From: Heterotrichella gracilis
Lineage: Eukaryota; Sar; Xanthophyceae; Tribonematales; Xanthonemataceae
Assembly (NCBI GenBank): GCA_032358255.1
Contig: JAULBX010027605.1
Span: forward strand, 124,001-188,000
Length of the DNA stretch: 64,000 nucleotides
Direction of reading: 5' to 3'
The position numbers and the translations under genes were made by a program. A model generated the notes under the pieces. That model was not told the DNA's origin. It worked only from the letters and a program-made list of their open reading frames with translations, and searched no databases. Positions 1 to 64,000 of this stretch are shown here, piece by piece; the stretch's first letter is position 1, and every line of letters begins with the position of its first letter.

Positions 1-4
1 CTCT

Positions 5-125
5 GTGCTGTGGGTGTGGGTGCAGGTGTGGGTGTGGGTGTGGGTGTGGGTGCGGGTGCGGGTGCGGGTGCGGGTGCGGGTGCGGGTGCGGGTGCGGGTG
101 TGTGTGGGTGGGGGGGGGGGGGGGC
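5..125. repeat. GGGTGT/GGGTGC hexamer microsatellite ending in a poly-G run
   Basis: A simple-sequence array reads first as GGGTGT and then as near-perfect GGGTGC hexamers, ending in a run of about fifteen G. It lies in sequence that should be an intron of the TraB-domain gene. G-runs spaced like this could form G-quadruplexes on the + strand (inference). The open frames across it are repeat artefacts. Confidence 0.9.
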
Positions 126-402
126 ATGTTGGGATTGCATGTGGGCACATGGTCCCTGGCAGGTGTGCAAATACCTTGGCGGGGATGCAAATTTGCATTT
201 TTGTTTTTGAAGAGTTGTCCACAAGGGTGGAGGGTGGCCTGGGGTGGAAACTGGGGTGTTGAGTACCTGCAAACCCAACCACCCTGAACCCTAAACAATG
301 TGCCATACTGCCATCAAGTGCATGAACACGTACATGTGGTTCTCCTCTTCTACTTAAACAGCACAAACCCTAAAACCCTAAATAATGCACCGCATGGCCC
401 TA

Positions 403-432
403 CCACACAGGCCTGTTTGGCTCCATGCACCC
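403..432 (+). repeat. Echo of the 5' edge of the first visible TraB exon
   Basis: Positions 403-432 repeat the acceptor and first exon bases found at about 513-543: both read CACAG/CGCAG followed by GCCTGTTTGG and a similar tail. Telomere-like CCCTAAA and CTCAACC repeats lie on both sides (284-300, 361-385, 440-480). This is one example of the exon-edge echo pattern seen across the window. Confidence 0.65.
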
Positions 433-520
433 CAATTTGAATCCTAAAACCTCAACCCTCAACCCTCAACCCTGAACCCAAAACTAGACCTGCCACACAC
501 TTCCCTACCCTCTCACGCAG

Positions 521-3500
521 GCCTGTTTGGATCGGTGCGCCCCTCCTCCCTGCCACCCGGCCCCCACGAGGCCCCTGCATTTGCCATCACCCCCACAGGC
601 GCCCTCAGGCCCGCCGCTCCCATGGGTCCCCTTACCTTCCTGGTCAGCCAGCGGTCGCTGCCAGGTGTCAAGCAGTGGCGGGTGGGGGTGGACGGCAGCA
701 TGGAGGGGGTGGTGCTGGAGGAAGGTGAGAAAGGGGATGGGAGGGAAGCATGCGCTTGGGAACATGCCGGATGGGGGCTGCGTTGAGCACGTTGGGTATA
801 GATGTGATTCTGCGGTTATGCAGCCAGAGGTAGCAATACATTATTGATTGAATCTTGCCTACGCACGTACCACCACCTTGTGTTCATTGGTTTCCCTTCC
901 TCCTTGTATTCAGATGGTAGCCTGTTCGTGTGGTTGGATGATGCATCGTAGAGGGAAAGGAAGTGCATGGTGGGGAGAAATGGAGTAAAGGGAACGCCTC
1001 ATCATACATTCACAATCCTCTGTATGCTGCGCCCCCATCATGCTCCCCCTGTCCCTGGCCAGGTGCCTTGTCAGCGCTGCAGCAGGAGGTGATGGCGCGG
1101 GCAGCAGCCGGGAAACCCTCCATCACAACACTCATGTATGCACGGGCCCAACTCCTATCCCTGGTGGCATCCACCCACCCAGGCCTGGCAGCCACTGTGC
1201 GGTTCAGTGGGGTGGAGACAGGGGAGGTGGAGGCGACAGTGGCTGCGGGCCAAGGGGGGGATGTGGTGACGGGGCTGGAGGGGAGTGCGGTGGGGGAACA
1301 GGGGTGGGGCATCACCCCGTACCAGCCTCCACAGCGCAGCGTGCAGCGCAGTGGGGGGGTGCGGGTGGGTCTGGAAGTGGTTGGAATCTCGGGGAATGGG
1401 GCGTCGGGCAATGGGGCGCCGGTGGGGGATGCGGGTGGCGAGGTGCGCAGCCAGTGGCGGGAGTGGAGCGAGGATGAGGTGGCGGGAGGGTCGGCGGGAC
1501 CGGCGAATGACAGTGCGCCAAGTGGCGTAGCAGGGGCCTTCAGCCGCTTGCTCACCGACTCATATGCCAAGCACCAGGTGGGTGCGGGATGAGGAGGGGT
1601 GTGCCCTAGGGTAACACGGTCCATTGTACACCTTTATTTGAGTTCTGCAGGGGTTCATGAAGTGGAATGTCAATGCATGAAGCAAAACTGGCAGGAATGG
1701 AGCTGCTAGTAGGACACAAGGACGAACGAGCCACACACGCACACATACTTGCATTTGCTGCCACCTGTCAGCCTGATGCGGCCACCTCACAGGTCCGCCC
1801 AGGTGCTGGTATGGGCTGGTGCCTGCGCTGTTGAGCTAATGTGTGATGCAGGGAGTATCCCTACACTTTACTGTGTCTGCACAGGTGTCTGCACCCAGGG
1901 AAGGACAAGCTTGGATCCTAGTGTGCCTGACCCAGCTTCCTCTCCTCTCATCGTCTCCCCCACCCGTTTCTACACATTCTACACACACAATACTATCCGC
2001 CCACATTTTCCCTTCCCACAACCCTGCCGTTTCACACACACACACCCGCATGCAGGCCGATGCAGGGCGCAAGGTGGGCATCAGCCCAGGCACCGCCTGG
2101 CGCGTGGCGCTGCAGGAGGCCGTCAAATGCGGCGCATTCCAGGTGCATTTAGGGGACCTGCCGGCAAGCTTGACGGGGCCGCGCCTGGCACAGAGCCTGT
2201 GGGAAGCAGTGGCACCCAAGGCGCTGACAGCAGCTGCGGTGTTTGCGGCGGCAGGTGGGGTTTTAGGTGTAGGGTGTGGGGTTAGGGTTTACTGGCGTGC
2301 ACTGGCGTCCACAGGCTGGCACTCCTTTGCCTGTGCCTGCAGTCGCTGCTTCCACTGCCCACTTGCTGCCACCTGGCACTGGCTGTGTAAGTAGCTGCAG
2401 CCTTGCAGTGCTGCCTCTGGTGTCCATTTGCAGCTGACACTCCTTTGCCCATGGCTGCAGCTGCTGCATCCACCAAGCACCTGCTGCCACCTGGCACTGG
2501 CTGCTGGTTTGCATACAGCTGCAGCGTTGCCGCCAGTGCCCACCTGCAATTGGGCACTCCTTTGCCCTAGGCTGCAGTTGCTGCATCCACTGAGCACCTG
2601 CTGCCACCTGGCACTGACTGTTGATTCGCCTGTTAGCTGCAGCGCTTCAGCCAGTGCCCACCTGCGACTAAACGCTCTTTTGCCCTTGGCTGCAGTTGCT
2701 GCATCCACTGCCCACCTGTTGCCATCTGGCACTGAATGTTAACTCGCCTGTTAGCTGCAGCGCTGCCCACCTGCAATTGACACTCCTTTGCGGTGCCCAT
2801 AAGGACTTGCCACCGTGCCCATCTGACACCTGAAAGCTGACAGCGCTGCCGCCAGTGCCCACTTGCAGCTGACACTCCTTTGCCAAGGCTGCAGTTGCTG
2901 CATCCACTGCCCACCTGCAGCCAACTGGCACTGACCGTTGATATGCTGTTAGCTGCAGCGCTGCCCACCTGCAATTGACACTCCTTTGCCCTAGGCTGCA
3001 GTTACTGTCTCCACTGCGCACCTGCTGCCACCTGGCACTGACTGTGATATACCTACAGCAGCAGCGCTGCCGCCAGTGCCCACCTGCTTCTGACACTCCT
3101 CTTTGCCTGCAGTTGCTGCCTCCTTTGCCCACCTATTGCCACCTGGCACCGAGGCATTGGCAGTGGGGACAGGCGCCGCTGCTCTGTTGGCGGCTGCGGC
3201 ACCCATCGTGTCCCCATTGATGGAGATCTCACAGCTGGCGGCCAAGTCAGCGGCGGAGATTGAGGATGCAGTGGCGGTGAAGGAGCCCATTCAGGTGCGG
3301 CCATGTGCTGCTGTGCAGCAAAGCGCAATTTAAAAGCAGCACAATCGCCATCCTTCATGAATCATGATGGACATGAACCTGTGGGGCCAATGCGCAAAGG
3401 AAGAGTAATACAACAGCAACAGCTCATAAGCATGAAAGAAGAAACATACAAATCAAGAAAGGGAACCAGTACGAAGTAGGCTGGGACATGATGTTGTGTA

Positions 3501-4515
3501 CTTTGACAATCACAACCCTGTGGAGCCTGTGGAGGGGGGGGAGGGGGGGGGTGAAGGGGTTCCTGGTATTGGCATGCAGTACATGCAGCCTGGTGAGGCT
3601 GGCATAGGGTGGAGCAGAAGCAGGGTTGGTGTTCAAACTGTGAACGCAAACGACTAGGTGCAAGTTGTGTGCAATCCCGCTGCAGGGCTCCACTGCACTT
3701 CTCAAGCTGTGGGGCGAGGACGCGCTGCTGGACTGGCCAGGCGCCCTGCGGCCAGTCGTGAGCGACAGAGACGCATACATGGCGCGCACGCTGTGGGCGG
3801 CGGCCACAGGCGCATACGGCGCGTCGCCTGCCCTGGTGGTGGATGGCGGCAAGGGGGGGAAGGTGGCGCGCTACATGATGGCGCAGGGGGCGCCGCCGGG
3901 CGCATGCCCTGTGGGCAGGTGAGGCCATGCATTCTCACATGTATATATTGTACTGTGTGCGCTATTGCAGAGAGTCCCGCGTCCCATCCATATATTGATG
4001 GGACGCGAGACTCTGTGCAATGGCGCACACAGTACAATATAGTATTTTTATCTTATATTAATGGTATTTTGTAGTGTGCAGCATGCTCGCCAATGGTGGC
4101 GCACACGCCGCCCTTGATGCCTGTGTTGTCCAGTGGGTGCTGTGTGTCATTTAGAACTCAGTTCAACCAGTTCCCTATAGTATTCAACCTTGGAAACGCT
4201 ACCCTAATCAAAACCCTAAATGTCAAGTATTTCCATTAACAGTCCCGCATCAGTACAGCATGCTCGCCAATGGTGGCGCACACTTTGCACACATTGCTCT
4301 TGATGCCTGTGGTGTCCAGTGGGTGGTGGGTGCTGTGAGGTTGGTGCACTGAGCTAACCCAAGTCACCACTGTGGTGTGCAGGGGCGATGGCGTGTACTC
4401 TCCTGCGCGGGATGTGCGTGTGGTGGTGGGCGTGGTGGGCACTGTGCACGTGCGGGGCATTGAGCAGGAGTGGGGCAAGCTCGCAGGCAAGCAGGACTTG
4501 GAGCGATTCCTATGA
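521..4515 (+). CDS. TraB-domain protein (PrgY/gumN/TRABD family), 5' end outside window
   Basis: Six exons fit in phase: 521-724, 1063-1577, 2056-2254, 3113-3294, 3686-3918 and 4383-4515 (stop TGA 4513-4515), giving 487 C-terminal residues. TraB family hallmarks are seen. Exon 3 has ALQEAVKCGAFQVHLGD, matching the family's EA..GA..VLGDRP region. Exon 5 has GEDALLDWPG and then SDRDAYMA, the conserved RD..MA block. Exon 6 has VVGVVGTVHVRGIEQEW, the closing VVG.GHV.GI motif. The first two exons are A/G-rich and not family-like, so they are spacer or lineage-specific. Plant and animal TraB proteins are linked to organelle membranes, and no enzyme activity is settled. The acceptor at 3113 is uncertain because 3173 is also in phase. 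A recent partial copy lies at 18057-19700. Earlier exons must lie before the window. Confidence 0.83.
2290..3150 (+). repeat. Minisatellite of about eight 105-117 bp units carrying copies of a splice acceptor
   Basis: About eight diverged units follow one another in the intron before the fourth visible TraB exon. Each contains ACTCCTTTGCC, then CTGCAG, then a stretch encoding VAAS.AHLLPPGT, then CTGGCACTG. The last unit is the real exon edge (acceptor 3111-3112). Every unit therefore carries an acceptor-like CTGCAG followed by in-phase exon-start sequence, so the array amplifies an intron/exon boundary and is not plain spacer. A short version of it is in the TraB pseudogene at 19362-19560. 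Confidence 0.85.
3944..4041. repeat. 98-bp near-perfect foldback in a TraB intron
   Basis: Arms 3946-3988 and 3997-4039 are 43 bp each and reverse-complementary with three mismatches, around an 8-nt loop. Two more base pairs extend the stem to 3944 and 4041. The element begins 25 bp downstream of the donor of the fifth visible exon, on the transcribed strand. It could be a miniature inverted-repeat transposon, or, if transcribed, a small-RNA hairpin. No clear target-site duplication was seen. Confidence 0.9.
4079..4340 (+). repeat. Direct duplication in the last TraB intron
   Basis: A segment of about 60-80 bp beginning GCATGCTCGCCAATGGTGGC occurs at about 4081 and again at about 4259. Both copies continue with CTTGATGCCTGTG and TGTCCAGTGGGTG. 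CCCTAA-type telomeric sequence (about 4200-4220) lies between them. The second copy sits just before the last exon (4383). Confidence 0.75.
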
Positions 4516-6325
4516 GTCCTGCACATGAGCACGCTATTGGGGAGTGGTGTGGTCAGCTGACATGCTATCCCTGGGGGAGTTGGCCAACCCTAGTAGATAC
4601 CGGCAAACACGGTGCATTTCCAGAGTGGCGTTGCCGATGGGTGTGCTGCACTGTGGGTATGGTGGGCGCGGTTCATGTGGGGGCCATACAGCACGAGTGA
4701 AGCAGACTCTAGTGGCGATTCAAAGGGGTACTGCAGCACTCATATGAAACTGGATGTCATTTTTCCACTGGGGATGGTCATTATCAGGGGTCAGCATCAG
4801 GGGCCCATCAAGTGTTTCTAATATATCGGGTGCTTTTAGTGGCCCTAGTAGAGGTGTGATGGAGCCTGGGAGCAATCATTTGTGCACGAAGATGCCACCC
4901 GCCATTTTGCAGACTTGTGGTGCATTGGTAGATACTCTCACCAGCTGACAGTCTGATGCCAAACCTGATGCATTCAACCGTTTCCTGCCCAGACAAAATG
5001 TGGTAGAATAGCTCTTCTATAGTTGAGAATGGTCAAGAAGAAGCCAATCCAGGCCCACTGTTACATAGAGCTTGTAGAAGAATATCCATGAATGTGCTCA
5101 CAATATATTGTTGTGCCTACAGGTTGTGCCACACGTTGCAATTGGCCACGCATTGTTCACACCTTTTTTGCGAGAGTACCTACCCGCAACTTAGAAATAG
5201 AATAATAATCCACCCGTCGCGACTCAGAAAAGCCATAGACTTCATGCTGGGACAGGGGCAGCATCCCTGCAGCGGAGGTGTGCAGCAACTTGCTGCTACC
5301 ACTCAGCGCTGTCCCAGGGATTTCTCCTTTACACCTCATCACTCTAGATCGTTTGGCATCTGTAGGGTTTCAATGACCCCCGCAAACCCTACTTGCTAGA
5401 CTTGTGCGTATGTGACACCCTGGGCGAAAAACCTTTCGCAGTCTCCTGCCCACCCACTGTGCTTGAGACTAGCTGCAAACCTGCATATGCATGCATGCGT
5501 CTCCCAGGCTGCCCATGCTCATTGTCAAGGAGAGAAGGACCATTGGAGCCCACCCATCTCCCCTAATATAATGCATATGCATGCACCTGCTTTGCCTAGC
5601 TGCAAGCTAAATAATGGGCAGTCTGTGAACTGTTATCCTAGGTTGGCCAGGCTGGCGGTGGCCAGTGAAAGGCATAGTGGTGTGCCCTTGGAGGTTAATC
5701 AACGTTGTCCTCCCTCAATGGCAGCAACGCCAGACTACACTTGAGCTGCCCCCAGCAAACGACACGTCAGCGTTGAAAGCCTGCACATGGCAGAGCTCTA
5801 GAGCGTTGGCACTTGCACGCCCGGGTGAAAGCCTTGTCGGTGAGCCTGCTGAGAGGACCCAGTCTGGCAATGGCCAGAAGCCTCGTTTTGTGCGCCGCTA
5901 CAAGGCAAGGGGGGGCAACCTCCTCACAAGGTTGCGTCACCATGTGAACTTAAAAAAATCTGAGTCACTGAGTGAGATTCACATGGCCAAGGTGGCGGCC
6001 AACTGGTTGCTGATTGGCTGCCCATGTGCGGGGACAGGGGAAAAAAAGGGGTTTGTATTTTGTTACGCGGGACTAGCGGCACACACAACTTGGCAGCACA
6101 GGTTTAAGAAGGCAGGAACGCACAGTCCAGCCAAGCTTTCTTGTTTGTCTGTGGTCTCGAACTCTCAAAGCTACCTCTCATCGTGCTCACAAACAGACAT
6201 TTGCAAGCAATCGCAGTACTTTTCCGCACCTTGACGCCCTGATTCACCGGTACCAGTTTCTCCTTGGAGCAGTCAACGTACTACGATTGTACACACGCAG
6301 TCAGTTCTGTAGTTGATCAGCGCAA
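4516..6325. other. Gap between TraB and CG-1 genes; no gene recognised
   Basis: The first part is presumably the 3' untranslated region of the TraB gene. The last 300 bp (about 6000-6325) are pyrimidine-rich on the + strand and are the likely promoter and leader of the CG-1 gene. An open frame at 5665-6234 resembles no family I know and lacks coding character, so I do not call it a gene. Confidence 0.5.
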
Positions 6326-9300
6326 GTGGAACACCCCTTCCTTAACCAGCTTCACAGCCGTATCGAAAGCAGGTTGGTGGGGTTGTCACAAGTATCGCAA
6401 GTCGCCATGATGCGGCGGGCGCGACCACTGTCCCAGGACCCCAAAGCATATGTGACGGGAGAAGTCAGCGACATTGCTGCAGCCGGAGCAACGGGGTGGC
6501 TGAAAACACGACAGCTGCATACACTCATCACGAAGGCTCAAGCCCAGGGCTTGAAAATTTATAAAAAGAGTGCCTGGAAGCCAGAAGGTGAGGGTTACAG
6601 TGGGCCATGTATGGGTCCGCTTAGGAAACTGGTCCAGTCCGTTTCGTGGCAACAAATAAGCTTCCTAACCACACACTTGCAGTGTGACAGCAATACCTGT
6701 TTACTTTCTATTTTTCCCCCGCTCGTTAACCTGTGGGTGGCCTGTGACCTGTGAGCCAACTGCCACAGAGGTCGCGAATGCTCCGTCCATTAATGTGGAC
6801 ACCCCGGTTCAAGTTTTGAGCAACCGGTAGGTATAGTAGCAACGATTGGCCCAGGCATTCCCTAATTTACCTGCCACCTCGTGATGAGCATCAGCACCAA
6901 CGCTGGCTTCACCGTTATCGGGCCATTCCCCACCCACTTGCCGTCGATCACCACCTACGCCGTCTAGGCGGTCTGGTCAGGCCTGTCGTTTAGCTTCACC
7001 TCAAACCCATCTGGCTATTTAATAGCGCCTGCCTCCCCCCGCTGTCGTCACTTATACGACCTGGTTTACCGTCCGGATAGTTTTCTTGGTGGCAGTTGCT
7101 GGGTGCCCACTCTCAGTTTGTGTCGGCGTTCGATGTTGCGCTTGCATGCACTACCGTTTATGTACCAGTTGCAGTGTACCAGCCACAACAGCAGTGGCCT
7201 TGCACCGCAGGCGGTTTTAATCGATTGCTTTAGGCTGAAGGACAGCGCTGTCGTGACTAACTTCTTGAACCGATCACTGCTGCTTTGCTTGTGTGCTCAG
7301 CCTGTAGGCCGGCGCTATTAATGTACAACAATGATGTTGCCGCAGGTGGCGTGTACCTCCTGGAGAAGACCGAGGCCTTCGACGAAACGGGGAAGTTCGT
7401 CTACAGGGCGGACGGGCACATAAAGAAGAAGCCCGCCCAGAAGGAGAGCCACGTGACGCTGAAGCTGACTGTGAAGGTGAGGGCACCCTTGATCACCAAT
7501 CACCAATTTGCAACTGGAATAGTTGGAAGGCGTGTACAGTGTGTACCCATTGGAAAACCCCAATGTGAACATAGATATTTGCATACACACTGCGATTGCA
7601 CATACATTCTGACACCTCCGCACTACAGTTTCAACTTCTTGCAAATAGGTTGATGGCCCGCTAGGGCCTGCAGCTGCTAGGTTACCTATGTGTACATCGT
7701 TGTAGACACCTTGCAATTGCTGAAGGCCCTAGGGTTGCAGTCCCATCCATTGGAGTACTCCCACTGATTCTATATGATAGATACATTTCCGTCGCAACCC
7801 ATTGTGCACAACCTAAGTACACTGATGCTTTTTCACGTGATGTTTTGGCAAGTAGTGCAACTGTTACCTCAAAACGGGAGGTATGTACATATTATACCTC
7901 ATATATCTGACAGCCTATGTGTTGCCCACCCACAGGATGCTCAAGGCGATGTAAGACGGGTGGAAATCATCTGCTACTACGCCCCACCATACGTCTCATC
8001 CGTGCCTGGCTACGTCGTCAAGGTACGTTCACTATTCACCCTCCACACAGGCAAAGTTCAGGCATGCATGCCCCACCAAGCTAAGCATCACCAGGGTGGA
8101 TACTCTGACTGCCCCTTTGCACCCTTCTGGTTTGGTGTACCGAGCATGGCGCAGCCCCTTTGTGCCTGGTTAGCCTCGCGTTACTGCCTATCTCAAAAGC
8201 TTGTGCCGTTCTTTATACGTGGATCGATCGATAATCAGCCTAATTAGCCATCGCTCACACTGTAGACACTGCCAGAGCACCGCCAGCTTGCATATATTAA
8301 ATAGCAGGTGTAGCACATGTTGGTGCGCATGAATTCCATGTCGATACTGAATTACATAGACAACCACTCCTTTGCGTTTAAACAATTTTCCTTAATAGCT
8401 TGTCAATTATAGCCTTTTAATAATAGTGTTTATGTGCAACCTTTGTTGCTGCCCATTTTATATATTAGTTGCAATGCACATGCCTACCCTGCCCTTGCAA
8501 GCGCAGCAGTGTATTGCATGATGTAGCAGATGTAGTTAAAACAGCCCAACCATGTGGTGCGCACCTCTTTTTCCTTGCAATCCTCGCGCTGCGCACACTG
8601 TGCTCTGACCCCCAGCCTGTGCCACTTGCAGCGGCGGATTTGCTGGCTGAAGGGCGACGCCAGCGACCCCAATGTGCCCAGGGTGGTGTCGGTGCAGTAC
8701 CAGCTGGTGAGGGACGAGCCCGAGGGCTGCGTGCCTGCCCTACCTGCGCCTGCTGCTCAGCCCAAGGCGACCCAGGGGGCCACGCGGGCTAAGAAGGCCA
8801 AGATCGCCCAGGCAGCCCAGGGAGCCCAAGCTGCCAAGGGAGCACTGGGTGTGCGCAAGGCTGCCGGCGGCCCACCACCCCCCGCAGCATCACGGGAGAG
8901 GGGGGAGCTTGCGCTCAAGCTGCTGGAGCAGGCACTGGACCCCAGCCATGGCCAGCCACCTCCCCCACTCCGGTTTGCTGCCCCCTCCATGCGCGCTCCT
9001 GTCCCACAGCAGGCAGCCCCGCCTACCGCCCCCACCTCGCAAGAGGGGCCACTCAGCAGTGGTGTGGCCAAGCGCTGCAACCGCAGCCAGCGCACGGTAG
9101 GAAAGGTTAGGCCAGGAGGGAAATGCTTTGGCAATTGTGCTGTTTTCTGTTTGAGCAATACAAAGCCTGTCTAGCCTGTCCATTAATTGCATGCCATTGT
9201 TTTATTTTTGTTTTAATTGTACTTTTGCAACCTACTATTTACCCCATAACTTATGTAATAATACAACCCCCCCCCTCCCACCGCAGGCGTCTGACGCCAG

Positions 9301-12300
9301 CCACGCCAACCCAGTCAACCCGGCAGGCTGCGCCCCCCTCACACGCGCACGCGCAGCTGCTGCCGCCGCACCCTCTCCGCCCCTGGCAGCATCCCCCACC
9401 TTGCCAGAGGGGTCCATCAGCAAGGGCAACAAGCGCAAGAGGGCAGAGGGCGCCAGCGCGGGAGGGGAGACAGGCGCCCAGGGTGGCCCTTGCGATGCCT
9501 GGGGTGTGGCCAAGCGCTGCAAGCGGGGCCAGTGCAGCCGCCCCATCCGCCCCGCTGGCAAATGGGGTGCGTCATGGCGCGGCATGCTTCTGGAGGACAT
9601 GCAGGAGGAGAGCATGGGGACACAGCATACACAGCAGCCACGGCGGGAGGTGGTGCAGGTGGGTGCAAGTTGGCGGCAGGGGCAGGTTGGGATGCACTAG
9701 TGCAACAGCTACTGATTGTAGCGACTAGGGACTACACACTCGCAAGCACAATGTTGCTGTCCTTGTGAGTACTGAAGACTGTCCTGCACTGTGAATGCTT
9801 CACCGTTGGCTTTTATGTTGAAAACAGTTATCCAGGCTCCACGCCATGCTCACCACCACCAAGCTTACCCTAGGATGCCCTGTTAGCCACCTGTACCACT
9901 GCATGGTAAGGGCAGCTGTACAGAGTGCCACTGCACAGCAGCCACAGTGGCGCCTGGCACTGGTGACACTGGTCTGTGGATTACATGGCTGCAGCATACT
10001 GGGCAGTGCACCCTTCAGCCATACCAAGGGCCATAATGCAGGATTTCTTTGTTAACCTTGCTGTGTGTGGATCTTGCAGGATGAGCAGGAGGGTGGCGCC
10101 CGCGATGGCAGCGGTGTGGCCAAGCCCAGCCAGGGCAGCCTGCGCGTCCGCTTCACCTACCGCGCTGGCCAGTGGGAGCATGCGTCATTGGGCAACAAGC
10201 TCGATGCTGACATGCGAGAGGAGAGTGGTGCACCACAGCAGCCACAGCGGGAGGTGGTGCAGGTGGGTGCAGATTGGCGGCAGGGGCAGGGTGGTGGGGG
10301 ATGCATATGCACCACTGGACTAGTAGGAAATAGCTTATTATTATATCTACAGGCACTGAAGCCGATGTAAGCAATGTTGCTGTCATTATGAGCATATAAT
10401 AATGTCTTGTGCTGTTGAATACAATCATCCTAGTTCCACGCTGCGCTCACCTAGCTCACCACCACCAAGCTTGCCTTAGGATGCCCTGCTAGCCACCTGT
10501 ACCACTGCATGGTAAGGGCAGCTGTACAGAGTGCCACTGCACAGCAGCCACAGTGGCGCCTGGCACTGGTGACACTGGTCAATGGTTGCAGCATGCTTGT
10601 CATTCTTGCGAGTGCCCCATTCAGCCTGGGCTACATGAGGCCATGATGCGCTGCATGGCACTTGTCACATGTATGTGTTGACTTTAATTCCGCATGCGCT
10701 CCTGGTGACCCTTGCTGTGTGTGGAATTGACAGGTTGAGGCTCCCAAGCGGTCCCGGGGGTGCCCACCCCAAGCGGGGACAGGCATTGGGACTCACTGCA
10801 AGGCAGTGCGGGCCACCCGCGCCCCCACGGCAGGCTGCGGCCCACGCACATGCGCACGCACAGCTGCTGCTGCTGCTGCCACCACACCCTCCCCGCCCCC
10901 GGCTACCCCGGCCCACAGGGCACTGGAGTTCTTCCATGCCTCCCCACCACAGCTACCACGGCGGCAAGGCGCTAAGAGCAGGAGGGCATCAGAGGATGGT
11001 GGCGCAGTGGTAAGCAGGGCCAGGTTGCTGAAGGGTATCTGTACTCAGTGAGCTGTTGTATATAGGTCGTTTGATTGTTAAGATTGAATGCCGCAAATAG
11101 ATGCTTTGGGCCAACATGGTCTATTTGAATTATTTGAAAGGGTAGCTGGCGCTTAGCTGGCATGATTTCAAACAAATGCATATTGGCAGCTGTGCCACAT
11201 GCACCTGCCATTCCTCAGCTGCTCAGTGGTCTTTTACTCAGTTGCATGACCTGCTGTGCACTCTCCATGTACTCCATACGCAAGTAATAAATCTCCAGCC
11301 ATGGCTGTGGCTGCAGCAGCACACAATGCATCATTTGGCGCCCCTGCTCCATGTGCTCCATGTGATCTGTGTCAACCAGGCCATTCCCATGTCTGAACAC
11401 CCTAAACCCTGACCACACACGTTGCTTGGCAGGGGCTGGAGGAGCCTGCAGAGGCGCTGCTGCAGGAGCCAGTGGATGAGGACTCCCTCTTCAGGGAGTT
11501 TGGAGGGGTGGAGGAGCAGGAGGCCCCGGGGCCTGCGGGGCCGGTGGGACAGGTGCGCATGATTTCCTCTACTTGCCCCCTCTCCCTAATTTGCTTTTCA
11601 ACCCTCTTTCTTTTGTTCTCTGCATGGCGTGTGCATGGGTATGTCCCCTTCCCTGGGCCACCAGGTGCACTCGAATTGGTGTAAATCGTGTCCAATTCTC
11701 ATTGCACGAGTTAGGGGAGGGGGACACAAACAGATGCTATGGCCAAGTGTTAATTATTGCAACGAGGGCATGCCCAGCTACCTAAGCTACCCCATCAGTA
11801 CCCTGTTTCATTCTTGCCACAAGTGACCCAGCCTAGCATGTGCAGGTACCCTGGTGCTTCCCCTTGCTCTGATCTGTGTACCTCCCCTTGCCACCACAGG
11901 CGTCTGGCGCCAGCTACGCCGCCATTGACGCAGGCCACCTGGGCAGTGGTGGGGACGCCCATGCCATCATGCTGCACCAGCAATGGCGGTCGGAGGTTGG
12001 GGGCATGGACTGCCCGATGGATCTGGATGGCGCAGGTAGGCGGGGTGGGGTACCTGTCAACGTTTGCTGGTTTTCATTTTGTTGCAATACGCATGCCATG
12101 GAATACATGCAAGGGTAGGAAGGGGACCCCATGCACTAGGACTGCGGCTGGTGTCAATAATGTCAATGCAAGGCCTGCATGCATGACCTACACATGCAAG
12201 CACATGGCACCAGTGCGAGCAAGTTGCTGTCTCATTGTCTGACCAAGTGATAAATGAACTGGGTTTGTGTGACGCCTCGGCAACCCTTTTGAAAAGTGTG

Positions 12301-12425
12301 CCAACTGACCTGTACTGGTGGTGCGTGATGCAGAGCTGGTGGTTGGAGAGCTCTCCGTCCTCGAGAGCTGCGGCATTGCGAGCCTGGATGACATGGCTAT
12401 GTTTGATGCGCTACTCAGCAACTAG
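6326..12425 (+). CDS. CG-1 domain (CAMTA-like) DNA-binding protein, paralogue 1
   Basis: Ten exons join in phase to 707 residues: 6326-6587, 7346-7476, 7936-8022, 8632-9096, 9287-9658, 10080-10262, 10734-11009, 11433-11552, 11900-12035, 12334-12425. CG-1 domain, about residues 55-190: a GWLKTRQLHTLI start, then PEGGVYLL, ADGHIKKKPAQKESHVTLKL, EIICYYAP, RRICWL and VVSVQYQLV. These match the CAMTA order G.L.LF, DGH.W+KK...EAH..LK, CYYAHG, RR.YW, ..VHY. The rest is low-complexity (A, P, basic), with three GVAK-starting modules and an acidic end (EDSLFREFGG; LDDMAMFDALLSN) resembling an activation domain. No TIG, ankyrin or IQ regions of CAMTAs are visible. Probable nuclear transcription factor. 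The start could instead be ATG 6407 or 6410. Paralogue 2 shares intron positions inside the domain. Confidence 0.8.
9560..10582 (+). repeat. Tandem duplication of an exon plus intron inside CG-1 gene 1
   Basis: The end of exon 5, its donor and the following intron (about 9590-9975) are duplicated as the end of exon 6 and its intron (about 10195-10582). The best-preserved block, about 9850-9975 against 10457-10582, is almost identical and begins near CACCACCAAGCTTACC. Both exons end in a QREVVQ or RREVVQ codon series followed by GTGGGTGCA. Near-identity of intron sequence indicates a recent event. Confidence 0.9.
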
Positions 12426-14390
12426 GCGCCACCAGGTACTGGCAACACCCTTGCCACACATTAATCGCCCTGCGCACCCCTTATCATGGCCCTGCGCACT
12501 CCTTTTACTTGAAACCCGGTGCCAAAATGGCCTGGCAGCAAGGGACTCGTTGTCGCCCACTTGCCTCAGGATTGTACCGTGCCCAACCCCCATCTCACTT
12601 CCTTGTGCAGGCCAATATCATCCCATGATGGTCAGCACTCTGTCATCACTGGCAGCACTGACCACAGTTGTGGTAGATGTGGCAGCAAACTGGATGCGCG
12701 TGTGCAATTCCATCCGATCATACTCAGCGCCGAGTCGGGAATGGGTGAAGGGAGGGGGGCGATTTAATCCGGTGATGCTCAGCAGTGAGACTCAGAGCTC
12801 TGTTCCCACCGGCAGCAGAGAATTGCCACAAATCGGGTGAACTAGGTGGCAGCGAGGGCCCCATAGATATTTGAGCAGGGTTGGCAGGATTGGCGTGTTT
12901 CTCCGCCAGGTGTTGCTTGCCGTGGCACCTGAGCAGATATATTGTATTGTTTTGTTTTCTGTTTTGGTTCAGTCTGCACTCTAGCAAAATTGCAGAGTTG
13001 CACATAAAACAAAAAATGATTTCTGCTTGAGTATGAATATGATGGTCAGATGGGGCGGAGTAGGCGGGACCCCAATGCGCTTGGCCTGGGGAGGGCTACT
13101 AAATAACCCCTGTCATTGGCATGCAACAATGTGTATGGTGAAAATTGTTTTGCTAGGCAACTCTTGCTTGGCAGCCGAGTTTGTGGTTTGCTTGTTTCGT
13201 TGGGAACACCCTCAGGGTGTACATAATTGTTGGGTCTGCTGATGTATGCCCACGGTAGTTTTATTGCTGCATTTGACTAGGCAACGTGACCGCCACCAGG
13301 TACTTACATTTGTGATGGGTGACACCCCCCCTCTGTTTTCCAGTTCTGAACTTTGGGCCACTAGCTAGTGCCCAATCATGATGGAAATAAATGACATTTT
13401 GACTACTCGAGAGTCATTGCACAAACATTGGCTTTGCTGCGTCTCTCGGAGAATGGAGAACTGCCCACACTGTAACATAGATACACACGTTGGGCTTGCC
13501 AAGCGGTTCATTTTTGAAGGGTGGTGTGTCTAGGTTGGACTGCCACACTGAATTAGGGTTTAGGGTTTATAGCCCTGCAATGCATGCATATAACATGGTG
13601 GCCAGAAGCAGGAAAATAGCCGAAGGTACTTAGGCTGAGGACCAAGCTGTGAAGACTACCGTAGACCGTGCAGTGCAAACCCTAACACGCCACTAAATTC
13701 GACGTAGCCTTGTTGTTGGTGCAGAGCCTGAGTGCATGGTGCGGTCAGTGATGCACCAGGGAGTGCACTTGTGCTTCCGCCTGATTCGCGGCCCCCCGTA
13801 GCGCTTCTTGGTACACGAATAATAGGGGCATGTTCGTGCCGCAAACAGCCACGTTACTTGAGCACCACGCTTCTTGAAACCCACTCGACTGCTTAAAACG
13901 GGTCACTTGGGCAGACCAGTGCATAGCTAGGCGCCGTGCTGCCAGTCGCCGTTGGAAATGCGACAACGTCGAGCGCAAGGCGCGTCCTAGGTGATTTGAA
14001 GAGTCCTTACATCGTGAGTACCCACCCAAACTGTGGTGAGTGCACTGGCAGGCATCCCATGTATGCGCATGCACGCGGATGTGGGCGTTTCAGCTGGCGT
14101 CCACACCGTAATCGCATTGTTCTTATAATAGCTGCTCAAAAGGTAGCCCATTCGCATACCGTGTTTGTTGATCTTAACTCCGTCTGCCATATGCACGCAT
14201 ATACCTGCGCTCATAGTGTTCTGCACCACAAGAATATTGCACGATGTACCCTGCACCTTGCTGAGTTTGCAGTCTTTCAAGCCCTGGTCACTTAAAATTG
14301 CCAGCCTAGGACAAAAGTTGCAAGGGCTTATGCACTGCCCCCAACCTCGGGGTCCCACCCCACCCCACTCCACACCCCACTTCTCCTCCC
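12426..14390. other. Gap after CG-1 gene 1; no gene recognised
   Basis: Probably the 3' untranslated region followed by intergenic sequence. A TGTAA, the green-algal polyadenylation signal, is present near 13470 but is far from the stop. Minus-strand frames at 13693-14074 carry Cys-rich stretches such as CPYYSCTKKRYGG but do not form a convincing gene. TTTAGGGTTTAGGG-type sequence occurs at about 13555-13570. Confidence 0.45.
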
Positions 14391-16086
14391 CTCTCAGGTG
14401 GTCAAGGTGGGCGCAAGCAGCCAGCCAATACGAAGCGTCTCAACCTCACTGCCCTCTCAGGATGGGTGTGCGATACGTCAAGGACCTGCAGGCGGGAGGT
14501 GAACGCTAGCCTGTCATCTTTTCAGTGTGTAGGGTTTCAAACGTATGGTATGTGGGTGTATGGTTTTGGAGTTGTGAGGCGGGAAGGGCTCTACAGGTGG
14601 CAGGTGAGTACCAGGGTGTACGTAGGGTTTTTTTGTGTAGGGTTTCTGTGGGGGTGCCGGCGGCGGGGGACCTGCAGGCGCCAGGTGGGCGGCAAAAGTT
14701 GCAGGTTGTTAGGGTAAGTTGGTACAACCCCCTCATTACCTGCGATACCGGCCCGCAGCATCCGCAACACCAATGCCCGACGCTGATTGTGAACAATGGC
14801 ACAGGCATGTAGGTAGGGCACGATGCTGGAGGTGTTGATGCATCCCTGGTTGGTATTGGGGTAATTGGGGTAATACTCACCCTCCCCTCCCTTCACCCAG
14901 GCCGCCATGTGTTCATCTAGTGGAGCGGTGGGTGTGGGGTGCCACCACGCTTGGGCCTGGCCGCTCCCCCACCTGGCTTGGCTCAGAAGCAGGCGCTGGC
15001 GGCTGTGGGCCAGGTGCACCTCATGCGCTACTATGATGGCATCTTCTCGGCACTAAGGTTGGTGCACAAGGTGTATTGTCGTTAATGTAGATCCTAAACC
15101 ATAGACCCTAAACCATAGACCCTCATGCGGTACTACGGTGGCCTCATGTGCCACCAGGGCTGGCGAGCGGGAGAATATATCCTTCACCCACTTTAATTCC
15201 TAGAACCGTGGATGCTAATCCTCAAACGCCATGCATTGCTATGATTACTCAGTCTCTGCACCGGGGTTTGTGTGGGGAAATGCATTGTGTCAAACTCCAA
15301 ACCCCGCAGCATAGAACCCTAATCGTGAACCTTTACCCTCGAGAGGTACTGTGGTGGCGCCTTCTTTTTTTAGATAGCACCTTCTTTCCGCCACTTTGCA
15401 CCCCCGTTTGCGTGCGTCAGCTGCACCCCTTCCAGCTGCACCACCCTGCGGCAGAGTCCCAAGGGGCGCGAGTGTCCCCACAGGATGTGGAATTATGTGG
15501 CGGATTGAACCGGGATTGGGTGCCAAGCGTGCATGGCTGACATGCAGATGCCCATGGGGTGGGAAGCTCCTTGCTCCCCCACTCACATGGGCGCCCGCAG
15601 CCAATGGCAAGCGACCTGGCATAAAGCATCCAGAGGGCATCAACAGCGTATCCTGGTACCCTAGAATCCTGTATCCCGATCCCTTTCTCACTACTCATCC
15701 CCATGAATGGAGTTTATTCCATTACCTCATCGACCCAGCACTACCTTCATCAGCCACCTAAACCCTAAACCCTACACCAGCACCAGCCATTTAACCCCTA
15801 AACCAGCACCAGATACCACCACCCTTCCACAGAACCGCGCCCACGTGTGTATTTGAAGTTCAACGCACCATTTTCCAACAGCTGCACCGACACCTTACTA
15901 CCATCTCCCGCCCCCCCGCAGCGCTGCATTCAGGTGCTCCTCACTCAGGACAACCTGTCCCACCACGGCCAGTACATTCCGGGAGCTGCTGCGCTGGGGA
16001 GCGGTGCCGGTCATCAATGAGAACGACACAGTGGGGGTGGAGCAAGCTGAGGTGTGGGGACAGCGACACGCTGTCGCCACAGGTGG
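14391..16086 (+). pseudogene. Glutamate 5-kinase (gamma-glutamyl kinase) pseudogene, N-terminal part
   Basis: Pieces of the amino-acid kinase domain appear in order but in shifting frames. VVKVGASS follows an acceptor at about 14398, then LNLTALSG and VKDLQAGGE in two other frames. SSGAVGVGC at about 14920 is followed, after a frameshift, by LAQKQALAAVGQVHLMRYY. At about 15918-16080 come CIQVLLTQDNLSHHGQY and, in another frame, TFRELLRWGAVPVINENDTV and CGDSDTLS. In ProB and P5CS these blocks bind ATP and glutamate in the first step of proline synthesis. At least four frame changes and the missing C-terminal half mark it as dead. Echoes of the MRYYDGIF exon end recur at about 15122-15150 and 15343-15371. 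Confidence 0.85.
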
Positions 16087-16170
16087 GTGGGTGGGGGGGG
16101 AGGGGGAGCAATGACGGGATGTCAGCGCAGGTACTCGGGTGGGTGGGGGGGATGGGAAGGGGTTGTGTGC

Positions 16171-16740
16171 AAATCACAAAAACAGCGAGGGTCTCCAGCA
16201 GGTCACCCCTTGAACACTGATTTGCATTTCAGCCCTGGATTGCGGTGCGGTAATATTCTTCAAAAGAGGCCGATATTACTGGAGGCCAGTCCAGGGATAA
16301 AACGCAAATCACAAAAACAGCGAGGGCCCCCAGCAGGTCACCCCTTGAACCCTGATTTGCATTTCAGCCCTGGATTGCGGTGCGGTAATATTCTTCAAAA
16401 GTGGCTGATATTACTGGAGGCCAGTCCAGGGCTAAAACGCAAATCACAAAAACAGCGAGGGTCTCTAGCAGGTCACCCCTTGAACACTGATTTGCATTTC
16501 AGCCCTGGATTGCAGTGCGGTAATATTCTTCAAAAGTGGCCGATGTTACTGGAGGCCAGTCCAGGGCTGGAACGCAAATCACAAAAACAGCGAGGGCCCC
16601 CAGCAGGTCACCCCTTGAACCCTGATTTGCATTTTAGCCCTGGATTGCGGTGCGGTAATATTCTTCAAAAGTGGCCGATAGTACTGGAGGCCAGTCCAGG
16701 GCTAGAATGCAAATCACAAAATTAGCGAGGGTCCCCAGCA
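16171..16740 (+). repeat. 135-bp minisatellite, just over four copies
   Basis: The unit start AAATCACAAAAACAGCGAGG occurs at 16171, 16306, 16441 and 16576, with a partial fifth at 16711: an exact 135-bp period. Each unit contains GGTAATATT and GATATTACTGG, which can pair as a short stem. Because 135 is a multiple of three, one + frame stays open through the array as a 45-residue repeat. Diverged relatives of the unit continue at about 16770-16850 and 16940-17020. Confidence 0.97.
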
Positions 16741-16863
16741 GGTCACCCGTTGAACACGCCTTAACGCACTCGCCCTCAAATGACTCTTGGTAATATTGGC
16801 CTGTTTTCAAGATATCTACCGTACGCATTCCTGGGCTAGAATGCCAATTGATACCGCGGGGTT

Positions 16864-16930
16864 GAGCTGCAGAGAACCCCAGGGGGACTAGAATAGTCCT
16901 ATTCTAGTCCCCCTGAGCTGCAGAGAACCC
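16864..16930. repeat. 34-bp palindrome between 16-bp direct repeats
   Basis: The arms 16881-16896 and 16899-16914 are perfectly reverse-complementary with a 2-nt centre. They are flanked by identical 16-bp direct repeats at 16864-16879 and 16915-16930 (GAGCTGCAGAGAACCC). The arrangement looks like a small insertion with duplicated target, or a template-switch product during replication. Confidence 0.93.
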
Positions 16931-17617
16931 TGCTGTTTTGCGATCTCGCCCTGAACTGACTCTCGGTAATATCGGTCGTTTTTCAAGATGTCTAATGCAC
17001 GCATCCCGGGGCTAATTTCTGCAGCGCAAATCCTCAGTGGCACCCCTATTCCCCCATTGGTCCGCTCACAATGTTGACCAGGTATACCAGGTGCACCAGG
17101 GGACCAGCCCACACAGCTACCCTCAGCTGCTGCCTAGATATATACCCCTTGTTGCGATACTTGCAATCCTCACAGGCCTGCACCACACTCCTACCGGTAG
17201 TTTAGGTAGTTAGTGGATAAAACGGTAGGGCAATGTCTTTGCAACTCCCTTGGCAAGCGCGTCTGTTGAATTGGATTCAATAGCAGGCTACCAGGTTGAA
17301 GGGTTCAAGTTCTGTTACATTATGTTTTTGAATATGATCACATTGCACACACACATCCACTGCTCCTGCAGGCCCTGGCATGGCATCCACCACCAGCGCT
17401 GTCCAGGTGCTACCACTGGGTGGCTTCCTCGCCACTTGCAGTTACATTGCTGTGATTGCTGCCTGCGCTGCATGTGCCGGTGCTGAAGTAAATACCATCC
17501 AGCACCAGCTACGCACAGCTTTGCAGGCGCGGATGTAGCTGGTGCCGGATGATAGGTACATCAGCATCGGCGCAGGCTGCGTAGGTAGCGGTGTAAGGCT
17601 AAAGAGCATCCAAACTG

Positions 17618-17700
17618 TATCAACGAGAACGACACAGTGGCGGTGGAGCAGCTGTGGGTTGGGGAGAATGATAGGCTATCAGCGCAGGTGGGAGGAGGTG
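17618..17700 (+). pseudogene. Second glutamate 5-kinase fragment
   Basis: In one frame this encodes INENDTVAVEQLWVGENDRL followed by SAQVG, the same conserved block as at about 16010-16080 but a separate copy. Just upstream (about 17560-17600) is unrelated GC-rich sequence, so only this block survives. It lies some 350 bp before the TraB pseudogene, in the order kinase then TraB. Confidence 0.8.
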
Positions 17701-17836
17701 GGGTGGTGCGGGGGCAATGGCGGGATGCCAGCGCAGGTGGGGGACTGGAAGGGGTGGCGCTCGTGATGCATAGTGAGGTTTTAGGGCTTATGATGTAGGC
17801 TTTAGGTCTTCCTTGCCATGCTCCATATGGTCCCAT

Positions 17837-17877
17837 GGGTAATAAATAATAATCATCCTATTATTATCTTATTACCC
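17837..17877. repeat. Short AT-rich inverted-repeat element
   Basis: The ends GGGTAATAA and TTATTACCC form arms of 17 and 18 nt with one bulge and a 6-nt loop. Read on the minus strand it starts GGGTAATAAGATAATAATA, nearly the same as the left end of the element at 43268-43314. It may be a tiny non-autonomous element. Confidence 0.7.
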
Positions 17878-18056
17878 TTGCTCAAACCCATTCCTCACTA
17901 CCCAGGTACCTGCTTTGACGGAGGGATTTTTTGTGTGGCTACTCTTTCGCCTGCCACTCCCGCACACATGTCCCGTGCTTCCCTTTGCAAACCCGTTCTC
18001 CTCCTGCCCCCTCAACGCATGTGTTCCCCTGAAACCCCTTCACACGCTTTCACCCG

Positions 18057-19700
18057 CAGGCCGATGCTGGGCACAAGGGTCGGCATTTGTGTGGCGTGTG
18101 GCATGGGCACCGCGTGGCGTCTGGCGATGCAGGAGACTGCCAAATCAGCCAAATGCGGCACATTCCAGGTGCACATTGGGGACCTGCTGGCCATCTGGAC
18201 GGGGCCGCGCTGGCCGTGCCTGGCATAGAGTCTGTGAGATGTGGTGGCACTCACAGGGACTGCACCAACAGGGGCTGCGGCGGTTGCGGAGGCAGGTGGG
18301 TGTGGACGTAGGGTTTGGGGTGTAGGGTTTAGCAGCTGTGCACAGCAAGATTAACCATGCATTGGGAGTGGGATGGGGCTTTGGGGTTAGGGTATTTGGG
18401 GTCTGGGATAAGGGCTTATTGGCATCGCATGCATATGGCGGCCCCCTCTCAAGAGCCTGTGGGATGCGGTGCCATCTACGGCACTGGCAGCAGCTGCAGT
18501 GCTTGCGATGGCAGGTGCGGCTGCGCACGTACATGTAGTGGTCGTAGGTTCTGGGTCAGGATTTCGTTGCTGCGCTTGGCAAGGGCAAGGGTAATAAATG
18601 AAAGTAGGACTAGTTTCCAGTCCTATCATTAACTTTTTACTCTTAGCAAGGGCATCTCGCATGCGTCTGGTGGCAGTCCCCTGCCTGTGCAAGAGCCTGC
18701 TTTAGACATTGGGACCCACAGGGGCTGTGGGGTGTGTGTGTTTGTGCGTCTGTACGGGTGTGGATCCTGGGTACAATGAATGGGCACAGGACGGTGGATG
18801 CATTTGCACGGGAGTGGTGCGGAAGGGCTTGGGGATTCATTTTGCTTTGGCTGCACATACCCGCGGCGGGGGGTATCGCATGTCTGTGGTGGCGCGCCTC
18901 TGCCTGCTGGCAGTGAGCCTGTGGGATGCAGTGGCACTCAAGGCGCTGATCAGGGCCTGCGGCGGCAGGGTGGAGGGTTTTGTTCGTAGGCAAAACGCCT
19001 ACGTTACGGCCCCCGACTGCAATCAGCCAGGGCAGTGCATTTGTGAGGGTGTTGGGTGTAGGGTTTGGGTCCGGATTGTGCTTGCATACAGTGGCGCCAT
19101 TTTGCCGGTGCACTGCAGTACCATTAGCTCCATGTGCTGCCGGGTGGTCTGATGCTGACGTCAAGGGCACCATGCTGCAAAGACTCTGCCCTAAACCCTA
19201 AACCCTAAATAAAGGGTGGCTGTGCTGGATGGGTATGGGTTTACCTAGTTTACCTCTTCTGCAGGCATGTAGTTTTAATTCGTCCCGGCTGTGATACAAG
19301 CACAATTGCACAAAATGAGCTTCAGCTGAACACCGGCGTATGCCATATCATTGTGGCGTAGCCACAGGCTGGCACTCCTTTGCCTGTGGCTGCAGCGCTG
19401 CCTCCACCCCCCTACCTGCTGCCATTTGGCAGTGCTTGTCACATGCCTACAGTGCTGCAGTGCTGCCTCAAATGCCCACTTGCAAATGACACTCCTTGCC
19501 CATGGCTGCAGTCGCTGCCTCCACTGCCCACCAGCTGCCACCTGGCACCGTTGCACTGGTGTGGGGACTGGCTTCTCAAGCTGTGGGGCGAGGACGCGCT
19601 GCTGGACTGGCCAGGCGCCCTGCAGCCAGTTAAGCCAGTCGTGAGCAATAGAGACGCATACATGGCCGGGGCGCTTAGCGCGCTGCTGCCTCCATTTCCC
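18057..19700 (+). pseudogene. Recent partial, broken copy of the TraB-domain gene
   Basis: Two parts match the TraB gene closely. 18057-18298 matches exon 2056-2254 (ADAGHKVG-like start, GTAWRLAMQE, KCGTFQVHIGDLL) but carries frameshifts and reaches a stop. 19575-19700 matches exon 3686-3918 (LLKLWGEDALLDWPGAL, SNRDAYMA) with a 9-bp insertion. Between them the exon end SLWDAV.. is echoed at about 18455-18515 and 18908-18970. A short version of the exon-edge minisatellite (19362-19560) runs directly into the later exon, so one exon is missing. High nucleotide identity in the matching parts suggests recent duplication. Confidence 0.85.
18579..18653. repeat. 59-bp inverted-repeat element with 8-bp direct repeats
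   Basis: GCAAGGGC occurs at 18579-18586 and again at 18646-18653. Between them lies AAGGGTAATAAATG... ending ...TTTTTACTCTTA, whose halves are imperfect reverse complements. It resembles a miniature transposable element with a target-site duplication and shares its AAGGGTAATAA end with 17837-17877. Confidence 0.6.
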
Positions 19701-20902
19701 CCCTGTCATGGCCAGCTGCGCTGCAGCCAGGCGCAGCCAGGCGCACCGCCCATAGCATGGAGAGCGGGCCGCCAGTCAGGTGGCAGGTGGATGGCCTAAC
19801 TCAGCGCGCGTGCAGGTGGTGGATGGTGAGGGAGGAGGGGGTTGACTGGTCCTTCTAGCTGGTTGCGGGGCCCTCGTAGACATTTTTTGTATGCCTGGGA
19901 CGCTGTACTTATTGGGAATTTGTGGTATTCGTGATGGCTTTTATATAATATGGCTTTCCATGATTTGCAAGACAAATTTTTCGAGTGGGGCATTATCGCC
20001 AGAGCTGCAGGCAGTTTTGGTTGTGCAAGACGCTGTCCCACAGAATTGGTTTGGTTGTCCAATTTTGTATGTATCAAGATGAGATGCGTTAATGCATCGC
20101 ATTCGTGGTGACAACTGTGATTGTTCAACTCTTCAATAATGATTGTTCAGCTCTATCATACTGGCCTAGCTGGCCAAGACATGAGTGTAATATGACACTA
20201 ATGCTTTTATTGACTGAATACGGAATTTGTGCATAATTTTACTTCAGCATGCAAAACAGGCATTGCAAAATATACTTCACTTGCAAAAAATCAGATGCAC
20301 TTCAGCTACTTCAGCCTGCATAAATGATGGCTCCTGGTTGAGTACAATGGGTACTCCCCCTGAATCAAGCACCAGTGGGATTTTCCATTAATTGCCAATT
20401 TTCCACCGTGCATCCGAGGATTCTCACCGCGGTGCACCGGGGCTTTAAAGCCCCTGAAAATCTTCGTGGGCCGGATGACATCCGGGAAGTCTCACCGGAT
20501 GTTGACTGATGTCCGACGAGCCCGTCACTGTGCGCGAAACTTTTTACAACGGCAGCAGTCAACTTTGGAAACAGGAGACATCACCCTATCTTTTGTTGCG
20601 TCGCTGTCGTGCATTGCAGTTGATTGCGTTTAACATCAGGGTGCGAACAGCTTGAAAACAATCACGGCCGTGGCTTCGTTATACGCAGGCATTCGGACTA
20701 GTCTCGCACCTCAAAGCATTCGCCGGAGCCAACCACTCTGTAGCAGGCACCGTTGAACACCTGGTGTGGGCCGCAACAACCAGTTGGTATTGCTCCTTTC
20801 CTTACTATAGCTGCAACTGGTCACTTGGTGGGTTTGGCCTCTCTATATCCATTCCCTCGCTGCCCTTTGAAACATCGAGGGGTACGTACCAGGGGTATAC
20901 CA
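19700..20902. other. Gap between TraB pseudogene and CG-1 gene 2
   Basis: No coding sequence is recognised. 19850-20340 is comparatively AT-rich. 20400-20520 holds a dense cluster of palindromes, listed separately. 20520-20900 is the likely promoter and leader of the next gene. Confidence 0.5.
20425..20516. promoter_or_regulatory. Cluster of perfect dyads upstream of CG-1 gene 2
   Basis: Within 92 bp lie CACCGCGGTG (20425-20434), GGGGCTTTAAAGCCCC (20439-20454) and CCGGATGACATCCGG (20471-20485). CACCGGATG (20493-20501) and GATGTCCG (20509-20516) repeat the half-site. The first dyad contains CCGCGG, which fits the CGCG core, (A/C/G)CGCG(C/G/T), bound by plant CAMTA CG-1 domains. The cluster is 390-480 bp before the chosen start codon. 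Autoregulation by a CG-1 protein is inference. Confidence 0.45.
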
Positions 20903-23900
20903 ATGGCCTGGAAGCAATGGTGGACGGACGTGGCCAGCGAGCATGCACTCGCACAACTCGTGTTAACTCGTGCGAACGCTCAGCTGTCCAAGATCCCGAA
21001 GTCTTCTGCTGCTGAGCGAGCCAAGGCCAAGGCTACTGCGCCTCCTGAGCCCCTCCACCTGACGCCTGAAAACGCCATCATACCGCTGCCAGCCAGTCTA
21101 CAGAAGATCCTCATCAAGGCTAAAAGAGGCGAGGCTCTGAACAGCAAGGAGCAGCACGAGGTGCATACAACCTCCCCTGAGTACTTCGACTGGACGAGGG
21201 TTGAGGGAAGAAGAGTCCTTCCCACAAGCAAACCAACCAGTACGCTCCCACCTTCACCCTTCACCTTCGAGTACTTCGAGCCCACTACCTCCAAACCCCA
21301 CCAACCTCGCCCTTCATGCCATCACAGTTGTGTAAAACTACGTTTACGAAACAAGTGGGCCAGCTGCGCGAGCGGATGCTGAGCTCAACAGCAGTTTGCT
21401 TGTTTGAAACCCAATCCATCGGACCAGTCGATATGCATGTGCATATGTGCCCAACCTCTCAGTGGTGTTTATCTAGTTTATCACTCCTTACGCCTCTTTT
21501 TGGTTGAAGTTGTGTTCCCATATGCGTTCCTGGGTACCTTACACACGCTTGGGCGGTGACACCACTTGCTTTTTACCGCGAAAACAGCCATGCATGCCTA
21601 GGTGATTGCACATGTAGGCATCTTTACCGTGTATACTGTGGCGCGGCCCACTTCAAAGCCGATTAAGCCGATTGGTGTGGACACCATCTGTACCTCGTAT
21701 TTTTCACACAGAACCATAGTCGTTCGTTGTGTGGTCCACAAAGTCATGCCATGCCAGTTGCATACCACGAACATATGCATGCATGCTAAATGTATAGCTA
21801 CCTGACACGAAGCTGCCAAGCTGGCCAGCAGACACAGTTAGGCAGACGCTGCGTTATGCCTATGCTCATAGGACAAAACCTTGTATTCTTTTACCAAGAA
21901 CCGTTCCTAGACCCTTGACATAGCTGCAGTGAACATGAAACCTTCATGTTGTTTAGGTTGTTGGCATGCCACCCACCGACTGCTGCTGGCCATATATATA
22001 ACGGCCGCTGCTGCCACCAACCTGCTGACCATACTGCCTGTGACCATGGCTGCTGTTTTTGATCCGCATAACCCCTGCCTGGTGTTTTTGTTTCAGTTGG
22101 GACCCTGATCATTGTCGACAAAGCCGCCAATCGCAACCACCGAACTGAGGACTTGCACACCTGGGGAAGCGCAAGCAAGGGGAGGAAGGATGGGCACCAG
22201 CCGCTCAAGGTGAGCACTCCACTTTTTGACCTTTTGATTGCTTACACTGGCCCAGAGGCGTGCAGGCACCTCCGTGCATGCGCCACAGATGCACATACTG
22301 TAACCTAGACATTTAAACCTTAAGTTATTCTCTACATGAATGGTGGTCGCAGTGCAGTTGCCCCATGTAGAGCTGCTGCTTGAGCCACACATAAAAGAAT
22401 TGCAATATCTACACTGTCTGGTATTTATAGTGATATACCACGGCATTTGGGTGTTAATGTGTATATATATAGGTAATTGGTTTCAATACGTGTGCAGCTA
22501 GCTAATTTCTCACCCACCAAATTCTTGGTGTCTAACAGCATTCTTCATTGTTCAGGTTGGCAAGAAGAAGCTCCTCGAGGTGTACTATGCCTATGGCATG
22601 GAATCCAGTGACAAGATCAAGGTATGCCCAGAATGCCCAATATGCATGTACATACCGCGTTCACCATTATGTTGGACATCTAGGACATCACGCCCTTTGT
22701 GCTGACATAATATTGTTAAATATTACCAGACACGTGTGGGCTCTATACAGCACTCACAATGTGCACCTCAATGCAGCCCTGCATCACCTCAATATTTATA
22801 TATTTTTTATATTTAACTTTTTCATCACCTCAAGGGCTGGCACTGACATTGGTTACACTGGTTTGTGATCTGAGGCCACTTGAGCCTCCATGCAGTGTCA
22901 CACCATGTGGCTCACATATGTTACATATGTGGCGCATGCATGTGGCGCCAGATCTCTAGAGCCTGTGCACACAGTTCACAACCTCCTGCACTCAACATGA
23001 CGTCACATGCACTACATTGAAACAGCTGCTGTCAATACCTGCATGCACACGTACACCATACATCACCCCCAATTACCTCAATACCCTCCCAGGCATAATA
23101 GGCACAACCTGACCATCGCGCAACGTGTACTGCCCACAGAAGCGGACCACCACGCTGCTGAACGACGAGGGCAAGCCACTGGACATGAGCCTGATCCACT
23201 ACCTGCCCTACACCAAGGCGGAGAAGGTGAAGTGGCTGCAGAGGAAGGAGGCGGCCAAGGCAAAGGCGGCTGCAAAGGCAGCTGCGGCGGCGGCTGCAGA
23301 GGCGGCTGCAAAGGCGGCTCAGGGGGCCCAGGCAGCTCCCCAGGGCAATGGCGACACCCTGGAGGGAGGCAGCGCAAGGAGCAACAAGAGGGCAATGAAG
23401 ACTGCAGTGCCCAAGACCCCCATCCCGCGCGCAGCCGCCGCCAAGGCCACCCCCACCACGCTCATGGCGCCACAGCGCGCGCAGGGCTTTGGCAGCTCCC
23501 CAGCGAGTGCCAAGTCCCGCAAGCGCAGGGCTGGGGCGCCACCTGTGGAGGCGGAGGCAGCCTCCCCACCAGCTGCATCAGCACCCTCGCGTGGCACCGC
23601 ACCCACCACAGCTCGCGATCTGCTGGCGCGCTTGCAGGAGTGTGATATGGATTGGGTGCCTGGCTCTCCTGCCGCCATGGGGCTGCGCCACCCCAGCGCA
23701 ACCTCCCCCCCACCTCCCTCCACTGGCACCGCGCCTACGACTGCGCCTGATTTCTGGAGGTTCTGGCAGGAGCCTGGTGGGGCGACTGACTTCCCTGCCG
23801 CCATGGGGCTGCCCAACCCCAGCGCAGCCATGGGCATCCAGCTCCGGAATTCTGTTAAATCCCATGATGGTGCGTGCCTCATGGGTACACGTAGGCCAGA

Positions 23901-25775
23901 TCTTGCCTCGATCTCACATGTCTGTGGTGCTAGTCCTGGGAGAGTGTCTGAATCTGTTGCAGCAATGCATTTGCAAATTTCTATTGAGGCGGCTGCAGCA
24001 TGGCTTTGAAATTTGATTAATTTGACATCAGGAGCACTGAACTGTTGCAGTAGTTGCATGCAGTTGTGATAGTTGTGATTGATGCTGTAGTTGCTGCCTG
24101 CTGTCAATTATCAAATTAAAACTGATCAAAAAACAAATTGCTGTTTTATCATGTTGTGGCTAAATGCACCATCAATAATCACATGCAGCAGCTTCGCCAC
24201 CCTAACCACCTGCGTGGGATGATGCAGGAAGCCAAAGCATCCCAGGTGGCCTCTTCAACATTGCGCCACACGTCAATGCCCAGCGGTACCAGGGGTCATC
24301 ACCCTACCCACCCAGCATCCCCGCCCGGGAGCACATGGAGGCGGGCATGGGGCTCATGGGGGGCAGAGGCTACTATGGCGACCAGGTCTACCAGGCAGCA
24401 CCTGTCACCGGCATGGCAGGCACAGGCCTGGCAGGCAGCCCCCTTCACACGCGCGGCAGGCAGCACCTGCGCCAGGTCACTCACCAGGGCGGCAGCCCCC
24501 ACACGCGCCCACGTGGCAGGCGCGAGCCAACCCCTGCAGCAGGAGGTGGTTCGGCCACACCCTACACGCCATTCCCGCCCCCGCCCCCGCGCACGGAGAT
24601 GCCGCCCCCCCTTCAGCAGCGCCAAAGGGGCAAGCGCACACGGGGCGATGAGGATGACGCAGATCAGGACCAAGGGCTTGAGGTCTGTGGGTCAGGAGTC
24701 CATGCCAGGGTAAGCTGCTTACCAGCTTAGCTGGCTGCATGAGCAAGTGCGCTGCGGTATTTGTTATGTAGGTGGCGGCGGCGGTGTGTTCGGTGTGTTA
24801 ATTTGGCTCTCCTGGTTGCTACCTGGTGTGGGCATTTGGCCACAGAGCTGGCATGCGAGTGTTCATTACTGACTAAAGTGACTGTTTAACATATCACGTG
24901 ACGGCTGCAAGAAGGTGTGGCCTTTGGCGGCTGCCACTGGGGTATGGCGCCATCTACGCCATCTGTGCCATCATAAATTTCCATAAGCCAGGGCTACCAG
25001 GCTTCATGTGATTTACATTCTCCTGCTGGCGTCCCTGATCCAATTTTGTGATTTTTGGCAGGACGCACGAGCAAAGAGGGCGTACATAGCGTACAAGAGG
25101 AGCAAGGTGCAGGTTGCTATTGGGAGCGATGTTGACATGGATGGGATGTGGTCTGAGGGGCAGGTGAGCACTTCCCTCCTACCCCTCCCTCCCCTCCCTT
25201 CTGTTCCTTCCTCTTGTGCCCCTTGTGCGCATGATGATAGTCCTCAAATGTGTGTATGGCATCAAATGTCTTCCCTCATTGGATGCGCACATGTGCAGAT
25301 ATTCCACACTGCCTGCTGCAGTTAGCTGGTTTAAATTGACAGTATGTATGGTTGTGGTTGCTGCATGTAGGTCAATCTCATTGTATCAATCGAGTCGCTT
25401 AGTTGAAACCTGTACCAGGCTAAGCAGGCATTGCCTTTGCAGGAATTGACATCAATCCTGCAGCACGACGCCATGGATATGGAGCAGGGAGGGGGCCTAT
25501 GCTTTGCAGATCAGGTGCGCACTCCTTCCCCTCCCCTGTGTGTGTGTGCATGGCATGTATGGTCTACCCCTAGCTTGGTCAACAGCATGCCCTGCCCTCA
25601 TTAGCTCGATGCACGTTTGATACTTACCCTAGGGTCTACTTGTCAACAGTGGCCTAGAGGCACTTCTCCTGCATGCATGTCCACCCCATCTCAGCGGCTG
25701 ATGTAGCTGATGTTGTTCCTTGCGCAGGATTTGATATTCATCGACCGACCCACCTCACCCAGCCTCCTGTACTAG
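20903..25775 (+). CDS. CG-1 domain (CAMTA-like) DNA-binding protein, paralogue 2
   Basis: Eight exons join in phase to 643 residues: 20903-21239, 22097-22209, 22556-22621, 23140-23869, 24246-24709, 25062-25163, 25443-25514, 25728-25775. CG-1 features: GTLIIVDKAANRNHRTEDLH, then RKDGHQPLKVGKKKLLEVYY (a clear DGH..LK..GKK..L..YYA match), AYGMES, then KR.TTLLN and MSLIHYLPYT. After the domain comes a charged Ala/Lys helix (about residues 205-235), a Pro/Ala-rich stretch with two copies of PAAMGL.(H/N)PSA, a Gly/Pro/Arg-rich exon, and a short acidic C-terminus (SDVDMDGMWSEG). No TIG, ankyrin or IQ motifs are seen. The start at 20903 is a choice; an upstream in-frame ATG exists at 20753. Two introns sit at the same domain positions and phases as in paralogue 1, supporting common ancestry. 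Confidence 0.83.
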
Positions 25776-28091
25776 GAGCATCGCTGCCGAGGCCCAAGGC
25801 CATCCTGCTCAATTCTGCATTGCCACCAACAGGGCTTGGGCAGGAATTTTGCTCACCCACGAGGCATTCAGCCTGCATTGACATGATGGGAGGGGGAGCT
25901 GTCCAGGCTAGCCAGCTGGAAGCAGGAGAATATAAATCACGTGAAGCCCTGGTAGCCCTGGCTCAAATAATTGTTTATCATAAATGCGCCACCATATCCT
26001 CATTACTCTATTTTCTACAGTTTGATTGGCAGGATGTGCACAACGTCCTGCCTATGGTTGATTGATTGATTTCTGCCGGGTACTGCTTGACAGATGATAA
26101 TGTGGGAACGAATAGAACGAACCAGTTACTACTTGCCGAATTTGTTTTTGTGTCATGTTTTAAATTGTGACAAAAGGTGCGCTGCATCCATTTGTATCCT
26201 CAAGCAGTGCTTTTCGCAGAATACAAATGCCTATAGTACCACTGAAGAAGAAGCAGATAGGCGCGCATAATACAATCTTAACGCAAAGTCAACTTGTGCG
26301 GCACATTTTCCGCTGCATTTGGGGTATTTGGGGACTCAGCGCCCAGAGTGTCAGCTGGTAGGGAGTATAGGGAGAGGGCTCTTTTGTTGGTGGTTGTGCA
26401 TTGCAATAGCTGGTCACGCCGATTATGGGTCCCGGGTGCGTACTATCCAGGGGGGATGCTGCGCGGCATAAAGCTTGACATTAAGCGAGGGGAAGCTGAC
26501 CAGATTGATGTCCTCTTGAGTGCCAACGTTTGCGTTCTGATTTGTTTTCTACCATGTCTAGCAGTCGCCAGCATAGCTGTGCATGAGCTGTGCGCACCTT
26601 CATGCCACTGGGGTACATGGGTTTAGCGTTCCTGACACTAACTCTGCCATACCAGCAATGCGTATAGTTGCTCTTTATTGGCATTGCTGCATATGTAGCC
26701 TATCTGGACTAGGCGTTCTCACGGTGTAGTTCTAGCACGGGATTTATCTCAAACGGTGACCCTTGAAGGGTTGGCCGATTAGTTGACATTCAATGGCTAG
26801 AGTTGCCCAATTATACACTTGTTGACAAACTGCAGAGAACCGTACTACGTTTGACGTTCTTGGTAAATAAATCACTAATTTACTTGCACAATGCACAATC
26901 AGTCATTGTTTGTTGCCATGTGCAAATTGTCACAACTCCATATCATATATGCCGGCGGCATGCTGCTTTGACTGTGCAGACTGCCTGCTATCTTACCCGG
27001 TTCTTGTCTTGACATTGTCATATGCCATTGGCATGGGCGATCCTGACGCCCCTCACAAAGTATTATATGATATGCATGAATGCCTCGTCGGGTTTTACAC
27101 ATGTTGGTCGCGCAGTTCCAGCTCAAACATACGTGGCCGCATGTGAGCAGGCCTCGAGGTTATTTAGAGCTCTTGGATCTGCCAGCATTCAATGTCGCAT
27201 TGCCAACTGGCAGTGCAACCCGTACGGCGACAATAAATCTTCTGGCTTTTGCAACATTGTACCGGGTCCGGAGTTACAAGCAATCAATGGCAAGCAGCAA
27301 CAACATAAGCATGAACAACAGTTGTGTTACTCTTGCACCGCTACGATGCAAAAACCTTCACTAAACAAGATCTGATATGCTAGATTGTTCCAACATGGGT
27401 TCATTCACTACACTTGCCCGCACTTCAGCTGCCAGATGGCAGGACATCTGCAAGATGCGGTGAAATCCATCGTGCACTCTGAGAGCTGTGTATTGTTTGC
27501 CTGGAGTGACCTGAAGTGATCCTTTCAACCAGCACTGCCTGCTCCCTGAAAATGGGTTTTGCTAATAGGTTGCAAACCCCAAATGTACCGCCAATTACTC
27601 ACGCACTTCAGGACCCCAAGGCTAAAAAATGCTCCCCCCTTCCCTGTTGTGCAAGTGACACATGCATGAGCGTGCCAACAGGTTGCGTAATCATATGCAT
27701 CATATACATCTGAGCGTTGGATTGCCTCGACTGCCCTTTCTTATAATTATCACGTATCAGCCCCTCCTCCCAGCTCCCCACCCCCACCACATTTTCACGC
27801 ATCCACTCGTGACAAGGCGGCCACCAGCTTTGCATTACTTAGCATGCCACCATGCAGCTGCAAGCGCTGGAAGAAAATGCTGTGCTGTCCCCATCCCACA
27901 TCCCCCGCGTACAGTTCCCCTTCTCCCCTGCGTCGCTGTGGAATGTTTTCCCTCTCCAGCCCTTCCCTTTCCCTCTATGTTGCCGTGCAAAATCCCCCCT
28001 CTTCCACTGCCCCTACACTGTGCAGTATCCCCCGTCCCTCCCTCCCTCCCTCCCGCCTCAACTCTCGCTCCCTACCCTTTTCCCTCCCCTC
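25776..28091. other. Convergent intergenic region; no gene recognised
   Basis: It lies between the 3' ends of CG-1 gene 2 (+) and VPS13 (-). + strand frames at 26294-26626 (including PGAYYPGGMLRGIKLDIKR) and 27022-27375 look faintly protein-like but match no family I recognise and have no clear start or splice context. 27740-28090 is a pyrimidine-rich stretch (purine-rich on the VPS13 strand), probably that gene's 3' untranslated region. Confidence 0.5.
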
Positions 28092-31000
28092 CTAAATCTT
28101 TGGTTTCCACACAAGCTCCGCCGGCGGCTTGCGCTGCGAGCGCATTGCCAAAATTGTGTTTGCAGAAGAGTCCACCTGCCACACGCTGGCGGCCCAGGTC
28201 TCGGGGTGGTGCGCCTTGTAGGCAGGGCTCAGGATGACGGGACCCTGCAGGAAAGGAGGGTTTTTACTAATTTTCCCTGAAGGTTTTGAATCCCTAAACC
28301 CTAAACCCAAACCCGAGGCGCTGATATACCCCAGCGGGGCACTGAAAATTACGGACCAAACACACACCCAAACCATAACCTAAACCCTGAACCTGACCCC
28401 AGGCAGCGCACCTGCAGGGTGTGCAGCAGCGGCGGCTTCCGGCGCCAAAATAGCCCAGTCAACGACACCAAGAACCCTAACCAAAACCCTAGCATGAACC
28501 CAAGTGGATGCACCTGCAGGGACTGCAGCAGTGAACACACATCAACACTAACCAAACCCAAGGGGTGTATAGAAAGAGATCGCTTTCTTTATAGCCCTTG
28601 CCTAAACCCATAAACCTAATCCCAAAAGGGCGCACCTGCAGGGTCTGCAGCAGCGGCGGCTCCCGGCGCCAGATTGCCGAATCAAACACCCCGCTAGGAG
28701 TGGTGAGGTCAGCGCGCATGCAGAGCACGTCATCCTTGGAGGGCGGCCCATTACCCCCCACCACCACCGAGCCCATGGCGTGGTACCCGGTGGGTGGCAC
28801 GGGGATCCACAGCGTGGCTGCGGGGATTTCGTTTGTGCGCCAAATGAGCGTGAATTCTACTGGGGGCTTGAACATGGGCGGACTGCCGTCCTGTGGGGGG
28901 TGGTGTACGGGGCGGGGTGGGTGCATGCAGTGGGCAGGGGGAGGGGTGGGTGAATGCAGTGCGGGTATGGGGCAGGGGATGGGTGGGGTGATCGCAAGAA
29001 CAACAGGGAGGAGAAGAGGCGAAAGTACAGACGAGAAAATATACTAAATTATTTGTTAACACTTCCCTTAAACCCTTAAACAAAAGTATTTAAAATTGCC
29101 TTGGCATCCACACATTTTTAAGATGTAATTCTGCTTGTCAAACCATACACTAGGCTCTTCGCCTCACCTCCCGTGCCTCCTCCCAGCACACACTCTAGGG
29201 TTGGTGGCCCCACTACTTAAAACCCTAAACCTTCTATGCAAAACCCTGCCCTAGGGTCTTCCCCTCACCTCCCCCGCCTCCTCCGAATCATCCCAGCACA
29301 CATTTTGAGGTTGGCCCCTTACCCTAAACCCTCTATCCCAAACCCTATTGAAATCTTCCCCTCACATCCTGCGCCTCCGAGGCGTCCAAGTACACATTTT
29401 TAGGTTGGCCTCTAACCCTAAACCCTCCTTCCCAAACCCTACACAGGGACTTTGCCTCACCTCCCGCACCTCCTCCGAGTCATCCCAGTACACAGGCACA
29501 GGCGCCTGAGGCCCCTCGTAGCCCAGCACCACCACATCCCCCACCGCCTTATACCCCTTGGGTCCCACAGGGCGCCAGAAGCTGACCGGGTGCTGCCCAG
29601 GAGCCCCCGTGGCGTACCACAGGCTCTCGTAGAGGCCGGAGGGGGTGGTGGGTGGGGGGCGCGGGTGGGGGGCGGCACGGCCCTGCCAGCTGGATGGTCG
29701 GCGCGCTCTTGCGCGCGCCATGGGCTCGATGTAGTACTTGTTGCGCACCTGCACAGGGGGGTGAATGGTGAAACCGTTAGGGAACGCGGGGGATGGGGGT
29801 AACCACTACAACCTTATGGGGACCCGTAAAAATCCTTGCCCTTGCGCGTGCCAGGGGCTCGACGTAGTACTTGTTGCACAGGGGGGAGAAACCCCTAGGA
29901 GACCCATGGAAACCCTAAGCAGGGGAGCTCACGCCCAGATTCTCACCAGGCTTTTTTGTACTACTTGTTGCGCAGCTGCAGAGGGGGGGGAGGGGCATCC
30001 CATACAGAGGGCGCAAACCCTCACTATACGCAAACTCGCACTGGGGGCGAACACCCTCAGAAATCCCACGAAAACCCTAAACATGGGGCCGCAAACCCTC
30101 AACACACCCTCCTAAAACCTGCCAAACCCCCCTCTCCCCCCACACCACCACCACAAAACCCCTTCCCCGTCCCCCATCCCCCCACGCACCGCCATGGCGA
30201 TCCGCTTCATGTCCTCCGCCTGCGCCCACCCAGTGTGGCATTGCACCAGGTGGCCCAGCGGCTCCTCCTCACCCACACCCACAGCACCCCTCCGGTGCAC
30301 CACCAGCGCGCTGGGTGGGTCTACATGCGGGTCGAGCCACTTTGGCTCGAGTACCAGCAGGTCCTCCCAGTGGACCAGCCAGCGCAGCTCGCGGGCAGGG
30401 GGGACGTCGGCGATGGGCACGCCTGGGGAGGGGAGTTGGGTGTGTGGGTTCAAGGTGGTACAGAAAACAGTGGGTTTGTACATATAGTGCCAAGTTCCAA
30501 TTAAGGTTTCATGGTACGTCCAGTGCTGCAAGGGCCAGGGTATTTTCTATGTTGTACAGAGCAAGCTCGCAAAATCTAAACAAATTACATATCCCCCTCC
30601 AAGTCCCACTCCCCCTCTCACCCCTCCCTGCCCCCCCACCTTGCTCCGCCTGCCGCTGCATGGCCTCAAAGCCAGGCGCCAGCACCATGACCAGGCCCCT
30701 GTTGCATATTATAACCACCTTGTCCTCGGGCAGCAGCATGTGATCCTCATATGCGTACTCCGTCTCCTGGCGCCCAGTGAGCTTGTCGATCACGCTGGGT
30801 GCCATGGGCGAGGAGAGGAGGGAGGTGTGGAGCAGGGCCTGGCCAAGCTCCTGGATGCGCACCTGCAAGGGGTGTGGAGGAGTTAGGAGGGGAGGGATGG
30901 GTGGTGCTGGTGTAAAGAAGTGGGGGGAGGGCAGGGTGGAATATGTGGATTCAGTTGCCTATCAACCAGTCCGCATGGTCGTGTAAAGGTTTTGGGGCCA

Positions 31001-34000
31001 TGGGTGAGGAAAGGAGGGAGGTGTGGAGGAGGGCCTGGCCCAGCTCCTGGATGCGCACCTGCAAGGGGTGGGGGGTGGGGGGTGGGGCAAAAACGGGAAG
31101 GAATTTTCAGGCAATTTTACAGTGTGCAGCGGGGCCTGGCCCACCTTCTGGATGCGAACCTGCAAGGGGGGGAAGTGGAGGGTGGGGCAAAAACGGGGAG
31201 GGAAGGTGTGAGAAAGGCCTGGCCCAGCTCTTGGATGCGCGCTCAAAAGGCGACAAAGATGGGGGTGGTGGTGATGGTGCAAGGGGGAGAAATGCAGCGA
31301 GTAGGAGAGCATGGATGCACATTGCATGGGGCATGGAGGTGTGTGTAGGGGAGTAAAGAGGGGGGAGGGGATGGGGAGAAGAGCAGTAAGGGTGCAGGAG
31401 GGGGTAGCTGCCCAGTATGCCGAAGGCTGTTTTGTAAGCCCACCCAGCCCAGCTCGTGCCTGCAGAGTGACACTAAACATGACCACCACCACAACCCCCC
31501 CAGCTGCACCACCCACCTCCGCATCCCCCGCCAGTGGGGTCAGCTTCCTGTCCCCCTCAATCACACGCGGCAGGCGCTGGCGTGTGCGCACCGCCCCCGG
31601 CTTTGTTCGACTGACGCTCACCCCCTCTAGGGTTGTGCTCACCATGTCCAGCATGCCGCTGATGGGGTGCGCGCCAAACCCTACAACACCCTTGCCGATA
31701 CCCTCCACGAAACCTGCAGGTGGCGGGAGAAGGGGCGGGAGGTGGGGCGAGCCAGTTGAAAAGATACAACTATGGGAAAGAACGAGATTTTCTACAACAT
31801 TTCTACAAACATTTTTTCACATACTGCGCATGTGACGGTGCGCGCGTGTGGCACAGCATAGCCATTGGGTTGGCTGCTGGGGCACTCATGACGATGCAAT
31901 TCTAGTTGCTATGAAGTGCGCGCCGGCTATTGGAGTCCGTTCAAGTCCCCAGATGCGCTCAGACTGTGCCAAACAACCAGGTGGTGTATGCCATGGCAGC
32001 ATGTGCTCCGTGGCGATGGTTTGTTTATGGTTGCCCGCCTCTGTCACCACAGCGGCTTCACACTTCCTCGCCTAGACCCTAAACCCTAATGTGGGGTTCC
32101 ATAATGCAGTGCATGCTGAGCCTCCCACCCACCCCATACCCCCCACCCACCCCACCCTCACCTAGCGCCCCCTTCTGCTTGGCCCCCTCCCAGGGCCTGA
32201 GCACCACCCCCGTCACCCCCTGCAGCACCCCCTTGCCCAGGGCCCCCGCCCCCTCCATCAGCCCCTCCTTCACGTCGCCGATCTGGCGCCGAGCAATCTC
32301 CTGCTTGCGCGCCTCGCTGTACCTGGGGGGGCAGGGGTTGAGATTAGGATTAAGGGCTAAGTTGACTTGCTGCAGCTAGGGTTTAGGTTTAGGGTTGATG
32401 TGGGCGGCGCGCAATGTCCTGCTTGCGAGCCTGGCTGTACGTGTGGGGGTAGGGTAACAGTAGGGTTTTAGAAAATGCTGGGGAGCAGGGGGGCACGGAG
32501 CATAGCATATAATGCAATGCAATACGTTTGCACCGACTCCTTCTGTTGTATTCTAATGGTCGATCAATCATATGTACATCTCACAGGGTTTTCTATATTA
32601 TCTGCAGGCGTTCCAGCAGTGCAGTCAGCTGACAAGCCATCCTTGCACTGCACACACGCAGGATTCCTTTTGGGTCATAAGCTTTATTTTCTTGAATTGT
32701 ACGGATAATCCCAGCCTGTGTGGCCAGGTCCTCTCCCATCGATCCCATCCCCTCCCCTCCCCGCCCCACCCCACCCCCCCTTCACGCACCCCTTGTCGCT
32801 CGCAATGGCCGCCAGGCCCGCCGACGCCAGGCCAAACAGCTTGGAGGACCCCCCGAAAATGCCGAAATTGCGCACCAGCCCAAAGGCGGCCCCCAGGAGC
32901 TGCCCCTGCACCTCGCGCCCCACCGCACGCACAAACACGCTGCGCATCATGGTCTGGCCAACCATCTCAAAGCCCCGCAGCCGCACGGGCGCCGCCTCGA
33001 AGCTGGCCACGTCCAGTCCCATGGAGAGTACCCCGCCTGCAAGGGTTTAGGGTTTAGGCAGGGAGACATGACAGCTGGACAGAGAGATAACATTTTATGC
33101 ATTCGTTAACAGAAAACCCCACATAGTCTAAAGAATGCCAGCTGTAATTCATGCAATAAGGTTTCAGAATGCATGGAGAATAGGTGGGTAGGCGGGGTGC
33201 GATACATCCAGGCCCATTGACGGCCCGCCTGCCAAGGGTTTATGGACTAGGTAGACGCCCATGCAGGGTTTGTGCATGTACTGGGTTTTCACGTACGATA
33301 GGCTTTTCATGCCTCCCCAAAATTTTCATCATTATAGAGAGTTTCACGCTTGTAAACAGTGTTGTAGTTTACTCCCTGTCTCCCCCTCCGCACCTGCCCA
33401 TCGTGGCCTGGACATTGGATCGGACTGGAATGACACCGATGCAAGCAGCTCAGAAACTGAAAGCAAGCCAACCTGCACCAGGGGGGGGATTTTATGAACA
33501 GCACATGGGGATGGCCCAAAAGTTGGTGCAGCTGGTACATCCCCCCAGTGGCCTATGGCAAGAAGTTGCTGTGGCGGACACCCATCATTCTGGGATTCTG
33601 TGATGCAACTGGGCATCGCTGGTACAGGCCTTGCAGTCATTATGGCTGGCAAGGCAGTAATATATTATGAGTTGCAATTTGAAAAGTGTGTTCCACTGAA
33701 CACCCTCTGATCATACAGCAGCATGGTTTCCCCCCAACCCCCCACCCACCTGTAGCGGCATGTCCACCGCCGCCTGCGCATGGCTCTCTCCCCCTGACCC
33801 ATGGCTCAGCCTGCCAAGGTCCAGGCGCTGCACCACATCCATCAGCCGCCAGATCACGCTCTCGCTCAACGCAATCTGCGCAAGGAGGATCTAGGGTTTA
33901 GGGTTTTGCGATGGGGACAGGTACAGCGGGTGTGATGGGTGGATGAGATGCTGGAAACAGGTGGGTGTGAGAGTAAAGGCATGGCAAGCCAATTGACACA

Positions 34001-37000
34001 GGTGTGCCATGCAAAAAGCCATTTGTTTACTTATACCATCCGTCCGGTTCACCCCAATGCGTGCGGTCCATGCGAAACCTACCAACTAATTACTTAAGAG
34101 GTACCCATGGGCCGCACCTGCAGCACCCCGTTTGTCTTTGCCGCCACAAAGGGCACGTACAGCCTGCTGCGCGCACCCCCTGGCTGCTGCCTGAGGCTGA
34201 GTGTGACCATGGGGAGCTCGTCACCGTCAAGGCCACGGGGGAGGTCAAGGGGAGCGACGATCACGGGGTACCTGCGGGGAGGGCAAAGTACAGGGTCGAA
34301 GGAGAGATCACTTTCATGAGTTGCCTGTGCCCCTTGTCAGGGTGCGGCGGGCTGTTCATTACTATTCTGTGATGATCCTTGTGTGAGGGAACCATGGGCA
34401 GTTCCCCAGATATCCGCCCCCTCACCTTCTGCCCCACAGCCTGTCATCCAGTAGCATCTCATCACCGCCAGGCACACGCACGGGGCTGAGCGCACCTATC
34501 CTTGCAAACCCCCAGAGAAACCCTAGCACCAACCCTAGGGTTTGCCGCCCCTCACCTTGTGCCCCACAGCATGTCATGCAGCTGGTACATAACAGGTGGC
34601 GGTGCGCTCCGGCCCCCAGAAAAAAACCCTACCAACATCCCTAGGGTTTCTTTCCCCTCACCTCATGCCCCACAGCATGTCGTCCAGCTGGTACCTCCTC
34701 GCCGCCAGGCGCACGCAGGTGGCAATGCGCTTGGGCCCCAGTAAAACCTATAAACCCCTACCAAAAATCCTAGGGTTTGCCGCCCCTCACCTCGTTCCCC
34801 ACAGCATGTTGTCCAGCTGGTACCGCTTCACTGCCAGGCGCACGCAGGTGGCTGAGCGCAAATGTCCTAGGAAGACCACCAGTAAAACCCTACCAACAAC
34901 CCTAGGGTATCTTTCCCCTCACCTTGTGCCCCACAGCATGCCCCCCAGCTGGTACCTCTTTACAACATGACCAGCAAAACCCTATACTAGGGTTTGTTCC
35001 CCCTCACCTCGTGCCCCACAGCATGTTGTCCAGCTGGTACCGCTTCACCGCCAGGCGCACACACCTTTCCTCAAAAACCCTACCCACAAACCCTAGAGTT
35101 ATTTCCCCTCACCTTGTGCCCCACAGCATGTCATCCAGCTGGTACCGCTTCACCGCCAGGCGCACACACGTGGCGGTGCGCTCCGGCCCCACCCCCGCAG
35201 CCACACTCAGCTGCGCACCCGACACAGTCAGCAGCAGCACCTCCTGGGGCAGCGCATCCACTATGGACAGCTCAAAGCCTGCCAGGTGGAGGTCCAGGCT
35301 GGTGGCTCCCTGGCCCGGGGCGAGCTTGATGACGCCGCTCATGGCGGAGGCGCCTGCGATGGGGGGTGGGGGGGTGGGGGGTACTGAGGGGATGATGGCA
35401 AGGGTGGGGAGGTAGTAGGGGATATGATGATGGCGTCAGTGGAAGCTAGGGGTTGTCTAGGGTTTGCTGGGGTTAGAATTCAAGCGAATGACGGCCAAGC
35501 GAAGGACGGCTAATGTGTAGGATTTTTACAGGCAACAAAACAATTAAGTTCATATCAATTGTTGGGGTTGGAATACATGGTGTTCAAGAGTTATGTTCTT
35601 AGGGTTAAAAGTGCGTGCCTCACCTGGCAGTACCCTGACTATCCTGTCTACTCCTCCCCTGCCCAGCAGCGCCGCCCCTGCCCCCGGCACCCCACCCACA
35701 CCGGTGGGGGTCATCACCTGCTGCTCGGCATCGGCAACCTGCAAATTATGACAATCAGTTGAAATTCACAACAAAAGCAATATCTATAAAATTCCTTTCA
35801 TCTACACATTATGATGATTCCTAGTGTTAAGCATTCTAACCCAATGCATATGACTTGGATTTGGCAGTGGGAGGGGCATGGCATATGTGGGAGACAGCAA
35901 CAGTTGCCAAGGCAGCAGAAATACATCCAGATGCAGCAACAACGTGGGAATGCCGCTTTTCACGCAGAACACAAAACAACGACGACCGCCCACCATGCGA
36001 ACGTTAGGGTTTAGGATTAGGGTTTTGTGCGCGCACCTGCACCGTGCACACTTTAGGCCCCACCGACATTGCCAGCTTGTGTTGGCTGCCCACCCCTCCC
36101 CCGCCACCCCCGCCACTCATGGAGGTGCCCAAATAGGTGTGCGCCTGGGGGTCCAGGAAATACTGCACCGCCGGCGATCCCCCCATCCCCTCCTGCAGCT
36201 CCAGCTGATACGGCCCCACTGGGACTGTGTAGTGCCACAAAAAGGGGACAGCGGAGAAGGGCTCGATGGTGAGGCGGGGGGCGCTTGGAATATGGGCCTG
36301 CCGGTATTTGAGCGGGTAGGGGGTCCTGCGCGCACAGGGAGAGTTGGAAAAGGGATAGACGGGGGAAGGAGGGAGGTTTGGGAGGCCATGTGCCATTGCA
36401 GTCCAGGCAGGGCAAGACTGAGCGAGCAGTGCTAAAAACTACTCATATGTTGCCACAGATGCTTGCATCACCACATGTCATCACCAGAAACAGTATATCA
36501 CGATAACTCTGAAGATAAACTGGTGATTTTCTTCTTTGTTTTCCAGTAACAAACCATTCTTGCTGCCAATTTGATCCTGTGGGTCTGACATGCATGACGT
36601 ACCACTGGTGGTGAGCTCTTCAGGGGGTGCATGGCATGCTCAAGCGTCACAAGGGAAAGCAGGGTAAATACGTTGGGTGCTGCCATGTCTAGGGTCTTAC
36701 AAGGGTTTTTGTTAAGGTTTGATGCACCCAGCGATTGTCTGCCTTCATCACCTTATGCTCATGGCAAGAATGGTGCTAGGGCTTCCAGGATTTGCTACAC
36801 AGAGCCTCACATCAGTATCTATTTGTGAAGTGGGTTGCTGCATGCCGGCTGTGCATGTGAGGTGGTTCTTGATAGGATTGATGGTAGGGTTGCCAGGGTT
36901 TGCGTTTAGGGTTTTGCACCTGTTTTCTATGATGTATGGTGGATCACTCCCCACCGCCTCCACTACCAGGTGCATGCAACCAGGGGAGCGCAGGGCTAGG

Positions 37001-40000
37001 GCCAGGCGAACCACCACCACCGGGCCAAGAGGGGAGGGGAGGGATAGGCGCCTGCGGGAGGGGGAAGGGGGGATTAAGGATGGGGGTAGGGACAACAGGG
37101 TGCCTTATGGGAGAAACAAAAAGGGGAAATCAAATTCGCACTGAAGACAATGCTCCCGCCCAATAATTGCCACCTTGGCCAATATGCATGTATCCAGTCA
37201 CCAGCACTCGATATACTTGCAAGTACAACAGAAAAACCAAAGTCACCATGTACATTCCATCGCTGTGTACCCACCTTAGCGCCTCAATCATCTCCTTGGT
37301 GAGCCCCCAGGCCCCCTGGTCCCGCACATTTGAGGACACCCTCGCAATAATGTGCCCCTCACTGTCACCACCACCACCACCACCACCACCCTCCTCCGCC
37401 CCCTCCGCCCCATAATCGCTCTCGATCCAAGCGTCCGGCGGCGGCTCATCCAAGTAATCGATCGGCACCGCCACATGCGCCACCATACTGCCAGGGTATT
37501 CCAGCAGGATGGGGCGGCTGGTGCTGGGATGCGCGGGGTCCCCACTCCCGGAACCGAATCGCAGGCACACCGCGTGGGACTCTGTGTGCATGGACCAGTG
37601 CATGGAGGAGCCCACAGCGCCTGCGAGGGGTGGGGGTTGAAGAGAGTGGGGGGTGGATTTAGGTGGATTTCAGTGTGCATTGACCAGGCGCGGGCGGGGC
37701 AACGGCGCCTGCGAAGGGTCAGTGGGTGGGGCGAGATGGAGTGGGAGCGACAGGCAAGGGGATAACAAGGGGAAGGCTATAGGGTGTTTGGTACAGGTTG
37801 GAGACTTAAAATGTTATTGTAAAATGGGAACGCCATAACGTCCAGAGATTGTGCAAGGGACTGTCTTGGCTGGTCTGCTAAAAGCATGTACCTGACCCAA
37901 CAACAAGTAGGGTTTTGCAGGGTTTTGATGTGTGCACACCTGGTGACAGTTCCAGTGTGGCTGCCAGGTGCCCCGATGGGTCATCGCCAGGTGGGCGCAG
38001 CATGGCAGAGCCAGAGCCAGGGGCGTCTCGAGCCCTGCAGGCAGAATGAGGTGGGGATTGGAAATGGTAATGGCCGCAACCACTCGTTGAATTGGAGGGG
38101 TGCTGCACGTAAGTGTGGAAGGAAATATTTCTGGTACTGGTCTGAAGGGAAATCCATGTTTTTTTAGACTCCCAACTAGAAGTGAGTCACTCCCTGACAC
38201 ACGTTGGAAGCAACTAAGGGATAGAATGATGATGAGTGTTTGCCACAGCAGTGTAATGCCACAGGTCATCTGGGATTGGGGTCCCTTTGGGAGACAGATT
38301 TGCGTCACCCTTGCAAAATCCTCCCATCCCCAGGTCCCTTACCCAATCATGGATGCCCCCACTTGCGCTCCCCTCTTCCCCCCTGCAGTGACGCTAAAGC
38401 TCCCCCCCTGGCGCAGCATGGACTTGAGGTTTGACCCCGCCATGGATGCGCGCTGCATCACTGAGCCAGAGGTGCTGCACACAGGGGAAATTTGCATGAT
38501 TACGAGGATGGAAATAATAGGGGAATAGGGAGTGACAGAAGATCAAATCCCAGGGAGTTAGGTCCTGGATCCCAGGAGGCAGGCAAAGGTCCCCACACGC
38601 CATATATGGGGACGCAAAGGGAAAGCACAAGGGACGCCAAACAACCTTAAACCACCCATTTTCAGTCAATTACTGCCTGCCATCCCATGTCCACAATCAA
38701 AGAAGGGTTCAGGATTGAAAAATAGGGTTTTGTGTGCTTACCTTTGCCCCGCTGCTGCCCCCCCTGGCCTGACCTGCATGATCTGCATGGGCAGGGGGGT
38801 GCGGTTGCTCACCACCAGGTGGGGCTCAAGGCGCAGAACCTGCAGGAAGGGGGAAGCCAGTGTTTCAACTTGCAGCCTACATAGTCACATCTGAGTATTT
38901 CGTAGGGTTTATTCACATCTGCCTTTTCCTGTGGCAATGGAGGCCTTCACACAGGTTGAAGATTACGACCACGAAGCCTGTGCAGTGCAAGGATATGCTA
39001 TGTAAAACCATGGGGCTAATTATTCTTCCCACGGCCCAGTGCCAAGCCCTAACACCTTTTTATAATCCCCATATTTTCCGTCCCAAATCCCCGCACCTGC
39101 ACCCTCCCAAACCCTGCTCGGGGCAGCTCCAGCCGCGCCACCACCTCCACCTGAAGATTAAGCCCCGGCACATTTGCGCGAATCAGTACAGGGCGGCTGT
39201 CCTGCAGGTTACCCTCCATGCCCCCCACACCCCCACCGGTAGATGTGGATGCATCCTCGGATCCATCCCCATCCGCATCCCCAACTGTGTCCAGGGCCAA
39301 GGGGGATGTCCAGCCGGAGCCGCCCACCTGCGCAGGGGAGGGAACGGGGGAGTGGGTGGGCAGGGTGAAAGTGAAATACAGGCATAAACGGGGGTTGGTG
39401 GGGTGTAATGAATCCCACGATTCTGTCAATCCAGGGTTTGATCCATGGTACTGTCCAACCTCTTTGATGCATGCGAGAGACGTACAACAAAACCATGAGA
39501 AATGGATAGAAAACAACTGAACCTGAATGCGTTTCCTATACATACCGATAACCATGACCAAGGCTGTACACAATGACAGGCATGCTACAGGAATTTTAGT
39601 TATTGCTGCTGTTTCCTCCTACCCTGAGCCGCACGCCAAAGTGTTTTCCCCCTTGCATGAAGCTGGCCATGCTGGCCACAGGGAAGGACATCATGTGCAG
39701 GCTGTGGGGAGGGACCTGCTCCACACCGCACCCCTCGCGCATGGGCGGGTTGGCCACCGATGCATACACCACAGGCAGCGCGGTCGCCTCGCTGATCGCC
39801 GCCTCCATGCTGGCGGCAGGCACGGGAGTCGCAGCCCCGCCCGCGTCCCCGCGCCGCTGGGGCGCGGGGCAGGGGACCAGCATCGCGCTGAGGGGATTTG
39901 GAGTGGCGTTTGTCATCCACAGGGGGACAAAGAGCTCGACCACCATGGGGACGCCAGAAGCCACCGCCATCCCCGAATCTAATTTGTCGCGGGTGGCTTC

Positions 40001-43000
40001 AGAGAGCATCCAGGCCCCCAGGAAAATATCGCGATTGATGAAAATGTCCAGGGGGCATGAGCCGCCGGGGCGCACCACGGTGAATTTGTCTGGGAGCTGG
40101 GGGGTCTGGTCCACCCCCGCGCGGTGGCTGCGGGGACCAGGCAAGGGAGGGTGTCAATCCCAGGAAATGCAGAGGGAATTACGATTTATCTTTTGAGTTC
40201 TCTAATTTTTTAAGCGCATCTTGATAACACATCACTGATGCGGCTGCACTGTTGAACCCCCCACCCCCCTCATCCCCAGCACCATAGCAGTGTTATTCTT
40301 CCCACTGCCCCCAACTACTGGATGCCGCCGCTTGGGTGCATGCATATGACCACCAAAATTACCTCTCTTTAGCCCCACAGCACAATTATTACCCCCTCCG
40401 CCAACCCCACCCACCCACCTGAGGTATCCGTATGAGATGGGTATGGGCTCATCCTGCGCAAAGGTGTATCCCTCGGGGTAGAACTGCAGGGCGATGGCTG
40501 CGCGCATGTCTGCAGTCAGGACCTGCACGCTACCACCCGCGCACAGCCGACCGCTCTGGCGCAGGAGCAGGCCCCTGGGGGAAAGAAAAACCCTGATTTT
40601 AGGGTTTTGGACCCCAGCGGGATTGTGGCGCTGGGTGGAATAGCGGGTTGCTTTGTGCAGTTGGGTTAAGTGAGTGATGCATGTCAGAAGATGCTGGGTG
40701 GAGAAGCAATCATGTGACCCACACCCCCAAAACCCACTGTGGAAACCAAAACCCTTGATTAGGGTTTTCATAACCTAATTGCTTGCATCAGGGGCCTGGC
40801 TTGCCGCCATGTGGGTGAGGTGGAGGTGAGTGGGTAATGAGCGTGGGGAGGGTTTGCGAAAGGAGCAGCAGCTGTTTAGGGTTTAGGGTTGAGACCACGC
40901 AGATACACAACCCTCCCTGGCGCAACTGGCCCATCTGCCTCTACCCAGTAGTGCGCACGCAGTGGTTTGAGCACGCGTTTTGAGTGCATTACTGGACAAT
41001 GCAGAGGAGCAAGTTGCACCAGGGAGGGTTGTGTACCTGCGTGGTCAATGCAGGCAGTGTTTTGGTCACGCACGTGCGTGCACTCAGAATTCCTGCTCCA
41101 AAACCCTACTTTGTGCCTTCTTCCTCCTCCCGTATCAGGTAGTGTGCGGCTATCAATAGAGCATTCGCACTAAACCCCAAAGCCCTACCTTGTCCCCACG
41201 TCCTTCTCCCAGACGAGGTAGTGCGCAGCCACCGGCAGCGCGTTGCGCAGCACCAGGGGAGGCGCGGCAACTATCCTCCAGTCCTGCAGCGGCCCCCCCT
41301 GGTCCGCCCCCACCCCGTAGGTGTCCACGTCCACAGTCAGCGACAGCCAGGTGGCGCTGCCCGCCAGCTGTGCGCCTGTGGGTGCGCCGCTGCTGATCTC
41401 AACGGGGGCGCCTGTGATTGAAGAATGGGTGTCAAGTGTGTGATCATTTCATCCAGTACCACAAGCTGCAAGTAAGATGGATGCATTTAAATGAAAAGGG
41501 TACATCAGAAGTGGGTCCAGTCGATGGAAGTACAGAAGTGGGTGGGGGATGAAGCACAGCCGATTCACGCTCATTGGTGGCCCACACCTGCCAGCAGTTG
41601 CTAAATCACCCTTGTGGTGAAAGAGAACTAGGGTTTGGTGCAGGGTTTGCCACCGTGTGACCGTCGCACCGCCCTCAACACTAGCTAGGATCCAGCGGCG
41701 CCGCCGCCACCAGCCTGGTAAGGGTTTACGGTTGGTAGTTAGGGTTTTAAGGCATCCACCTGAGCACTTGCTAGGGTCCAGTGGCTGCGACACAACCAGT
41801 CAAATATAGGGTTTAGGGTTCATACTTTAGGGTTTAGGGTTCATACTTTAGGGTTACGGCACCCACCTGAGCACTTGCTAGGGTCCAGCGGGGGCGCCAC
41901 AACCAGTCAAATATAGGGTTTAGGGTTCATACTTTAGAATAAAGGCACCCACCTGAGCACTTGCTAGGGTCCAGCGGGGGTGCCACCACCAGCCGGGTGA
42001 TGGTGGGGGCAAGCCCCTCCAGCTGCATCGTGTGCTTGCCATCTGTCGCACCCACGCTCCACGCGTGGTCCACATCCCCTCCCACATCCCCTCCACCCCC
42101 ATCCCCGCCCCCACCCCACCCGGCCACCGGCCTTAGCTGCAGCTGGCAGCCAGGGGTGTTATACCCGAACGGCAAGGGGAGGGAGCCCTCGGGGGGCACA
42201 ATCCCCAGGCGGGTGCGGGTCCCCGTGATCGTCGTGGAATCCAGGGCGGAAATCCCGGTCCCCGAGGCGGGGGTGGCCCCGGAACCCGCCAGGTGTGCAG
42301 CTGCAGCTGAGTGGCGGCGGGTGCGCACCCACCTCCGCCTGCGCACGAGGCAGAGCCATGAACAACAGGGGCGGGCCAAAAACAGGGAGGATCTGCGGCC
42401 GGGGGGGTAGGTGGGTTTTTGGGGGGGAAGGGGTAGGTGTGCATGCACGATGTATGTGTGTGTGGTGTGGATCAGGAGGTCAAGGGTTGGGAGTGTGTGT
42501 GGTGCTACAGAGTATTACGCGTCAAAAGGAGGGGCGTGCAAGGGAGGGCAAAGGGGGTGGGCACTGGTAGTGCGTGAGAGCGCAAACGAGAGCCCTGTGT
42601 GCCCGCAAAGTTGTGAACACGCCGTGATTGGTCATAGAAAGGCCAAACAATGTGTGTGCTGATCATGTTCCATCAGTTGCTGGACAAAACCATGGTGGAA
42701 TTAGTCAGTAACAGGCAAACATGTGACGCGAAATTTTCTGACAGAGTGCTCAGCCAGCAAGGGTTTGCATTGGGAAACAGACCCTTGCTTAGGGTTTATC
42801 CCCCACCTGCGCACAAAGCTCTTGCGGTTCTTCTGCGCCGAGGGCGGCGGGGGGTACGTGACCATCGTGAAATCCGTGAAATACGCCCACCCCTCCTCGT
42901 CAGTATTAGGCCCCTTCTCCACCTGCCAGGGCCCCTCCCACTCCCAGCCAGCGGGGGCCGGCACCGAGGGAAAGTCGCTGGTGCCCCTCCCCTGGCGGCG

Positions 43001-46000
43001 CGTGCGTCCGCTGTACCTGCGGGGGTCTGTGGGCAGCAGCACGCTCGACCCCCAGCCCTTGACCAGCATGTAGCGCTCGTTCTCGAATACTTCCTCCTCT
43101 TGCACTGTGGCAGGGCCGGGAGCCTGCGTGGCGGGTGGGTACGTGCGTTAATGGGGTAGGAGGGGAGGATTGTTGAATGAAACATGGAAATGCATAGAGC
43201 AGGGGTTGCAGGGCACATGGAAGGTGCGCAAGGGGTAGAAAGGGAAATGGCATGGGCACCGCATGCTAAGGGTAATCAGATAATAATACAAGCTGTTTCT
43301 AGCATGTTACCCTTGCCCACGCCAAGTGACTTGGCAGGAGGTGACGGCCAGTCCTAGTACTGCTCCATTAACAGCCCAGGTATGGACCAAATGCTGCAGC
43401 GTACACCAAACACCCACCCACCCACCCTCCACCCCCACCCACCTGTTCCTCCTCCTGCCCCCCCCTTGCCTCCCTGAGCAGGCACACCTCCAGCCCCAGG
43501 GCGGTGGTGTTGACCAGCTGGCAGGGGGCGCGCAGCACCTCCTGGCGGGAACCAGAGCGGAAGGAGTCCTCAAGGATAAGGCCCTCGCCGCCAATCCTGG
43601 GATGCGAGAGGGGGTACATAAATCAGGCATTAATGGGAATTGTAGTTCATTTTACCGGGGTAGATTGCAACAGGACCTGCTGTAGCCAGATCGTTGAATG
43701 TAGAAACAATTGTCTAGTATATACTGCTGAGTGCTACATACTGCAATCTCAAACACCCTGCTGAGTCATACCTCACTGCGCAGCTAGTTTACCTGGTAGC
43801 TTATACAAGTAAACTGTTTTGCCCTGTTTCTAGAACCAGAGATTAAACCAGATCCAACACGGGCACCCTGAGATGAAAAAGAAAAGGCGCACCTGATGGG
43901 GATGACGGAAGCTGACGTGGCGTCCCCAGCCTCGCCCTCCACCCCAGTGGTGCGCCCCTGGCGCCCCACACGCCGCTGGCTGCCGCTAGCGGGGATGAGG
44001 GTCCAGTGGTCGTCCGCCATGCCATCCAGGATAATTGCCCGCTGGCCCGCGGTGGATGCGCGGGAGCTCCACGCATCTGTTGGCGTTGATCGGTCGCCTT
44101 CCCCCTTGTACTGGCGCTGCATGGCGTACTGCAGCTGGAGGGTGGGCGCCTGCAGGGGGAAGCCAATGGTATAAGCATGCGTCGATGTTGAATTCAGCAG
44201 CACGCTTGTTGGATTTGATGTGTGTTTCTCTGTAGACTGTAAAATTTGTGAGTGCAGACGCATCGCAGGCAGTACAAAGTGATAAAGGTGGTACAATGGC
44301 CAGCTAATCATCCCATGGCAGGCGACTACAAAGCCATAATCGGACGACGCGCCATGCACTGCATCACTCATCAGGTCGCAGGAAAGCAGGCTGATTGCCC
44401 CCCATCCTTCTCCCCACCCCACCTGCGCCCCCTCCTCCTCCCCTTGCAGCGCCATCTCCAGTGTGCCTGTGCCCCCCTCCTGCCACGTCAGCGGCGCCCT
44501 CCCCTTTGCCACCACCTCCCCTGCGCCCCCCTTGGCAGCGCCATTCACCAGCTCAACCTCAAGCTGCAGCCCGGTGACTGCAAGGGGAATGACTTGTTTA
44601 CAGATGCTAGGAAAATACGAGGAAGGAATTGCAATATTTTCTCGAGATATCTATTTGGGCAGGTAATCTTGAACTGTGGCCTGTTCCTACCAGTGTCCTA
44701 TTATTCATGATAGATCAAGGTGAGACAATCCACAGCATTGTGCATATGAATTTCTGCAAATGGATTCAATTCTTGACATGCGGCAAGCTTCAATGAATGC
44801 AAGGGAGCAAACCCAGACCCTCCGGGTCTAAAACCACCCATTAGGCAATAGCAAGCCATGAAAACATACAGGGGTCGTCCAGGGAACCCAAACCCTTAGG
44901 GTCATCGACCAGCCAAGTGCAGGGTGTCGTGCGTACCTGGTGCGCCACGCTCCAGTTCGAGTATGAGCCTCTCCTGCCATGCTGCCCCGCCATTAGCCGG
45001 GGTCACGCAGCGTGTGTGCACCCCCCAGGAGCCTGCACAGGAGCAAAGAAAGTTCAAAACAAGGGGATGCTATCACAAGTCGTGATTCACAATCAATCAT
45101 CCTGGGATGCTTTACAACACCGCACACACATATCACAAGCTGAAAACCCTGCCATGCACACTCCAATTGGTACCAAATAAACCCTGTAGGGTTTAGGATG
45201 TCGAATCCCACCTGCCACTACCTCCTCTCCCTGCAGTAGCCTTGCCACACACTGAAGTGCAGCTCCCTCCCCTGCCGCGGCGGCCCCCACCAGCCCCCTT
45301 GCTTCCTGGACATCCACCAGGATCAAATCCGAGGGGAGCGCCTCCTCAGAAATGTGCACATTTTGGGAGGCCCGCACGGGGGCCACCTGCAGGGGTTGTA
45401 ATACTCGGACCTCCTGGTCGGGAGGGAGGGCCTCGGTGCACCTGCAAGGGGGGAAGGGTACGGTTTAGGGTCTAGGGTAATCGGTTAGGGTTTGTTTAGG
45501 GTATTAGAGGAGATGCAAGGACAAAATGTGGGTGGGGCAGGTAGTTGCTATCAGTGGATTGTTGCCCGGCGCCCCTTGTCGCAACCTCAGATTGGGATCC
45601 TACACAGCGCACAATGACCTCCAATGCATTTCCATCAACCCCACCCGGTGCAGCACTCCACTGCCATCCCAGGACTGGCCACCCACCACCTGCCACCCCA
45701 CTCCTCTCTGCAGAATTCACACCACCACCCATTTTCCAACACCATCACGCCTTGTCTGGCCTCCAACGACCACCCCACCCCACCAGACACCGCCCGGCCC
45801 CCACCAGGCACCCCACCCCCATGCAATCTCCACCTGAAGTCCCCAAAGTCCATCTCCAGCTGCTACGCACCACATCCCAGCCTGATGGTCACCACTGGAC
45901 CCGCACCAACACTAACACCCGACCCCACCATCACCACCAACCCATGACTAACCACCACCAGCCACACCCCGCTCCAGCTAAGCATCCACCACCACCATCA

Positions 46001-49000
46001 CCAGCACCCTTGCAACCCCCACCTGTGGTCCCCAAAGTCCATCTCCAGCTGTGCGCCGCAGCCCAGCCTGTTGGTGACCACGCAGTGCACGCTGCGCGCA
46101 TCGGCGGCGGCCAGCAGCTGGCGGTAGTCGCTGCGCTTGGCCTGCAATGGTGGAGAGGGTTTAAAAGGTTGTGGCGCAGGTCGCTGCGAGGCGACTGTCA
46201 GGTAAAGAGGCACATGCATTCACGCAAGGCTGATTGTGGAATGGATGTAGTGCTGCTATAGCTGCTATGGGCAAAAAATGTGCACTGTGCGGAGGTTGTT
46301 GGTATGTGCTTCCACTGTGCTGGCAGCACTCCCTGCCAGTGGAGCCGGTGCCACCTCAGCAGTAGCGACAAAAACATGGCGCATCACTGCATGTGCCCAT
46401 CGACAGTGGCATGTGCGCAACACCAGGCAGCCCCACACGGCCTCCTCGCAAAACCCTCTACCGCCACTTGCAGCCGCATCCACTCTGCGCATGAGCTGAC
46501 CACGCTGTTTGAAGGTCACACTTTAGGGTTATGTATCAAACCCTAAACCACTGCCCTCCACCCCCTCCACACACCCACATCCACACCTTTTGCAGCTGCA
46601 TCCACTCCGCCCTCGAGGTGATCAGGCTGTCCAGTGTTGCGTATGCCAGCGTGGTGCGCACAGTCTCACTAGTGGACTTGACACTGATACTCATACCGGG
46701 CTCAACACCGGAGGTGGGCTGCGCAAGGGGGAGGGAGGGATGTAATACAGTCAGCAGGTACTACAGGTACTACAGCAAGGGACGGATGACACAGCCAGAC
46801 CATTGATGTGTGCCCCAAGTGGTACCAGGCAAGGCCTTGTCCTGGATTTAGGGTTTACGGTGTAAGGCAATTCCCTAAATGGCCCCCAGAGTGTGCACCA
46901 GGCAAAGCCTCGCCCCCTCTGGAGTCACGGTAGCGCATCACACACTGATACACACCTACAGGCTCACCATCGCATCGAGTGCTGTGCAAGAGTGACTGCT
47001 GATCTGGCTGCACTGCACATACTTAAATGCATGTCATTAGCTGCCTATCCCCGGGGCTCACCGTGGCGTTTGAGTTCATGTCGCATTTGATGATCGCATC
47101 CCAGGGTTCCAGCACCGGCTCCCACGCCCCACATGCCCCGTTGTACGCCCACACCGCCACATGGAGGCCAAAGTGCGCCTGCATGACCCCTGGAGCAGAC
47201 CCCCTCAGGGCCGCCCTCACCGCCCCCACCTCAAGTTCGGCCAGTGGGGTGCGCAGGGTGTTGCGCAGGCTGAGGGTGGTGGTGCCGGAGGTGAGGATGA
47301 TGTTGGTGACGGGTGGGGGCTGCGGTGGGGGTGGGGGATGTAAAGGAGTGAGGGGAGGGAAGGGGAAAGGCAGTGATGGGGTTTCAGGATAAGAGGTGTT
47401 GAGTGTGGATGCTATTGGTGATGGGGAGGGTGCTGCGGTAGCAGCAGAGGGGGGTGGGGACATTGGTGGATGAGGCAACACAATGGGATACAGATGCAGA
47501 ATTTTCACACACAACCTTGCAGCATAGTATAGCCCGAGATAAACAAAACCCCTAAATAAGGGTTGCGCAAGGGTATCCCCCTCACCTGGCCTGAGGTTGA
47601 CTCCCTCCTCCCCTCCTCAGCACCATCCAGCAGCGCCACCCGCCACAGCCCCCCCGGTGGGGCCCGCACCCCACCCGCACCCCCCACCGGCACACAGGTT
47701 TGCAGCCGGTCATCAGCACCCCACACCACCAGGCCATGGCGGGCCTTGGAGGGGGGGAGGGCCCACAGGGGGCGGGGGGGTGGCGGCGCGGGGGCGGTGG
47801 CGTCGGACCGCAGGCAGCGCACGATACCCTTGTTAGGGCGTGCGCCTGCCAGGGTTGCTATCATACCCATAGCCACATATCTGCGGGGCAAGGGGGTTAT
47901 GTTATTCAAGTCATTGCACACGGGGATGTGATCCTTTGAGTGAGTAAAAAGGCTACACCATGTGGTTGAGGATGTGGGGATGCGGAGTTTGTGCGAGGGA
48001 TTGTTGTGACAGATCTATGAGAATAGTCACTGGGTATGGTAGGGTTTTTGCAGGGTTTCCTGGCGTACCCTGGTGGTGGAATGGGCATCCAGATGGTGAG
48101 TGCACGCTCACGGGTGGCGCTGATGTCCATCCAAATCTGCAAGAAATGAGAAAGATGTTTGACATGTGGGTCAAAATTTGGGACACAAGAATGTTGCATA
48201 TTCACGCCCACAGCCACCCACCAACAGCGCCCAAGGACGCGTATTAACACACACACCAGTAAATGCGACCCCGTAAATGCATCCACCACCACCCACACAA
48301 ACTGCCTGAAGCTTGATGAACCCACTGCCAATACCACCACCACCACCACCACCACCACCACCACCACCACCACCACCACCACCACCACCGCTGCATCCAC
48401 CCACCTGTGCAAACTCCACCGGCTGCTCCACCAGCGGCTTGTCACCCCCCACCCCTGCACCCCCCTCTGCATCAAGCACCACCAGGGCGCTGGCAGGGGG
48501 CTCAACCCCGGGGACCAGGCAGTCACCTGCACAGGGATAGAAAATTGAACATCCCAACAGTAAAGAAGAAAGCAAGGAGTGGGAAATGCGGGAAGGTGGC
48601 GAGTGGGATGTTGTCAAGCAGTACGTGGCAACGAGATAGATATAAAACAATATATAACATAAAACAATATATAATATACAACATTGAACCCAAGTAGACG
48701 CGATCCTGCTAAAGAGGGCGACTGCAGTTTGTACTGGAAGTGCAATGTCATTGGCATGAGACATATGCGCGGTACCCATGATGAATCCTTACTGAGCAGC
48801 CGCTAGCCATCAGCAACCATAGCTAAAACCTCCCCTCCAGACAATGACCACCTCAGCTACCCCCCCTTGCAGCCCTAGCACCCACTCCTCCCCAGCACCT
48901 ACCCATGGAGGCATATCCATCAGGGGGCACCAACCGCCACACGCTGACCCCTGCGCCTGACATAGCCCCCTTGTCGACCCACAGGCGCTGGAAATTAACA

Positions 49001-52000
49001 CACGCGGGGAGGAGAAGCTGACTTTCCTCCGCCTCCAGCAGGCGCTTACTCCCCCTGATGAACATATCGTACTCCTTGCGCTGGGTGGTGGCGGCGGGGG
49101 CCGGTGGGGTGGCGGCGGCAGCGGGTGCTGGTGGTGCCTCGGCGGGTGGCGGGGCAGTGGAGGTGGTTTGGAGGGCAGCAGGGGAGATGCCCAAGGGGGT
49201 GCGGATGTCCAGCGCGGCTGTAACGGGGACAGGGCGAGGTCAGAATGGGGTACATGCAGGTGACTGCCTTAATGGCAAAGCAGTCATTAGGGACTGTAGG
49301 GGCTTAATTTTCCTCTTTTGCCCTACTACTGCCTCTTCGAGCACATTAAAATATTGTATTTTAATGGCCCGCCTGTGGTTCCTCCCCGTTTGCTTTCACA
49401 AGGGGGATACACCTCAGGGCTGAGGCAGCAGTGCGCGCGCGGGACAATCGGTCGCTATATATCGACTTGGGTGTTGAGGTCGGACAAGCTGAAGTTATGG
49501 GTGCGTTGGGTCATGGGACCAAATTCTGCTCCGCCAACATCCCGGAAATGTTGCACACTTGCGAGACCCCCTCGATTATTTTAATGGTAAAAAATCATTT
49601 CCTGGCAAAGTTTTGGGGGCTTACTGGTTGCTTATGATTGATTGCTCATGTTGCATGTGATTCTCGTGGATTGCTCATGATTGCTCCATGCAGGTCATTG
49701 CTCATAACGTCTTCAAAGAGACGCGCAGGCAGACACCCCTCCATTTCATGCTCAGGATGTCAAACCCTTGCCTGTGCACACCTCCACCACTTGCTGAGTT
49801 TTCCTTTTCTTACCTGTTTGCGGCATTCCCCCTGCCGCCTCCACCACAAAGGTGGCGCACGCGTTGTCCACACACACAACATTCACGCTGCTCTCCCCCT
49901 TGGGCCCCCCCGCCCCAGGCACCCCTCCCCCCGCGGATTGCACCACATCATCTGGATCCAGCACCAGCAGCTGGCCCACAGCCGACTCCACTGCCACCCC
50001 CTCGTGGAGGCACACCACCTCCTGCTCCTCGGGGGGCGCCTCGCCAAACCCTATCACGCACCCTAGGGAGGTGTAGCCCGGGGGCGGGACGGGCTGCCAT
50101 ACGGTGATGCCCAGCGCGTCCCACACGCGGGTGAAGTGTGTGGGGTAGGCCACCAGGCCGCTGTTGATGGCGATGGCAAGGACCTGCGTGTGGAGATTCA
50201 TTATTTGATGAAGTGCATGCAAGAGGATCACGTGTAGAGGCAAAATAGGGGCCAGGACATTCAGTGATGGATGCTTCTAATCACAACCTGTAGCTGCAGA
50301 GATGATTACAATCACCCAAGCTGAAGTGACACTAATCCTTGTCGATTACCCAGCTATCTGCACTCAAAGCTGTTGGTTCAACAGTTGCTTTGTGTACTGT
50401 GATACTTCTGCGGGCACTTCATGTGGAATACCAAACATGTGCCCATCATATCCCAGAAAACGACCTTGGCATGCACCAGCATCTGTTGAGGGTCATGAAA
50501 GAAAGCACACCATTGCCAGCGCAACATTACACCCCCTGCCACCCACCCACCTGGAAATGCGGCTGCGCGCTCCCCACCGTCACGCAATGCCCCAGCACCG
50601 CATACCCATGCGGCGCTTGGGGACGCCAAAACGTGAGCCCCGTCCCCGCGTTCACCACCCCGACCCCCGCCGCCATTTCGCCCCCCTCCGCCAGCTCAGC
50701 GGTGCTCCAAATGCGCTCAAATGTGGAGCACCTGGCCAGGGGCTTATCTGGTGGGGGCAGCAGCAGGGGCTGGATGCTCTGCGAGTAGCTGTGCATGAGC
50801 AGGTCCACCACGTCAGGGGAGACTCCTATTTTGATGTCGGAAAGGGTGACGTGGATGTCGCTGGAGGCGCCCTGGGTGGCGTAGTGCACCGTGGCCTTGC
50901 AGGGCTCCAGCATGGTGCCGCGGATCTCCCGGGGGGCGGAGGCGTCCTGCAGCACCACATGGCGACCAGTCAGCACCGCGCATGGCATAATCATGGCTGG
51001 TATCTCCCACCTGTCATCTCCCTCGGCGCCACCGCTACTGGCCATGCTGTTTGGAAGTCACATTCAAGGAGTTGATCCGGGGTCACAAGAAATGAATTTT
51101 AAAAGTTTGAAAACTTGATTTTGAATTTAAAGTTCGAGCTTGGATTTTAAAATTCGAACTTGATATTTTACGTTTTAAAATCAAATCAAAATCAATACAT
51201 GGTTCCAAATTTATAAGTCCAAGTATAACTGCATCCTCACCCACAAACCCAACCCACTCCACACCCACCTTGTCCTCCCCGTTCAGCCCCCCATACATCC
51301 GCGTCACCGTCTCCACCCGCAGCCCCTTCACCTCAACCATGGCCTTCTGATTCCCTCCCCCCACATCATACCCCCCCTGCACATCCATGTAGGCTGCCAG
51401 CATGCGCACAGAGCGGGGCCTATTCCTGACCCCCGAGGGGGTCCCAATGTCGGACGCGGAGGAGTAGGACCTGCGCATTTCCCGGGAATCCAGGGACTCC
51501 AGCTCCACGAATTTCAGCCCCATGCCCACCGCGGCCACCTTGAGGGATAGGCTCCACTGGGAGGCGGTGGCGGAGGCGGTGGAGGATGGGGCGGGGTCGG
51601 TGGGGTGCTCCTTATCGAATGAGATCCGCGAGGTTGCGTCCTGACCCGATGCGGTGCGCGTGGCTTTGCCGGAGGAGGGGCGATAGGAGGATGAAGAGAG
51701 GAGGCTGGCCAGGCCTCGCGAGTTCTTCCTGTGACACGGGAGATGGAGAAGGAACCATGTCAAGCCAAACGCAGATAATACGCAAATTCAGGCTTGACAG
51801 CACAAATTACCAATCTCAAAAAACTGCATCATAATTAAGAAGCAGCAACACGCACTTATATCGCTGCACATCCTGCAGAAACAACACAGCACTGCACTAC
51901 GTAGATACATTGTGACACTTTGCCATTCAATGCCACAAACGGCACCCCATCGTCCTGTCACATGCACCACCCCCACCGCCCTCCAATGCCCCACCCTCCT

Positions 52001-55000
52001 TACCTTGAATGTTGCTTGCCGCTGGCCCCCTTTGGTCCACCCATGACTGCCAGGTCCGGCCCAGCAATGCGCTCAACATTGTTTTCGGGGTGGGCAAGCA
52101 GGCGGGCACCTGCGGTGGTGGTGATGGTGGTTGTGGTTGCGGTTGTGTGTATGTTGGTGCGTCCCGCCCATAGGGTGTGCTCAGAATTGTGCACAATTTA
52201 AGTTGCAAAGCATGCTTGAGCTGCAGTGCGTAAGAAGGTTGATTTCTGCAGTTGGGGACTAGCTAGGTATGGGGATTGGGATTTCGTAACATCCTAGATC
52301 GGATATTTTACTGTTGTTTACCTTGGCAGCACCATGGATGGACAGTGAACCCATGAACCTCCCTTGGTACATAAAAAATTAAAACACCAATTTTGGACCC
52401 ACCTGGTCCCAGCTGGATGCACGCAGGCACCACAAAAGGTATTGATATGCGAGTAGGGCTCAAAAGCATTTTACTTGTCATTACCCCTCGCACCATGCAT
52501 GGGCAGGGTGCCGCATGACCAGCCCTACCAATACCCTAACCCACTTCCAACCCTTGAGGCAAAACCCTTTAGGGTAAAGCCCAGTACACAATCTGGGGAC
52601 CCACCTGGTCCCAGCTGGATGCACGCAGGCAGCGCCTGCGCATACACAATCTTGACATTGACTAGGGTCAGGCTCTTTCCCCCCCCTACCACCACCAGCG
52701 GCAGCGCCCCCCCCACGCTGGCGGGGTCGGGGAAGATGATGCGGTTGCCGCAGCCGTTGTAGATGAAGTCCTGCACGCCTGCGAAGTGGAATGTGGGCTG
52801 GGTTTAAGACAGCTGCCGAGACCATCATCATCAGCAGAGTGTGGCTAGGGATGGAATAAGGACACAGGGGTTGTGCAGTGCAAAGTCGGAAATACAGCAA
52901 AATCCAAAGTTTGCACCCAGGTTCACAATTAATTTTAAGATCTGGCAGTATGTTTGCTGCACCACCCAAATGAATGGCACGCGCAGTGCACATGCCGCTT
53001 CGCGGGCCACTCGCATGTGCCACTTCTCTCCTTGACCTTACTTAGGTTTCCTAGGGTTTGCCCTAGGATTTGCTGCACAACCCTACCTGGCTTGTCCGCC
53101 AGCAGCCTGGTACTTGGTGACAGCCACAGGTCATCGCTGGCGTCATGGGGATCAGCTGCAAGGGGAGGAAGGGGATTGAGCAGGGGATAACGGGGTAGGA
53201 AGCTACATGCAGGATGGCACATTTTGGAATGAGTTGAATGAGTAAGCAATGTACTGCCTGTGGCAGGTTTTTTTTTGTTTTCCCTTGTTTGGTCCAAATT
53301 TTTATTCGTCGTTCACCCTGCTGGTAGATCGTTCAACAAGCCAACCATGTAGGACCATTGCTGCCATTGATGCACCATGCAGGCCGACAGTACCACTAGG
53401 GTCTCATTAGCGTTTTTAACAGTGAGAGTGAGTAGGTTTTCCCCCTTACCTCCCAGCCGCACGTCGTGGCTGTCAAAGGGTATCGGATTCGCCGCGGTGA
53501 GGGACAGGCTGGGCACCACAAACTTGAGGCACGCGATGATGAAGGTCATCTCGGCAACAACCGTGGGCTTCTGAAGCCGCACGCTCAGCTCCTGCTTGGC
53601 AAAGCCATAGGCAGAGTACTCCAGCGTGAGCATGGAGGACTTGTGCCCGCTGGAAATGAGGTCCATTTCCGACTCACGGGGGGTGCTGGGGCGGCTGTCC
53701 GCCGCCCTGAAGTAGGGCAGCACCACCGACACGTGCATGGCGTTGGAGAGGGTCTGCTGGTAGCGAACCCACAGGTCGCCCACTGTGAAGAGGGCGAGGG
53801 GGTCTGTCCTGCCAGTGGCTGCGTCAGTGGCCGTCAGCTCAAGTTGGCACCTGCCGATGGCCACATTCACCTGCACGGCAACAACATATTTGTGAGATTT
53901 ATTATTAAATTCATTATGTATATATTAAATTTATTTTAGTTGCTGATGAAATAATGCCTATGACTGCGTCGGTGGCGGTGAGTTCCAGCTGGCACCTGCC
54001 GATGGCCACATTCACCTGCACGGCAACAAAATTTATTATTGTAATTATTTAAATATATTTTTGCTGATGAAAGCTTGACCTGGCACCTGCCGATGGCCAC
54101 ATTCACCTGCCTACCTTGACTATTGCGATTGTTAATTTTTTTTATTTTTCTGCTGATAAACGCTGGCAGCTGTCAAATAAATTGACAAATAATGGTCAAA
54201 TTCGCCTAGGAAAATCCTCAGGTTTGCAAAACCAACGTGATATGATGAAACCCGCCAGGACCAAGGGTTCTGCCTGACACGGGATGTGCAGGCTGACTAC
54301 CGTGCCGCTGTATTGCATACAACCAACCAACCAACCTCATCTAAATCGCATTCAAATCCATTTCATCACCTGGATTACCCATTTACTAATTACTATTTAC
54401 CTGGATGGCGACCTTATCCTGCTTGACCTCCACGGGCGCAAAGGCCTGGGACACAGAGGTGGTGACGTCATCCGCAAGCTGAGCCAGCCGCTTCTCATAA
54501 TGCTCAATGGCTGAGGGGCCCCCCTTTTCCTCCTCTTTTTGCTCCGCGTAATACTCATCCAGCCACACGGCGGCGGCCGGTCGGATCATGGGCTCGGCAA
54601 AATTGGACCCCGCAAATGAGGTGATTTGCTGGTACTCCCGGTCTGAGACGGTGGCCTTGATTGAGGGTACGCTGATGGAGACGTCCATGGAGGGTAGGGT
54701 TTGGGTAGGGTCCAGCAAGGGCCGCTGCCACTCAATGGTCATGCCTGCAGAGGGGCACGAAGGGGGTTTAGGGTTCAGGGTTTAGGGTTGAAGGTTTAGG
54801 GTTCTTGTAGGGCTTTCCTTCACTCGATGGTCATGCCTGGGTGCATTAATTGAGGGGTTTGGGGTTTAGGGTTTGTTTAGGGTTCAGCAAGGGTTTCTGG
54901 TACTCAACGGTCATGCCTGCAGAGGGAACCAAGAAGTCCATGCCATAGTTGCATTGTGCAAGTGCCGCCTGCTGACCCAGGTATGCTTGAACAACAAATT

Positions 55001-58000
55001 GCTCCAGCCATTCACAGTAGGAATATACTCCATGCATGCGCTCAGATGCCACAGGTGTGTTTCAACACCAAGTGCGCCAAAGGCATGTGCTGTAGCGCGA
55101 TACCCCATGCATATGCGAGGCGACACCCATGCAGATGTGCTCCAATGCATATGGCCCAGGCACCGGGGTTCGCCCCTGCCACGCACCTTCCCTGTACTCC
55201 CGAATCATGTTCTCCCCTCGCTTCCCATCCATCACCACCACCGCGCTCAGCCCCACAAAGGTCAGCAGGCTGTGGTCCACCACCGCACCCCCCACCCCCC
55301 CACCCCCCACCACGTTGCTCAGCTTCACCCTCCCCAGGTCCACCTCCACGCTGTCGCGGCTGTGGGAGTGGCGGGGCATGGTAATCACCGGCGCATCCAT
55401 CTCGATGTCCATCAGGAGCACAAAGGGCGCCTTTTTGGGGTCTGACTCCGCTGCCTGCTGGTGCTGGTCTGGTTTCAGAGTTGGTTCCTCCCCTGGGGTC
55501 TGCGCTGATTCCCCTTCCTCCCCTTGCTCGGGGGCGGCCTCGGGCGCCAGGGGGGTTGGCATGAGCTGGAACATGCCGTACAGGTAGGTGAGGTACTCTG
55601 ACAAGAAGCGGTAGAGGAAAACCACCTCTAGGGCATTGAGGTCCGCCTTGAGGGTCCAAAAGGGCAGGCCGGTGGGGGTGCGGTCAAATCCCCCGGAATC
55701 CGCCGCCGCGTGGGAGGTGAGCGCCACCTCGATCAGGGATGTCGAGCTGCCCTGGCGCACCCTACACACGTGGCGGTAGGGGTTGTCGTCATCCAGCGCC
55801 CCATCCAATATGCTGGCGTTTCCCACCGCGGCGTGGATATCCATGGTGGCAGGGTGGAGCACTGTCCCAAAGACCACATTATCCAAAGAGGCCATGGTGA
55901 GGGGGCGCGCATCTGGGGCCTCGTATCGGAACACCACCTCCAGCTTTTGGACCCTGATACCCAGGTCGAAGAGGGTGCGGTCGGAGCCCCCTGACAGGAC
56001 GAAATCCGGCGCATCCACGTCGTCCTGGGGGGGCAAGGGGGGGAAGGATTGGGGGGGAGGGCAGAGGGAGGAGGTGCTCATTGGTGGGAGGGAGTTTGGC
56101 AAAAAATGAAAAACGAAAATAAAAACTGTGCCTTTCAAATAGTGGCGCGGTCGTTTAGAAACTCATGCACATGCACTTGCTGCATGCTAGGTGTAATCCA
56201 GGCACATGACCTACCAATTCTTTGAACCTTTCCTAAAGAATATGATGTGCAGCCTACATCACGAGGTATGGCCCCCTAGCACACACCCACGCCATCACCA
56301 ACCCCATGTTTATATCCTTCCCGCAGGGTTCAGGCGGCCATCACCACTGACTTATCAGTCCATTGCCCCAGCACCCCCCCATCCCACTGCTCACATGCGC
56401 CACCACCCACCACACCACCACCACCCGCCACCCGCCCCACCCACCTCCGAAGCCATGGACTGCAGCCCCACATCCACCTGCGCCACCGGTGCCTCGGGCT
56501 GTGGTGGGTAGCTCTTCGCCATGTGGAAGCTGATGTCGCTGCCCAGCTGCATGAGGGCAGCCACGGTGGGGCGGTTGCAGAAGAAGTACAGGGTGGTCAC
56601 CTGGATCAGAGAAAAGTAGGGGGATTCATCTCTCCAGGAAAAGAGAGGATTTCAACTTGTGATCCTTGAACATGCTGCAACAAGTGGGATCCCATTGGCA
56701 AATATTGCACTCCTGATCATGAAAATGATCATATTATTCATTGTGAGAGGCATACGTGTGACAGATACAATCAAATTTTGCACTCCTGATATGAAAATGC
56801 TCATATTATTCATGTGTCTTTTACGGCGGCAGGCACTTGTCAGCGGCATTGTGAGAGGCAGACATGTGACAGATACAATAATAGGGAGGGATTCCAAGCC
56901 GACCACTAGTCTATGCCACATCATTGTGGCTTCCCTGAGTATCTTGACCAACTTCTTTTGTAACTATATTACCATTACAGGATGTAATTACATAGCAAAT
57001 AACTATAATTACCGTTACAGGATGAAATTACATAAGAAATAAGATATAGTACATGATAAAACATTATATACGACAATAGATGCGTATAAACATGTGAATG
57101 CCCATTTTCCTTCAAGCTTGACGCATCCAGATATGTGGATACCCATTGCTCACCTCGATCTGCATCTGGCTGTCGATGTTGTTGTACTCAGGTGCCGTGG
57201 GCCGCCAGGTCTGGAAGTGCATGGTGAACAGACTAGACGCCTTGAGGCTCTCGAGCTTTTTGGAGGGCCTCCGCCCTGGCGAGCCGCACACCTCCTCGTC
57301 CGCATCGTAAAACATGTCCTCGCCCACCTCCTGAGCATAGGTGTCCTCCGTCTGGGATTTCCCCAGGTAGAAAAAATTGTCGGATTTGGCACCCATGAGG
57401 TGGTCCTCCACGGCAAATGTGCCCAGTGCTAGCGTGACGCCCATGGTGTCGATGCCGTAGGAGAAGTTGCACTTGCTGCTGCTGGCGCGTATGGCCAGGA
57501 GGGTGGTTTCGCCGTCCACGTTGACCACCGGGGTGGTGGTGGTGGCGGTGGAGGCTGTGGTGGTGGTGGCGGGGGTGGTGGTGGGGGCTGTGGCTGTGGC
57601 GGTGGCAGCGGCTGTAGGTGGTGGGGGTTGTTCGCCGGCGGCGGGTGGGCCTGAGGATGGGTCGTCCTGCAAAGGGAGGGAGGGGTGGGGTGAAGAGGGG
57701 GGTGGAGGAGGCTTCCCCTATCCATATGCGGTAGCACATAACTTTTTTCACACATCCACCTACACCTGACTGTGCAAGTATTTCAAACACAAACAGCTAC
57801 CCCAACCCAATCCCCTACGCAATCATGGCCAACTGCATCCCACCGTCACCCGCAACCACCACCACCGCCGCAGCCGCCACCACCACCACCGCCACTGCCA
57901 CCCACCTCTGGCCACCACACCGGCGCCGCGCGTCCGCTGCAGTACACCACAAACTGGTCCAGGCTTGCGCTGATGTCGATCATCACGCTGGGGCCAGGGG

Positions 58001-61000
58001 GGGCGGGCTCGGCTGCGGAGAGGGGGTGCAAGGGGTGAGTGGCAGGACCCGAGGCGGGGTGGCATTTGTGTGTGTAAATGTAAAAAAATCCTGGCGGATG
58101 GCATGCAAATGGCTGCATGGGTTGCGCATGTAAATTGCTGATTAGGTTGCGCATGCAAGTGGCTGACTCGGTTGCGCCCCACCCCCGTGAGCCAGAAAAA
58201 CCATTACATAAAGTGCAGTCAATGAGGTTACACATATACGGACAAATAGATGCATAAAGGAGATTGTTGTCATCTTTCATGAAACAGACGCCACTTGGCT
58301 GGCTCACGCCACACAGGTTGAATGCATGCGAGTCCAACCACCCCCGTGACCCCACATTTGTGCCCCTACCTGCCCCCTTATCCTCTGTGTCAAAATCCGC
58401 CAGCGGCTCATCCCCAGCCAGCGCAAGCATGTGGTGCTGAGTGGACTGAAGCTCGGACAGCCAATCACTGGCCTGCACACCACAAGTGGTGTGTCAAACC
58501 CTACAAACCTTTGCCACAAGGAACTACATTTTTTGAGGCAAATTTGGGTCTATCAGGTTGATGGGGTTTCTGGGTTTGTGCTGGGGATCAACATTGTCAT
58601 TTTTCATTTTTTTCACTTGCATCGCACCCCAGCGTTTTTGTGCATGCGTGGCCTGTGTTGCTGTTACGCCACCCTTCTGGATTCATGACAGCTCCAAACT
58701 GCCACTGCCTCTGATGCCCTACCGCACCTTTCCCATCCTATCATGTCACTCTGCCAAACCAAGCCAATGGCAAGCACCCCAAACCACCACCCCACCCCCT
58801 GCACCCACCACCCACCTTCTCCTCCGTCTTGAACCTCAGCAGCAGCGACGAGGGGTCGCTGGCCGCCGCCCCCACCTCCACACCCTCCGGCACCACCGCA
58901 ACCACATTCTCCACCCCACTGCACTGCTCGGGGGCCAGTGCAAGGATGCGCTTGCCCCTCCACACCTCCTGGCAGGCCAGGGGTTTGTCGGAGGAGCGCT
59001 TTTCGAATGTGTAGAGCGATCCGTTGTGCAGCACCAGCCATCGGCGCTGCCACTGAGCGGAGGCCTTGCCGAGGCCGGACCAGGTGAGGACCCTGCGGGA
59101 GGGTTGTGGGGTGGTGTTAAAGTCAGGGTTTTGTGGCATGGTGTGGGATGAAGGTGGGGGTCAGGAGAGTCAAGATACACTCGACTGAAAGAGGGTTATG
59201 AGGGGGCGGCGCATGGCAGCGGTGTGCGCGGCACCAGCCACCGGCGCTGCCACTGAGCTGAGGTCTTGTCAGGAACTGGCCAGCCCAGACCAGGTGAGGA
59301 CCCTGGGCAAGGGTTATGTGGTGGCAGGCGGGAGGTGGAATGCGGTTTGGTGGGATGAGGTTTGGTGTGGAGGGTACATGTTGCAGGTGGCAACCGTGAG
59401 GTTATCTGCGTGCGCCATCACGCTACAAAGGTGGTGCAAGCTCAAACAAGACCAGGCTCCTCAGGGTTCATATAATATTGGACATTCCATAGGTTTGGCT
59501 TCCACCCACCTCCCATGCCCTGTGCGCTGTGCCTGCTCCACCCACTCCAGCGTCCTCCCCGCCCCATCCTTTGACGCAGGCAGCTCATCAGCCTTAGCAG
59601 GAAAGAGCGCATTCACCGCCCTCAGCATGCGGCCAAGCTTGGCGGGGCTGAAATAAAGTGTGACCGAGGGGATGGTGCCCTGGACCCGCATGGCGGGGTA
59701 GTTGGGCTGGGGGTAGCGCGCCACCTGGAGCGCATTGCAGAAAAATAATGAAAAATCAAGAAAAAGAATTTAAAATTACTAATAGGCAAATAAAGGCAGG
59801 GTAGTCTGGCTGGGGGTAGCGCGCCACTTGGAGCATACTGCAGGAAAACAATCAATATTAATAAATTAAAAATGCTAGCACGAAGATGTATAAGGAAATA
59901 ACGGCGGGGGTTAGCGCGCCACCTGGAGGGGGAGTACGATCAAGAATGAGGGCAGAAAGGACTGATCGCTGCTCTTACAAACTGTAGCCAATGTGCTGAG
60001 ACAGGGCAGCATCCCCGGAGCAGAGGTGTGCAGGGAATGCGGGACCAAACTCAACAGGTTTACATGATGAGACAAGACCCCAAGGGTGAATAGGAGGACA
60101 CACTCAATCGTTAGAAAAGGCATGGAGATAATGTGTTTTTATCACTCACTCACCTGGAGCGAGGTCTGGATTTTGCATTTGTCGAGCAGGGGCACCACCA
60201 ATCCCCGCTGGGATTCCACCGGCTTCTCCTCGGGATCAGGCGCCCCGGTGTCGGTCTCCGGCCATTCAAACTCCCCCTCCACCAGATATGCGCCTATGTC
60301 CTGTGCATTGATGAGCACGCATTCGTAGAGCTGTGCTTGCTCCTTGGGCAGTGTGAGGGGTGTGTGGTTGTCGCTGCGCAGCACAAATCGACCCAGGTCC
60401 AAGACCATGGTGAGGTCGCCTGCAGGGGGGGCGGGGGGGGGGGTTCATGAGAGCAGGAACCCTAGACCCTAGACCCTAGACAGGCATGCACTGAGGTGCA
60501 AGGAGTCGAAGCCAGAACCAACTCATTTGTGCCACAATGGGATATGGTAATGAGGCACATGCGGAACAGTGAGAATCTCACACAGCCTGGGCCGCACTCC
60601 AATAAGAACCACCTTCCAACCTCTTCCCATCCCCCGCCACTCCCCCCCCCCCTCCACCTTCACCCCTCGCCACCGGTAACCCCACTTTTGGCGTCCCCAC
60701 AGCCTGAGTGGTACCATCACTCAAAACTGTGTTATCCTGCAAACCTCCCCCCACCCCCCTCCCCACACATCCCCACCACTCACCCTCCCCCTCGCCCTCC
60801 CCCCTTGGCACCGGCACCGCCACCTTGGGCGCCTCCAGGTCCAGGTGGAGCACCAGCACGGGCCGCTCGTTGAGGGCTGCAGCAAGGCGGGCGGCGGCGG
60901 CGGACTGCGCGCGGCGCACCTGGGCAGCGGCGCTCAGGCGGAGGGCGCCCAGGTCTACCGCCTGTGTTGGGGAGGGAGGGTATGTTAAGTGGTTTGGGGA

Positions 61001-64000
61001 TCAGTTTCAGAGGGCAAGGGTGGGCAAACTGGGTTTGTTGGGATCACCAGTTTGCAAGTTGGTGTAGATAGATGAGCAAACAAAGTGCAAGGTGTTTGTC
61101 AATAACAGAGGGCGCCTAGATTTACAGCCTGCAGGGTAGTGGGGGGGACATGTGTGTGAGGGTCTAGGTAGGGTAAAGGAGCAGGGGGTGTAACCGAAAG
61201 TAGGGGTAAGCAGGCAAACATTTCGTGGGGCATCCATCATCTCTCAGTTGCCTGCATGCAGTTTCCTGATTGGAAATTGGTGCATTGCCACGGCTCCATT
61301 CCAATCGCAGGGGTACACCAAAAGAAGCCCACCCCCACCCACCACCACATACTTGCCCCACCCATCCCACCCACCCACACCCGCACCTGCTCGCTCTTGA
61401 AGAAGTCCCCTGTATCCTCCAGCGCCTTGGCCGCATATGTGACGTAGGAGGGGGCCAGGTGCATGGACACTAGCGCATCCGCTGACCCATCTTGGGGCTG
61501 GGCGGTGTATGTGACGTGCAGGGCGCGGGTGGGGGCCTGGGCGGCTGCGGGGTGGTGGGGGGAGTGGGGGGTGAGAGGGAGGAGTGGGGGGTGGGGGCCA
61601 GCCTAGCAAGGGGTGTAGCAAAGCAGGGGGTGGCGTCATGACGGTACCATTATTATATAATAATGGATAGTTTTCAGAAGTGCAGGATATTGCCATGTGC
61701 TATAGATTCCATATTGCCTGACCCTACATAAAACCCTACGCCGCGCTGAAAAACCCTCACCTGCTGCAGCCAGGTCAGCGCTCGACGCGCCCTTGATTCC
61801 CCCCCCTGTGCGAATGACCTGCTTCCCCCCTGCGTTCACCCCCATTGCCGCCACTCCAAACACCACCTTGGTGGTGCTAGGGTACAGCTCTAGGGTGTTG
61901 GACAGGCCCTCCATGCCCGCGCGCAGGATCTCCACTCCGCTGCCATCCTCCAGCGCCAGGCTGGCGGAGCCGATGCTGGCCGTCACCTTCATGCGCAGGC
62001 TGTAGGGAGTCTCGGTGCCTGCAACGGGGAGGACCCAGGGTTGCTGAAACGTGCAAAGGGAAGTTGAAGCTTTGGTGCCGTGCAAGAGAACATTGGTGTT
62101 TTGGTCCTTGCAGGGAAGAACCAGGGGTTCTGAACAGCACCAGGGGAGGCGGAGTTATGAAATACAAAACTTACCAAAATAATGAACTCTTCACAGAGTA
62201 ATGAAAATTATGTTATATTCGGGCCAACATATAACTTCTAATATATAGTGGGGCAGTGCCGCTGCCCTTGAGTCACCCTGAGACCAGCTCCCTTGGTGTG
62301 AAGGGGGGCAGGGGAGGGTACAATTGCCCACCCCGCCCTCTAAACCTCCTGCTGCTGTATCACACACCATGCAAAACCCAACACCAAACCCTATCAAAAG
62401 CCTTACCCCCCCACACACACACGCACCTATCTGCATCTCCTGCTGCTGCTGCGCCACCAGATCCACCAGCTGTCGGTACTCATCACCACTCAAGTCCCCG
62501 CGCATGTCACCACCAGCAGCACCAGCACCACCACCCTCTGCGCCACCACCACCACCGCCACCAGCACCCGCCTCCTGTTTTTCTCCCTTGAGCCAGCCGA
62601 ACCAGGAGCGGCCAGCGGTGTCCTTGGCTGCAGCTGCGGCTGCGGCTGCGCCCTGGCGCTTCTGGGCCTCAACCTGCGCGGTGGGGGGGCTTCAGTGGGT
62701 GGGGACAGGAACACAGTTTGGTAACCACCCATTGTGTTTCGCAAGCCCAATCCGTGCGCCTGTATATGAGCGTCTAGCTGGAATCGAACGAATGCAACCC
62801 GATCAAGGGCCGAGGCGAGCATCATCTCCACCACTTCCACGCCAACCCTAGCCCTTTCCCACCCCAAACCCCCGTCCACATGATGATGTATCCCTCACCT
62901 TTGCGTGCACCAGGCGCCCAAAACAACACTGTACGCAACCCTAAACCCTAAACACCCCCCCACCTTTGCGTGCGCCAGGCGCCTAAAGATGATGATTGTG
63001 TTGGCAGGCAGGCGGGCGTCCATTTCCGCAATGGTTTCATCCCCGCCCACCTTGTTGCTCTGCAGGCAGGTGATGTAGTGCGGGATGTACTGGCGGCGCA
63101 GCTCGGCGATCTGGCGGGATGGGGAGGGGGTGAATTCAATAAATGGAAGAAGATAAGGGATGGACAAAGAAGGGGAGGACAATATATGGAGGGTGAGGGG
63201 GCATAAGAACGCAGCACATGGTAGGTGGAGGAGGGATAGCGAAGGGGAGCACACTACATGTAAAACGATTGGCCAATAGTGGATGGTTGGGTTGCTGTAC
63301 AGGTCACATTCTTCATCGACGCCATGGTGGCACACAACGCACTGACCCTGGACCTACTGTCCTATGATATGTCTTACTACAGAAATGCAAGCTCACAGCA
63401 GGACCAAAATTGCAGCGCAACACCATCCAGTATCCCCCTCTCCACGCATCCCCCTTGGCACCCACTCCACCCACCTGCGCCACCAGCTTCCACGTCAGCC
63501 GCCCCCCCTCCCCACCCCCCTTGCTGGCCAGCACCGCGTAGCGCCACCACTGGCGGGCCGAGCCCTTGCCCCGCCCCGGCCGCCGTGTGGGTCTCAGGTG
63601 CCTGTTGGGTGTGCGGGCCATGTAGCTGTTGAAACCATCAAGTAGCGCCTGCAGGTTGACGTACTGGGGGCCTGCGGGTGGGGGTTGGCGGGGGGGATTT
63701 ACTGGTGGGGGGTGGGAAGATGCATTGGTGTGTTGTGGTGTTGCAATGGCATTGTTGGAACATGGGATGGTGGTCTTAAAAAAGGGGGAAATCCGTGAGG
63801 GAGTTTGTTGGCATGCTATGGTACCCTTAGGATGGTTTTCTTTGAGCATGGGGTGCAAAGGGTCAGGGCTGGAGGGTGGGCAATCAGGGGCCAGTCACTG
63901 CCACATACCACATGGGAAACACCATGCGCAGCATCTGCACACCAGCTAAACCCCAAGCCCCTCAACAGCCCCCGTACGTGAGAGGTGCAGCGTGATGGAT
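28092..64000 (-). CDS. VPS13: VPS13-family bridge-like lipid transfer protein (about 59 exons; N-terminus beyond window)
   Basis: VPS13 proteins are hydrophobic-groove rods that move phospholipids between membranes at contact sites. Reading from high to low coordinates, exons in phase include >63978, 63475-63671, 62964-63110, 62427-62673, 61761-62018, 61387-61544, 60784-60961, 60154-60419, 59510-59724, 58816-59092 (PH), 58370-58472, 57906-58012, 57154-57666, 56445-56600, 55187-56024, 54401-54744, 53450-53870, 53087-53155, 52605-52778, 52004-52109, 51269-51728, 50551 to about 51010, 49814-50183, 48903-49217, 48405-48526, 48069-48136, 47586-47880, 47062-47319, 46587-46718, 46023-46141, 45212-45441, 44937-45032, 44423-44577, 43893-44149, 43443-43596, 42807-43123, 41953-42338, 41189-41411, 40419-40574, 39623-40127, 39097-39327, 38742-38839, 38343-38474, 37940-38034, 37275-37620, 36920-37051, 36037-36325, 35624-35738, 35113-35353, 34118-34271, 33746-33875, 32790-33036, 32162-32322, 31517-31713, 30640-30862, 30190-30422, 29461-29748, 28636-28890 and 28092-28244 (stop 28092-28094). 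That is about 4,500 codons, longer than typical plant VPS13 even without the chorein start. Confidence 0.93.
28405..28692 (-). repeat. Three copies of the 3' edge of the penultimate VPS13 exon
   Basis: The real edge with its donor is 28632-28690 (GCGCACCTGCAGGGTCTGCA on the + strand). A long echo lies at 28405-28470 and a shorter one at 28509-28540. CCCTAA-type spacers separate them. Each echo keeps the AC that reads as GT donor on the coding strand. Confidence 0.85.
29162..29500 (-). repeat. Four copies of the 3' edge of VPS13 exon 29461-29748
   Basis: Segments beginning CCTCACCTCCC(G/C)(T/C/A)(G/A)CCTCC recur at about 29162, 29261 and 29357 (degenerate) before the true edge at 29456. The copies are joined by TTTTGAGGTTGGCC and AACCCTAAACCCT spacers, giving a period of about 95-100 bp. 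Confidence 0.83.
29731..29990 (-). repeat. Three copies of the 5' edge of VPS13 exon 29461-29748
   Basis: GTAGTACTTGTTGCGCACCT (true acceptor side, 29731-29750) is echoed at about 29862-29882 and again at about 29958-29985. The same exon therefore has echoes at both ends. Confidence 0.8.
30798..31245 (-). repeat. Four copies of the 5' edge of VPS13 exon 30640-30862
   Basis: The true edge (about 30798-30875) ends TGGATGCGCACCTGCAAGGG. A nearly complete echo lies at 30996-31072, a shorter one at about 31125-31170, and a fragment at about 31215-31245. All keep the polypurine + strand context and, except the last, the CT that reads as AG acceptor on the coding strand. Confidence 0.88.
32276..32452 (-). 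repeat. Echo of the 5' edge of VPS13 exon 32162-32322
   Basis: GAGCAATCTCCTGCTTGCGC at about 32291-32310 is repeated with changes at about 32407-32425 (GCGCAATGTCCTGCTTGCGA), again followed by a CTGTAC-like boundary. Telomere-like TTTAGGTTTAGGG separates the two. Confidence 0.75.
33005..33247 (-). repeat. Echo of the 5' edge of VPS13 exon 32790-33036
   Basis: The exon start and acceptor (about 33005-33050, GTCCAGTCCCATGGAGAGTA then CCCCGCCTGCAAGGG) are echoed at about 33200-33245 (ATCCAGGCCCATTGACGGC then CCGCCTGCCAAGGG). Confidence 0.7.
34429..35200 (-). repeat. Seven-copy array of one exon 3' edge plus donor (VPS13 exon 35113-35353)
   Basis: The true edge starts at about 35109 (CTCACCTTGTGCCCCACAGC). 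Six more or less degenerate copies start at about 34429, 34552, 34659, 34787, 34917 and 35004. Most contain CCCCACAGCATG, CCAGCTGGTACC and CGCCAGGCGCAC. The spacers are AAAACCCTACCAACAACCCT-like, ending in AGGGTTT. Nearly every copy retains the GT donor (AC on +) and 25-80 bp of exon. Confidence 0.95.
37587..37725 (-). repeat. Echo of the 5' edge of VPS13 exon 37275-37620
   Basis: GTGCATGGACCAG...GCGCCTGCGAGGGGT at about 37587-37632 recurs as GTGCATTGACCAG...GCGCCTGCGAAGGGT at about 37674-37720, reproducing exon start, acceptor and first intron bases. Confidence 0.75.
40895..41044. repeat. 150-bp imperfect foldback in a VPS13 intron
   Basis: The left half (from 40895, CCACGCAGATACACAACCCT) is reverse-complementary to the right half (ending 41044, AGGGTTGTGTACCTGCGTGG) over about 64 bp per arm at roughly three-quarters identity. 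The outer 25 bp match best. It abuts GTTTAGGGTTTAGGGTT. It lies between exons 41189-41411 and 40419-40574. Candidate miniature element or small-RNA hairpin. Confidence 0.85.
41110..41230 (-). repeat. Echo of the 3' edge of VPS13 exon 41189-41411
   Basis: The true edge (about 41186-41230: ACCTTGTCCCCACGTCCTTC then GAGGTAGTGCGCAGCC) is echoed at about 41110-41150 (ACTTTGTGCCTTCTTCC then CAGGTAGTGTGCGGCT). A weaker version (CCCAGTAGTGCGCACGC) lies inside the foldback at about 40945. Confidence 0.65.
41675..41992 (-). repeat. Four copies of the 3' edge of VPS13 exon 41953-42338 with telomere-like spacers
   Basis: CACCTGAGCACTTGCTAGGG followed by TCCAGCGGGGG occurs at the true edge (41950) and at about 41873 and 41757, with a degenerate copy at about 41675. 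Spacers consist of TATAGGGTTTAGGGTTCATA and TTTAGGGTT repeats. Copies two and three are almost identical to the real edge, donor included. Confidence 0.93.
43268..43314. repeat. 47-bp element bounded by AAGGGTAA / TTACCCTT
   Basis: The eight terminal bases are perfect inverted repeats. The left end, GGGTAATCAGATAATAATA, differs by one base from the minus-strand end of 17837-17877. It sits in a VPS13 intron. The internal CATGCTA and TAGCATG half-sites just outside and inside do not extend the stem in register. Confidence 0.55.
45832..46075 (-). repeat. Echo of the 3' edge of VPS13 exon 46023-46141
   Basis: GTCCCCAAAGTCCATCTCCA then GCTG occurs at the true edge (about 46028-46050) and at about 45839-45862, each followed by a similar CCCAGCCTG.TGGT..CCAC tail. 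Confidence 0.85.
46462..46640 (-). repeat. Echo of the 3' edge of VPS13 exon 46587-46718
   Basis: TTGCAGCTGCATCCACTCCG (true, about 46590) is repeated as TTGCAGCCGCATCCACTCTG at about 46468, each followed by GAGxTGA..AxGCTGT. A telomere-like AAACCCTAAACC spacer lies between. Confidence 0.8.
47062..51010 (-). other. VPS13: VPS62-like / W.P..PPGY modules of VPS13
   Basis: Successive exons carry the plant VPS13/VPS62 signature: FWRPQAPHGYAVLGHCVTV (50551 exon), VWQPVPPPGYTSLGCVIGFG (49814-50183), VWRLVPPDGYASMGDC split over 48903-49217 and 48405-48526, and IWMPIPPPGYVAMG split over 48069-48136 and 47586-47880. The last, 47062-47319, has YNGACGAWEPVLEPWD, the VPS13 motif that closes this section. 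In yeast and human VPS13 the equivalent area folds as the VAB adaptor-binding domain; equivalence here is inference. Confidence 0.85.
48330..48390 (-). repeat. (CCA)n / (GGT)n microsatellite just past a VPS13 donor
   Basis: About eighteen uninterrupted CAC/CCA triplets lie 15 bp downstream, on the coding strand, of the donor of exon 48405-48526. In the transcript this is (GGU)n, so every triplet offers a GT next to G, a run of potential donors. Confidence 0.93.
52395..52640 (-). repeat. Echo of the 3' edge of VPS13 exon 52605-52778
   Basis: GGACCCACCTGGTCCCAGCT then GGATGCACGCAGGC is present at the true donor (52597-52630) and, identical over 34 bp, at about 52396-52429. Confidence 0.93.
53834..54112 (-). 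repeat. Three copies of the 5' edge of VPS13 exon 53450-53870
   Basis: GGCACCTGCCGATGGCCACA then TTCACCTGC occurs at the true acceptor (about 53847) and echoes at about 53992 and 54080. The first echo extends about 30 bp further into the exon. Spacers are AT-rich (TTTATTATTAAATT) instead of telomere-like. Confidence 0.93.
54700..54925 (-). repeat. Three copies of the 5' edge of VPS13 exon 54401-54744
   Basis: CA(A/C)(T/G)GGTCATGCCTG boundaries occur at about 54733 (true), 54826 and 54907; the outer two are followed by CAGAGG. GGGTTTAGGGTT-type sequence fills the space between. Confidence 0.85.
56700..57045. repeat. Direct repeats in an AT-rich VPS13 intron
   Basis: GCACTCCTGAT...ATGAAAATG.TCATATTATTCAT occurs at about 56709 and 56780. 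CATTGTGAGAGGCA.ACxTGTGACAGATACAAT occurs at about 56738 and 56850. A tandem 38-40 bp unit (TACAGGATG(T/A)AATTACATA) occurs at about 56977 and 57016. Confidence 0.8.
58816..59092 (-). other. VPS13: PH domain exon of VPS13
   Basis: A single exon encodes a pleckstrin-homology fold: LTWSGLGKASAQWQRRWLVL then GSLYTFEKRSSDKP at the start, and SSLLLRFKTEEK at the end. An internal PH domain after the N-terminal groove is typical of plant VPS13 proteins and points to phosphoinositide or Rab-dependent membrane targeting (family knowledge). It is bounded by good splice sites at both ends, and its 5' edge is echoed at about 59222-59312. Confidence 0.88.
59030..59312 (-). repeat. Echo of the 5' edge of the PH exon
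   Basis: GGCGCTGCCACTGAGC(G/T)GAGG(C/T)CTTG then GACCAGGTGAGGACCCTG occurs at the true acceptor (59043-59095) and at about 59240-59312, reproducing about 60 bp of exon plus acceptor. Confidence 0.92.
59695..59935 (-). repeat. Three copies of the 5' edge of VPS13 exon 59510-59724
   Basis: GGCTGGGGGTAGCGCGCCAC then CTGGAG is found at the true edge (about 59705) and at about 59807. A trimmed copy, GGGGTTAGCGCGCCACCTGG, is at about 59908. AT-rich AAAAATTA-type spacers separate them. Confidence 0.93.
60945..61140 (-). repeat. Echo of the 5' edge of VPS13 exon 60784-60961
   Basis: GGGCGCCCAGGTCTACCGCC then TGTG (60946-60966) is repeated with changes as GGGCGCCTAGATTTACAGCC then TGCAG at about 61110-61134. 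Confidence 0.75.
61647..61666. repeat. 20-bp perfect AT-rich palindrome
   Basis: CCATTATTATATAATAATGG is self-complementary over all 20 bp, inside the intron between exons 61761-62018 and 61387-61544. No flanking duplication was seen. Confidence 0.9.
62896..62990 (-). repeat. Echo of the 3' edge of VPS13 exon 62964-63110
   Basis: CACCTTTGCGTGCGCCAGGC (true donor, about 62961) is preceded by CACCTTTGCGTGCACCAGGC at about 62898. The two copies flank an AACCCTAAACCCTAAAC telomere-like block (about 62938-62953). Confidence 0.9.

Follow-up and report, generated by a model that had tools for sequence, protein, structure and literature searches.

Copies of splice borders in adjoining introns of a VPS13-like gene and other genes of Heterotrichella gracilis

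The window, which is the whole 64,000-nucleotide stretch of Heterotrichella gracilis DNA analysed here, carries a VPS13-like gene on its minus strand (Table 1). In the HMM gene model, the exons of this gene join into a single frame of 4,560 amino acids in which the only stop is the terminal one, and its 5' end probably extends beyond the window. Pfam scanning of the predicted protein in pieces detects the VPS13-type domains VPS13_VAB (31.7 bits) and Vps62 (57.2 bits), which exceed their curated cut-offs of 22.6 and 22.1, together with a partial match to VPS13_N, which at 50.6 bits lies under its own cut-off of 80. On the plus strand, an earlier sequence-only reading of this DNA had named a TraB gene, as well as pseudogenes of TraB and glutamate 5-kinase; three of the five proteins predicted on that strand were scanned, one of them partly (177 of 265 residues), and none has a Pfam match, leaving these names unconfirmed. 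Scans with Rfam (at gathering thresholds) and for tRNAs found nothing in the window.

All exon borders are ab initio predictions, made by a small self-trained HMM gene finder whose training set was the window and the sampled stretches. The assembly comprises 68.5 Mb in 903 contigs, and the sample consists of the window and 25 further stretches. L001-L003 were excluded because they overlap the window, and L008 and L010 (GC 35-38%), which probably belong to other organisms, were excluded from all gene-model work. L026 (GC 38%) and L022 were retained, with no genes predicted in either. The final set holds 24 sequences with 276,089 bases and 319 predicted introns. The learned splice signals are conventional (donor AG/GTRRG, acceptor pyrimidines-TGCAG/G), and the 272 internal exons have a median length of 158 bp. 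Among the sampled stretches, the gene in L024 has an RFC4-like product (E 2.3e-100 against solved RFC4), and L013 encodes a coiled-coil protein that has neither a Pfam nor a solved-structure match.

Table 1. The VPS13-like gene and the sites in the window at which exon edges are copied into the adjoining intron (echoes)
Feature	Position	Strand	Remarks
VPS13-like gene	28092..63671	-	59 predicted exons in window; HMM model, translation and Pfam
Acceptor-edge array, plus-strand gene	2302..3225	+	Real acceptor 3113; 6 copies, many changes in common (suggestive of internal array growth)
Acceptor-edge echo of acceptor 19512	19370..19547	+	
Donor-edge echoes	28364..28690	-	Exon of real donor starts at 28636; 2 intronic copies
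Donor-edge echoes	29101..29494	-	Real donor 29461; 3 intronic copies, few changes in common
Acceptor-edge echoes of acceptor 29749	29705..29991	-	2 intronic copies; two repeat clusters
Acceptor-edge echoes of acceptor 30863	30749..31240	-	Modelled 15-bp 'exon' 31145-31159 is probably one of the echoes
Acceptor-edge echo of acceptor 32323	32285..32440	-	Filler CCCTAAA-type
Donor-edge array	34417..35191	-	Real donor 35113; 6 intronic copies, many TAGGGTTT-type motifs in between
Donor-edge array	41666..42004	-	Real donor 41953; 3 copies and TTTAGGG motifs
Donor-edge echo of donor 46023	45822..46081	-	
Donor-edge echo of donor 46587	46430..46630	-	
Donor-edge echo of donor 52605	52384..52631	-	Block 46 bp, 89%; filler 156 bp
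Acceptor-edge echoes of acceptor 53871	53810..54175	-	Filler AT-rich, without telomere motif
Acceptor-edge echo of acceptor 54745	54665..54922	-	
Acceptor-edge echo of acceptor 59093	59025..59324	-	
Acceptor-edge echo of acceptor 59725	59692..59842	-	

Exon-edge echoes are real, and they extend beyond the VPS13-like gene. Their frequency was measured with probes of 45 bases, composed of exon letters only and taken from the exon edge, which were matched to the adjacent intron at z>3. Introns shorter than 120 nt and introns beside exons shorter than 50 nt were omitted from the border tests; probes of low 3-mer entropy were omitted from the position-profile, array-membership and direct/inverted tests, and intron probes of this kind from the second tile test. 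Over all tested borders, the adjacent intron echoes 38/242 donor edges and 35/242 acceptor edges. The corresponding rates on the donor and acceptor sides are 3/141 and 8/147 for mid-exon probes and 2/141 and 3/147 for the opposite edge of that exon, and the null scores speak against chance matching as the source of the echoes.

In the VPS13-like gene, the sequence-only reading had counted about twenty affected boundaries of both kinds, which agrees with the 22 of 112 tested borders that are echoed (11/56 donors and 11/56 acceptors); a stricter BLAST method gives 13/112. The effect is not peculiar to a giant gene: 24/162 donors and 20/162 acceptors are echoed on other contigs. The echoes that the earlier reading reported in plus-strand genes were found again, at acceptors 3113 and 19512. 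Genes are uneven in this respect (dispersion p=0.028), and several are devoid of echoes (0/26, 0/22 and 0/22 borders). Under a strict definition, which requires an exon edge to be copied in an intron, there are 54 borders and 78 copies. Multiple copies, put at one to seven by the earlier reading, do occur, with at least two at 13 of the 54 borders, and the maximum counted by the present method is 6 per border.

The copies are direct and lie on the side of the exon to which the copied edge belongs. Among 243 tested borders of each kind, direct copies were detected for 32 donor edges and 27 acceptor edges, and inverted copies for none of either. The donor edge is echoed in the downstream intron of 31/175 exons and in the upstream intron of 1/175, while the acceptor edge is echoed upstream in 23/175 and downstream in 0/175. 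Mostly, a copy carries 20-80 bp of exon and the splice site, often with filler in between. Over the whole sample, the exon part of the alignment spans 18-127 bp for donors and 19-212 bp for acceptors, with a median of 49, and in 37 of the 78 copies the aligned block reaches no more than 20 nt into the intron from the splice site. Simulated random blocks have a median exon part of 51-53 and an intron part of 31-34, the latter against an observed 23; because their exon parts are so similar to the observed ones, these lengths do not demonstrate precise block ends.

At 48 of 53 borders, BLAST places the closest copy at a distance of 83-226 nt, with a loose grouping near 100 and 200. A sharp minimum spacing of about 83 nt was rejected, since free alignment gives 9 donor and 4 acceptor hits below 80 nt, and the spacing is therefore at most a depletion. 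The aligned blocks are separated by at least 15 bp at 42 of 54 borders and by less than 15 bp at the other 12. In older pairs, this separation may partly consist of decayed intron homology; young pairs also contain filler, as at L018:7834 (94% identity, 28 bp), L013:6558 (93%, 147 bp) and donor 52605 (89%, 156 bp). In having a direct copy of neighbouring sequence, and filler or a plain join between the copies, the echoes resemble repair-mediated or staggered-break tandem duplications. At one of them, in L024, the used border is fixed independently of the gene model, because protein conservation sets it. The exon that begins at acceptor 5000 encodes the conserved stretch DAQNALRRTMEAYSKIT, and the intron upstream holds two degenerate copies of the exon edge, both preceded by gcag and separated by CCCTAAA-type runs.

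Local repeats are concentrated at splice borders. Masked local repeats with an offset of up to 1,500 form 88 clusters over the final sequence set. Of these, 68 reach a splice border (a donor in 33, an acceptor in 27 and both in 8), some of the 68 consisting chiefly of exon-exon pairs in contact with a border, and 4 lie wholly within introns. The remainder are 9 exonic or exon/intergenic clusters, 4 intergenic clusters and 3 pairs of exon interior with intron off any border, which were counted in neither class. All 15 clusters of the VPS13-like gene touch a border at each of four gene-model stringencies, and the border and intron-only counts of the whole set at these stringencies are 76/4, 70/4, 68/4 and 60/4. 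Together with the RFC4 protein check, this disfavours an artefact of the gene models.

The position profiles show the same concentration at the edge. At a threshold of 16, 45-mers on the donor side are echoed at a rate of 32/228 for the last 45 exon bp, 7/196 for -90 to -45 and 0/136 for -135 to -90, and on the acceptor side, from the edge inward, at 23/226, 4/197 and 1/144. Donor-edge probes have 0/922 matches to other loci at this threshold, and intron tiles have an echo rate of 3-11%. Unmasked intron sequence also matches its own intron (22/133 mid-intron probes and, in a second test, 220/2,033 tiles), and intron-internal repetition was therefore examined separately. On the donor side 58 of 71 intron-tile matches, and on the acceptor side 43 of 60, lie inside border arrays, which leaves 18-28% outside them.

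Tandem duplication could also strike at random, with purifying selection removing the exon-internal events and sparing those that touch introns; exon-edge copies would remain recognisable for longer, since the copy in the exon is kept from drifting. Such a process would account for the direct orientation and correct side of the copies, for the near absence of exon echoes past about 90 bp and for the lower identity of the intron part of the copies (72-76%) relative to their exon part (82-83%), and random blocks reproduce the exon-part lengths. It is nevertheless already disfavoured, and we consider it unlikely. Two simulations placed duplications at random on introns and borders, with separate decay rates for introns and exons and with identical BLAST and masking; with these selective-decay effects included, the intron-only share is 38-40% for plain tandem duplications and 58-67% for a block plus filler, against an observed 4 of 72 clusters touching introns. 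Both simulations also argue against the view that constrained exons are simply easier to detect. The copies lie mostly more than 80 nt inside the introns, which disfavours preservation limited to intron edges.

In a further control, the annotation of the sampled sequences was shifted relative to the repeats. In 200 shifts, the mean number of border clusters is 37.3 and never exceeds 51, against 68 observed, part of this drop being due to clusters landing between genes (mean 17.5); the mean number of intron-only clusters is 20.0 and never falls below 11, against 4 observed. Random duplication is at odds with these figures as well. The echoes also differ from ordinary minisatellites, the position of which is independent of gene structure, and the early claim that they centre on exon borders beyond what minisatellites would do is upheld by the position profiles, the simulations and the shifted annotation.

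Telomere-type sequence is likewise most abundant at the borders. In the first 50 nt of introns, hexamers of TTTAGGG and of its complement reach 14.8+16.8 per kb (total 31.6/kb); the density is 5.9+3.4 per kb in nt 51-100 (total 9.3) and 1.9+17.0 per kb in the last 50 nt, compared with 5.6+4.0 per kb between genes and, in exons, less than 1 per kb of each. For permuted control units in introns, the mean is 2.3 and the maximum 3.8 per kb. The peak lies at about +10 to +50 on the donor side and at about -60 to -10 on the acceptor side, with the maximum at -30 to -20, and both peaks also occur in introns without a duplication, which random duplication leaves unexplained. In introns of at least 240 nt, 60-nt windows contain a telomere-type run in 46/207 cases on the donor side, 30/207 on the acceptor side and 16/207 in the centre. 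The dominance of the C-rich strand beside the acceptor is what splicing constraints, with AG disallowed, would be expected to leave. At one contig end, in L022, the positions of filler matches, taken with the length of the contig, indicate a TTTAGGG-type array.

Telomere-type runs lie between the copies at 13/22 donors and 7/20 acceptors, and beyond the copy at 4/22 and 3/20. The fillers of the other 9/22 donors and 13/20 acceptors are not telomere-like. One-sided addition by telomerase was considered and rejected, as the order of motifs that it predicts within the fillers was not seen. Interstitial telomere repeats that are inserted during break repair act as repair filler, and those described here may do the same, with the difference that they are concentrated no more than about 50 nt from splice sites. 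Chlamydomonas genomes have long introns and telomeres of TTTAGGG (PMC8226300), and the available excerpts of that source make no mention of telomere motifs in the introns.

Once formed, the copies decay near-neutrally, much like unselected sequence. Differences between copy and exon number 174/1,227, 167/1,212 and 304/1,211 at codon positions 1, 2 and 3 (14%, 14% and 25%), a pattern that results from the drift of the copy while the exon is constrained. It had been claimed that the copies keep the splice dinucleotide, which is usually the case (GT is whole in 36/42 aligned copies and AG in 26/31) and not always, as the dinucleotide is lost in 11/73. This bears on the proposal, made in the sequence-only reading, of selection for spare splice sites with a buffering effect, and on its extension to decoy sites or to a role in regulating splicing. 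The dinucleotides are kept in most copies, and their divergence of 13/146 (8.9%) is slightly under the 341/2,439 (14%) at codon positions 1+2, a difference which is not significant (Fisher p=0.11). Against this proposal stand the lost dinucleotides, the drift of the exon part at every codon position and an in-frame stop in at least one copy (an echo of acceptor 29749). Because the copies decay much like unselected sequence, selection for spare sites is without support, and we regard it as highly improbable.

The arrangement of block, filler and block resembles a target-site duplication, which raises the possibility of a mobile element, retroelement or introner-like, that inserts at borders with an unusually long target-site duplication and is itself the filler. 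Introners of algae and other eukaryotes are similar to the echoes in being recurrent insertions that alter introns, and they reportedly prefer nucleosome linker DNA (PMC9860276). They form element families, some earlier ones with target-site duplications of 3-9 bp according to the excerpts of that source, while the blocks here measure tens of bp or more. When 42 fillers were compared with the 24 sampled loci (low-complexity filter on), the matches listed at other loci were of telomere type and revealed no visible family, and at 12/54 borders less than 15 bp lie between the blocks. It is thus hard to credit an element as the source of the echoes.

Introns can also be created by the duplication of exon sequence with a proto-splice site (AG/GT), which is a known mechanism (PMC2891723, PMC4974935), and the echoes might then be leftovers of intron birth. 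In Drosophila, tandem duplication of exon sequence and splice signals alters intron structure (PMC2891723), as it does here; in the Drosophila cases described in the available excerpts the position of the intron is new, whereas here an existing intron keeps its position and the border copy is stacked inside it. Birth of this kind predicts the end of the upstream exon at the 3' end of the intron, but a distance of 102-908 nt separates the donor-edge copies from that end, these copies mostly retain their own donor, and acceptor edges are echoed downstream in 0/175 exons. The probability of this origin is accordingly very small, and it is the least credible of those considered.

Re-copying of the boundary by a repair process that adds telomere-like filler, which was among the explanations first offered for the echoes, fits their anatomy: direct copies on the correct side, filler between them and an enrichment of telomere motifs. 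Related duplications are known from human introns, in which copies of nearby DNA, at most some hundred bp in length, arise through break repair and can include exons and splice sites (PMC2671141). In Table 2 of that study, 4 of 824 donors are partial exon/intron and 278 are intron, compared with 68 of 88 clusters touching a border here; as far as the available excerpts describe it, tandem cases were filtered out there, and one inverted exon copy is described, while the inverted edge copies here number 0. In mouse and human cells, fill-in at staggered ends by CST/Pol alpha-primase, a complex that normally serves telomeres, makes small tandem duplications (PMC8355091). These share with the echoes a direct orientation, a size of tens of bp, telomere-related machinery and end joining. 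They stem from designed nickase breaks in mammalian cells and are unconnected to splice borders, and the excerpts of that report make no mention of telomere-repeat filler. Related repair duplications are known, and the targeting of borders has no counterpart among the open-access matches listed: in titles and the beginnings of abstracts of that literature, no splice-border echoes were found.

The account that we favour, with somewhat better than even confidence, is that the echoes are scars of break repair, with exon-intron junctions as the preferred sites of their origin or survival. The break, its ends staggered, would open around the junction, one end lying in the intron, often about 20 nt or less from the splice site, and the other mostly 20-80 bp within the exon. 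Both ends would then be filled in and rejoined, often with captured or synthesised filler that is partly telomere repeat; a CST/Pol alpha-primase-like fill-in of overhangs, end joining and the capture of telomere repeats are the candidate activities. Paired nicks and patch-mediated repair reportedly yield tandem duplications in plants. At a donor, the product would consist of the intact exon edge with its splice site, the filler, and a second copy of the exon edge with its splice site and the remaining intron, and at an acceptor it would be the mirror image. Such a product would be tolerated, because the outermost copy retains the intact exon and splicing, in using the outermost site, can ignore the remainder, which would subsequently decay neutrally.

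Tolerance by itself leaves the shortage of intron-only clusters and the telomere-motif peak at borders unexplained, and for this reason a preference of the event itself for junctions is invoked, as the best reading of the border bias and the telomere peak. Open chromatin at junctions, nucleosome linkers, transcription and R-loops are candidate reasons for such a preference. Linker DNA at exon edges is among them because the median exon, at 158 bp, is close to the length of a nucleosome and because introners reportedly prefer linkers; as the cause of the border preference it is a speculation. It is possible, and only tentatively proposed, that junctions are breakage hot spots, owing to transcription, splicing or linkers, which are healed by telomere repeats and re-copying of the edge, so that introns grow outward from the splice sites by a recurrent repair process, targeted to junctions, that has gone undescribed.

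The echoes touch on the old questions of how introns lengthen and why intron edges mutate differently. Each scar holds, in known orientation, a copy of an exon edge that is under constraint, and so gives a direct view of the mutation spectrum at splice junctions. A mutational origin of the border bias would point to DNA damage localised at junctions in eukaryotic genes, and a selective origin would inform on the tolerance of duplicate splice sites.

Repeated events at one border would gradually make the intron longer and give rise to arrays, which constitute natural experiments in that similar donors or acceptors lie in series and the cell must use one. Some of the multi-copy borders share few changes among their copies and others many. 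Few shared changes suggest that the copies were made separately from the exon, and many suggest internal growth of the array; this reading is tentative, because a change in the exon itself can produce shared changes. Overall, 114 changes are shared against 21.8 expected, and the array of acceptor 3113 contributes 71 of them.

Throughout the sample of stretches from this assembly, telomere-type hexamers (TTTAGGG / CCCTAAA) peak at both intron ends, roughly 10-50 nt inward within the first and last 50-60 nt of the predicted introns. The peak is present also in introns without visible duplication, and beside acceptors the CCCTAAA strand is nearly the only telomere-type orientation.

Strictly echoed borders, that is, exon edges with an intronic copy by the stricter BLAST, are absent from the predicted genes of the sampled stretches L007, L009, L012, L015, L017, L020 and L028, each of which has a telomere run in at most one intron; L012 contains one border cluster (a local repeat cluster touching a splice border). 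In contrast, L013 and L018, for example, are rich in both echoed borders and telomere-run introns. Tetranucleotide usage deviates in three of the loci that lack a strictly echoed border (L007, L012, L020). The stretches L008, L010 and L026 (contigs C100, C180 and C1), with a GC content of 35-38%, are dissimilar to the remaining sample and probably represent foreign organisms within the assembly.

The 135-bp array of the window differs in appearance from the border echoes, and the TTTAGGG-type array of L022 appears, from its match positions, to terminate its contig.

Tandem arrays in the window and at a contig end
Array	Location	Copies	Matches	Context
135-bp unit	window 16169-16757	4.4	93%	end of predicted plus-strand gene
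GGGTGC hexamer	window 12-100	14.8		
TTTAGGG-type telomere	L022:3478-3728			end of contig C660
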